From Liolophura sinensis (taxonomy: Eukaryota; Mollusca; Polyplacophora; Chitonida; Chitonidae): 64,000 nucleotides of DNA. The first letter of the stretch is position 1, and every line of letters begins with the position of its first letter. The stretch is taken from the NCBI RefSeq assembly GCF_032854445.1, contig NC_088307.1, positions 22,878,001 to 22,942,000 on the forward strand, written 5' to 3'. Shown one piece after another: positions 1 to 64,000 of the stretch. The notes under the pieces are model-generated. The model saw only the letters and a list, made by a program, of their open reading frames with translations, did no database searches and had not been told where the DNA came from. Both the position numbers and the translations under genes were made by a program.

Positions 1-14
1 GTGGTTTCATCGGC

Positions 15-178
15 ATGATACTTCAGTGGTGGCAGCACTTTGGTGGCATGGAATCACCCTTCCACAAGAAGACACAGTGTATGTACCCCCACCTAATCAC
101 TCCTCATCATCATATAACTGAAAAATTGTTAAGCACGACATCAAACACCAAGCATACATACATATTTGTGAAGGAACA
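15..178 (+). mobile_element. SINE-B (second SINE family), 3' part
   Basis: GGCATGATACTTCAGTGGTG, then GCAGCACTTTGG and the tail AAAAATTGTTAAGCACGACA ending in (CATA)n. The same body occurs at 51500-51828. Confidence 0.8.
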
Positions 179-430
179 CAATTTCATTTTGTGTTTTACG
201 GGTGAGCCAACAGTGAAAAAATCCAAAATTAGAATAAAAATAAAACTGAAAGTTCACCATTTTATTTTGTCTTATCTTGATTCTCTTATGATGTTCATGT
301 TTTTCAGGGCTTTGTGACCATGTAAATATGACCAGGATATTCGACACTTTCCACTGATTAGTTGATTTTCAAGTTTTATTTTTATTCTTATAACTCCTCT
401 GACATAGAAATAAGATTTATTCTACCGAAA

Positions 431-657
431 GGGGCCTCCGTGGCTCAGTTGGTTAGCGCGCTAGCGCAGCGTAATGACCCAGGAGTCTCTCACCAATGCG
501 GTCGCTCTGAGTTCAAGTCCAGCTCATGCTGGCTTCCTCTCCGGCCGTACGTGGGAAGGTCTACCAGCAACCTGCGGATGATTGTGGGTTTCCCCCGGGC
601 TGTGCCCGGTTTCCACCCACCATAATGCTGGCCACCAATCAAAAAAAAAAAAAAAAA
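431..657 (+). mobile_element. SINE-A (tRNA-derived), near full length, with TSD
   Basis: The head GGGGCCTCCGTGGCTCAG includes an A box (TGGCTCAGTTGG), and a B-box-like GTTCAAGTCC follows. The body has CACCATAATGCTGGCC and ends in a poly-A run. A perfect 13-bp target-site duplication, TATTCTACCGAAA, flanks it (418-430 and 658-670), so the insertion is fairly recent. Confidence 0.95.
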
Positions 658-753
658 TATTCTACCGAAAAAGCAAGAGTTAAAATTGGTATTGCCTTAC
701 ATTGGAAATTGAAAAGAAAAACTGTTCTTCTCTCCTTTTTGTCTTGCTCTCAG

Positions 754-3700
754 TCTCGCAGTGTGGGTTTGCTGGATGCAGACATCTATGGCCCCTCCAT
801 ACCCAAAATGATGAACCTGGGGGGAGGGGTGGAACTTACAGAACGTAGGTAGATTGGATATTGTTCAGTTATATCTTTGTAAAAAAACACTTTGTGGGGT
901 TGGTGGGTTCAATGCTTGTCTTTCAGTGACTGTTTTGAAGGTGTTTGTTCAATTCCAGTACAGGAACATACTCCTCACAGTGCATGCTTTATCATGCCAC
1001 TGCCACCACTAGACATGCTTGACCTTTGGGGCTTGTGCAACACACATAGGTTTGTTCAGGATTAGCCTCACCACTGGTGTCCTCGTGGAGAACTGTATAA
1101 TCAGCATTCATAAATAATATTGTAAAGTTTAGAATCAAAATGTTGTACATACTTGTGGTAAACAGAATGGAAGCGCATTATCCCAGTGACCTTGGTGTTG
1201 TTCAAGATCTCTGTACAACTTTGCTAGTGGTGGTAGTGATGTAACGGGAACGTAGAAAGTGGGAAATACAACGTCAGTGATATTGGCTCACACTGTAGGT
1301 GGGAAGGTCTGCCAGCAACTTGTGGATGGTCATGGGATTCCTATGGGCTCTGCTCGATATCCTCCAACAATAATGCTATAAGTGCTATATTCTTGAGTAC
1401 AGCCTAAAACACCAAATAAATAAATAAAAAAGCACTATGTGACAAGGAATCCCTGCTTCCTATGTTTTCAGGGACTTGGTGTGATGTATTTTCCTTTTTT
1501 CTGATTGATTCATTCAACTTATAAGTTAAAGAGTTGTTTGTGAAAATTGCTTAATTTCAGTCAAAAGTATTACTTTAAGGCCTTTGTGTACTTCTGAAAG
1601 TGCATCTTTACATACCAAACTGTAGTTAAAATAGTGAGCTCCAGGCTCTCCGGTTTTGTTCATCCCTAAAACTGATGGTGGAACCTTAGAAGGCTGTTGT
1701 TTGAGCACAGTGTAAAAACCCAGTCGGATGAATAAGATTTCATTTTACTGCTGAATTCCCCTTATGAAATCGGGGGCCTCCTTGGCACAGTTGGTTAGCT
1801 CACTAGCGCAGTCTAATGACCCAGGAGTCTCTCACCAATGTGGTCGCTGTGAGCTCAAGCCTAGCTCATGCTGGCTCCCTCTCCGGCCGTACGTGGGAAG
1901 GTCTGACAGCAACCTGCGGATGGTCGTATGTTTTTCCCAGGCTCTGCCTGGTTTCCACCCACCATAATGCTGGCCCTGCCATATAAGCGAAATATTCTTG
2001 AGTATGGCGTAAAACACCAACCAAATGAATAAATAAATAACTAAGACTGCTCAAGCAAACTGGTTAACTTTATGTTTGACAGAGATCCCTTTGAGTTACT
2101 TGGGGCAAAAATTTTTTAATTAATTTAAGTTTTGTTGAATTTTTGTTTCATGTTCACAGAGCAGTTGATGAAACCATTAGTGAATTATGGAATTAAGTGG
2201 TAGGTAGGTGTTTTCATTGTCCTTAGCATATCTTAATTTAGGCACAACGTCAATGTAATAATTTCTATTATATAAGCGCTTGACATCTTCTACGTTATAA
2301 TATATTTGTCGTAGTTGTAATTTTGGGGTAGTTTGACAAAATATAGAGATGCTTTCCTTCCCTTTTTCTACTTCAGCTGGTTTGCAGCATGTCTGTGGGG
2401 CATGTCTATGGCATATGATACCTGTATACATATTTATTAAGTGGTTTATTAATATTCAGAGCCATCAGGCCATTAGCCCACGTACAGGTGTGATAACAGG
2501 GATACATACAGAGTAACAGAAGCGTATAATACACATGTAGAGCTAGGTAAATATAAAATACAATTTTTGAGCAAAGATAGTGTAAACACAGGTAAACATA
2601 TGATGTAATTCTTGTTACAGAAATGTTATAAGCCTACGTGTAAACATAGGTGAATATATAAAACTATTCTTGTTGAAATTTCATAAAGAAATAGGAATTG
2701 TAAATTGTTATAATCAGAAGTTAAGGTCATGAAATATGTTAATCACAGAAAAAGCGTTAAAAAAGAATCCAGTGAACTGACCTTCTAAAAGATTGTTGTG
2801 AAGAAAAAATTTCTATGGAATGATTAGAACTCAGGTCATTATAGAAATTCATGGCTCGAGGGAAAAGTTTTCAAACGTTAATTCTAGTTGACTCAGGCCG
2901 GAAAGTTGCCATGTATCGTAAGGCCAAGGCAGGAAAATTAAAATTGACCTACTCTACTAGGTAAGGCAAGTCAACGACTCTATTTAGTCTGAGAGATACT
3001 TTTGGGTGGGGGACCATATAATCGACCCATGCTCTAAGTTGAAGGGAACTAAAGATCTGTACAAGGATATAAGTTACTTGGTTTTTGTAAAAGAAATGCA
3101 TGATCTCTTGAGAAAAACAAGCATTTAATAACCTTTTCTAACGGTATTGGTGACATGTACTCTGAAATTCAGATTACTGGCTAATGTTATCCCAAGATCT
3201 TTCACACTCTCGACTCTTTCAAGTGCATGTCCGTCTATGCTATAATTGGATATAATTTTGTTGGTCTTATTCCTGAATGATATGACACAACACTTGTCCA
3301 CGTTTAACTCAAGCTGTCAAACTGAACACCACAGTGTGAAACGTCACACTTCGTCCCCTGGGCACACACATAATCTGACACCTTGCCATTGCAGAACATG
3401 TTGTTATTGAACTGAGTTAAAGCGTATTCAGCTAAAATACGATCTGGTCCAACCGTAAGGCTTCAGCCCATTGTTTGTTGACCGCCACTGGATATCTGCA
3501 CGATTAAAGTCACCCTTTAGAATCTCAACATCTTGATCTGGGTCAGTGGCATTATATAATCGTGAAAGTGACAAATCTAGTTCAGACCACGTTTCTGATG
3601 TTGACCATGGCAGAATATACACGGATCCCAGGAAAACATTCACTTTTTGGAAATAAATTTGTTTCAGAACACCTCCCTCTTTCTGTGTATGACTAGTAGC

Positions 3701-6700
3701 AGTAAGACAGGTGTGACGGTCTTTTCTGAATGTTTTGTAGCTCCCTTTCAAGATTTCGGAGTCAGATATCTGAGCATGCAGCCAGGATTCGGTGATAGAT
3801 ATGAAATCGTAATTTGTTGCCACAGAGATTCACATTGAACTGTTTGAGTTTGACTGCACCCGATTGTCTGTTGCTTTCAGCATGACTATGGGGTTTGTGG
3901 TCTGTAATGCCTGTAAACGTATTTCCCTCACATGTAAGCATTGTTTGGGATTTTCAGCTTGACTATGGGGTTTGTCGTTTGTAATACCTGTAGACATTTT
4001 TGCCTCACATGTAAGCATTGTTTGTGGCTTTCAGCATGACTATGGGGTTTGTGGTGTGTGTTACCTGTAGACATATTTCCTTCACATATCAGCATTGTTT
4101 GTGGCTTTCAGCATGACTATGGGGTTTGTGGTCTGTAATACCTGTAGGCATATTTCCCTCACATGTAAGCATTGTTTGTTGCTTTCAGCAAGACTATAGG
4201 GTTTGTGGTTTGTAATACCTGTAGACATATTTCCCTCACATGGAAGCATTGTTTGTGGCTTTCAGCATGACTATGGGGTTTGTGGTCTGTAATACCTGTA
4301 GGCATATTTCCTTCACATACCAGCATTGTCTGTTGCTTTCAGCATTTCTATGGGATTTGTGGCCTGTAATACCTGTAAACGTATTTCCCTCACATGTAAG
4401 CATTGTTTGTGGCTTTCAGCATGACTATAGGGTTTGTGGTATGTAATACCTGTAGGCATATTTCCTTCACATATCAGCATTGTCTGTTGCTTTCAGCATT
4501 TCTATGGGATTTCTGGCCTGTAATACCTGTAAACGTATTTCCCTCACATGGAAGCATTGTTTGTGGCTTTCAGCATGACTATGGGGTTTGTGGTATGTAA
4601 TACCTGTAGGCATATTTCCCTCACATGTAAGCATTGTTTGTGGCTTTCAGCATGACTATGGGGTTTGTGGTCTGTAATACCTGTAGGCATATTTCCTTCA
4701 CATACCAGCATTGTCTGTTGCTTTCAGCATTTCTATGGGATTTGTGGCCTGTAATACCTGTAGACGTATTTCCCTCACATGTAAGCATTGTTTGTGGCTT
4801 TCAGCATGACTATGGGGTTTGTGGTATGTAATACCTGTAGGCATATTTCCTTCACATATCAGCATTGTCTGTTGCTTTCAGCATTTCTATGGGATTTGTG
4901 GCCTGTAATACCTGTAAACGTATTTCCCTCACATGGAAGCATTGTTTGTGGCTTTCAGCATGACTATGGGGTTTGTGGTATGTAATACCTGTAGACTTAT
5001 TTCCCTCACATGTAAGCATTGTTTGTTGCTTTCAGCAAGACTATAGGGTTTGTGGTTTGTAATACCTGTAGACATATTTCCCTCACATGGAAGCATTGTT
5101 TGTGGCTTTTAGCATGACTATGGGGTTTGTGGTATGTAATACCTGTAGGCATATTTCCTTCACATGTAAGCATTGTTTGTGGCTTTCAGCATTTCTATGG
5201 GGTTTGTGGTCTGTAATACCTGAAGACGTTTTTGCCCCACATGTAAGCATTGTTTGTGGCTTTTAGTATGACTATGGGGTTTGTGGTATGTAATACCTGT
5301 AGACGTATTTCCCTCACATGTGAGCATTGTTTGTGGCTTTTCGCACGACTATGGGGTTTGTGGTCTGTAATACGTGTAGACATATTTCTCTCACATGTAA
5401 GCATTGTTTGTGGCTTTCAGCATGACTATGGGGTTTGTGGCCTGTATTACCTGTAGACATATTTCCTTCACATATCAGCATTGTCTGTTGCTTTCAGCAT
5501 TTCTATGGGATTTGTGGCCTTTAATACCTGTAAACGTATTTCCCTCACATGTAAGCATTGTTTGTGGCTTTCAGCATGACTATGGGGTTTGTGGTATGTA
5601 ATACCTGTAGGCATATTTCCTTCACATATCAGCATTGTCTGTTGCTTTCAGCATTTCTATGGGATTTGTGGCCTGTAATACCTGTAAACATATTTCCCTC
5701 ACATGTAAGCATTGTTTGTGGCTTTCAGCATGACTATGGGGTTTGTGGTATGTAATACCTGTAGGCATATTTCCTTCACATATCAGCATTGTTTGTGGCT
5801 TTCAGCATTTCTATGGGATTTGTGGCCTGTAATACCTGTAAACATATTTCCCTCACATGTAAGCATTGTTTGTGGCTTTCAGCATTTCTATGGGGTTTGT
5901 GGTCTGTAATACCTGTAGACGTTTTTGCCCCACATGTAAGCATTGTATGTGGCTTTCAGCATGACTATGGGGTTTGTGGTATGTAATACCTGTAGACGTA
6001 TTTCCCTCACATGTGAGCATTGTTTGTGGCTTTTAGCATGACTATGGGGTTTGTGGTATGTAATACCTGTAGGCATATTTCCTTCACATATCAGCATTGT
6101 TTGTGGCTTTCAGCATTTCTATGGGATTTGTGGCCTGTAATACCTGTAAACATATTTCCCTCACATGTAAGCATTGTTTATGGCTTTCAGCATTTCTATG
6201 GGGTTTGTGGCCTGTAATACCTGTAAACATATTTCCCTCACATGTAAGCATTGTTTGTGGCTTTCAGCATGACTATGGGGTTTGTGGTTTGTAATACCTG
6301 TAGGCATATTTCCTTCACATATCAGCATTGTTTGTGGCTTTCAGCATTTCAATGGGGTTTGTGGTATGTAATACCTGTAGGCATATTTCCTTCACATATC
6401 AGCATTGTCTGTTGCTTTCATCACGACTATGGGGTTTGTGGTATGTAATACCAGTAGACGTATTTCCCTCACATGTGAGCATTGTTTGTGGCTTTTAGCA
6501 TGACTATGGGGTTTGTGGTCTGTAATACGTGTAGACGTATTTCTCTCACATGTAAGCATTGTTTGTGGCTTTCAGCATGACTATGGGGTTTGTGGCCTGT
6601 ATTACCTGTAGACATATTTCCTTCACATATCAGCATTGTTTGTGGCTTTCAGCATGACTATGGGGATTGTGGTCTGTAATACCTGTAGACGTATTTCCCT

Positions 6701-9700
6701 CACATGTGAGCATTGTTTGTGGCTTTTAGCATGACTATGGGGTTTGTGGTCTGTAATACCTGTAGGCATATTTCCCTCACACGTGAGCATTGTTTGTGGC
6801 TTTTAGCATGACTATGGGGTTTGTGGTATGTAATACCTGTAGGCATCTTTCCTTCACATATCAGCATTGTTTGTGGCTTTCATCACGACTATGGGCTTTG
6901 TGGTTTGTAATACCTGTAGACATATTTCCCTCACATGTAAGCATTGTTTGTGGCTTTCAGCATGACTATGGGCTTTGTGGTATGTAATACCTGTAGACGT
7001 ATTTCCTTCACATATCAGCATTGTCTGTTGCTTTCATCACGACTATGGGCTTTGTGGTCTGTAATACCTGTAGGCATATTTCCCTCACATGTAAGCATTG
7101 TTTGTGGCTTTCAGCATGACTGTGGGGGTTTGTGGTATGTAATACCTGTAGACGTATTTCCTTCACATATCAGCATTGTCTGTTGCTTTCATCACGACTA
7201 TGGGCTTTGTGGTCTGTAATACCTGTAGGCATATTTCCCTCACATGTAAGCATTGTTTGTGGCTTTCAGCATGACTGTGGGGGTTTGTGGTCTATAATAC
7301 CTGTAGACATATTTCCCTCACATGTAGGTATTCTTTGTGGCTTTCAGCATGTCTATGGGGTTTATGGTGGATGAGAAGTCTCCTATTGTCTGGCGAGGTC
7401 TGATGGTGATGTCAGCAATACAAAGGTTACTTCGACAGGTAAGCTATTTGAATGGGTAAGAGGCTACTGTGTCGGGTAAGTTATTCAGATTTGTAAGATG
7501 CTACTGCGACAGGTAAGCTGTTCTAATAGGTAAGAGGCTACTGTGACAGTGTGGCAGTGGTGAGAGTAATGGGTTGACAGCCAGGTGAGCTGTACATCAC
7601 AGATGTTAATTCTTAAGACAATAAGCAAAAACAATATCGTATAAATAATAAATAAATATATAATTAATGGGAGCGAGTTTGCAGTGCTTATTCCAGCAGT
7701 AGTTTAATGGTAATTTCCATTTAACTCAGTTGTTAGAGTGTTGGACATGAGGGGTGTGAGTACAAGTCCTGATATAAACAAATGTGAACAAGTTGAACAT
7801 TTTCAAATTACACCTGTCACTTGTGTTGTAGGTGGCCTGGGGTCCTCTAGATTACCTAGTGATTGACATGCCACCGGGAACGGGCGACGCCCAGCTGACT
7901 CTGTCTCAAAACATCCCTATTTCAGGTAAGGAGATACAAAACTACCCTATTTCCTCTAATTTTTGGGACAGATATTAGTAGTGCGGAAAGCAGAATATTA
8001 CATTTCTTTCCGAGCTTTTTGGAAAAGTAAAGATGTGAGTATGTTATTCATTAGATGGTCAAACCATGCGAGAAAAAGGTAACTGAATACTCCTGTTACA
8101 ATTACATGTACTCCTGCTGCAAGTACATGTACTCCTGCTACAATTACATGTACTCCTGCTACAATTTCATGTACTCCTGCTGAATTCCATGTACTCCTGT
8201 TACAATTACATGTGCACTGGCTAAAAGGAGCAGACAAGGCATGCCAGTAATTAGAAGAAATAGGGTACTGGTAATAAAAGAGATCAAATCACTGTTACTC
8301 ACATGACCCAAATATCATGTGGGATAAAAATCTGACTGAGTTGATTTAGAACTACTAAAGGGAGGTAATTGGTGGAGTTGTTACTTGAAAAATGCCAAGA
8401 AGAGAGACATCTGTAATTTTTCACATTTTCAAGTTACACTGTGCATACTGTGTGAATGTATGTCATATAGAGGTACAACATTTCCATTTGTTCATCAAAC
8501 TGTACTATATGTATAGTGTCAAATCCCAACTCAAAGAACACAACAGGAGATTTCTGGTAATGGAATATGAATTGAGCCCTGTTACAGTAGCCAAAACCTA
8601 TTTATTGGAAATTTCTCAGGAAATGATCAGGAGATTTATTTTTGTCATTTACTTAATTGGAACTCAAGAACATTTCACTTTTATGAGCATGGCCAGCGTC
8701 ATGATGGGAGGAAAACCAATGAGAGCCTGTCCATCTGCAGGTTGCTGCCAGATCTTCTCATGTACTGCTGGAGAAGAAGGAGCCAGCTTTATTATACTAG
8801 CGCCATATTATAATGTCATGATGTCTGTCCAAGATTGGTCTGTCTTTTTAAATTTCAATTTGGGCATGGATGAGATGAGCCCTTTTCAACAGAACTCCAT
8901 TAAGTGGAATTTTCATGAAGCTTCAAAGATGTGTTGGGGGCATGCTGAAAGCCACAGACAATGCTGAGGGGTTTTTTAATGGTTTTAGTAGGCTTAACTG
9001 GCATAGTCCTGAACAGAGGTGAATGAAAATCCACGTACAGAAAGGCATTCAGTTTACAGGTGTAGACCGGGGAAATATGCCAGCTTCTGATTACTCTCGT
9101 CTCTTTTCTATGATCTGGGAAAAAATTAAAAACTATCAGACATTTTAAACCTCATAATCTTTAAAATGTCTTTTTAGTTAATAAATGTCTTCCAAAACTA
9201 ATTCTCTGACAGAAAAATGTCCTAGTTATGGACAGCAATAAAAGTATGACCTGTATTAAACAGGTCTTCGCAACACACTTGTATAATGTGTAAATCAACA
9301 TTCACTGCACCTTGTATCCTATCATGCACAGGGTGCAAAGAAAGTGGCGAAAGTTTAAATAAGTGTACACAGGAGAAATCTAGGAGGCCATGATTGTTAT
9401 GTGTAATCATGTACTTTGAAAAAATACTCAAAGCTTTAGGTAAACTTAACTTTAGGTGAAATTCCGTTATAGCAACCTTTTTAATGGAAAATTGTTACGT
9501 TTTTTTTTTTTCAGGAGCTGTTATAGTGACGACCCCTCAGGACATTGCTCTTCTGGATGCGCGGAAAGGGGCAGAGATGTTCCGTAAAGTTGAGGTCCCC
9601 GTCTTGGGCCTTGTTCAGAACATGAGTGTATACATCTGCCCAAACTGTGGTCATCAAGAACATATATTTGGGCATGGTGGAGGTCATCGTGTGGCTAAGG

Positions 9701-12007
9701 ACATGGGCATGGATGTATTAGGTATTTGTGATTTATGTTGTGTGCTGTTTTGTTGTAACATTGTTCAGGCCTATTTGTATGCCTGTCTACATAGCCTTGG
9801 ATTTGTGGAAGGGGTGGGGCCATCGCGTTGCTAAGGACATGGGCATGGGTGAGCTATAGTAGCATGGCATACTGCTATTGTTCATGCCTCTCTGCCTGTT
9901 GTTCAAGTCCAGCTCATTCTGGCTTCCTTTCCGGCAGAACGTGGGAAGGTCTTCCAGCAACCTGCGAATAGTCGTGGGTTTTCCCCAGGCTGTGCCTGGT
10001 TTCCTCCCTTCATAATGCTGGTCGCCATCGTATAAGTGAAATATTCTTGAGTACAGCGTAAAACACCAATCAATAAATAAATAAATAAGTCTCAGCCGGT
10101 GAAGGACAAGGACATTATGTGAAATTGAATTACTCTTTGCTACACTTCCTGTTTGCCTTTTCCATCAGTGTGTACAGCACAAACATATTCACGAAAGTCA
10201 CATTAACTCTTGTCTCTGTGTTTCTAGGTGATGTGCCCCTCCACTTAAGCATCAGACAGACGTCTGACAGTGGGAAGCCGATAGTGGTGTCTGATCCAGA
10301 CAGTCCACAGGTTAGTGAGCCACAATTTCAGTCGTCATCATATGACTGAAAAATTGTTAAGTATGACGTTAAATCCCAAGCACTCACTCACTCACTCACA
10401 ATTTCAGTCTCTCTACAATCACATCAGTTAGGCCAGACAATGAGTATGTCACTACTCTTTTATAATATCAATTTATTTTTTTATTTGATTGGTGTTTTAC
10501 GCCGTACTCAAGAATATTTCACTTATACGACGGCGGCCAGCATTATGGTGGGAGGAAACCGGGCAGAGCACGAGGAAAACCCACGACCATGCGCAGGTTG
10601 CAGCCAAAACTTCCCACGTACGGCCGCAGAGGAAGCCAGCATAAGCCGGACTTGAGCTCACAGCTACCGCATTGGTGAGAGACTCATGGGTCATTACACT
10701 GCGCTAGCGCGCTAACCAATTGAGCTTATAATATCAAGGCAGGAACTATAGCTATATGCGATGTGCCTGATAAAATGAAGATGGTTCTGTTGTAGCTGCT
10801 AACAATCCTGACTTGTAGTCAACTGGATTTGGCTGTGGAGGAGTAGTTAATGTGTTTACCTTTCAGGAGGCTTGCTCTGAGTTACCTCCCTTGTTACACG
10901 ACAGTGACTATGATATAGCGCGAGATTAGTGTTTGAGACGTGAAGCTACAAGAAGTGGGACCCTGCCTGTTAAAGCATGTGATAACCTATGTAGGCTATG
11001 TGATGACAGGTAAATTATTTTCTAATAACAGCATGTGAAAGTACATGATAACAACCTTTAAGAGTGGTAGAAATGTCTCAAGATCTTAAATCAAGTCCAT
11101 GAATTTCAGCTTAAGAGCCTATTGTAATTAATTAGAGCCAGGATTTTAAAAATTATTTCCGAATAAATTTATAAAATATTTATATTAAATTTAAATATTT
11201 ATCTTAGGCTTTTCAAAATAAGTTTACAAAATTAAAATCTGCCATAAAGCTAAGTCTTCAATTACCTTATACCACTTTAGCTCCAAAATTTGTCATTATC
11301 CATTTTCTGAGGTCGCACCTAGTCACAGCTTTCTCCTAAAAACGCGCCTTTTAAACGAGAGAGTGAGTGAGGGGAGGTAATTCGGTGCAGCGGTTTTCCT
11401 TGTATGTTGTACATCATGCGATTTCAAACCTGGTCTTGGGCAGGCAATTTCTGTATTCTTTCCCTGTGACAGTTCATGGAGACAATAAGCCGTCAACAGT
11501 GGTCATATCATGGTATGGCTGTTTGTGCAGTCTGTTTGTTTAAGATCACTTTTCTCATGCCAGTGTGATCTGGATATCCATATGTCTTATTTGGGATTGT
11601 CGGTCAGAGCATCAGCACAACTGTAGCAATGAAAGCATGAGCAATTTACAAGGAGTACATTGTCTCCACTTGGTTTACTAGATTTCAAGCGTTCGTTTTG
11701 TGGTTGGACAGTAAACATGTATCAGTTTTTGTTGAACAAATCTTTAGACAATGTCGGCATTCAAAAAAACCCAGTGAAAACAGTTTGGAGATGTTAATTG
11801 CAAATTTTTTTTTTCTTACTTCATACAAATAATTTTGGATTTCATTTTTGTGTGCTACTTTTAATCTCTTGTTTTTTGGTTTCCACCCTTATTTTTTTGT
11901 TGTTGTTTTTTTCCTTAAAAGAAACTGTGTGATTTAATCTTCAGGCTATGGCGTACAGAAGTATAGCAGATGAGACTATCAAGCGGTTACCTCCCCCTTT
12001 GCAGTGA
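754..12007 (+). CDS. NUBPL: NUBPL, mitochondrial Fe-S cluster carrier P-loop ATPase (3' seven exons; 5' part outside window)
   Basis: Exons are 754-844, 2160-2199, 7348-7438, 7832-7925, 9515-9721, 10228-10310 and 11945-12007 (stop TGA). All introns are GT-AG and the phases join to one open frame of 222 residues. Visible Mrp/NBP35 motifs, in order: [17 protein letters not shown] after the missing P-loop, the NYGIKCMSMGF block across exons 2 and 3, the Walker B-type DMPPGTGD in exon 4, and the CPNC Fe-S ligand pair ([15 protein letters not shown]) in exon 5. The end, [10 protein letters not shown], matches the family C-terminus. Human NUBPL is about 319 aa, so roughly the first third, with the targeting peptide and the KGGVGKS P-loop, lies upstream of position 1. 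The family binds a 4Fe-4S cluster and helps assemble complex I in the mitochondrial matrix. The cytosolic NUBP1/NUBP2 fit less well because of the NYGI-MSMGF spacing and the C-terminus. Introns hold SINEs, a LINE relic, a MITE and a large splice-site-containing minisatellite. Confidence 0.95.
905..1100 (+). repeat. Interspersed repeat C, copy 1
   Basis: ACTCCTCACAGTGCATGCTT, CACTGCCACCACTAGACATG and CTTGACCTTTGGGGCTTGTG match, in reverse, the segment at 36600-36850. Family unknown. Confidence 0.7.
1295..1431 (+). mobile_element. SINE-A, 5'-truncated, diverged
   Basis: Matches the family from GTGGGAAGGTCTGCCAGCAA to the TATTCTTGAGTACAGCCTAA tail and (AAAT)n end. Confidence 0.85.
1773..2040 (+). 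mobile_element. SINE-A, full length
   Basis: Runs from GGGGCCTCCTTGGCACAG through the B-box region to TTGAGTATGGCGTAAAACAC and (AAAT)n. It lies in sense orientation in a NUBPL intron, ending about 120 bp before the acceptor of exon 2160-2199. Confidence 0.93.
2430..3826 (-). mobile_element. Decayed non-LTR retrotransposon (CR1/jockey-like LINE), internally deleted
   Basis: On the minus strand, 3826-3428 encodes an endonuclease-domain relic with [20 protein letters not shown], a FRKDR motif and [13 protein letters not shown]. About 3330-3125 encodes a reverse-transcriptase C-terminal relic with [18 protein letters not shown] and [14 protein letters not shown]. The catalytic middle of the reverse transcriptase is missing between them, so a deletion joined the two ends. 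A further 3'UTR-like part may reach about 2430. It sits in NUBPL intron 2200-7347, antisense to the gene, and is not functional. Confidence 0.75.
3862..7347 (+). repeat. 77-bp minisatellite carrying ~45 copies of the NUBPL 3' splice site and exon start
   Basis: About 45 tandem 77-bp units fill the end of the second NUBPL intron in this window and run straight into the true acceptor of exon 7348-7438. Each unit holds TTTGTGGCTTTCAG followed by CATGACTATGGGGTTTGTG and TGTAATACCTGTAG. The true junction reads CTTTCAG then CATGTCTATGGGGTTTATG, so about 21 nt of exon start plus the preceding intron end have been multiplied. Units differ at a few sites (GTATGT versus GTCTGT after the exon-like part; TTCACATATCAG versus CTCACATGTAAG), and pairs of variants alternate in places. 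The unit length is not a multiple of three, and the chains of 65-residue open frames across it are not genes. Confidence 0.97.
7665..7800 (+). mobile_element. tRNA-headed SINE fragment
   Basis: GGGAGCGAGTTTGCAGTGCT and AGTGTTGGACATGAGGGGTG share layout with the copy at 55390-55540. The A box is degraded (TAACTCAGTTG), so it is not a tRNA gene. Confidence 0.6.
7943..8267. mobile_element. MITE-like element in a NUBPL intron
   Basis: The left end TACCCTATTTCCTCTAATTT mirrors the right end AATTAGAAGAAATAGGGTA as an inverted repeat. Internal AAAAGTAAAGATGTGAG and TTATTCATTAGATGG match the element at 54638-54857. It contains the 21-bp repeat expansion. Confidence 0.75.
8086..8215. repeat. ~21-bp minisatellite inside a MITE-like element
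   Basis: Five to six units of ACTCCTGCTACAATTACATGT lie in NUBPL intron 7926-9514, inside the element at 7943-8267. Confidence 0.85.
8648..8790 (-). mobile_element. SINE-A, old and diverged
   Basis: The segment from ACTCAAGAACATTTCACTTT through GGCCAGCGTCATGATGGGAG to GAAGGAGCCAGC matches the antisense SINE-A body with many changes. Confidence 0.7.
8938..8968 (-). repeat. Orphan inverted fragment of the 77-bp NUBPL repeat
   Basis: On the minus strand this reads CAGCATTGTCTGTGGCTTTC AGCATG, a near-exact match to the acceptor part of the 77-bp unit, placed in a later NUBPL intron in opposite orientation. Confidence 0.75.
9806..9860 (+). repeat. Second copy of the 3' end of NUBPL exon 9515-9721 inside the following intron
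   Basis: The exon end CATCGTGTGGCTAAGGACAT GGGCATGG recurs as CATCGCGTTGCTAAGGACAT GGGCATGG about 136 bp downstream, followed by GTGAGC, a stronger donor match than the true GTATTT. The downstream intron also shares a TTGTTCAGGCCT-like segment (9761 and 9878), so this is a two-unit tandem duplication of the exon-intron junction. Confidence 0.85.
9900..10088 (+). mobile_element. SINE-A, 5'-truncated
   Basis: Starts at the B-box region (GTTCAAGTCC) and ends TTGAGTACAGCGTAAAACAC plus (AAAT)n. It lies sense in a NUBPL intron. Confidence 0.93.
10320..10405 (+). mobile_element. SINE-B 3' tail fragment at a NUBPL donor
   Basis: CAGTCGTCATCATATGACTG, AAAAATTGTTAAGTATGACG and (CACT)n begin about 10 bp after the donor of exon 10228-10310. 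Confidence 0.8.
10472..10725 (-). mobile_element. SINE-A with 12-bp TSD
   Basis: Reverse-orientation copy lacking about 12 bp of the tRNA head. It is flanked by a perfect TTATAATATCAA duplication (10460-10471 and 10726-10737). Antisense to NUBPL. Confidence 0.94.
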
Positions 12008-12449
12008 TCCATCATTGAATAAGCTCTAGTGACCTTGAGTGCCATATATTGACCTTGAGTGCCAGATTTTGGAGGGAAAGGGTGTGACAGGAGTCTTGTA
12101 CTGCAGCACCGGTACAAAAGAATGCTGACTACTGATAATTATTAAGTTCTTTCTATGTAATGATTCTGTACATCAGCTCTCAAAGCTGATGGACGCGTAC
12201 ATTATAAAATTCATTAAGTATTGGGATAAATGAAGAGTCAACTGTAGGAGTGGTGATAAGGGTTTGTATGAATCAAGGGGGATATTTCCTCTTGGTATAC
12301 TATAGGGCAGCTATAGGACAGAAATTATCTGAAGCGTTAAGTCCATGTAGGTGTACTAGTATTAGCTGGTCCTTTGTTTGCTGGATAAATTGTTCTTAGC
12401 CTTTTTGCACATACTAAGGCTATGTATCATTAAGGAGCATTTATTATGT

Positions 12450-12455
12450 ATTAAA
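12450..12455 (+). terminator. Possible NUBPL polyadenylation signal
   Basis: ATTAAA lies about 440 bp after the stop codon. No canonical AATAAA was found between the stop and this point. Weak evidence only. Confidence 0.2.
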
Positions 12456-13334
12456 TAGTAAATGATATGGTTTGGTGAACTTTGTATAATGTTGACAGAA
12501 TTTTGATATGTTACAAGGTTGCTGCCTGAAATTTGGTGTAGTTCTACAATAGTTTTCTTGCGAGAAAAATCTTTTTAAATAATGATGGAAACAGTACTTT
12601 AACTGACATTGTTTTTTGACTGAAAGTTGTGGCTCACCTTGTCATGTTTTAGTAGAAATCTCATGTTTTTAAGTCTTAGCAAATAGGAAAAAATATTTTT
12701 GTCATTTGTAAATTACATGCATGTGGAGGATTTGTATTAGTCTCGGTGCTAGTTTGCTAAATCATACAAACTTATGATCTTCATTGTACTCTTTGAACTG
12801 TTCCGATACCTAGTTAAATACGTGACTCAAAAGTGTGTATGACAAGCCGCGAATCTGTAATTTACATATATGTACATATTGTTTGTATACAACCAAATGT
12901 ATACTTTAAACATACTGATGAAGCTAATTTTGCTGTTCTAGTTCAATTCCTAACATCAAATTCCATAAAACTTCTGGACAAAAGTTTTGTGAGGCATATA
13001 AATTTCCTAAAATATTACTTTTGGTATCTTTGGTGCTGAACCTTTGGTGTTTCTCCAGTGGTATACCATCCTACCTTCGATCAAACACCTTTCAAGATAA
13101 ACAAAACTCACACAATCAAGGAACACCAGTAACTTTGTCATGAATGAAAATTTTAGGTCATCTACCAAAAGTGATAATTAAATGTGAGTCCTGGGGAGTT
13201 TCATTGTTGCTGGCCAACTAACAAGTCTGATTTGTCATATGCATTTATTAATCGTTAATTGAAGCCTGCATTGTTAACAAGTGATGTAAGATATTTTAGT
13301 AAACATATATTCATTTACTTCCATCTTTCATTTG

Positions 13335-13480
13335 TTTCTCTTTTTAATTTATATATTTACACAATCTATACATTTACACAGTTTGTATATTAACACAATT
13401 TATTTTTTTTCACAATTTATATTTTTAAATAATTTATATATTTGCACAATATCTATATTTACACAATTTAATATATTTGT
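13335..13480. repeat. AT-rich irregular tandem repeat
   Basis: Repeated ATTTACACAATTTATATA-like units are interrupted by the SINE at 13493-13744 and resume briefly at about 13745-13765 (TATATTTACACAATCTATA), so the SINE probably inserted into the array. Confidence 0.7.
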
Positions 13481-13492
13481 AGGGGTTTAACA

Positions 13493-13744
13493 TGCAATTC
13501 AGCGCAATGACCCAGGAGCCTTTCACCGATGCGGTTGCTGTGAGTTCAAGTCCACTTCATGCTGGCTTACTCTCCGCCTTATGTGGAAAGGTCTGCCAGC
13601 AACCTGCGGATGGACTGGTCATAGGTTCCCTTGGGCAGAGAGCCCAGTTTCCTCCCATCATAATGCTGGTTGTCGTCATATAACTAAAATACTCTTGAGT
13701 ACGGCGTAGAACACGAATCAAATAAAGATATAAATAAATAAATA
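13493..13744 (+). mobile_element. SINE-A, 5'-truncated, intergenic
   Basis: Runs from GCGCAATGACCCAGGAGCC to CTTGAGTACGGCGTAGAACA and an (AAAT)n tail, inserted in an AT-rich repeat. Confidence 0.9.
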
Positions 13745-14888
13745 TATATTTACACAATCTATAAACAGTATCCTATAATAGAAGAATAATTCTGAAGGTG
13801 TGATCATTTCTTAATCCTAACTTCTGCTTGTTGGCAAATTACACAACTGAATGACTGCTGGCTAAATTGCTTCACCATCATCATACAGGTTCAACGGTTT
13901 TAAAATACCATCCTAGCTTGTACATAATTTTGGGGTACATGTATAATAAACTATATAGTGCATTCTGTGAAATGGGATGTCAGAACAAATAATTTTCAAC
14001 TCCTGCTACAAACAGCCTACAGCCAATGAGGTTGTGTATTTGAATTCAACTCTATATAGGCTGAAGATCGGCCTGTTTCTTCAACATTATTCTGTACGAA
14101 TGCCGAAGAGTTAGATTGAAACGGAGAGATCATCAAGCTTATTAAGCTTGCAAAGATCGATGGTACCAATAACTCTGAGCACAGGGCAGATCACCCTTAA
14201 GTCTTAACCCTTAAGTCTGCGCCTGAGCCTGCATGAAACACGAATCAAATAAATCAATAAATATTTTATTGCTTTTGCTGACTTGCCATGGGCCTAAATT
14301 TTTTTTTTCTTTTTTATACAAATGCTCAATATCACAGCTGCACAGTGACTGCGGTGATCTTAAATGTTCCACCCACATTACCGATAATGGAAATAATGTT
14401 TTTATTAACGCATTTCCTACTTTTTAACCTGTTTGGCAATCGACTTTCTGGCATTTGTCACTGGGACAGCCATTTCATAGCTTTACAATACCTGTATACT
14501 GTATTTCACGTAAAATTTGGCCTGTAAAATGACGCTTTCAGAAGCACCTACAGTTCTTAAAATAATTTTTTTGATGCTAACTTTTAACTTAAGAAGTTAA
14601 TAAAACTTCGCAAAATGTGAATAAATAAGGTTGGAGCAAAATACGTCTCTTGAATAAAACCGAACTGTAAGTGAAATACAGTAATCTCTTGTTAGGGTAG
14701 CTGTTTGGGATCTTGAAGAAGGGCAGTAACTCTTCATGCCCAACTCTTCAGCGGCGGAGGATAAAAGTGGTCTTTAGCGTGCGTGGCAACGGGGAAGCTA
14801 GTTTCACTTTGCCCCAAACAACTATCCTGGCTTGAAACAACCAGTTTGCCGTTATCTCACCATTACCAGTTCCATCAGTTAAACAGCC

Positions 14889-16428
14889 ATGGCCTGTGCG
14901 CCTGATTTTGTGGATGCTAAAATCCGGCAAAGGAAAGTTATTTTATTTTCGAAATCGTACTCTCCCGACTGTAAACGAGTCAAAGCAATCTTGGATGGAT
15001 ACAGTCTGCAAGGACTCGGCCTTTGAAGTCGTGGAAATTGAAAATCGTCAAGATTGTACTCAAATACAGAATTATTTCCAGATTTTGTGTCTGACAGACA
15101 ACAGATCGGTAAGTTCTCTATTATCACTCTCATAATCTGGGTGCTGGCTTCCCCTCCGGCTGTACGTGGAAATGTCTGTCATGCAGAAATCTGTCCGGTT
15201 TCCTCCCACCGTATTGCTGGCCGCCGTTGTATGAATGAAATATTCTTGGGTACGGCGTAAAACACCGATCAGTTAACGAAAAATATAAATATAATGTTTG
15301 TGACCTGTTCAAATCGCAATGGTTCAACTGCGTTAAATGTACTATATCCATTTTTTTCTATATATTTAACATTCATTCAGTCGGTAGACCGAATGTCAGA
15401 ATGTTAAACAAGAAGGGAGATCATCTAGCTTACTGAACTAGCTAGGTTTGATGTGTTATGGTTTTTCTTTTATGGAAACTTTCTGATCACGACACGTGTT
15501 TTAATACAACATTATGGGCGAAAAAATTTATTCTGACACCACAATGACACGTTGCAGAAGTGTGCATGTACAAAACTAATGGTAGCTGCTGTTAAATTGG
15601 CATAGAACAGTAAAAGGTTCAACTGTCAAGAATGAATGGATGTTTATGACCTAACGCCTCATTGGCAACGTTTCAGCCATATCGTGTCAAAGAAAGTATC
15701 ACGTAAAGACTGAGATCGCTTAATTGTTTTTCTGAACAATGGTCAATATCTACTAAATTAATGCAAATTTTGACAAACTCGACAGAGTCGCACGAAAAAT
15801 TTCCGTTGTTTAACATCTCCAATAGGAGTAAAGTATAAGGCCTTGTTTTAGTTTCACCTCACAGGTATAGTTTTAATTTCACCTGATATTGTGCCTATTT
15901 AGCCCTACGTATGTTCTTAAGTCCAAAAGTCCAAATGTCGGCATCTAGTTTCCTTAAATGCCCCTATCAAAGCCTTTGAAGCCTTTGTCACGTATAGTTT
16001 TCAGCATATTTCATCTGACATTGGCTAAACTTGTAATGACCGTGTGATAGAGATCATTGTGTTTTACAGGAGGTAATTTACATATCTTGCCATTGTAGAC
16101 GATATGAGGGTATACGTCTTGAGTATGGCGTTTATCAACGATCAAACAAGTAAAGAAATCAAGCAAAATTACCTTAAGATTCGTGATGTTTTTCACCAAA
16201 TTGAATCGAGTTAAAGACTTCCAAACGTTCATGGGTTCATTCACCAATATTTTCACCTGTTACAAGGCATTCCAGACGCCCAAACATGTATTTATTTCCT
16301 CTGTTTATATTGTGCAGGTCCCACAACTTTTCATCAAAGGGAAGTACGTGGGAGGAGAAAAAGAAATACCTATTCTCCACGACAGCGGCGAGTTGAAGAG
16401 ACTATTTACAGAGGCCCGTGCCTTGTGA
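14889..16428 (+). pseudogene. Glutaredoxin-like gene, two exons, with a 1-bp frameshift and altered active site
   Basis: Exon 1 is 14889-15108 and exon 2 is 16318-16428, with a GT-AG intron. The ATG sits in a good context (GCCATGG). The first frame gives KVILFSKSYSPDCKRVKAIL, the beta1-alpha1 region of glutaredoxins. The frame then stops at a TGA near 15026, while the frame one base later continues as FEVVEIENRQDCTQIQNYF up to the donor. Exon 1 is 220 nt, one more than a multiple of three, and exon 2 starts in phase 0 with VPQLFIKGKYVGGEKE, which carries the family's cis-Pro VP motif and GG motif. One surplus base around 15009-15012 explains the break; without it the length would be about 109 aa, normal for a dithiol glutaredoxin. 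The usual CPYC active site reads SPDC: the nucleophilic N-terminal Cys is Ser (TCT for TGT). Two defects suggest a decaying gene, but an assembly error for the indel is possible. The intron contains a 5'-truncated SINE. Confidence 0.75.
15140..15291 (+). mobile_element. SINE-A, partial, in the glutaredoxin-like intron
   Basis: Runs from GTGCTGGCTTCCCCTCCGGC to CTTGGGTACGGCGTAAAACA, starting about 30 bp after the donor of exon 1. Confidence 0.85.
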
Positions 16429-17944
16429 TACGAAAGGGATTGAATTGTTTCAATAGATTTACCTCAGGGATGACATTTTGCGTCTTGTTCACGTCAGAAC
16501 ACCTCAGAGTTTAAAAATGAAATGACGTTAAAGGTGGGTACGAGGCGATTGGACGCGTGTGGTTGTAAAGAATGAACTGGGCAAGATGATCACCGTGAAA
16601 AAAGGACTTTTATTTACAAGAACTGTTTATATGAATACATGTATATACTGGTGAATTATATATGAATTATATATTATATATTATATATGAATTATTATGT
16701 AAGTATAAAGGTATATACTGAATATACATTGTTTTTTTTTTGGGGGGGGGGGGAATTGTGCTGTAGAGACCTACCTTAAATTTGTATATTATCATGTAAA
16801 ATCCTTTAACGTGCATTTCTACTATTCCACGATTCCACGATAAGAAGTCATGGATTTACTTTTCAAACATTTGTTTAGGACTCGTGACATGAAACTCCTG
16901 GCTTTTAATTGGTACACAAATTCCATTGAAAGCGTTGCCCTATATCGTGAGCTAATTTACGAGACGATGGTAGAAGTGAAATATTCTTGAGTACGCCATG
17001 TAACACCAGTCAAATATCTTTCGAACTTTCCAGTGTTTGAATACAGCAAGTGATTGACACACATGTACATATCCACATATTATATAAATGTGTTCATATT
17101 ACGTATATTTGAGTTCATATTAGGCCTTTTTGGCAGGTTAACTCTATTATATGAAGTAGTATTATGTACTACACTGTCTTAAGGCTATATATTCCCCAGA
17201 GAAAACACTTCGTTGAAAACTGCCTTGAATCGTTCCTGTCAAGACCGAATATTGGTCGTCCCTTTCGGAAAAAAGTTCACAAGCATTTTTGTGGTTACAA
17301 GATAAATGGTGCTTACGAAACCGACATGCGTCTCTGATCACAAAATCATCGTTAAAAAATGGATGTTGGTGTGGCCTAACAACACATGACCACCCTTCCG
17401 AAAAAAAAAAAAAAAAAAAAAAAAAGAAGGAAAAAAATGGGGCGAACGGGCATTCGGACAGGAAATAACACTTTAGCATTTGTGTTATGCACGGTATTTG
17501 ATGAAACGCCTACATCGCCATTAGCTGGTTAGCCTGACCATCGGTCCGTTGCTTCAACGTAACTCTTAATGTACGATTACGGCCTGAAAGATTTGAACAC
17601 AGTAAGGAGACACACTTCACAGAGCACGCGCGAGATGTCTTAAAGCAGAGCGAAAGTCGCATATGGATGCAAATAGGCTATCCATGTTTTTCTTTAATAT
17701 CGCTCTACGCTCTTTTGGTGTCATTTTCAAACTGTCACACCCTGAAATTTGAGTGGCTGAAAACTGATGACATTTAACTGACTCACCTCTGTTCTGTCAG
17801 CATAATTTATTTCCCACATGCTTTGGACGAAAAGACAATTTCAGGTGTGATCTATTCGATACTGACTGGCCGAACGTTGAAGCCATGAACTAAAAACAAT
17901 GGACTCATCCTCAGACTAATTTCTAGCCGGTCCAGATCATATCC
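16429..17944. other. Intergenic between the glutaredoxin-like gene and the SGLT 3' end
   Basis: Holds AT-rich ATTATATATTATATAT stretches near 16660, a T9G12 run near 16731, a SINE-A tail remnant near 16978 and a poly-A run at 17401-17425. The 105-residue open frame that crosses that run is not convincing. Confidence 0.6.
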
Positions 17945-20900
17945 CTAATGATAGAAGCCAATGAGAAACACAGCCACGGCAAGTAAGATTACAGCGTTGA
18001 TATCTAGTAGTATCCGGGATTGTCGTTTCTCACGAATACTCGTCAGCCTTTTTATTTGAGCCGCCATTTCTTCTGCCGTGAGCTTGGCTGATTTTACACC
18101 CGATAGACCACAACACTTCTCCAAAGCGCTCCGCCATCTTGGTTTCTCTCGAGCCGTGGAATCTGAATTAAACGGAAACAAGAATTAATAAATGAATGAT
18201 CAATATTTAACGCCTCAGTGGCAGTATTCCAATCACATCGTGGCGAGAACATGTTAAAACTAGTTCACATTATGTAAGCCACTTCGCTAACGACCAGTGA
18301 GAAGCTGAAAATTATATAAATCCAATGAATACAAGATCGCTGACAGCGATTCAGAAATAGGCATTTTCCTATGCAATAACGTTGCGAGGACCCTTTTCTT
18401 CACCCACGCCGTTTGTTACAGAGGCGATCACGTGGTCTCTAGTTTCAGATCTGTCTTACAGAATAGGTCTATGCGCGAGAGTGATAACATTCAGATATAT
18501 AACAAACAGCAACGCTGTCGTACGGAAAACATCTGTGGCATAGTACCCATCAAGAACAAATATTCTTAAAGATGTGAGCCGAGTGATTTCAGCGGGCCCA
18601 AACGGAGAGCTCTAGCATAGTCATCTTTCATGCATGTACGACTAGCTTTCCAAGAGGCTGCCGGAAATAAGATGTGCTAATGAACAGGAGCCATGTAAAA
18701 ATGATATAGATTGTCTTTCATGAATTGCGAATCCCGCATAACTTGCATGCATGCATCAATAAACCTTTGATTCTCTCGAGTCTTGCCACAAAAGTGAATT
18801 TTGACGTCAGGACTCGCCACACATATCCCCATAATCCTCTGCCTTGTATTTTGAACTTGAGAAGTCTTTGGTTGATGCATGCTTGCCTTGTGTAAAAAGT
18901 GTTGTGTAATAAGGTGACCTGGTTAGAATTATATGGTTAACATATTTAAACTAGTGACAAAACACCAACACAAAAGCAACTTTGATGTAAGAACAATCCG
19001 AATGACGAACCATTCGATATTATATAAAGGGAAAAACATCTAGTTTAGCCCGAACTTGAACTGGTATACCAAATTTGATCTTCCGATCAGTTGTAGTATT
19101 CATGCTGATGTGAGAACGTTATCCCAAGTAACATTTTAAAGTTGGTTACCATGGAAATCAGAAATTTAGTCGAAATGAAGTTTCTTCTTCTCGAGCCAAT
19201 GTATGACACCTCAAATATTGAGTTGAATATCGGATCTATATCACAAGGCTGGCGAAGATGACTAAATTTGCAGTTCCTGCTTAGTGCGGTTGGTCTTCTA
19301 TTGGGAGCACGTCGTCCAAATTAACGCTTTAGCGTTGTGCTTGTTGCCATAGAAATTTAATCAAAATGACCCTAGTTTAAGTAGGAATGTATTTCCACCA
19401 AATAGGATGAGTTTTCTTTTGCGAGCATGTCAACATTAAACTTTTTAGAGGAGACTGCCATTGAAAACAAAAAATTTAATCGAATTGAAACAACCTCGGC
19501 TTAGAGAGGAATTTAGTTCCACGTGAACTAAAGACATATAATGTGACCCGATCTAACCGACAAAATGGGCAAGCAAAAAATACGGTTAAAATAGCCATAT
19601 GTTTTCCGACATAATACCGAAATTTAATCAAAATGATCACAGTTTAAATAGGAAAACTTTCTTTGCGAGCATGTCGTCCAAATTAACATTTTAGGGGAGA
19701 CTGTCATAGAAAAGAAAATATAACCGACTTTAAGTGACTCCAGCTTTGAGAGAAATTTAGTTCCAAGTCAACTGAAGGCATATACTAAAATTCCTATCTG
19801 ATAGGCCTACAATACTTGTCTGTTGTGAGTACGGTGTCCCTCCCGACGAACAGACGGGGCGATGGAAAGGTGGAGATGGTGGGAGGGGGGGGGGGGGGGG
19901 GGGGGAACAACAATCTCTTCGACAATAATCCCTTCGTGCTCACTGGGATGGCTTCAATGCGACATACATAAAATCTCCACATACCATTCTTAATTCTGCT
20001 GTTCTTCTCTGACATGTCATCTGTCTCGTCATCGTCAACTGGCATCTGGCGTGAGTGACGCGTCCACCAAGTGACCCGATGTAACTGACAAAATGGACAA
20101 GCAAAGCATACGGTTGACATTGCCATATGTTTTTTTTAGCAGAATATCCATGTATATATGAATTTGCACGGGTTGTACGACCTGAGTTGCGAAGCTTGGG
20201 GGCTGATCAATGATTCGCTTTGTAATTCTACGGCTTTAGCCTATAAGTTATGTGTGCAAAAATATAAAATTTAATAAGTAAAATATAAGTATAACATAAT
20301 AAATAAAATCCTTCAATTAAGGGTTACCTTTTCCGGAGGTCGAGCTGGAGTAAAAAGGCTGATGATGAGAATTAGTGTGGCGGTGACGGCGATCTCTGTG
20401 GCGGCCACATACAAGAAGTGAACTCTGACAACAAACGGTCTGTCATCTGTGACGTCACAGGCGGGGGAAGGGTAAACCACGGACAACGCCAGGCGGGTCA
20501 CACCAACCAGCTGACCAGCGATCATCCCGTAAAATGCTCCCTGTGCGGTTAGGTAATAAAATAAATGCGAGACATTTATGCGTATGTGGCAAGTAATCCA
20601 ACAGTCTTCGGTTTTTTGGCTTGTAAAGACTGGCCCTTAGCACCAATTTGGATCTTAGCGGTCATTTTTTTGCGTCATTTACTGTGCTAAAAGCGGTCTT
20701 ACGGTGAACGAAGTATCCAAATCACCTTTCGGATCGTCAACCGGTAAAACGATACCCAAAGGACGGCTGGATTCCATATGGACGTTTACAATTTCATGTT
20801 ACGGTAACCATAGCAATCTCGTCATATCAGAAGTGGAAATCTCTACGTGAAGCTGCCTTTTTTCCACTTTTCACAACAGTAAAATTTTTGAAAGCACAGT

Positions 20901-23900
20901 GAACCATTATTATGCAGATTATATACTCTTACACAGAGACAATTTTAATGCACTGAAAGTGTCAATTTTGCTTACCGGTTCGGTGGCGCGTTTCCAGAAG
21001 AAGCCTAAGATGAAGACAGTACCCCACGGTGGACCCACACAAGACATGAGCATTTGCCAGTACTGCCACAGTTCTCCCCCTTGGGCAGCTTGCATGATGG
21101 GAATCCACAAGATGGCGCACCCAACCAATGCCAAAACGACAATCCTGTATAAATGGCCATACATGTTTTCAATTTTTGGGAGCATGTCGTCAACTTAACA
21201 AAAACTGGAAATTCACAAAAATTATAAGATATTGTATCAGTAGGCTATATTTATGAGACATTGTACTAACAGGCTTATATTTTGTTTTGAATAAAACAAT
21301 TTCCAAATAATGTGTGGCATCTCTAAGCTATTAAAGAGGCCTTTCAATAGAACAATCACAGAATCACACTAATCACAGAACCAATCCAAACTACTCAGCT
21401 TAGGGTGCTTTTGATTGGCTTTTGTTATCAGAAGAATATTTCACCCCCTAATAGTCAACAATTTCCACTCGCTGGCTTTCTTTCCACATGTAGAACGTTA
21501 CCTAGCTGTCCACAACCAACAGTTTCCACTCGCTGCCATCCTTTCTACATGCAGAACCTTACCTGTCCACAATCAACACTTCTCGCTGGCATTCTGTCAA
21601 CACGTATAACTTTACCCGCCAACAATCAACAATTTCATTTTACCCGCTCGCTGGTGTTCTTTCTACTTGGTTCAACTGACCTATCAACAATCAACAACTC
21701 TCACTCGCTGGTCTTCTTTCTAGATGTATACCCTTACCCGCCAACAAGCAACAATCCCCATTCGTTGGCCTTCTTTCAACATTTATAATCTTACCCGCTA
21801 ACAATCAACAATTCCCACTCGCTGCCAATATTTATATCAAGGATATTAAATTAAAATCCTTCATTCCAAGATTCTTAAATTTTACAGTAAGTACAGTTCT
21901 CTTACCATAAGTAAATGTGGTTGGAGTGTCGAGAATCTCTAATACTCTTGGCCTTCATAACCAGGGATTAGGTGCTGTGTACACACTTTGCATGAATCAT
22001 TCATAATTTCTTACTCCATACACTTTTTTTTACTTCTTTGGTCATTTGTATTAAACGTATTTTTGGAAAGTGATCGTACGGTAATTGACCAGGAATGTAC
22101 TTTATTGTTGACGATTGGTATACGGACATCTGTGCCTACGCCTTTATTTCTACATGTATCATTTTACCTGCCAACAATCGACAATTCTCAACCCCTGGCG
22201 TCCTTTTATACTACCAGCTTACCTGTCAACAGTCACCAATGTTTATTCATTCGCATACTTTCTACATGTATCGCCTAACCTACCAACAATCAACAATTCT
22301 CAGCTTCTGGCATCCTTTCTACATGTATCCCCTTACCTGTCCACAATCGGCAATTCTCGACCTCTGGTGTCTTTTCTACATGCATCACCTTACCTGTAAA
22401 CAATCAACAATTCTCAGCCCCTGGCGTCCTTTCTACATGTAACACCTAACCTACCAACAATTAACAATTCTCAGCTTCTGGCATCCTTTCTACATGTATC
22501 GCCTAACCTACCAACAATCAGCAATTCTCAGCCTCTGGCGTCCTTTCTACATGTAACACCTTACCTGTCCACAGTCAACAGTTCTCAACCTCTGGCGTCC
22601 TTTCTACATGCATCACCTTACCTGTCCACAATCAACAATTCTCAGCTTCTGGCATCCTTTCTACATGTATCCCCTTACCTGTCCACAATCAACAATTCTC
22701 AGCCTCTGGGGTCCTTTCTACATGTAACACCTTACCTGTCCACAATCAACAGTTCTCAACCTCTGGCGTCCTTTCTACATGCATCACCTTACCTGTCCAC
22801 AATCAACAATTCTCAGCTTCTGGCACCCTTTCTACACGTATCCCCTTACCTGTCCACAATCAACAATTCTCAGCCTCTGGGGTCCTTTCTACATGTAACA
22901 CCTTACCTGTCCACAATCAACAGTTCTCAGCCTATGCCGTCCTTTCTACATGTAACACCTTACCTGTTCACAATCAACAGTTCTCAGCCACTGGCGTTCT
23001 TTCTACATGCACCACCTTACCTGCCAACAATCAACAATTCCCACTCGCTGGCGTTCTTTCTACACCGCGTCCAGAGATCCATGGTAAAAATACTACTGGC
23101 GCTGTTGAAGACTGACGTCAGAGTGCTCATGCAAGCTGCAAACAACGCCGCCAACATCAAACCACGAATACCTGAAAGCGAAAATGAAAGTGTTGTGCAC
23201 TTTTCCTGCTTTCAGAATTGTATACAATAAACCAGTAACATTTGCCAGTTCATATGCACTATCCCATAACAATGTTGCAAATGTCAAGCGACGTGCCAAA
23301 ACTGTTACGTATACGCAATCTGTTGCCCTGGTTGCCCCTGAAACTTTGATGTGTACAAGGCTATTTTATTTCCGTTTTAGAATAAAGCGTTTGCAAGTTG
23401 CATTATATGAACTGGGGCTAGTTAGGCTCTTTTAAACTAAATATAGTTATATTTGTAGGTTAACATATTGGGTTAAAAACCCGTCAATTTATTATAAAAC
23501 AATAACTCTGCCGCTTTACTCAGCTGCCGCTTTACTCACCTGGCTGCAGAATTTTCAGCACAAGTACCGGATATGCAATGTTCGAACATCCAGCCGGGTT
23601 TCCACATATACACTCACAAGCTGCCGGATCCACACATGCTACTTCATCTGGCAAATAAAGACAATACTATTGCTGCCAAAGTAAAGGAACCTTAAGCGGA
23701 GAGTAGAGCTATCCATCTTGGATAAACTCGGGGGCATGTGTTGTATATGCATCGTGTTGAATATAGTCGCTACATTGCACATATGAATAGTTGCAATCAA
23801 ATCTCAAAATAAATACAGATTTTGATTATTTATTTGATTGATGTTCTACAAAGACATTTCACTTATACGATGGCGGCCAGCATTAGGGTGGGAGGAAACC

Positions 23901-26900
23901 CTTCAAAGCCCTAGGAAAAACCCAAGACTATCCGCAGTAATCATTAAACATAGGTGATAACAAAATTATTTTGCTTCTTCCCGGCAATCCTCACAATATG
24001 GCTCCAGTATCGGTAAAGTGGCCTTAAGCAGTAATCATTTATTCAGTTTTTCAATTACTGATAACTGACTTTTAAATTGACCACCATTTTGGAAATTCAT
24101 CTTTCGATTAACGACCTTGTGTGACCATTTGCCAGCTATCATAAATGTCGTCGCTGCTCTAGTTTTTCTCTCAGTGCTTTGCGTCTTTAATTATATTACA
24201 TATTACACTTATGGTGATTAAGTGAGGTGAACTGACAAGAGGTCAGATCTCATCGGTTACGTGTGACCATTTGCCAGCTATCACTCTGTCTTCGCTGCTC
24301 TCTGTACTGTAGCCGTATTTCACCAGTTACGTGTGACCATTTGCCAGCTATCACACTGTCTTCGCTGCTCTGGTTTTGCTCTGTGTTGCAATCCTTGATT
24401 TTATATTCTTTCTTTGTTCTTTGGTGGTTTGTGCTGAATATTGCTTAAGACATTAGTCTTGCGATTATTGATCTGAAACGTTCGTTATGGTCAATGATAG
24501 GTTTACAAATGTCTGATAAAACGCCAGTTTGGGCCTACCTGTGAAAAGGACTCTGGAGGCCATACCCGGCAGGATAAAAAGAAAGAATGGGAGAATCTTG
24601 AGATAGCCGGCCAAGATTGACCCCCCTTTGGCATGGCTGAGATTTTTGGCCGACAGGGAGCGCTGTACCATGATCTGAATGAGAGTGGATAAGGAAACAT
24701 ATATATAAATGAGTTTTACAGAAGTTGGGCCTATTTCGTCAATCGCCACAGCTTTAGGGGGATGTATATAGAACGTTAAGGGTCTTTCGTTTTTAATAGT
24801 GTGTGTCCTCTGCTTTTTACCTTGGACAAGAGGCTTCTCTGCTATAACCATCGCGAACCATCACTGAGTACTTTATACCTAAATTTCTCGTATACAAATG
24901 GAGAGCCTTTCTCGCCTAAAATAGTTCGGCTCACAGCTGATCTATTTCACGCATTTTTTCAGTTCGTTACTGTGTTTAGCATGGCGATTTGTGGCCGGAA
25001 ACTTGTAAACATATTGTTCATTCAGTATTACAGAGCATTAGTCAATCCGGCTTGGACCATCGGGAGGGAATTCATTATTGGGATCGGAATAATCAACAAA
25101 TACCAATGTTCTTCTGATATATGCCTTTTTATGTGTTTCAGTCTTTAGGGTACATCAGTCTTCGATCTGTCCATTATCACCAAGCCATGTGGTTGTGAAT
25201 AACTATCTGTAACACAACTGGCTCTATACTTCTGGTTGAATTCGGCGCATCTGTTTTGACAAATTTCGGAATCAGATAAGCAAAAAAGCGAAAACGTACA
25301 AAAAACTTTACGTTGCACAAACAAAATGCGGGAATGGGACTAACTGTCGGCCGTTACAGCTATTGCGCAACAAATTAGTTCAGTGGTGTTAACGGTAATG
25401 AATGAAGTATACCTTCGCTCATTATAACATTAATTTGGACCGTCCTTTCACTTTCTAGTGGAATGCAAATGTCTGACGCTTATATTTCAAGATATTCATC
25501 AGCGGACTTGATGTAGAGTGACCATATGGGGAAAATAATGTAAATGTGACGTCATGTTTCAGCGCCATTACATGACGTTACCTGATCCGCGCACCAGAAC
25601 CAGACGTCCGCTGCACAGTTAATAATCAGAGTTCCTGGCCAGGGATAATCAGAGTTCACGGGGTCACGGAGCAGGCTCAAGGAATCCGGACGTGGGTAGC
25701 CGCACGTGCTGTTGCTATGCAACGTCGTGTTTGGTACAGCCCTCATATATTTATGGAGCAAGGCGTTATATCCACCAACTTCCATCAGACCTGCAGTCCG
25801 AAAAGAAATAAAAATGAACCTAAAATAAATAACTCTACATTCTTATCGGAATATTGACATCTTAATAAACGACAATAAATTATTCTTCTCCTTTGCTTAT
25901 GGTGACTGTTTTATGTTTTATAACAAAGCATGCATCTTTACTTGTAAGTGTATAAAAGTGTTATAAAATATCGTCGGGCATACGAACTATCTTACTCCTA
26001 GCTAAAAGGACGATCGCTCCGCCGGTAAGAACCACTGCCTGGAGAGTGTCTGTGTACAGTACCGCAGTGAGGCCACCTGTGAAATAGTGTATAAACAGCC
26101 ATTGAGTTAGAGTTCTATACAAAGTGTTATTCACTATGAAATCAACCATTTTTTCCTTCAAGAAGGCTAAATATCAATCATACCGTTTTTAGAGTAGTGT
26201 ATGTAAAAAAAAAAAAAAAAAAAATCAGACCTTGGTCTCAACCAACTTGGAACCTCGTTTGTTTCGTGTGAAATTGTTCTCGAATGACACTGTTACTTTT
26301 TTAAAGCATTTACATGAATATTTAGGGGAAAAACCCGACCGAAGTAAACTGAAAGGAAGTCGTATTTCTATCACACTGTCGTCGATCCTTTTCTTTTTAC
26401 TCTCTGTGATATAATCTTTTATGTTTATGACGTTACTTACGTAACAAATTTGTGATCCTTTGTCTCTATATGGGAGGAAATATTTCGTATTTTAGAACGT
26501 TTTTGTAATAGGCCTACTTCAATGCGACTGTATATTAAATATAATGATTTCACAGCATTTTGAGTAATTCTGAACCAGTGACGTCTAATATATTACAATT
26601 AACATAGTTACTTTTTAACATATTGACGTTAATTGCAAAGTCGAAGACGTTCTAAAGTAAGAAATATTTCTACCTTGATAGAGCCATTGTGCAAGGGGGC
26701 GTGTAACTTACTATTCTTTAAACATCACACATGAACAGTTAGAATAAAACCCTAACGGAAGTAAATTCATAACAGGCCGTGAAAAGAGGCCGTATTTCAC
26801 AGGTATCGCGTGACCGACTATTCTCTAACTATCACACTGTTGTCGTTGCTCTGTTTTTTTTTTTTTTGCTCCGTATGCTGTAGTCTTTTTGCTATGGGTA

Positions 26901-27856
26901 CCCCCAGTGTTGTCGTTGATCTTGCAGGTCCTGAATTTAGGATAGCTTAGAAACCGCTGGTTACGGTGATGTAAAATGCTTCATAGTATCTAGACGGTAA
27001 TAGTCCTCACCCTCCAATCTCGACGCTGACAGTCGTTTTTTATAGTTCTAATACTGGCCAAAGACAAAAATACATTTCCAGGATAGAAATGAATTGAACT
27101 GTCGTACACAAATCATTATAGTGTAACGCTATGTCTTGTCTAAGCTGAGTTTTAGGTATAGTACTACACTTATTCACGCGTGACCCAGGAAACCCTATCT
27201 ACACTGTCAGCTAACCAGCGTCGATTCTGTATCCCTTTAATTAAAGACGCGTCCGACTGTACCAACTGTTGGACCCATGTCTCCGAAAAGAGTATAATGG
27301 TAACTTTCCAATTTCCCTCATGTCTGTATATCATTTTCCTCATGGAGCGATCAGATTTTGCGTAATGTATATTAATAACGTGTTATGAAATGGGAAAGGT
27401 TTCTGTTATTGAGGCAATGGCCGACCGGGAAATCATTAGCACCTAATCGCCTAACCTGTCATCGTAAAGGCGGCTGAGAATATGAGAATGATGGATCCTG
27501 ATAAATACATGCTCCATCCAAACAACATCTGCACAAACACAGCGCCTGCGTACATCTCTATCTGTAGAACAAAACAGATGGTAAGCAAATTTCTTATTGT
27601 TACTTGGGACGCTATAAACGTTAATTTAGAAAACATACCTGAAGATAGTAATTTAACTCCAAAGGATCAGTCATTGTCGTGAGCATAGAGTTATATGACT
27701 GGTTTATTTGGGCTGGTCGTAGGTTGGAAAGTTTGCCAGCAACCTGCGGATGGTCGTGGGTTTCCTCCGGGCTCTGCCCGGTTTCCTCCCACCATAATGC
27801 TGGCCGCCGTCGTATAAGTGAAATATTCCTGAGTACGGCGTAAAAAACCAATCAAA

Positions 27857-27899
<43 letters not shown>

Positions 27900-30800
27900 A
27901 TATGCAGTTACCATGAAAGCTTCAATATATTACAATGCCAAGTCAAAGCACCAAATGTATGGTTAAAAATGGTTGATCACGGGCATAACCAGACACCACA
28001 GACAAACCCCACTGATATCTTGGTGATCACGCACACAAACAGAAACAACAGACAAAACTCACCGATATCTAGGTGATCACGCACACAAACAGACACCACA
28101 CACAAACCCCACTGATATCTAGGCGATCACGCATACAAACATACACCACAGACAAACCCCACTGATATCTTGGTGATCATGCATACAACAAGACACAACA
28201 GACAAAACTCACCGAAATCTAGGTGATCACGCACACAAACAGACACCACACACAAACCCCACTGATATCTAGGTGATCACGCACACAACCGGACACCACA
28301 CACAAACCCCACTGATATCTTGGTGATCATGCATACAACAAGACACAACAGACAAAACTCACCGAAATCTAGGTGATCACGCACACAACCAGACACCACA
28401 CACAAACCCCACTGATATCTTGGTGATCATGCATACAACAAGACACAACAGGCAAAACTCACCGATATCTAGGCGATCACGCACACACCCAGAAACCATG
28501 CACAAAACTCAACGATATCTTGGTGATCATACATACAACCAGGCACCACAGACAAAGCTCACCGAAATCTTGGTGATCACGCACACAACCAGACACTACA
28601 AACAAAACTCACCGATATCTAGGCGATCACGCACACACCCAGAAACCATGCACAAAACTCACCGAAATCTTGGTGATCATACATACAACCAGGCACCACA
28701 GACAAAGCTCACCGATATCTAGGCGATCACGCACACACCCAGAAACCATGCACAAAACTCACCGAAATCTTGGTGATCATACATACAACCAGGCACCACA
28801 GACAAAGCTCACCGATATCTAGGTTATCACGCACACAACCAGACACCACACACAAACCCCACTGATATCTTGGTGATCACGCACACAAACAGACACTACA
28901 AACAAAACCCACCGATATCTTGGTGATCACGCACACAAACAGACAAAACTCACCGATATCTAGGCGATCACGCACACACCCAGAAACCACACACAAAACT
29001 CACCGATATCTTGATGATCACGCATACAACCGCAGACAAAGTTCACCGATATCTTGGTCATAACGCACACAATTAGATAATATAGACAAAACTCACTGAT
29101 ATCTTGGTGATCACGCTCACAACCAGACACTACAAACAAAACTCACCGATATCTTGGTGATCACGCACACAAACAGACACCACAGATAAAACTCACCGAT
29201 ATTTTGGTGATGATATAGACAACCAGGGACAAAACCGACAGGTAGATTCTCAGCCGCTTGCCTCCGTATCTTTTCTTCAGGTATTCAGGCATTGTATATA
29301 CCTAAAAATTGAAAAAAAGGATAAAATTCTAGGTATTTTTACTCTGTTAATCGTCTCTTTAAATTTTGCAAAGAAAGTTAATCATGATTCCACGATTTTA
29401 TTTAAGCATCGATGCACTATATTCTAAACTCTGGAGGTTGTATTTCCAACTAGACTAATTTACCTTTCCAGGATAACATTGTTCTTGCTCTAGTAGTAAT
29501 CAAACGGTAAGTCAAACGGTTTCAGGGTTTTATCTCTCCTGGTGATAGCCGAATAAAAAGCGTACAAAGTAAATTGGGTACAATCCCATTTCATAATCAT
29601 CGTATAGGTTACCATTCCCATCCACAATCTTTGGAAAGCAATTACCTGTATATACAAAATATTCACATTTTTCCTGGCCATTGTTTCCTGCCCCAGTCGC
29701 ATGATAATGAAAATTATCCAAAAAACATATTATCTCTATCTGACTTACCTAGCAAACCCTCTACAATAATTATTTCAAGTAATAAAATTCATCGATTATG
29801 GCTATTATTAATTGTCGTATATAATCGCGCCCATGTTAAAATGCACTGATTTTCTCCATCACTTTGTAAAGCGACGACACTAAAGACAAAAGGACGTCAC
29901 CACTATGTCTTAACTCGAAAATCTCCCTATAGATGTGGCCTGGGATTAACTTAACTCTAAATGCTTACCCCAGAAGCGATGAATACGGGAACAAAGATCC
30001 ACCCTAAGGCCAGGATAAATGGAATTGCCTAGAAATTCGACAAAAGCACAAAAAAACCCCGTCAGCTTGACGATCACTTAATTTGATGATTATTACAAAT
30101 CGATCTATCCTACACATGAAGTGAAATATGTTTCTTTACAAATAAATTCAACACTGGATTAAATTTCGCATTGCTACAATGTCCTTAATCCATGGAGATT
30201 ATATTTCCAACGGTACAGAAACTAGGATTCCACTATTACCGATGAAATAATGATTTTCTACTATTTGCATATCGCATGGTGTTGCATGGTCAAAAACTAA
30301 CATTTCTGATTCGTATATCAGCGAAATATTAATTACCTGTAACATTTTTAGAGACCGAAAATCTATTTCCTGCTGATGAAGTATGATCTTCCCATGTACA
30401 TTAAGAATTTGGGATTATATAAGCTAACGGTGAAATTTCGTTCCTTTCCTGCAGAAAAGACGTGTAGTAGCCTACTATTTGCATTTTTGAAATATGAAAT
30501 TCCATGGATAGACACTGGAATTCCGTTTTCTGATAATTAAATATGAGATTCTATTGTTGGAGAATGGAAATCTTTTTTTTTAAATTCTGAAATTATGAAG
30601 TTCACTGATACAGCATGGAATTCTTTTTCTTTAAACGTATGGCGTAAGGACAGTGAAATAAATATTTTTTATTAGCGAAATACGCGATTCCATGCTTAGG
30701 CCCTGAAATTTGTGTTTTTTTGTTTTTGTTTTTTTTTTATTTTTCTTTATCAGCGAAATACGTGATTTCATGCGTAACCCTTGGAATTCGTTTTCCTATT

Positions 30801-33422
30801 ATGTCCATATGACATATAATTTCATTTACAGATGTAGAAACTTCCTTTTTTCTTAATTGTTGATATACGAAATGCTATGACTGTTTTGTCATTTAATGTT
30901 GTATTACATGCCACTCAAAGATCATCCCGCCTATGCCCGAGGCTGCCGCTGTTCCCGCTAGACCAATGAACAATGGAGCCCCGATGTTACTGGCGTAGAT
31001 GGAGGCCCCGATCTGGAACAGGACAAAAATAGTAAGTACGTTACGTGGTCAGAGTATAGTAAATGATGGAATAGTTTCGTAACTCAGTGGTCAGAGTAGA
31101 GTTAATGATGGAATAGCTTGATGACTCAGTGGTCAGAGTAGAGTTAATGCTGGAATAGCTTGATGACTCAGTGGTCAGAGTAGAGTTAATGCTGGAATAG
31201 CTTGATGACTCAGTGGTCAGAGTAGAGTTGATGATTGAATAGCTTGATGACTCAGTAGTCAGAGTAGAGTTAATGCTGGAATAGCTTGATGACTCAGTGG
31301 TCAGAGTAGAGTTAATGCTGGAATAGCTTGATGACTCAGTGGTCAGAGTAGAGTTAATGATGGAATAGCTTGATGACTCAGTGGTCAGAGTAGAGTTAAT
31401 GCTGGAATAGCTTGATGACTCAGTGGTTAGAGTAGAGTTAATGATGGAATAGCTTGATGACTCAGTGGTCAGAGTAGGTTAATGATGGAATAGCTTGATG
31501 ACTCAGTGGTCAGAGTAGAGTTAACGATGGAATAGCTTGATGACTCAGTGGTCAGAGTAGAGTTAATGCTGGAATAGCTTGATGACTCAGTGGTCAGAGT
31601 AGAGTTAATGCTGGAATAGCTTGATGACTCAGTGGTCAGAGTAGAGTTAATGCTGGAATAGCTTAATAACTCAGTTGTCAGGGTGGGATTTAAACATGGA
31701 GAATATTGATAAATTTGTGCTTAATAGCTGGATTGACACCTATGCACAAACCTGGTTTCCATATCATCAGTGGTGTTAAAAACAGTGTCCAGTCATGTTG
31801 AGCCACGTGTATCTGGTCACACATTCATGAATCAAACAATTTTCACCATTCTTTAGAAAATATCTATGAAATGACTGAGTTCAAACTATGTCAAGCTAAG
31901 TACAACGGTGTCATGTAATATTAAAGGGAGTGACTGTTTAAATAAGTCTGTGGTCAGAGAAGAATTAAAATCTGGTGAATATCGATAAATCGATTGATCC
32001 AAAAGAACCATTTACATGTTGCAAAATGGAAGTTAAACTATGAAACACGGCCTCTTCAGATAACTGGTTGAGATATGTGTGCGGTCACACTTTCACGATT
32101 TAAACAATTTCTCAAACCAATCTTTACTTAAAATAACTATATGAACTAACTTCATGTTCATGAAGGTAATTTGCTGATAGGTCTGTTTAAAAAATTTACA
32201 AAAGTTAACTTTAACGGTGCTAACTAGTACGGTGGACAATGATGGTGTATCTGTCTTCTTTGTTCCTCGGTTGAAAAGTTAATCATAAAACATAAACATC
32301 ATGAATACGTCACCGGAATCCACGTCATGTTTTTCCCAGCCAAGAAGTATCCACGGGCATTTCCCTTCGCAGCTTTGAATGTAGCCTTATGAAACAGAAA
32401 GAAATTCTTTAAAAGTGTCCAAATATTCAGACAGTCGAGAGGACGTGGCAAGGTTATGTTTTTGTAGTCGTTTATTGTTTATCTGTCTGTCTATCAACAA
32501 GTTTATTTTCTGTTTTGGTTCTTTTCTCAAATATCCCCAGCTACGAACCCTATAAACATTTGTCTTTATTACATGAGCATGCCGTAAGTGGGAAGGTCTG
32601 CCAGCAAGCTTTATGTCTTATATTTGCAACTGACATGGACATTGTTTACGGACTGCGAGTTTGAAATTTGAATTGTCTAGAATATCGACTGTCCTGCATC
32701 AATGGAAACTGATGACTGTTTCTCTCATTCATGTTACCGGCTTTACTTTACTATTTACATAAATATTTCTTACATATTTCTTTGGGAATTGGGGTTTTAA
32801 GTTATTTTGGAAATGGGTCTCGTAGTTATCGACTTGGGGCCTTCCTATATGGTTTACGAGTAGAATGTCAGACTTGACGCTAAGATTAAGCATATCTTTC
32901 CGAGTTCACCATGACTTTTTCCATGACATGTAGCAGGACTGCACCATATATGCCGTGAAACATATTATTATATCACCCTGTAGACATTCACACGCTATTT
33001 TTAAACCATACGTGTCGTAGCAAACATTAATATACTAAAATAGATGTTCCGTGTCAATAATTGCAAGACGAATTTTTCCAAACAACGTTCAAAACCCCAG
33101 AGGACAATAGGAGTATTGTAGGCCCATATATTATGCGAAATCCCTATATCCAGAGAAAAGTTTTCAAGAACGTCCAGAAGATGCAAGAAATGTTTTATAG
33201 GCTCGTCATTTTAATCTATCTCCAAATCGTTTACAATACTAGTTTATAAGTTGTCATCAATCAAAAATATATATTTAAATACATATCTTTGTACACACAT
33301 TCCCTGACAGCCATACTCACCCATGCGCCTACGATAAGGACAACCAAGAAGTAGAGGCCTATCGTCAAACTATCCCCCCAGTGGAGAGTGTAGATTGGGC
33401 GAGGAGATGAGCACTGGTCCAT
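17945..33422 (-). CDS. SLC5/SGLT-type sodium-coupled sugar (or related solute) symporter, complete, 15 exons
   Basis: Exons in transcript order: 33422-33321, 32385-32314, 31012-30908, 30028-29969, 29301-29197, 27561-27456, 26076-25996, 25790-25582, 24674-24539, 23647-23540, 23171-23021, 21144-20976, 20540-20328, 20084-19985, 18162-17945. All junctions are GT-AG, phases agree, and the total is 1935 nt (644 aa; SGLTs are about 590-680). SLC5 landmarks: [69 protein letters not shown] with [34 protein letters not shown] and [25 protein letters not shown] has two N-glycosylation sequons in the loop where SGLT1 is glycosylated. A charged cytoplasmic linker (PVDDDETDD) precedes a last hydrophobic helix ([17 protein letters not shown]). 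A plasma-membrane Na+/solute LeuT-fold transporter is expected. The ATG lies one base after TTTCCAG, so a 5'UTR exon may lie upstream. The exact SLC5A paralogue and substrate cannot be told; several sugar-contact positions differ from human SGLT1. Confidence 0.93.
19135..19770. repeat. Degenerate tandem repeat in the last part of the SGLT gene
   Basis: Loosely repeated blocks contain GAAATTTAATCAAAATGA, GAGCATGTCGTCCAAATTAA and TTTTAGGGGAGACTG at irregular intervals. One GAGCATGTCGTC block also lies at about 21179, beside the acceptor of exon 21144-20976. The units are too diverged to count exactly. Confidence 0.5.
19535..19615 (-). repeat. Degenerate second copy of the acceptor region of SGLT exon 20084-19985
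   Basis: The plus-strand segment GTGACCCGATCTAACCGAC at 19541, followed by AAAATGGGCAAGC and a CCATATG stretch, matches the region at 20071-20145 that spans the exon's first bases and its acceptor at roughly 80 percent over about 70 bp. The acceptor AG has become GG in this copy, so it should be inactive. It lies downstream of the exon in the transcript. Confidence 0.7.
21424..23020 (-). repeat. 57-bp minisatellite carrying ~24 copies of an SGLT exon end and its 5' splice site
   Basis: The units lie in two blocks, about 21424-21835 (diverged) and 22140-23020, in the intron after SGLT exon 23171-23021. On the minus strand the true exon ends TAGAAAGAACGCCAGCGAG, TGGGAATTGTTGATTG, TTGGCAG, then the donor GTAAGGTGGTGCATG. 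Each unit repeats TAGAAAG(G/A)(A/G)CGCCAG, GAATTGTTGATTGTGGACAG and GTAAGGTG(T/A)..CATG, so about 42 of the 57 bp are exon-derived and every unit keeps a near-consensus donor. The distal block keeps CCAGCGAGTG as in the exon, while central units have CCAGAGGCTG. About 300 bp of non-repeat sequence separates the blocks. Confidence 0.95.
23825..23937 (-). mobile_element. SINE-A, 3' part
   Basis: TTATTTATTTGATTGATG to the CCGCAG segment, reverse orientation, sense to the SGLT gene. Confidence 0.85.
24110..24420. repeat. Repeated GTGTGACCATTTGCCAGC segments in an SGLT intron
   Basis: Three segments (about 24115, 24260 and 24328) share GTGTGACCATTTGCCAGC, TATCACACTGTCTTCGCTGC. Related, more diverged segments occur at about 26365-26420 and 26810-26890 (TATCACACTGTTGTCGTTGC), so this is a small dispersed family of unknown nature. 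Confidence 0.6.
27718..27900 (+). mobile_element. SINE-A, 5'-truncated, long (AAAT)n tail
   Basis: Runs from CAGCAACCTGCGGATGGTCG to CCTGAGTACGGCGTAAAAAA and about 14 AAAT units. Antisense to the SGLT gene and adjacent to the 50-bp array. Confidence 0.92.
27971..29196 (-). repeat. 50-bp minisatellite carrying ~24 copies of another SGLT exon end and donor
   Basis: Tandem units of about 50 bp lie directly after SGLT exon 29301-29197 in the transcript direction. On the minus strand the exon ends CTGGTTGTCTATATCATCAC then CAAAATATCG and the donor GTGAGTTTTATCTGTGGTG. The units read CTGGTTGTGTGCGTGATCAC, CAAGATATCG, GTGAGTTTTGTCTGTGGTG. About 24 of 30 exon-end bases match, and the intron half is nearly identical. 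Variants include CCTAGATATC for CCAAGATATC and GTGGGGTTTG for GTGAGTTTTG, so some units have lost the donor GTGAGT. Confidence 0.93.
31045..31690. repeat. 42-bp minisatellite upstream of an SGLT acceptor
   Basis: About 15 units of TGGTCAGAGTAGAGTTAATG CTGGAATAGCTTGATGACTC AG. The array begins about 30 bp upstream, in the transcript sense, of the acceptor of exon 31012-30908. On the minus strand each unit contains CTATTCCAG, similar to the true acceptor CTGTTCCAG, but no exon sequence is repeated. Confidence 0.92.
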
Positions 33423-34414
33423 CCTGGAAATTTTGACCTTGACTTAACCTTGTGGAAACCAAAAGACAGTTTGTTCCATGTGTTTTCGAAAAAAATGTTT
33501 GATTTTTAGAAACAGCGTTCCACATTGCTTAAAATGTTGTTATAGATACCTAAACAGCTATACTGTTAAGGTTTTGAAGAAGCTTGAGATTTATGGGAAT
33601 CTTGGATTCCAGACGTTGTCCTGGAAAAAGTTATTTTACTCGGAAAAATTCCAGGCCCCGGTATTAGGAAACGACCTTAGACTTAAGTTAAAATTTCAGT
33701 CATTAAATGTGGAATGTTCCATTCCATTATTTTAGCTGAGTTTGTCCAGAATTTACGTTGTCAAGCAATATTTTGACCTTGTTACGTAAGAAATAACAAG
33801 TTTAAAGTCATTTGAAATTTTAACTTTAGTCTAAGATCTCGTGATCTCGATTGCCAGACTCCTTGGTTTACGGAAAACGTTATCTATATTGGTAGAAAAC
33901 TTGTTCTATTAGGCAACAAGGGTTTTCCATGGATTTGAAAATCTTCTTTCCACATGTTGTTGTATAGTTTATTATTTCTTCAAAGAATTTTTTCGTTAGT
34001 AACTCATTTGGTTTTCTGCCTATGACTCGCGTATGCAAAAAGATGGACGACATGGACCCCATATTCCCTGAAGTTCTGTCTGAAAAACTGGACAAAACCA
34101 GTTTGAAATGCTTATGCTTCTATAGCCCCTACACACATTAAAATGGGAATGATCACCTTTGGATGTAGAATGCTGTTTGATCCTGACATGAACTGTAACG
34201 TTGCTTTGTTCATTACCTCCGGTGAGTAAAGAAGTGGGAATGCATGCAACGTTAATTGTTGGCTAACAAAAATTTCTTAAAGCAAGATTAGTTATTCTGA
34301 GGTGTTATTAGGAGTTTTCACCTGCAAAAGTCTTCACCAAGCTGGCAGAAATGTAATGTCGGTATCAGAGGAATGGTGTCAGTTAAGCAGGTGGACAGAT
34401 CAGCATCTTCATGC

Positions 34415-34670
34415 CTTGAGGCACAACTGAACTGATGGACGTATATGTATGGTTTCCTCCAGGCACAAATGAATTGATGGAGGTATATGCATGGTTTTAC
34501 CTTGAGGCACAAATGAATTGATGGACGTATATGTATGGTTTCCTCCAGGTACATCTGAATTGATGAAGGTATATGCATGGTTTAACCTCTAGGCACAACT
34601 GAATTGTTGGAGGCATATGTATGGCTTTCCTTGAAGCACAACTGGATTAATGGAGGTATATGTATATATC
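34415..34670. repeat. ~43-bp minisatellite, intergenic
   Basis: Six diverged units contain AGGCACAAATGAATTGATGG and GGTATATGCATGGTTTCC. Confidence 0.85.
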
Positions 34671-35045
34671 CTCAATAACACCACTTAAAGGTGCTATAGC
34701 AATCGAAAATATCAGCCTCGCCTGTGCAAATGTTAACGTGTCTGACACTGACAGAAAGGCTATTATGATTTGAGCTAGTCTTGGTAAAAACAGAACAAAT
34801 CTTTGTTAGGTAAGAGAATATGGATTCTGTGCCACAATTTCATCTGCAGCCTCTTTAAATCTGACATCTTAAAGAACATGTAGCATGCAACAACTCCTTT
34901 TACCTCAACTCTTCTTTTGCAACGACATGTAGTACAGCTCGAAATGACTAAGAGCCAGCAGAAACACAGCTGTGATCACGGTAATACCTTCCGAACACTA
35001 AAATTCAGATTTCGTTCCAGAGGGGACGTAGGCCAGATAAAACTT

Positions 35046-35415
35046 CAAACCACCCAAATTTCTTCAGTCCAGGGAAATTTCTTCAGTTCAGGGAAATTTC
35101 TTCAGTTCAGGGAAATTCCTTCTGTCCGCGGGGATTCTTCAGTACACGGCGATTCCTTCAGTCCACAGGAATTCATTCAGTCGAGGAAATTCTTTCAGTC
35201 ACAGGAGATTCTTCAGTACAAGGTGATTCCTTCAGTCCACAAGATTCTTTCAGTACGAGGAAATTGTTAGCCCAGGGGAATTCTTCCAGTCAAGGAAATT
35301 CCTTCAGAACAAGCAAATTCCTTCAGTCAAGGAAATTCCCTCAGTACAAAGAAATTCCTTCAGTCCAAGGGAATTCTTTCAGTCCACGGAAATTCCTTCA
35401 GTACACGGATTTCAG
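35046..35415. repeat. ~20-bp minisatellite, intergenic
   Basis: Irregular units resembling TTCAGTCCAGGGAAATTCC are repeated about 18 times. Open frames with SVQGNS-like repeats through it are artefacts. Confidence 0.85.
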
Positions 35416-36226
35416 TAACATTCTTACATTGGATCGTGAATTATCATCAAAACGATGTTGTTTGTACTCTAGCCGCCACGTAGTATAGGCCCATCTCTGT
35501 GTGTATGTAACTTAGGCCTACTTTTCAAAGCTGAATCTAGGAGTTAGACCTAGATACATGTCACGATGCACTGGCTACAAATAGCTCTCGTTCTCCACAG
35601 TTTTTAAGCCGTTGAAACTGAGTTTTATGCGTCCGTCCATGTCTATATCGTCCATGGCCTGCTTTTCGAGAACGCATATGTATTAAAATTTGACCTATTT
35701 CCCAGCATGCAATAAACGGCACGTTTTCTAGTATACATAAGACGTCTATCCTATAGACACAGCGGGCTCGGTATTTACAGTGAAACAGAGACATTACGCT
35801 ATCATGTTACTTTTCGCATGTAAATATACGGCGAAATTTACCCTGTTAATAGGCCTATATTAAAGTACCTATGTGCGGTTTGATACTAGACGTGATATAT
35901 TTCTCGAGTGTGTTTACACTCAAAGGGGCTGGACCATTTAATGACAATAATTTGCAGTGTAAAAATATCGCTATGACACAAGGTGAGGGTTCAAACTTGT
36001 GTGACACTCTAAAAAGCCTATATGTACGTGTAGTTTAAAGTTCTTTGAAGATCGCTTAATTATTTTCCACCACTGATGTGCGCTTTTGTATGTCACACGT
36101 GGAAAAGTTCGTCAGTAACTTGCCAAAGGTCGGTGACTTACCAACCTTTTAATAGCCTCTTTTCCACCACCCATGAAACCGAAGGCCATTACATCAGGCT
36201 GAGCCTCACGCTCCCCCGAAAAAGAT

Positions 36227-36362
36227 ATATTTATTTATTTATCTGACTGGTGTTTTACGCCGTACTCAAGAAAATTTCACTTATACGACGGCGGTCAGCA
36301 TTATGGTGGGTGGAAACCGGGCAAAGCCCGGAGGAGACCCACGACGATCCGCAGGTTGCAGA
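36227..36362 (-). mobile_element. SINE-A, 3' part, intergenic
   Basis: Runs from the (TTTA)n tail and GGTGTTTTACGCCGTACTC to GATCCGCAGGTTGCA. Confidence 0.88.
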
Positions 36363-36599
36363 GAGACCCCCCGAAAAAATATCTTTTTTTTTAATCTTCG
36401 AAATAAATTCGACAGAAGAAGCCAAAAATGTCAGAGAAGCTCAGAGAAGCAAACAATTTAGAGTAGAGCAGCTGTCTTATTTGTGAAACCGGAAGCAACT
36501 TCAGTGAATATTGTGACAGTGTTGTGAAGTATGCACAACGTGATTCTAACTGAATGGGCCTGGATGAAACAATTTTATTGATGAATTTTGCTTACAGGT

Positions 36600-36850
36600 C
36601 CGCGCGAGGACGTCAGTGATGAGGCTAAGCCTCTACAAGCATACTACGTGAATAGCACAGGCTCCAAAGGTCAAGCTTGTCTAGTGGTGGCAGTGATGCA
36701 AAGTGAGCGTAGTGTGTAGAGAGCGGCACGTACGCTGTGAGGAGTAGGCTGTTCGTCAGGTACAGCTCGAGAGGGAGTGATCGCCATGCTGACGTCGCCA
36801 AAGCGAGCCATTCTTGAGTAGAGCGAAACACCCTTCTCAAGTAAATAATA
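36600..36850 (-). repeat. Interspersed repeat C, copy 2
   Basis: The reverse complement contains CTACTCCTCACAGCGTACG, CACTGCCACCACTAGACAAG and CTTGACCTTTGGAGCCTGTG. The 95-residue open frame here is part of the repeat. Confidence 0.7.
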
Positions 36851-36994
36851 AATGTCAATCCACAAGAATTTTTTTTCTGAAAAAGCTCTACCTTCCATCC
36901 GAGTATGTGCATTTACACATCATCCCTTAGACTACGGAGCTAAAAAAACAAGCTCAACTTTCAATCTTTGTATGAGAAACAATTATTCAGGAAC

Positions 36995-38215
36995 TAAAAA
37001 GCGACCACTATACAGGAGCTAAATAAAAAAACTCCACCTTTAATCCATGCAAAAAGCGACCACTATACAGGAGCTAAATAAAAAGCTCCACCTTTAATCC
37101 ATGCAAAAAGCTACCACTATACAGGAGCTAAATAAAAAGCTCCACCTTTAATCCATGCAAAAAGCGACCACTATACAGGAGCTAAATAAAAAGCTCCACC
37201 TTTAATCCATGCAAAAAGCGACCACTATACAGGAGCTAAATAAAAAAAGCTCCATCTTTAATCCACGCAAAAAGCGACCACTATACATGAGCAAAATAAA
37301 AGCTCCACCTTTAATCCATGCAAAAAACGACCACTATACAGGAACTAAATAAAAAGCTCCACCTTTAATCCATGCAAAAAGCGACCACTATACAGGAGCT
37401 AAATAAAAAGCTCCACCTTTAATCCATGCAAAAAGGGACCACTATACTGGAGCTAAATAAAAAGCTCCACCTTTAATCCATGCAAAAAGCGACCACTATA
37501 CAGGAGCTAAATAAAAAAACTCCACCTTTAATCCATGCAAAAAGCGACAACTATACAGGAGCTAAATAAAAGGCTCCACCTTTAATCCATGCAAAAAGCG
37601 ACCACTATACAGGAACTAAATAAAAAGCTCCACCTTTAATCCATGCAAAAAGCGACCACTATACTGGAGCTAAATAAAAAGCTCCACCTTTAATCCATGC
37701 AAAAAGCTACCACTATACAGGAGCTTAATAAAAAGCTCCACCTTTAATCCATGCAAAAAGCGACCACTATACAGGAGCTAAATAAAAAGCTCCACCTTTA
37801 ATCCATGCAAAAAGCAACCACTATACAGGAACTAAATAAAAAGCTCCACCTTTAATCCATGCAAATAGCGACCACTATACAGGAGCTAAATAAAAAACTC
37901 CACCTTTAATCCATGCAAAAAGCAACCACTATACAGGAACTAAATAAATAGCTCCACCTTTAATCCATGCAAATAGCAACCACTATACAGGAGCTAAATA
38001 AAAAGCTCCACCTTTAATCCATGCAAAAAGCTACCACTATACAGGAGCTAAATAAAAAGCTCCACCTTTAATCCATGCAAAAAGCGACCACTATACAGGA
38101 GCTAAATAAAAAGCTCCACCTTTAATCCATGCAAATAGCGACCACTATACAGGAGCTAAATAAAAAGCTCCACCTTTAATCCATGCAAAAAGCGACCACT
38201 ATACAGGAGCTAAAA
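36995..38215. repeat. 54-bp minisatellite, intergenic
   Basis: About 22 units of GCAAAAAGCGACCACTATAC, AGGAGCTAAATAAAAAGC, TCCACCTTTAATCCAT lie between the SGLT and COLGALT genes. Units are over 90 percent alike, so the array is young. No flanking exon is recognised. Confidence 0.95.
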
Positions 38216-39057
38216 AAAAAAAGCTTAATCAAGCACCAACCTCAACTCCCCCACCCTAACCCCGCCCTCACTTTCACAAAAATAATCTGTTAATTTTAGC
38301 AGAAAGTCTGTTGTCCAAATGATACTAGAATGTATTCTGTTATTATAACAACAATGTGTGTGTCACCAAAATATCCTGTTGGTCTAATACAGTCATGTTG
38401 AATTAATAGACTATGTGTGATACATTTAAAAAAATAATTCGATGCAATACTAATACAATCTCAGACAACAGCTTGTGTTAAATTTAACAAATTATTTTTT
38501 CGAGAGTACAAATTGAAAGCAACCCTTCCAGAGAGGACTGGTATACTGGACTTGCACAATGACAGTATCTATAAACTTTCAACTTTCAACTTCTGAAAAA
38601 TGTTTATTTCATAAAATGACATGGTTACATTTAGAACAGTTAGTTACATCTTTGGCACGATTAGAAATACAAGCATCAAAAACAGGGTTTAACATTCAAT
38701 GTTTGTACATGACAATTAAATGAATTTCTAAATAACACAGTGATGAACAAGTTTCATATGAAATCTGCAAAAAGACTCCCAAAATAACAACAGGGACACC
38801 TTTCAAATAATACCGACCTACAATGTTTTAGGACGTTTTATGCTGAACAAAAAGAAAAAACCAACAAAAATGATGATTTACATTCAATGAATCAATTAAT
38901 TTATAGTATAATAATCCATTGTAAAGTATATCAAAGGGAGGTAATCCTGTAGAGCTGAAAGTACTATGCTCTAAAGCCTGCACAAATCTGGACATGGAAA
39001 TTTTACAAACTAAGATAATGTAGTTTTACAAATAAATACCCTAAACGATCTTAAATT

Positions 39058-39265
39058 CTGTCTATGACTAACTTGCCCATTTTTCCTGATTCTGAGAGTT
39101 CTATTGATTCTAGAAAGCTGTTTTGAGGTTTTCTTGGAACATGGGATGATATTCTAATTGAAAATTTAAAGTTTAAGCGCCAGAAATAATACTTTGTGAC
39201 ATTTATTTGCCTCTAAAAATGCACTTTTGTGGGCGAAATTTCAGGTCATTGAGGGTAGCTCCTGT
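39058..39265. repeat. Interspersed repeat D, copy 1
   Basis: CCCATTTTTCCTGATTCTGA, GAACATGGGATGATATTCTA and TACTTTGTGACATTT match 59428-59650 in the same orientation at about 75 percent. Nature unknown. Confidence 0.75.
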
Positions 39266-39922
39266 ATAGTTTGTGGGACGTAGAACCTAAACCCAAAACA
39301 TTAAATTGGGAGAGTTATAGCATTTGTCCACCATATGGAATCAAAAATTCTGAACAGCTATATTTTTCAATCACAGAACATCAGAATCTCTGACGATATT
39401 TTGGACCAAACTGCAGCTGTGTTTCGAGGCATGATTGTTACCCTTGACAATTTTCTTGGCAATGAAAACTTGCCCTTCAGAAGGAAAAAATGTCTTAAAT
39501 GGTGTAATAATGTACTCCAAATCACGTAAAACTGCGGTTAAAATGTTATGAAGAATGCTTCTGTATGGAAGACCTAAAGCACCAATATGAAATAAGTATA
39601 GACTGTCTACCTTATTTGCATAATACATGTAATGGCCCAATGCACACAATGAACACACAGGTTATGAGCAAGCCACAATGCACAAACAAAATATTGTGTG
39701 CCCCTAAAAATTATGCAAGACATAAAACACCATGAAATTTCATTAGTTGATAATCTGGTATTAGCCCATAACACACATGTAAACCGTGATCAATTTGTTT
39801 TTCCTTTTAAAGTTCATTATTAAAAATTATGACCTGCAAAAACTGTTCATTCATCTCTAGGGCAGAACATCAATAAATTTCAGTTAAGAAAAACAGTGTA
39901 CTAATGTTTTAATGTTCCCAGG

Positions 39923-40045
39923 TCTTGAAAAGCAAGATTCAAATTCCTTAAATGTGTGACCTTGAAAATCAAGATTCAAATTCCTTAAATGTGTGACCTT
40001 GAAAATCAAGATTCAAATTCCTTAAATGTGTGACCTTGAAAATCA
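39923..40045. repeat. 37-bp direct repeat, three copies
   Basis: Three near-identical units contain AAGATTCAAATTCCTTAAAT and GTGTGACCTTGAAAATC. They lie downstream of the COLGALT stop codon, possibly in its 3'UTR. Confidence 0.9.
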
Positions 40046-42018
40046 AAGCATCAAAAATTCCAGGACTTTCAAGGGTATTTTGCCCATAAAGGTACATGTA
40101 TGATGGAAAAAGCTGAATATAATTTTCATGACAATATGTTGAATGGTCATTGTAGAATCAAGTTTATGGCCTATGCTAGCTACAGTGATGGTTAAAACTT
40201 GGTCCAATTCAGGAACGAAGTTTTATTATTTGCCACTATTCATTCTCAAGGACAGTTATCTCCATGCAAAAATGACCGATGAAGAAATGAACTTCGTTAA
40301 TTATCATCTAGAGACATCTGCATGTCACAAAACACATGTATTTCATAAACCAAATAAGGATTTGTTGAATTCGGGAATGTCCTTTCATGTCCCACCAACC
40401 ACAAAGTTATTTTGATCAGTCCCAATAATGTAAACACGCTATCCCTAATGTTGTACACATAAGTGCAACTATACTAACACATAGATCAACAGATGGAAAA
40501 ACAAAGATATATAAAATTACAATACCTTAACTCAAAGCTGCACTTTTGTTGATAAAATGAGGAAATATTTTCTACAATGGGAATATATGTTGGTTAAAAT
40601 TTCTGTAAAGGAACATGTATGTAAAGAAGTTCTCTTTTCCTCATGGTATATGTATACATTTTTTTCTCCATACATATAAGTCATTGAAAGTGTATGCTTG
40701 GTACAGATATATTATACAGTAAGTGGTTTAGTAAAACTATGCTATGGCCTTGGTTCTTAGGAGGGGTGGGGATTTGATAGTGGGGATGGGTCAGTTCCTT
40801 TAGATTTTTTTCAGGATTCTCTCAGCTTTTGTATCTATAAATAAATTACTATTAAGCTTTATTAACCATCAAAAAATATTGGTAAGGTCAGACTTCTAAG
40901 ATGAACAAATTTTTTCTTTATGATTTATTATAATGAAATAATATAGGTTGATAAAAACATTTAAAATATAATGGAAAATAAGATATTTTCCATGTGACTG
41001 AACAGGTACAAATAATGAGATTCGTAAGTCTACAAGAACAATATTTAATTTAACTTCAGTGTCAATGTTTAACGAAGACATTATCATAATCTAAACTTCA
41101 GTCAGTTGCTCTTTCTCTGTATCCTATACATGTAAAATAATCTTTATAAAAATCAATATAAATCAAGTATCTTGATTTTGGTCAATCAATGCTTAAGAAT
41201 TAAAATGTATGCAGATCTGGTTGAAATTAGCAATAAATCTCAGAAAATACCAATGGTAAATATAAACGTTATTAAAACTGGTTAGTAAAACTGCTATCTA
41301 GCACAGTTAGAAAACATAGATACTAAAAACAACACAATTTTATTAGATCATCTACAGTTAAAAGTTAGTTGCATACAGCTATGTGTATAACTGTAAATAA
41401 GTCAAAAATCTTGTCACTTTTTAAATTGCTTGAAGTGCAACTGACTTTTGAGACAAAATGTGGCGACGAATCAGACAACATAAACATAACACACACACAC
41501 ATGTAGAGTTAGTTTCGCTGAACATCTTTTGCCAATTCAAATGAACAATTCACTTAAGGGGAATTTTAAAATCTACTGATATCATATTATAGATCTTCCC
41601 AGTTCATGATTTTTAAATATCACATGCAAATCTAATACAGAAATCTGCAGGCAACTACATGTAACAACAAACTTCACTACAAACTTTACTACTCTAAATA
41701 AAATGTGCGAAACATATGTAAGGGTAACAAACTTAGTCAATCTTGAAAATATCGCTTATAGTTTTAGTAACAATATTTACTATACATGAGTATTATGGAT
41801 GTTAACAATTGGCATCTATGGCAGAATTCATGTTACAAAAGCTTATGACATTTCTTGTGGGTTTTTTTTTTTGTAAGATTGTGAAATAATAACATTGTTT
41901 CTTAATTAAGCAGGCTAAAACATGCGGTTGACATGTCAAATATATTTCAACAAACTTACAAAACAGTAACTTTACATTAAAAAAAAAAATAGAATTAACT
42001 AAACAATTAGTGTTGTTG

Positions 42019-45000
42019 TCAGAGTTCATCCTTGACATCAGTCAATGAGTCCATAGTGGCTGAAGTTGAAGACGAATCCGGCATGAAATCCTCTGTTTTC
42101 TCTTTGTCATCGATGTCATCAGGATCATTATCCCCTTTATCAACAACAACAGAGTCTTCGGTGTCAGAAATATAATTATCTTCACCCGTGTAATGTGTGG
42201 GGTACACAAGCAGGGGGGCTGCAGAAAGACCAACCAAATCGCGGGGATGGAACTGCTTTTTCCAATCGTCCCTGAAATGAGAAACAAAAATAAAAACATT
42301 CCCATGAAAATTTTAGTTCCCAACCTACTACTGTTTGCAGACTTCTGTTCATTGTAGAAAAAAATTCATGATTTCAAAGTCTAATTTTTGGGCTAACTTT
42401 ATTTGTGACTAGGATTAGATCTCATCAACTTTTCAATTTAAATTTAGTTTCTCTTTCCGGCCAATGTTAAGTTTGCCTGCTGTCTAAGGAAGTGTCAGGG
42501 TGTTACTTTCGACAAGAATCCGATTGTCGTCAAATTTACGGGAATCGGCTTGGATTCCTGTAAGAAAGTCACAAAAATAATTTTCAAAATGACCAACTGT
42601 TCTGAAATTTTCAATTCATAACCATGCCCCCTCTCAATAAGTGGATGTATGACCATAAACATCACCGTAATGCATGTTTTGTTCAAATTTTTACACGCTA
42701 TTGAGCGTTGTTGTTGTTTTTCACCATGATAACTTTCAAAAACATACAATCACTAGAACCTCTATCCTGACGAATGGAGATCAAAATAAACTGTAAAGTA
42801 ATTTTGAAATGAATCGCCAAACTGTTGGTTTTATCCCACATTGCAAGTAAATTCTTTAGCATCAGTTAACTCACAAACAATGATATACAGGAGGGGTTGT
42901 AATACAAGCTGGCCCGTGGGCCAAGCTAAACTTTAACAGCAGGGAAGGTAATTAAGGAGTTTAAATGTGAAAACAAACTCTGGTGAAAAGGGAAGTTGTG
43001 GGTAAACAAAGTGTGAGTTCATTGGTCTTTAGTTTGATTGAACTTCAGCATGCCTGTAAAAGTGACAGAAGAGCAGATAAGAACATGTGCTGGTAGTGAA
43101 TGTTGCTATGATACAGGCTATCCCATTGGCTGTGTCTCTCCTGTGGACCAATGAGTGAGCTTCTAACAAACTGTCGGAAATGCCACCATTAAAACTTGGA
43201 GTAACTGCATACTTTGTGGCATCCGATCTGACCTAGATTCTAGTGGATTCCAGAATCTACGGGAATGCATTTAGATTCTAGTAAAGAATTATGAAAATAA
43301 TCGCCTGAGTGTGTTTGACAGAACAGCCAACTTACCCCCAGAGAACTGGCTTATTTACACATTATTTATTTTATTTATTTGACTGATGTTTTACACTGTA
43401 CTCAAAAATATTTCACTTGTACAAAGACGGCCAGCGTTATGGTGGGAGGAAATCAGGCAGAGCACAAGGGGAAACCCACAAACATCTGTAGGTTGCTGAC
43501 AGACGTTTCCATGCACAGCCGGAGAAAGCCAGCATTGAAGAGAGGTTCCTGGGTCACTGTGCCATGCTGGCATGTTAACCCCCCTTGGCACCATGTGAGC
43601 TAGTCCGGTGTCAATTTTGGGAAGTGTTGTTATCACACTGGTGAGCCAGGTCTCCTCAAATAAATCAAATCCAATCAGTTTATTTATTTATTTGATTGGT
43701 GTTTTATGCTGTACTCAAGAATATTTCACTTATACGACGGCAGCCAGAAAGAGCCCGGGGAAAACCCACGACCACCCGCAGGTTACTGGCAGACAAATCC
43801 AAACAAACTACTTACGTGGGGTGTTGGTCAAACATGATGGGCAAATACTCATCAACAGGAAGAAGTTTGGTCAGAGGCTTTTGGTCAAGCAGCTTTTGAG
43901 CCCCACGATTGGTCAGCAGGTAACTGAGCGTCCAGTAGGAATACAGCGGGTACACGACAGTGTCTGTGCCATCCACAAAGAGTTCTTCCTCATTGTACAG
44001 CCTCTTACGACCTAAATAGCTGTAGAGCGAAAATCCATGTATACATACATTTATAACACAAGATTCAAAAGCATAGACTGGATTGATTGTTTGATTTATT
44101 TATTGATTGATCGATGGCTGTTTAATGCCATACTTAAGAATTTTTCATTTTCCCCACGGTGATTTATTTTAAGGGTGGAGACTGATATACCTTCGCACGT
44201 GTGCCATAGACTGACAGAGATATACACACCATATTGGTGGAAGACATGCGGTCTTCATGAACAGTCAGAAATCTAATCATCGGTTAACATACTAGGATAT
44301 TTATCTGTTTATTTGATTGGTGTTTTACGCCCTACTCAACCATCAGCTGGCAGACCTTCCCATGTACGGCTGGGAGAGGAAACCAGCATGAGCTGGACTT
44401 GAACTCACAGCGACACACACTAAGATATGTAAAGTGGTCCAAAAACTTCATGTAAGACCACACAATACAATGTTATCGGTAGTTTCTAGCCACCAAGGTC
44501 CTGTTTTGAAGTCTAGGGCATCATCCAACCCAGAACAGAATCTGAATCTACTGCCTGTGAATAAACGAATCATTACGGCCCCAAAAAAGATCTCCAGCTT
44601 GTGAATGGATGAATGGTTTGTTACTACTTAAAAAATGAAAGAAAAACTTGTTTTTTTTGTGTTTCTTAACATGGAATATTTAATGTGGCCTAACTATAAA
44701 AGTACAAAAAAAGATTCTCAGCTTTCTACATGGGGTATAAAAATGGCTTTATTTTATTTATTTTATTTGATTAGCGTTTTACGCCGCACTCAAGAATATT
44801 TCACTTATACAACGGCGGCCAGCATTATGGTGGGTGGAAACCGGGCACAGCCCGGGGGATACCCACAACCATCCGCAGGTTGCTGGCAGACCTTCCCATT
44901 TACGGCCAGAGAGGAAGCCAGCATGAGCTGAACTTGAACTCACAGCGACCGCATTGGTCAGAGGCTCCTGGGTCATTACGCTGCCCTAGCGCGCTAACCA

Positions 45001-48000
45001 ACTGCGCCACGGAGGCCCCCAAAATGGCTTTAAGGTAAACTACAGTTTCCCTAAGGCCCCAGTGGTCAGTCCAGAAATTAGGTACCCTGGTGTGGTGCCT
45101 TAGGGCCACTTTCTCCTGCTTGTGAATGAATGAATGATTATGGCTTAGGGCTACCCTGTAGTGCTATTGAGGTGAGAGTTCTTACCTCTAAACCCCAATT
45201 TACACATGATGTGAATTTACCAGCACACATACATACACATACTTACATAAGGTCCCATTCGGGTAAAGCCTTCTCGACCTCTAGCAGCATGTTGAAAAGT
45301 CGTGTTCGGAAATATGCCTCAAATCTGACGTCATCTTCAAACACTGCGATACGATTGTAACCATTTTTTATGACCTGAATGAAATAAAAAAGCCCTGATA
45401 TGCTGCTTTGACTACAGGTAGCGTTTACTTATTTACACTAAGACCACCCATCTTAATTGCCGAAGATTAAGTCGTACAAGTGTTGACTCCAAACCGTTTT
45501 CATTTGTTACTAGGCTGTGTGATAAGCACTACTTGTGAGGACGCCAGCATGAGTGACCGCATTGATGAGAGACTCCTGGATCACTGCCTCGCATTGGCAC
45601 GTTAACCACATTTGAACACTATCTAAACTGCCCAGCAAGTGCTGTCGACATTAATTTCGCCTAGGCCCTTAGAACATAAAGGCAGCGCAATCTTGAAACT
45701 CAAAAGTCTGTGGCTGGCATTTCATTAAAATCTTGAGTGTTTGGTGACTGTAAAACAGAGACCTCAATCACAAGGGCTAAACCCACAAAACTACTTGTTT
45801 TTTTTTTTTATACATTTCCAGACCATTCACAATAATTTATTTATTTATTTATTTGATTGGTGTTTTACGCCGTACTCAGAATATTTCACTTATACGACGG
45901 CGGCCCGCGTTATGGTGGGAGGAAACCAGGCACAGCCCTTGGGAAACCCACGACCATCTGCATGTAGCTGACAGACCTTCCCACGTACGACCAGAGAGGA
46001 AGCCAGCATGAGACTCCTGGGGCATTACGCTGCTCTAGCGCGCTAACTAACTGAGCCATGGAGGCCCCGTCCATTCACAATAAGATAAATGTTGTTTGTA
46101 CTCACATCCATCCAGATATTGTAATGACTCAGAAAGCATCCAATCTCACCCATTGTCATGGGTCTGGGGAAAGAAAAAGTCCAGAAATTGTATGGATTAC
46201 ACACCTAAAATACTTCTGAGAATACAACTACAATCCGAGGCTACTTCATGATTTGGTTAACTTCAAGGTTAAACACTGATACATTGTATAAATAAAAAAA
46301 TTAACACACCTATGTACATGTAGAGATTTGTTTATTTTACTCTAAAATTACTCTTATTTTACTCTTACTTTAAATTCACTGATGGGCTACAGCCTGGGGG
46401 TAACCATCGTACCTTGTCAGATACCAGAGAAACATCCTAACGTAAAGCCACTGACAACCTGCATAAGCTGGATTTGAACCTGTGATCTCTCAGAACATTT
46501 ATCCTGGTTAGTATTGAATGTATATCAGATCAGCCAGTGTTCAGAGAACTTAACATCTGCTTATGACACAAACAGGGTATTATTTAAGCAGAGAGAGCTT
46601 AAAATTGAGATCAGTCTGAGACAATTATACTGATCCTGATGCCAGGGCCTCAGTCATTTCATACCTCTTATGGTAAGGATCTGCATAGCCTGGTAACATG
46701 GATATACCCTGCTCTTCGATGAATGTTTCGTTTATTTGCCTGTAATAAGAAGATCACAATGTGAGATTTCTGTTAAACTGAAAGTGCGGCTTTGTTATTT
46801 TGTACTTTATTTTGTTTTCTACATCATCAGTGATCATCATAATCAAAAGGTACATCTTACCACTTAAGGAAACTTTTATCTTCACTGAAAGAATGAATGA
46901 ATGAAACCTTAAGCATTATGTAGCAATATTTAAAAAAAAAATACCAATTTCTGGCAACTTTACAAACGGGGAAACTCATTTTTGAAAGGGATATAAAATG
47001 ATGGACACAGACAAAAATGCATGAAATTTTGAAGTCGTAAAAGATCCCTAGGGGCAAAATCTAATAGACATTTGGACAATGACACACAGAGATGAATAAA
47101 GGCTTATATTTTATACAGAAAAGCAATACAATGACACTGACATCAGACATAATGTATGATGTGGACATGACATCATGCGTGGACTTGATCTAAGATGAGT
47201 GCTTAATGTAAGATGTAGATTTCATGTCAACTTGATCACAGATATTGACTTAGATAGTGTAAGATGTGAACTTGACCACAGATATTGACTTAGATAGTGT
47301 AAGATGTGAATCTGACCACAGATACTGACTTAGAGTAAGATGTAAACTTGACCACAGATATTGACTTAGATAGTGTAAGATGTGAACCTGACCACAGATA
47401 TTGGCTTAGATAGTGTAAGATGTGAACTTGACCACAGATACTGACTTAGAGTAAGATGTAAACTTGACCACAGATATTGACTTAGATAGTGTAAGATGTG
47501 AACCTGACCACAGATATTGACTTAGATAGTGTAAGATGTGAACCTGACCACAGATATTGGCTTAGATAGTGTAAGATGTAAACTTGACCACAGATATTGA
47601 CTTAGATAGTGTAAGATGTGAACTTGACCACAGAGATTGACTTAGATAGTGTAAGATGAGAACTTGACCACAGATATTGACTTAGATAGTGTAAGATGTG
47701 AACCTGACCACAGATATTGGCTTAGGTAGTGTAAGATGTGAACTTGACCACAGATATTGACTTAGATAGTGTAAGATGTGAGCCTGACCAGAGATAGTGT
47801 AAGATGAGAACTTTACAACAGATATTGATATACATAGTGTAAAATGTGAACATGACAACAGATATTGACACAGATAGTGTAAGATGGGAACTTGACAACA
47901 TATACTGACTTCAAAAGTGTAAGATGTGGACTTAATGTCAGATGTAGAATTGATATCAGACATGGATATAATGTAAAATGTAGAACTGATATCAAATGTA

Positions 48001-51000
48001 GACTTGATGTAAGATGTGGACTTGATGTAAGATGTGGACTTGATGTAAAATGTGGACTTGATGTAAGATGTGGACTTGATGTAAGATGTGGACCTGATGT
48101 GAGATGTGGACTTGATGTACGGTGTGGACTTGATGTCAGATGTGGACTTGATGTGAGATGTGGACTTGATGTAAGGTGTGGACTTGATGTAAGATGTGGA
48201 CTTGATGTAAAATGTGGACTTGATGTAAGATGTGGAGTTGATGTAAGATGTGGACTTACTTCCCATCTACAGCGTCCATCAAATGAGCCTCAATCCCCAT
48301 CACTTTCAGCGTCCGTAACATACGATCTCGTCTCTCAGGTCGCCGCTTCAAATTAATCATGTAAACCTGAAACACAAATGCAATAAAACTCTAATACCAC
48401 CACATTTAAACAAACACTCACCAATGTAGTTTTCATCAACATACATGTAAGAACATACTTTGAACATCTTTTCAGGCATTTTTTCAAGACTTGCTCACTA
48501 ATTTCCTTGTATGATAATTTCCACCTTTAAATTGATAATGTTTGCTAAATTTGTGAATGACAAATTAAAAGGTTGCTGGGTGTGGGATTCTTTAAGATGT
48601 CCTAAGCGATTTCAAATTTCATCCATGACTACTGTAATGACAGCAAAACATCAACCACCCGAACAATCGACCACTTGCAATTTATTTATTTATTTATTTG
48701 ATTGGTGTTTTACGCTGTACTCATACGACAGCGGCCAGCGTTATGGTGGGAGGAAACCGGGCACAGCCCGGGGGATACCCACGACCATCTGCAGGTTGCT
48801 GTCAGACCTTCCCACGTACGGCCGGAGAGGAAGCCAGCATGAGCTGGACTTGAACTCACAGCGACCGCATTGGTGAGAGACTCCTGGGTCATTACGCTGT
48901 GCTAGTGCGCTAACCGACTGAGCCATGGAGGCCCCACCACTTGCAATCATCAATGGATATACAGGATTCCCTTCTGAATTTAATGGTGAATTTAATGGTG
49001 AATTTACTTTGTGCTGCCACACTAAGGAAATACTGCTGGTCTTTGACTGACTTTGAGAACCTAGGTATCTAGCATAAAGATGTCAACAGTATGCAGAGAA
49101 GCCACCTTAACTAGAAAATTATATCACGAAAACTTGTTGGGTTAAACTATTTTCTGCCGTCCTTGGTGTTCTTGTTGCAAACTTGCCATTCTAACTTCCT
49201 CATTATTATGATCATGCTATTATGACCGCCATGTTATGAAAACGGAATTTAACACTGTCTAAAGATTGTTATGGTCCAGCTTTACAGGAACAGGGTGGGG
49301 TGTCATACGTACATTTTAACTGCAAAGCCCTTTGTGTTAAAAAGTTAAAACCAAAAAAATTTAACACAGAAGATCGTTGACATAAGTACTGACCTACTTG
49401 TAAATTGTCAAAAGTGATATAAAGGAAACACTTTTACACTTGCCTTAGCATGAGGTAATCTCATTTTAAACAGAAATACGCAATTCAGCAATGAGTTCCT
49501 TCAGAGGAAAATATACCTGTACAGTTTGGTCAAGATACAAGCCATTTACATAAGATTTTACTGATGTACAAGCACGTCAATCAGCTGTCACAACAACACC
49601 AGATAGAGGTTTGAACACGTGGTAGTTTCGGAAACCTTGCCCGGAGTATGTCTACTGTGTATAACTGATGGTTACCTGCCTGAAATGGTGTGAAAATAGA
49701 GCTCTTCTGAAATGGGAGGACAGTTTTCATCGTGACAAAACAACACGTGCATGCGGGTTAGAAAACTTTCCACTGTATTTAACAGGAGCTTCACCTAAGA
49801 TACTTATCAAACAGATCTTCATCGCTGAAATACATTTGTATGCTGATTTGTTACATTTATTTACGGGCCTGTGAACGGACCACACCGTTCTGAGTATCGT
49901 GCATTAGTCGATACAGCATAGCTGGTAAACTTCGGACAACTGGAGAGGCGGTGGTTAGCATGCCTGTCCAATGGGATCATGCTTTGGGACAGTTTCGGAA
50001 TTTACAGATTTGCAACAACTGCGGCTTCATACCTTCTTCCATTTACTTCATGGACAAAAAACATGGGTGTGACTTGTCAGGAAATCTTCAAGCCTCCCTA
50101 TCACTTCCACAAATTAATACCCCGCCTTTGTCACAGCTCAACTAGACTTGTTTCCAACGTCAGCTGTGAAGCTCCTGTTAAACCAGTCACATTGTACATG
50201 TACACTGCTCTTGGCTCAATTAGGCATAGTGCCATCTGGAGATTATCTATAGTAAGGTAAGATAACTCAGTGGCATAATTTAATGGGCTATATTACTGAA
50301 TTATCTCCCCTTCAGACAACATCCAGATAGTAATAAGGCTAATTCAGTCATGAGCAATGTGAACCTGAACAAGTAGTGCTTTCTATTATCTTTGCCCAAT
50401 GTTAAACCCCAATATATTGAATTTCCATTACACGATAATGATGATGTCTTCTTTCAACCAAGATGAGGTGAAGACAGTCATTGGGGGAATTTCTATGACA
50501 TACTGAAGAAGACAAAGATTACAAGTACCAGACCTGGTCAAAACCCAGTTTGTCCGCGGGAATATCTTCCACGTAGATGTGAGGGGAATGGATCAGAGGG
50601 TCGCCATTCACTGTGGGAGTTAAAAATAAAGAAAATGTTATTATTCATCCTGGGAACCAGTCTTATTACTGTTAAAGAACTTTATGGCTGGCAAGATCTT
50701 TATAGGTTCTGTTAACTTTCAAAGATGTGCAATCAAGAAAATGGCAATGGCTTTTTTAACTTTTCCCACTCACCTGATAATGGTTGTGGAAGCCTACATG
50801 TAAAACCTATTCATTTCCCAGCAATTCCAAACACCAGGTGCCGATTCCACGAAAGGCCTTGTGGAATGGAACCCATCACCTTATGATTTATTTATTTGTT
50901 TATTTGATTGGTGTTTTACGCCGTACTCAAGAATATTTCACTTATACAACAGCAGCCAGCATTATGGTGGGAGGAAACCGGGCAGAGCCCGGGGGAAACC

Positions 51001-54000
51001 CACAACCATCCGCAGGTTGCTGCAGGTCTTCTCAAGTAGGATCGGAGAGGAATCACCTAATGATCATTTATTCTTAATTATAACTATTTAAATGCTTTAA
51101 ATTTAATTCACTTAATTACATTTAAGGATTGTATGGCTGGAGTTTAAGAATATTTCACTTTTACAATTATGGTGGGGGAAACCACAGTGTTTGGGGAAAA
51201 CCACAGTGCTTGGAGTAAACCTGACAAATCTTCTGACACAAAGCCACTGCATACACCCCGAGAGCTGAATTTTCACGGTCCTTTAATCATTAACACTGGT
51301 AGTACAAATGCATCAGAACTCACCCATAGCCTCAGCTTTGACGTGAGTGAAGCCTTCTATTTCGTCCTGCAGTGTGGTTCCTGGTTGAAGTGGAATCATC
51401 ACATGACCAAAATAGTCCGTGTTTAGAAGATGCATTTTGATACCTGAAACAAATTACTCGTAACTCACTGGCTCATGTATTGTATATATATACTTCTGTT
51501 GGGCTTACACTTTAGAGTATCTGCCTCGAAGACAGGAGATCAAACCCAGGATAAGTTACATTGAAGACTTTAAAAATGGTATTTATTGCTGCCTCACTTG
51601 GCATTCAAATCTGAGAGGTAAGAGCCAGGAATCAGTATAATGTGACTGGGTTGGGTGTCATATCTGGTGTCTTCGGCATGATACTTCAGTGGCGGCAGCA
51701 CTTTGGCAGTATGGACATGCCCTGCCACAAGAATATGCACTTTATACACACACCGAATGACTTCTTTGAGTTCATATCACAGAAAAATTGTCACGTATGA
51801 TGTAAAAACCCAGACATACAAAAATAAATACTTACATATATCAAGCCACAAACAAGATTATCTTAAGTACAAGATATTTGATTTGGTCTGAGATTTGAAG
51901 AAACCAGAAACAAAGCCTGCGTAAAATTTCCACATCTAGTCTTGACTTAATACTCAAAACACAAAGCAGTATCTAAAAGAAGTAAAAAAGTTGCATTCTT
52001 AAGTACAAAGTTGACAAAAGGTAAAACGGAGGTATCCATCAAGCGAGCTCTTACAGGGGGCAACACCCAGTAACATTCTACGAATTCAAGCCTAAACTTC
52101 TCACCAGTTTGACAGTGCAGTCTTATTGAATGTAAGATATCCTTTATAAAATTCCTTCAATATACATACATTTTGTTTCTTGATAAAAAATTCAATAACT
52201 ACCTGCTGCTTTTGCTGAAAATGCAAATCTGATGATATCATCATAGGGGCCTTCGTATCCAGGTGGCGCAGGGTCATATGCTAATTTTTCTGACCCCTGG
52301 TGTCGCAAATTAATAAGCAGGGCAGAGTGAACCATGGGAACCTCGAATAGACCTCCACGGTGACGGTAGAGAACGGTGAAATACTGACGGACTCGCTGGT
52401 AATATCCCTGGGTAAAATAAGATGGAAAAGCATGCGATTAAAGAGCATATCATAAAATAATCCATTCACAAACCAGACAGATGAACATACCATAAAATGA
52501 TCCCTTTACAAACAGGTAGAAGAGCATGCCAAAAATAATGCCTTTACAAACAGGTAGAAGAGCATATCATAAAACAATTCCTTTATAAACAGGTAGAAGA
52601 GCATGTCAAAAAATAATCCCTTCACAAACAGGTAGAAGGGCATATCACAAAATAATCCCTTCACAAACCAGATAGAAGAGAATTCCATACACTAATTCCT
52701 TTAAAAACAACAGGCAGAACGACATGCCATAAAATAATCTCTTTATGAATTCAAATAGAAATGTTTGTCACAGAAAAATCACTTTATAAAATCGGATAGA
52801 ACAGTAGGTTATAAAACAATCCTTAGAGCAAAATGGCTAGAACTGCCTGCCATAAAATAATCTCCTTACAAAGTCAGACAGAGCACTATGCTACTACAGA
52901 ATTTCTGTACAACGTAACATTCAACAGTATTCCACAACAGAATTTCTTTACAAAACCAGATAGAACTGTGTCATAAAAGTTTGCCTTTATATGTCACAAA
53001 ACTATTCCTTCCAAAATCAAAGTATGTCAAAATATTCTTCTTCAGAACACATACATTTTCTCTCATTCCTCCCCAAAAGTTGGCATATGTTGACTCCAAA
53101 CTGCTGTTTAACATCGGGGCTACGATAGTTCTGAAATGATAAGTAACAGTCTAATTGGTTGATAAACTATATCTGTCAGTCCATCAGAACACACAAAAAA
53201 GGGAGATAATTCTGCTTGCAATATACACTGAATCAATGAGCAGGAAGTCACAAGCTCAAGAATAATGTTATAATCTAATAAGAATTAATGCTATCTTTAA
53301 CTGCCAAATTTTGATATGTCAACTTTCTGACATATCACTTGTCTTAAAACTACAAACGCTGTAAGTTTATATTTCATGTAAGGTGGCAAGCATGGACATT
53401 ACAATTCATTAAAGAATTGAAAGACTGGAGATTTCAAGGGTCTATCGGTCTTTCATTAATATCATAGCTCTTCAACACAGTTACATGTAAGTCACAAGTT
53501 AATATGCTGCTGCTTACATCATGCATTCTATTATTTTTGTTTTCTGAACGGTGATAAATGCCTTACTCCAGAAGTAACATATTTTATTTTATACGTATCA
53601 CAGCTATCTGGTTTATGAGTAGAGGACACATTAACAGTTATTCATTTATTTATATGATTGGTGTTTTACGCTGTACTCAAGAAAATTTCACTAATACAAC
53701 AGTGGCCAGCAATATGGTGGGAGGAAACTGGGCAGAGGCCAGGGGAAACCCCAAGTCCACCTAAGTCTGACGTATATAGACGGACATAATTACTTACATG
53801 TAGGTGCGCGGTTCCTCATGGGACAGGTCCAACTAACAAGTTATGATTTTGTCTAGTTTTACACATATACAAATGTACATACATACAACAGAACATGTAA
53901 GTAAGGGTCAGCAACACATGGCCAGATCATCTCTATCTTCATGCTACTCCAAAACAAGCTCTATTGCTAACAGTAAAAGTATGATTTATTTATTTATTTG

Positions 54001-57000
54001 ATTGGTGTTTTAAGCCGTACTGAAGAATATTTCACTTATACGACGGCGGCCAGCATTATGGTGGGAGGAAACTGGGCAGAGCCTGGGGGAAACCCATGAC
54101 CATCCACAGGTTCGGTAAAAGTATGAAGTAAAGCAACAGACATTGCAGGTCTTTAACCGTTACCAACCTCTGCGATATTTTTTTCAGTGGAATTTATGCA
54201 TACAATTATTATGAAAATGACACCAAAAAATGATCTGTTTGTGTCAATGAAGATGCAAGGTTCATAAAACTGTGCAAATATTTCTCCACACCATGTAGTT
54301 CTTTCAAAATATTGGCTAAAGGTGTTTGGAAAGGTTGCAGAATTAGAGTAACTACTTTCCATCTTGTTCTACAAGTAACATCAGCACAGAACATTGTCTA
54401 CTCACTTCCGCTGATCTATCAGCATCGATAAAGTCTTTGGGTTCTCAATGAGAACATCTGAATCCAACATCTGAGAAAACAAAAAACAAAAAAGAACTCA
54501 CTATTTTGTAGAATTTTATAATTTATTGCCTCTTCACAGTCTTCCTGCACAAAAAGAGACTCATGTTCCAGCACCTAGTAAATGACAGGCACAGGGTGTT
54601 TCTTTGCTGTATTTTGAGTATGCCATTACACTGGACATACCGTAATTCTTCTAATTTTTAGGACAGATAATTGTAGTGGTTAAAGCCAAATAGTACACTT
54701 ACCTCTGATTTTGTTCCGAAAAGTAAAGACATGTATATGTTGTTCATTAGATAGACTAAGCATGTGAGAAAATAGAAATTGGATTCCTGGTAAAGTTACA
54801 TGTATATTGGCTAAAAAAAGGTGACCAAATGTCCCAAAAATTCGAAGCATTACAGCACATGTACATTTAACAGTCATACTGAAGATGTCACAAAAGCCTC
54901 CATGGTCATCCTTCAGAAAAACCAAAGCCAATGAAACAGCTCTCTCCACTTCCCCGTTTACAGAGTATTGACTACATGTGTAGCCTTTAAAAGTAAAGGT
55001 TGCCTTAAAAAAAAAAAACACACGATCTACACAAATTTCCCAGATAGGGTCACGTTAAATAACATGTGCCTGAAACATACGTTTGTTTTTTTTAAGGATG
55101 GCCCAATATGTATCTTTCTAAAAGCGACTTTGAAACAAACAACAGCTTAACAACTTACAAAAGCGAAGTCCGCCCAGTGTTTGCGGGCTGCATCCAATCC
55201 TGCCTGTCTTGTTGCCATCACATGGGTGAAACGCTCTGTGGTCCAGTGACATGGGCCTCTTTCCCCTTCATAATCTGGTGAGATGGAACAAGGAAAAAAA
55301 GTTGAACAAAGGAATCCGTGAATAATAAATGGAACAAAGGAATAAGTATACTAGTACATTGTGTTTCTATAGGTGAATCTCCCAATGTATTGTAACGGGA
55401 GCAGCTTTCCAGTGCTTATACTAGCAGTAGCTACCAGGAATTTCCCCTTTAGCTCAGTTGGTAGAGGGCTGGACTTTAGCTGCACAGACCCGAGTTGGAA
55501 TCCTTGTGTGACTCACATAGTGAAATCTTTCATCCATTACAGTATTATAGTGAAAATGCAGCAGACTAGTCCAAGCTGAGACATATTAGTACAGTGCATT
55601 TACATGTACATGATTACATAGTGCTGCCTCAATGAAACACCATGCTAAAGACACAAGACATGATGCCTCATCAAATCACAGTATACTGACACCAGGTTGA
55701 CCAGTCTTTTCATCTACTGTAATTCTTCGACCTTTTCACATGTTTATTCAAGCATACGCGGAAGGCATTATTCTGTGTTGAATGATAAAATCATACTTTA
55801 AGAGAAATCCTGAAATGGCCAATATAAGCAATGTAGTTTTGTTTCAAAAATCAAATTAAAAATGAGAATAAATTGCACTGAAAGCAGCTCTTTCATCTGC
55901 AAAAAGGTTGAGGAATTAGGGTATTTCCTTCAAGCATCAGGAACGAAAACAGAAAAAAAAAAACCCTGATGTTACTTGCAATTCATTCAACATCACCGAT
56001 TTAGAATTCCTCAAAACGCGACACTGTCAACAGATTTAACATACATTTATCACGTTAAAATGATGTTAAGGGGCCCAGCCCCAGGGACAGTCAATACATT
56101 CTAACCACTCTCTTCCTAAAATGACAGCATATAACTATACAAAAAGCAAACATATCAATCACCTGCTTGGGTGTCGTTAATTTCAATGTCAATAGAATGA
56201 TACTGGTGGCCAATCCCCCTTACCCACTCTCGCAGTACGGCTGATGTGTTGTCAGAATTATGGTCACTACGAATCCTGCAAAGAGAACACATAAGTGATT
56301 TATAATAAACACCACTGATTATTTACAAATTCTTTAATCCTGACCTTTAAAAATGAAATACATGAGCTTGTGATAAAGATACGAGTACATTTACACTGTT
56401 CATATGTTCCTGAACCTTAATTCCTCAACCTTTTCGTATGAGAAAGAGCAATTTTCAGCGCAATTTATAATTTGATTTTGGAGACAAAGCTACACTGGTC
56501 GGACTGGCCTGTTTCAGGGCTTCACCAAAAGTGTAATTTTGACAGTCAACAGAGAAGAATGTCTTCAGAATAGGCTTAAATAAACACTTTGCAAAAATGT
56601 GAAAAGGTTGAAGAATTGCAGTAAGCTGTATTTACCCGTTTCATTTGACACTGGGAAATTCAGAACATGTTAACAAAGCTAATACTTTCTTGGTACATGT
56701 ATGTACATATATCAAATGCTCACAAAAACTGCTAATCTACAAAAGAAAACTTACCTATTTACATTACACATGCATTAATGGTGAGGATTTCCACACCACC
56801 ATCAAAGGGCTTTCTACTTTTTAAGGATACGTTTATTTCTCAACATGGAGTTTAGAAGGTGGCCTAACATAAAAAAGTACACAGAATTTTTTCTCAGCTT
56901 TCCTTTTCGTGGTGTAAAAAGGCTATCTTTCCCTAGGGCCATGGCGGCCGTTTCCTCAACTTTCCTCATGCAGAGTATCAATGGCTATCTTTCCCTAAGG

Positions 57001-60000
57001 CCATGGTGGCCATTTCCTCAGCTTTCCTCTTGCGGTGTATCACTGGCTATCTTTCCATATGGCCATGGCAGTCTTTTCCTCAGCTTTACTCTTGCGGTGT
57101 ATCACTGGCTATCTTTCCATATGGCCACGGCAGCCATTTTCTCAGCTTTCCTCTTGTGGTGTATAAATGGCTATTTTTCCCTAAGGCCATGGCAGCCATT
57201 TTCTCAGCTTTCCTCTTGCGGTGTATGAATGGCTATCTTTCCCTAAGGCCATGGTGGCCGTTTCCTCAGCTTTCCTCTTGCAGTGTATAAATGACTATCT
57301 TTCCCTAGGGCCATGGCGGCCGTTTCCTCAACTTTCCTCATGCAGTGTATCAATGGCTATCTTTCCCTAAGGCCATGGTGGCCATTTCCTCAGCTTTCCT
57401 CTTGCGGTGTATGAATGGCTATCTTTCCCTAAGGCCATGGTGGCCGTTTCCTCAGCTTTCCTCTTGTGGTGTATGAATGGCTATCTTTCCCTAAGGCCAT
57501 GGTGGCCGTTTCCTCAGCTTTCCTCTTGCGGTGTATGAATGGCAATTTTTCTCTATGGCCATGGCAGCCATTTCCTCAACTTTCCCTTTGTGGTGTATGA
57601 ATGGCAGTAAGGCCATGGCTGTCAGTTCAATTCCAATACCTAACAAAATATCGACCAACAAGGGAAATAATCCATAAAAGATAGGTTATTAAGACATTAT
57701 TTTAATCTCATGCACTGAATAAGTTTTCCTGAATAACACATGTATTCAGGTGTTCTACTTTGTTCTACCACAGTGCAACTTTTGCTTTGCATGTCCAATA
57801 GGGCCACACGTCCCTTAAAGGTGGTTATACAAGTAAGCTGTGGTTATGTGGGACATCTGACAAAACTGCGTATGGCAAAGTTTCCGAGTTAAAATACCGG
57901 TAACATCAAAGCTGGTTGAAGACCTAGTTTAAGACAAGATTTTAATTTTATAAACTTATTCAGAGAGCCCTGGAAAAACGTTACGTATTTTTAAAAATAC
58001 ATTTGTAGGTAATTTAAAAATTGTGGTCAAAATACAACCGACAAGCGAATCTGTTGAACAAACTGCATTTTAGATCTCTCAACATTTCTACTACTCTGGT
58101 GTATCGCGTTTTTAAATTTTGCTGTCGAATAAATATTAATTACTATCATCATATAATCTACACACTGCATGCTTTGATAGGCGAGGTCCAATTTCTCCAA
58201 GATTCATGCCTCAAACACTATCATGCCCACTGTCGAGTAACAAAGAAGGCAATTCAGAGCGGACCTATTCTGATCTTGATTAAAACATTTTCAGTTTATA
58301 ATCCAGATGTTCACATAGATACCTGAACAAATGCACAAGTGTTCATAATTCAGTAGTCAATTTTCCCCAGGGGGATTCCTGATACATAAAGAACAGCCCA
58401 GAGTGTCAGGCAGGAAGTACATAATGTGGTCTAATATCCTGTGCGCCACCTGGGGAAGGGGGAGGGGCGCAGGGGGTGTCAACTGGGCCAGCTGTGGACA
58501 TAGTGCAGACAAATGTGGTCAATCTCTAACCTCTAATTCTCTAATCTCCCACCATCCCCCAATCACCAGACCCTCATCCAAACACAAGGCTCCCTCATAA
58601 TTATACATGTACATGCAGATCAAGAGGGTCAGGTCAATTAGTGCATTATATAAGCAGTTATATGCATACATCAAAAACCACCATTGACAGGTTCCCATTA
58701 AGGCTTAACACACACTACTCCCTCATGAGATGGTGGATGTACTGACTTTCTTGTTTAACTACAGAATTTTAATTCTGACTAAGCTGCAAGCTCACTGAAT
58801 TTATTTATTTACCTGATTGGTGTTTTACACCATATTCAGGGGCATACACCTATACGACGGTGGCCAGCATTATGGTGGGAGGAAACCTCATCGAATTTAA
58901 CTCCCACCAAGAATGCAGAAGAGTGCATGTTCGTGCAGCTTGTTGCATATACTGGAGATAACGATGAATGACTAAATAGCTATTCTAGGTTATGGCAAAA
59001 TTTAGTGTTTTAATCATTAATTATTAACAAACTAACTTTTCTATCACTGGGGTGCAACAGCTTAGTGAGGAATATTACAATCACATATATATGGATGAAT
59101 GAAAAAGCAAGTGAATGAAAGCAAGCTGAGCCTGGAGAGAACGATCACCCTCCATGATCATCTCCTCCCACCATAATGCTGGCCGCTGTTGTATAAGTGA
59201 AATATTCTCGAGTATGGCGTTAAACACCATATCTGAAAAGAAAATGGAAGGTTCTGCCCTTCTTTAAAGCTTTAACAGACAATGTCACCCGATATAAAAT
59301 GCAACTAAAAATGATGTTTTCTGACACCTTTTAAACATGTGAATCAAAAAACAATTTGTAGAAGACTAACCTCTTTATTGGTACACTTCGCAATTTTTTT
59401 TTTCAGTTTACTTACCCTAAATGACCATAATTTTGTACATGACTAACTGGCCCCATTTTTCCTGATACTGAGAGATCTACTCTTTCTAGAAAGGTGATTT
59501 AAGGTTTGCTTGGAACATGGGATGATACTCTACTGGAAAATTGTAAGATTCAGCACAAAAATCATATTTTGTGACATTTTAGGTATTTGTTTTGATACAG
59601 CTTGAATAACAAGTTTGGGAGCTCTACTGTTTTCGGGAGCTAAAATGGTTCCTGATAGGTTCTAACTAATATGATAATGGTTGATCTGACACAGGTGCTG
59701 CTGATTTCTGAAAGAATGCATCTTGGATGAGAAATCTCGTATCGATGTAACGGATGTATATTAGTGATATATGACTGCTTCTAAGTGTTTTTTTCTTTCT
59801 CCTTCACTGAGCAATCTGAGAGTTTTCGGACACTAATGATGACCGCTGTCCCCAATAAGCCATCTTTACTCTGGGCTATGACAAAGTTTTGCAATTACAT
59901 TCTAAGTCATTAACAACTTTTAAATAACCATGCAGAAGAATTTCTTTCTATATTAAATCACACATCATGCAGATGTCCTCACACACTCATGGAGAAAAAT

Positions 60001-62021
60001 CAACAAAGAAGTGAGACGTGGCTTAGACTACTCTGAAAGTTAACAGTTCCGCACAAGTTACAGTATTAAATCACATTTCCCTGAGGCAGAATCCCTAAAG
60101 ACGTGTTTGAGGATTTCACTTCCATTCAATAGACTTATCACACTTTAATTTAGGACTCTTGCAAAAAAAAAAAACACGACAAAATACAACAAGTAACAAT
60201 TTTAAGGTGCTTAATTATTCATGTAAATTACATTTATATTGAGGTTTCTTCCAAAATGAGATTTAATTTAAATCATGAGAATAACACCATTAAAACGCAT
60301 AACAAGAGATCCATGTCGATGTCGGAATTAGTTACATGCAGGGTTGTTTAGTTCAGGTCAAATTTTCACATTGTTCCAGTCATCAAAATATGGACAAATC
60401 CTTGGTCTTACAAAGGTTGTGACAGGTGATAATCAGGTTATTTGATTTTATCAGGTGAAAAAAAAAAACACAATATGTTTCAAACTGAGCGAGTGAATGA
60501 GTGTTTGGGGTTTAATGTCGTACTTAACAATTTTTCAGTCTTATGACGACGAAGGAATCCTTCGAGTGCATGTAATGTGCCTCCTTGTTGTAGGACGGAT
60601 TTCCACCGCTCTTTTTATCTAGTACTGCTTCACTGAGACGCCTTACAGAAGGCAAGTAAGCCGCCCCGCCCAACCCATTATACGGATACGGGTCAACCAG
60701 TCGTTGCATTATCCCCTTCATGCTGAACGCCAAGCGAGGAAGTTACAACTTCTCCTTTTAAGGTCTAAGGTGTGACTCGACCCAGGATTGACCCTGGATC
60801 TACCACTCCGAAGTGGAGCTTCTTTCAGCCAAAGAGGCAGATAATGACTTAGGTATGATAATTCTATCCTTGTTGTGGAACTGCCACAGGGTCTGATTGT
60901 TGAAGTTGTCAACACATGGCCGACAAAAAGCAGTGGAATGTGGGAGTTTGTAAACTAAGATCAGCACTAGCAGAATCAGCAATGTACTATGCTGTCGAAT
61001 CTGTTAACCTCAGGTTGCTATTTGCATCATTTGGCAGAGGGTTTGAGATCAACAAATTCTCTGCAGAATCTGCTATTAGCACCTAGCATCTAAGAAGCTA
61101 GACTGCAGTATAGTAGATATATATGTAGGCTATATTCCTTGTGTTCCAATGGTCTCTCCTATACATTGCGCTCAAAAGCTACAAAGCTCAGATCAGAGTT
61201 GTGAACGGGATCAAATCTTGTCTTGTTTGAAGACCCTAACAGCGTGAAGGCTGTTGCATATATACAATCATGGTTGCTTACACTAAAAGGTTGTTGGCGC
61301 TTGATCAATCACATCTTCCTGTACAAAAGTAGGCAGGATACAATATCCTCGCCTGGAAATCTGCTTTGAGTTTTCACTGCAGGCTCACTAACAATGGACA
61401 ACAATCTCAACCGCCCCCTGACACCCACCCTCCGCCCCATCTCGCCTCACAAATCAATACAGCTGTCAAACACTTGACTATATATCAATAGTTTACCATG
61501 GAGTACTATAATTTTTGTCATCTGACTCCAAGTTCACCAAAGCAGTGGAAACCAAAAAATAAGCAGGTAAATAAAATTATTAGAACTCATTATTAAAGCA
61601 ATACAATTTACATTCTTTTGAGGGATGCAATGAATTTTTAGGTAATTAGCATTTCATAATTTAACACTTGATTTAGAATAGTTTAGTTCAACGCTGTATT
61701 AAAGAATAACTTACATCGCAATTTCTTATATAAAACTGAGAAGCAAACATGGACTTAGGAATTTAGCACTCACCACCACGCTATTCGTTCTTTGGGGTAA
61801 TCCAGATTTTCCATGTACCCGAAGAAATACGGCAGTGCATGGGCTTTATTTCTCACTAGCAAAACAACAAAAACCGTTGGCTTCCTTTCGGGAATAGTTT
61901 CCGTGTCTGCATAACGTATCTGTCCGCACAGTGGCAAAATCTGACACACAAAACACGCTAAAATGAGCAGAAAGTTAGGCCAACTTAAGTCAAACGTCAC
62001 CCGTGCCATGGAGGCTGCCAT
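42019..62021 (-). CDS. COLGALT1: Procollagen galactosyltransferase (GT25 family, COLGALT1/2-like), complete, 14 exons
   Basis: Exons in transcript order: 62021-61774, 56275-56163, 55274-55159, 54470-54406, 53130-53055, 52407-52203, 51443-51324, 50610-50534, 48366-48260, 46739-46665, 46163-46106, 45374-45247, 44019-43816, 42271-42019. All junctions are GT-AG and the 1845 nt join to 614 aa (human COLGALT1 is 622). The enzyme transfers galactose from UDP-Gal to hydroxylysine of collagen in the ER lumen. Visible features: a hydrophobic signal peptide (WPNFLLILACFVCQILPLCG); the N-terminal glycosyltransferase domain with HALPYFFGYMENLDYPKER and DxD at 162-164 (LDSDV); VAPMLN and VPMVHSALLINLR; the second GT25 domain with FDQVYMINLKRR, GEIGCFLSHYNIW, FEDD (433-435) and LLPVDEYLPIMFDQHP; then YPTHYTGEDNYISDTE, an acidic tail, and C-terminal KDEL (vertebrates use RDEL). 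The ATG at 62021 was chosen for its context (CAAGATGG); another ATG four codons downstream is weaker. COLGALT1 versus COLGALT2 cannot be decided, and invertebrates usually have one gene. Confidence 0.95.
43362..43582 (-). mobile_element. SINE-A, diverged
   Basis: (TTTA)n then GACTGATGTTTTACACTG through GGTTCCTGGGTCACTGTGCC. Sense to COLGALT, in intron 43815-42272. Confidence 0.85.
43679..43795 (-). mobile_element. SINE-A with internal deletion
   Basis: (TTTA)n, GATTGGTGTTTTATGCTG and CCCACGACCACCCGCAGG. It ends about 20 bp from the donor of exon 44019-43816. Confidence 0.85.
44093..44413 (-). mobile_element. Two SINE-A fragments
   Basis: A tail fragment lies at about 44093-44155 and a rearranged fragment at 44301-44413 (GGTGTTTTACGCCCTACTCA joined directly to CAGCTGGCAGACCTTCCC). 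Confidence 0.75.
44752..45020 (-). mobile_element. SINE-A, full length, 12-bp TSD
   Basis: Complete reverse-orientation copy ending in the tRNA head complement (GCGCCACGGAGGCCCCC). Flanked by AAAATGGCTTTA at 44740-44751 and 45021-45032. Sense to COLGALT. Confidence 0.96.
45836..46068 (-). mobile_element. SINE-A, near full length, 13-bp TSD
   Basis: Flanked by CCATTCACAATAA at 45823-45835 and 46071-46083, and lacks part of the B-box region. A smaller head remnant lies at about 45541-45605. Confidence 0.95.
47180..48258 (-). repeat. Composite 18-bp and 40-bp minisatellite starting at the donor of COLGALT exon 48366-48260
   Basis: On the minus strand the donor GGGAA|GTAAGTCCACATC runs directly into 18-bp units (AAGTCCACATCTTACATC, about 48258-47925). 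These are followed by 40-bp units (CACAGATATTGACTTAGATA, GTGTAAGATGTGAACTTGAC on the plus strand) down to about 47180. Both unit types share AAGTYCACATCTTACA, so the longer form probably grew from the shorter. Long open frames rich in STSYIKST or CGLDVR here are repeat artefacts. Confidence 0.92.
48682..48935 (-). mobile_element. SINE-A, near full length, 12-bp TSD
   Basis: Flanked by ACCACTTGCAAT at 48670-48681 and 48936-48947. Sense to COLGALT. Confidence 0.95.
50886..51051 (-). mobile_element. SINE-A, 5'-truncated, with near-perfect TSD
   Basis: Flanked by ATCACCTTATGA (50874-50885) and ATCACCTAATGA (51052-51063), one mismatch. Confidence 0.93.
51500..51828 (+). mobile_element. SINE-B, long copy in a COLGALT intron
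   Basis: A tRNA-like head (GAGTATCTGCCTCGAAGACA, B-box-like GATCAAACCC) is followed by GGCATGATACTTCAGTGGCG and a tail with AAAAATTGTCACGTATGATG. Antisense to COLGALT. Confidence 0.75.
52440..52740. repeat. 39-bp minisatellite upstream of a COLGALT acceptor
   Basis: About 8 units of AAACAGGTAGAAGAGCATAT CATAAAATAATCCCTTTAC lie about 35 bp upstream, in the transcript sense, of the acceptor of exon 52407-52203. More diverged copies extend to about 52980. No exon sequence is included. Confidence 0.85.
53641..53762 (-). mobile_element. SINE-A, 3' part
   Basis: (TTTA)n, GATTGGTGTTTTACGCTGTA to GGGGAAACCCCAAG. Confidence 0.88.
53985..54114 (-). mobile_element. SINE-A, 5'-truncated, 12-bp TSD
   Basis: Flanked by GTAAAAGTATGA at 53973-53984 and 54115-54126, so the truncation happened at insertion. 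Confidence 0.94.
54638..54857. mobile_element. MITE-like element in a COLGALT intron
   Basis: Left end TACCGTAATTCTTCTAATTT TTAGGACA; right end GTCCCAAAAATTCGAAGCAT TACAG is its inverted repeat. Same family as 7943-8267. Confidence 0.75.
55390..55540 (+). mobile_element. tRNA-headed SINE fragment
   Basis: CCCTTTAGCTCAGTTGGTAG is a perfect A-box region, and GAGTTGGAATCC resembles a B box. The flanks AACGGGAGCAGCTTTCCAGT resemble 7665-7700. The anticodon and acceptor stems do not pair convincingly, so a functional tRNA is unlikely. Confidence 0.6.
55725..55923 (+). mobile_element. MITE-like element, COLGALT intron 2
   Basis: Left end TACTGTAATTCTTCGACCTT TTCACATG and right end AAAAAGGTTGAGGAATTAGG GTA form about 26-bp terminal inverted repeats bounded by TA, as in Tc1/mariner-derived MITEs. 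Confidence 0.75.
56413..56623 (-). mobile_element. MITE-like element, COLGALT intron 1, inverted relative to the copy at 55725
   Basis: Left end CCTTAATTCCTCAACCTTTT CGTATG and right end ATGTGAAAAGGTTGAAGAAT TGCAGTA match the same family in reverse. Confidence 0.75.
56930..57615. repeat. 62-bp minisatellite in COLGALT intron 1
   Basis: About 11 units containing CTAAGGCCATGGTGGCCG and CTCAGCTTTCCTCTTGCGG then GTATGAATGGCTATC. It lies about 650 bp from exon 56275-56163. I see no splice-site or exon sequence from this gene in the unit. Confidence 0.92.
58799..58886 (-). mobile_element. SINE-A, short 3' part
   Basis: TTTATTTACCTGATTGGTG to GGTGGGAGGAAACC, with imperfect flanks CTCACTGAATTTA and CTCATCGAATTTA. 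Confidence 0.85.
59158..59232 (+). mobile_element. SINE-A, 3' part
   Basis: CACCATAATGCTGGCCGCTG to CGAGTATGGCGTTAAACACC. It is the only COLGALT-intron copy seen antisense to the gene. Confidence 0.85.
59428..59650. repeat. Interspersed repeat D, copy 2
   Basis: CCCATTTTTCCTGATACTGA, GAACATGGGATGATACTCTA and CATATTTTGTGACATTT, in COLGALT intron 1. Confidence 0.75.
60487..60900 (-). mobile_element. SINE-B related longer element in COLGALT intron 1
   Basis: Begins GAGCGAGTGAATGAGTGTTT and GGGTTTAATGTCGTACTTAA, which is the SINE-B tail complement, and extends about 400 bp to a tRNA-like CCAGGATTGACCCTGGATCT segment. Short open frames across it are not genes. Confidence 0.75.
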
Positions 62022-62965
62022 CTTGAAATAAGTCCGAAGTGCCACCTGCCGGCAGGATGAAGAGCTGGACATGTAGCCGAGAGACGATTGGTCCACATCC
62101 CTTGAAACTTTTTAGGGGTCAAGTTAAAAGTGACAAATTTTGTTGAAAAGCAAAACAAAACCTATGGGCATTTATGAAAATAAAAAACAAACAATCGAGC
62201 AGATATCATAAAACTAACACATTTAGTACTAATTAATCCTCAAAAATATAATTGTGATCCGTTATTACAACATTTGAGATATAAAACCGTCATGTTAAGA
62301 ACAGATAGTCCCTTCACATATGGTAGCAATCTGTGAAAGTCGCGTTGGTAAGTTCACACGACCAACGGAATGTTCGGGAAGTACATAAACATGTAGTCAC
62401 TAAAATTTACTTAGCCAGCTGAGAGGTCGTGACCCGCAAGCAATACGTGGCACATCAGCCATCTTAATTTCCTGTAGATACTTTCTTGGATGACAACAGA
62501 AAGCTTTAGATATAATATATAAAATGGAATATACTTAAAATGGAATAATTAAAGGTTTAGAATCATACGTAGGCCTATTGTAGACATCATATGGGTAGAG
62601 CTGAAAGCGGGTTAATAGACGCTTTGAACAAACTTTAACATGGAAGTGTGTGAAAATGTCTGCGTTGTATATATAGAACTAATACTGAAATGCTTGTTTC
62701 ATGCCACCATTGACTAATTTCCCGAAAGTCAATAGACAAAGGAAGCATGCATTAAAAAAAAAAAATCTGAAATGCATTACGTGGTTCGAGCCGTTGTGTT
62801 CTTTTAATATCTTCTTGAATTCAGTTTTCAATAATACAAAAGAAAAAAAAGGAAGAAATCCATAACTTTGGTCATTTATAAAAAATATACCTAAAAGTAC
62901 GAAGATGTTAAATACATTTATTTATACTTCCATGGCGAGACAAACAGTAAATGAAAGCTTCATCA
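62022..62965. other. Upstream region of COLGALT
   Basis: Expected promoter region of the minus-strand gene. I see no clear TATA box or CpG cluster. Confidence 0.4.
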
Positions 62966-63178
62966 TCACATGTTAAGAATTTGAGAACGTGACTTGAAAT
63001 TGTGGATATGCAAATCGTACGAATTTAAACTTCCCGCGTTATTGCCAACTCCAAAGGAGTTATCGCCCGTGATCAACTCTTCTGTGACGGGTTGCTTGGC
63101 AAAGGCTTGGCTTGCGACTGGAACTTTAATCAATTGTGCTGAAGATTGTGCGTTGAAAACGCTCCAAAGAGAAGCCAT
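62966..63178 (-). CDS. Possible small unknown ORF, 70 aa
   Basis: The minus-strand ATG has a strong context (CCCCATGGC) and the composition looks more protein-like than the surroundings (MASLWSVFNAQSS at the start, PVASQAFAKQPVTEE inside). There is no signal peptide, membrane segment or known motif. It could be a single-exon gene, one exon of a gene extending further, or chance. Confidence 0.25.
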   Translation of the reverse strand: MASLWSVFNAQSSAQLIKVPVASQAFAKQPVTEELITGDNSFGVGNNAGSLNSYDLHIHNFKSRSQILNM

Positions 63179-63224
63179 GGGGTTTCCCAGGACAAGCTGT
63201 GCATCCTATTTGATCAATGTTTAA

Positions 63225-64000
63225 ATGAAAAATAGCTAAAAAACAGGTCGCTACTTTTTGTTTTTGCTACAAACGGCCGAAGAGCTGCTTGCGTGTCTGG
63301 GAGTGGGAGTATACATGTCAACAACAACATAGTCGATATTGAAATTTGAAGGTCAGTGTGGGTTAAAAATGGTCACACGTCTACCCTGATTGATTCAGCT
63401 TACCCGACTCTGTTAAAAAATCAGCGCATAACGTCAGTAATTCCAATGTTTGCACTGATGATACAAATGAATAATTTAAATTTACTTGGCGTAACACAAC
63501 TATCATTAGGCCTATACATGTATTCTGGTTTGATACATGGACTGATAAGCCTAATAAATTAGACGTTTTATAGGAGGCGGCATCTTCAAGTTATGTCCAT
63601 GGTAAACTTTTACATCAGTTTATGGTCACATTAAAACTGATCTCTGCTTGTTCATTCATTCACAGAGGTATATTCTACCGCCATGATTCATTCAAGGGGG
63701 ATTGTTAACACAAGGTTGGTGCCCATGTTGGTGGCTGATTCACTTCTCAGGCGTTCATTATAAAAAGGAGATTCGATAATGAACTGACATCTCTCTACAA
63801 TGTGATAACAACATAGACTTTTCACCTTCTCATTTAAGTCCAGCCTCTTTTTTCAGCTTAGACAAACAAGCTTCATGTACTGTTGGCCTGCTGTGGGACC
63901 GCCAAACAGTTTGAAATACAGATGAAACTTTATGGCATTCGTTTCAGCTTCTGTATTTTGAACTGTACTTTACTGTACTAAATTTGGAGATCCGATGGAT
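63225..64000. other. Right end of window, no gene recognised
   Basis: AT-rich non-repeat sequence. The 68-residue open frame at 63356-63562 has no recognisable domain. Confidence 0.4.

Follow-up and report, generated by a model that had tools for sequence, protein, structure and literature searches.

Junction-spanning minisatellite arrays in introns of NUBPL and SGLT-family genes of the chiton Liolophura sinensis

Tandem arrays whose units contain the end of an exon together with its splice site occur in the introns of NUBPL and of an SGLT4-like transporter gene in the chiton Liolophura sinensis, and further junction-spanning cases are present in SGLT paralogues of the same genome. We consider these arrays to be, very probably, minisatellites of the mirage type, founded by chance duplications that straddled a junction and then grown by ordinary repeat turnover. 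The window, by which we mean the entire stretch of 64,000 nucleotides analyzed (contig NC_088307.1, positions 22,878,001 to 22,942,000), belongs to an assembly that, according to the accessible part of its report, was HiFi-based and published as Liolophura japonica (PMC11068029), with the species later corrected to L. sinensis (PMC12441733). NUBPL lies on the plus strand and the transporter gene, with 14 modeled exons, on the minus strand, and the introns of both models are GT/AG with consistent phases. In protein searches, the SGLT model (572 residues) aligned at full length and 100% identity to a 644-residue NCBI protein, "sodium/glucose cotransporter 4-like [Liolophura sinensis]" (P0001), and the NUBPL model was 99% identical over 100% of its length to an NCBI NUBPL-like protein of L. 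sinensis (P0121). The features discussed below are collected in Table 1.

Table 1. Exons, arrays and copies at or near NUBPL and SGLT junctions, in positions of the window
Feature	Position	Strand	Details
Older isolated copy of NUBPL 77-bp unit	about 2378..2443	+	seen by eye; separated from the main array by a 1.4-kb stretch
NUBPL acceptor array	3863..7329	+	45 copies; 77-bp unit of intron end plus ~24 bp of next-exon start; from TRF and copy list
Authentic NUBPL exon	7348..7438	+	91 bp; founder of left array and small right array
NUBPL donor array	7434..7549	+	37-bp unit x 3.1; exon end and donor
Copy of NUBPL exon stretch 9676-9715	9813..9851	+	score 52; best of 1000 random placements 29
Dispersed copy of SGLT acceptor junction 20133-20071	19605-19543	-	63 bp; junction included, AG lost
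SGLT donor 23021 array	21433..23020	-	57-bp unit, 22 copies; interrupted at about 21840-22155
Authentic SGLT exon 11	23021..23171	-	last 45 bp form exon part of 57-bp unit
16-bp doubling at SGLT donor 23540	23508..23542	-	3 exon bp
SGLT donor 29197 array	27974..29196	-	50-bp unit, 24 copies; 15 exon bp
Authentic SGLT exon 5	29197..29301	-	last 15 bp (ITKIS) form exon part of 50-bp unit
42-bp x 15 array	31045..31681	-	32 bp upstream of SGLT acceptor 31012; contrast case

The array at NUBPL acceptor 7348 was described in a preliminary description of the window as holding about 45 copies, and the 45 copies that we counted do carry both exon sequence and the splice site. Their junctions read TTTCAG/CATGACTATGGGGTTT or similar (the slash marking the exon boundary), as compared to TTTCAG/CATGTCTATGGGGTTT in the authentic exon, which encodes MSMGF. 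Within the 24-bp exon part, 14-20 of the 24 positions match the authentic exon, while 3000 random positions gave a mean of 6.0 matches and a maximum of 15, and the AG is intact in 40 of the 45 copies. The other end of the same exon bears the small donor array at 7438, overlooked in the preliminary description, in which TTACTTCGACAG/GTAAGC recurs as CTACTGCGACAG/GTAAGC. The stretch at 2444-3862, which divides the old isolated copy of the 77-bp unit from the main array, looks by eye like a putative LINE endonuclease fragment on the reverse strand.

In the transporter gene, the array at donor 23021 is real, with 22 copies counted rather than the approximately 24 first reported, the first at 23008 and the last at 21489 over about 1.6 kb, each with up to 45 exon bp (a further listed row, at 22035, was rejected as a copy of the 57-bp unit). 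The GT is present in all 18 scored copies of the 22, one of the four unscored copies, at 21550, having lost it, and no position of the unit is better conserved than this dinucleotide. Identity of the exon part to the authentic exon is 31-37 of 45 positions, with no trend along the 18 copies scored. At donor 29197, for which about 24 copies had likewise been claimed, there are indeed 24 copies of a 50-bp unit; 21 of the 22 scored retain GT, with none of the 50 unit positions better conserved than the T and 23 better conserved than the G. By an approximate score matrix, the donor score equals that of the authentic site in 10 of 18 copies at 23021 and 9 of 22 at 29197. The doubling at donor 23540 had also been overlooked.

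Two single copies that had been listed alongside the arrays fared less well. The copy attributed to NUBPL donor 9721 is a real copy of exon sequence, but it lacks the last 6 bp of the exon and so does not span the junction, and it was dropped as a junction case. The copy of SGLT acceptor 20084 does include the junction, but it is not in tandem, lying 528 bp away beyond the exon. Single local copies of this kind are weak evidence because, of 300 intronic positions drawn at random outside arrays, 45 also have a local direct copy at the scan threshold. Arrays plainly exceed chance; single local copies do not. The array at 31045-31681 was considered as a mirage and rejected, its unit being neither junction-spanning nor in possession of exon sequence. 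Altogether, 32% of the intron sequence of the two window genes, NUBPL and SGLT, lies in arrays.

Elsewhere in the window, positions 34000-62111 of the minus strand hold what we take, from our own reading, to be a procollagen galactosyltransferase-like (COLGALT-like) gene, with a PF01755 match at 46079-46192 in its region. This gene lies among TRF arrays at 36996-38220, 47224-48257 and 56889-57605. Dispersed tRNA-like elements, which presumably resemble molluscan SINEs, lie at 430-640, 1770-2030, 9895-10080, 10470-10720 and 27715-27900. There were no Rfam matches in the window.

The recurrence of junction-spanning repeats, a central claim of the preliminary description, is borne out by SGLT paralogues outside the window. 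A genome search with PF00474 yielded 89 matches and thirty 3-kb loci, three of them inside the window, after which seven paralogue stretches and one more were taken. Stretch L069 was picked because L014 had shown an array, and L070-L075 were picked with the TRF lists of overlapping loci already known, so the choice was not blind; the cases in L036, L072, L070, L024 and L020, however, all lie within family-search loci, which were obtained before any array was inspected. Probing with the SGLT model located 171 SGLT junctions, those of the window among them. In L069, a 68-bp unit repeated 5.7 times was found at the donor of exon 7 and a 129-bp unit repeated 9.2 times at that of exon 10; further donor arrays lie at exon 12 of L024 (a 39-bp unit, with 26 copies in the scan) and at exon 11 of L070 (16-bp units). 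In L036, the 60-bp exon 4 and its donor recur downstream in degenerate copies, often ~65 bp apart (1827-3014), which are possible raw material for new exons. A 55-bp array sits directly at the donor of L076 exon 7, with all ten listed copies lacking a GT in register. Weaker donor cases with one or two copies are L072 exon 10, L020 exon 11, L069 exon 9 and L026 exon 2. TRF periods were 77, 37, 57 and 50 in the window and 68, 129, 126, 39 and 16 in the paralogues, and at exon 11 alone different SGLT genes have a 57-bp unit, a 16-bp unit or a single degenerate copy at 64 bp. Since the arrays sit at other introns in other genes, or at the same intron with other units, they represent separate events, as was originally proposed. 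Long arrays away from junctions were also observed (L076:3011-4630, 32 bp x 50; L073:7133-9000, 38 bp x 49), showing that minisatellites accumulate strongly in these genes.

The copies leave no trace in three NCBI protein models. Array-derived residues are absent at the studied junctions in the NCBI proteins P0001 (SGLT), P0046 (the L069 paralogue) and P0121 (NUBPL), and P0046 runs from L069/L014 exons 7 and 10 directly into the exon that follows each, skipping the intervening arrays (5.7 and 9.2 units). At the level of these three protein models, then, the copies are skipped and the authentic junctions joined.

The preliminary description had further proposed that duplications are seeded at junctions, a claim for which the support is weak. 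Arrays outside the window were counted by founding unit, which is fairer than coverage because arrays grow by adding units. The count comprised 62 TRF arrays over 188 kb with 99 donors and 99 acceptors, an array being scored as spanning if 6 or more exon bp lay within it; the L069/L014 array was first cleared of pseudo-donors, and the L024 exon 12 array falls outside the count, as TRF stops 37 bp short. Five of the 62 arrays spanned a donor versus 1.10 expected (P 0.0055), and by TRF none spanned an acceptor, versus the same expectation of 1.10. When L069, the stretch selected for its array, was left out (and with it the L014 array, whose real donor lies in L069), donor-spanning arrays numbered 3 of 60 versus 1.02 expected (P 0.084). 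Arrays spanning or within 12 bp of a donor numbered 8 versus 1.97 (P 0.001), or 6 versus 1.83 without L069 (P 0.011). One of the five spanning cases, L056, was counted as such though its donor is only guessed; without it there were 4 versus 1.10 (P 0.026), and with L069 also left out 2 versus 1.02 (P 0.27), or 5 spanning or within 12 bp (P 0.039). In the window itself, which is the discovery region, three of eight arrays had at least 6 exon bp at a junction versus 0.60 expected (P 0.023), the eight having been entered by hand from the TRF list with 21529-23064 merged into one.

Present-day coverage does not mark junctions as hotter than introns. Tandem duplications cover 6-15% of bases at donors and 8-23% deeper in the same introns, depending on the loci left out, and about 2-4% at acceptors. 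A spanning local copy was present at 5 of 39 junctions in the window versus 154 of 393 random intronic positions. In the SGLT scan, which leaves aside three pseudo-donors lying within one array, a spanning local copy was present at 11 of 83 donors (two of the 11 from the window and three from L069) versus 3 of 85 acceptors (one of the three in the window; P 0.027, Fisher). This modest contrast loses significance without the window and L069 (P about 0.19; Fisher, rough denominators). The 11 of 83 donors are not above the random control of 45 of 300 (P 0.86), although the multi-copy cases stand out. A second family, p450, was sampled at 23 of 30 loci: L039-L042, L046, L049 and L055 were omitted for a match in an open frame of >500 residues, L043 and L068 were kept despite such a frame, and the junctions are guesses based on where the HMM matches end and on an approximate donor score. 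There was no clear mirage among these 23 loci. At L056:1755-1791, a perfect 18-bp repeat of 2.1 copies, its length a multiple of three, lies at the end of the p450 match. We regard the donor excess at founding as a hint and not a proof.

How the arrays arose can be weighed on this evidence. That array preceded exon, the exon ends deriving from a pre-existing satellite, is scarcely credible. Both SGLT exon parts (ITKIS and RKxASExELxIVGR) fall within the alignment to human SGLT1, and NUBPL is conserved across many animals in the protein search, so that the exon parts contained in the units are ancestral coding sequence. In a genome search covering 609,464,459 bases in 632 contigs, in which the best candidates were scored and very common words skipped, 44 of 44 listed matches of the NUBPL unit and 10 of 10 of the SGLT 57-bp unit were local. 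The exon founded the array and not the reverse because the exon parts are conserved coding sequence and the listed unit matches are local; nor did these matches reveal a dispersed satellite or transposon-borne repeat. A false expansion of repeats during assembly is likewise highly improbable: repeat arrays are error-prone, but the assembly is HiFi-based, according to the accessible part of its report (PMC11068029), and the copies are not identical tiles, with TRF matches between neighbors of 87, 83 and 79% in the three long arrays. We also find it very unlikely that arrays are kept by selection as regulators or buffers of splicing, as the preliminary description had suggested. The mostly intact GT in scored donor copies (18 of 18 at 23021, 21 of 22 at 29197) and the many copies whose approximate donor score equals the authentic one would fit such a role. 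However, in the NUBPL acceptor array the AG is unprotected, 18 of the 77 unit positions being better conserved than the A and 58 of 77 than the G, the ten listed copies in L076 have no GT in register with the donor, and splicing at one of the downstream copies of 23021 would bring an in-frame stop immediately (AGG TAA). The conservation of GT at donor arrays settles nothing on selection.

A junction-specific mutational process, in which co-transcriptional breakage, R-loops or microhomology within the donor consensus start duplications at 5' splice sites more often than elsewhere in introns, is a more serious alternative, albeit one that we consider improbable. It would account for the five donor-spanning arrays versus 1.10 expected and the eight spanning or within 12 bp versus 1.97, as well as for arrays that start a few bp from donors (L076 exon 7, L070 exon 11 and 23540 in the window). 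Against it are the fall of the excess when the doubtful L056 and the array-selected stretch are left out (to 4, then 2), a coverage at donors that is not above that of deeper intron, a frequency of spanning copies at donors no higher than at random positions, the lack of acceptor-spanning TRF arrays outside the window, and a small sample from two gene families. The broader statement is that 5' splice sites are preferred founding points of minisatellites, with duplications that start in the final few tens of exon bases and extend into the intron arising or surviving several-fold more often than elsewhere, while 3' sites are spared, so that introns grow from the donor end. It is likewise unlikely, and is weakened by the doubt over one of the five spanning cases and by a donor scan that does not exceed the random control.

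Under chance founding followed by turnover, the explanation that we prefer, a small tandem duplication would happen to straddle an exon–intron boundary and thereby found an array, which would then grow and drift on the intron side by ordinary repeat turnover. The arrays would last because the authentic site prevails over its copies. At a donor, that site is transcribed first in the series and adjoins the real exon, and would be favored on both counts; at an acceptor, only exon definition could favor the last of the series, which may be why acceptor arrays look rarer. No function would be required, since the genome duplicates short intronic segments heavily and those that touch donors would be tolerated. 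The NUBPL acceptor array runs against this proposed rule of donor tolerance and demonstrates that acceptor arrays can exist. In addition, the frequency of donor-spanning arrays is 2- to 5-fold that predicted by random founding, so chance founding may not explain everything.

Although suggested at first to be undescribed, the process is a known one. Mirages are known from amphioxus (lancelet), where junction-spanning minisatellite arrays are reported to leave splicing undisturbed, and in the accessible parts of those reports the resemblance is close: tandem minisatellite-like units span a boundary with coding sequence, their copies on the intron side; many copies keep AG or GT (lost here in L076); 5' and 3' boundaries can both be affected, with unit lengths of 10-160 bp in amphioxus; and the copies stay outside the product, here as judged from the three NCBI protein models. 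The chiton arrays differ in their mollusc host, in having up to 45 copies versus 3 and 6 in globin, in recurring across one gene family and in a suggestive donor bias. Length polymorphism, somatic instability and homogenization of central copies with exclusion of the edges are described for amphioxus, the instability at Adh3, while the chiton arrays are known from one haploid assembly. Internal tandem repeats in human segmental duplications, as far as the accessible text describes them (PMC2812944), are also minisatellites at exon–intron boundaries of paralogous genes, but they alter splicing and can form new introns, whereas the three chiton protein models are unchanged. Intron gain by tandem duplication, to judge from the available portion of PMC4974935, likewise involves tandem duplication of a segment bearing a splice site; the chiton arrays, in contrast, lengthen existing introns. 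Ordinary intronic minisatellites, such as that at 31045-31681, share the size range and the intronic location, but their units lack exon sequence; such minisatellites are also reported from introns of earthworm metallothionein and of C. elegans, with no boundary-spanning units described in the accessible parts of the reports (PMC12783039, PMC4039745). Among the literature matches listed, which were mostly titles and the beginnings of abstracts with few subscription journals, there was no mollusc report of boundary-spanning arrays. Against that background, the new elements are the mollusc lineage, the recurrence within one gene family and a bias toward donors that is so far suggestive.

The many mollusc cases imply that the process is not confined to the lancelet lineage. 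If 5' splice sites were indeed preferred founding points, mirages would be a widespread, polarized route of intron growth in animals beyond lancelets. The arrays are also natural experiments in splice-site choice, with dozens of near-equal donors of which, by the protein models, the exon-proximal one is used, and a "first transcribed, first used" rule would lead one to expect the asymmetry between donors and acceptors. Lastly, they provide a tangible source of intron lengthening by repeats and, potentially, of intron gain.
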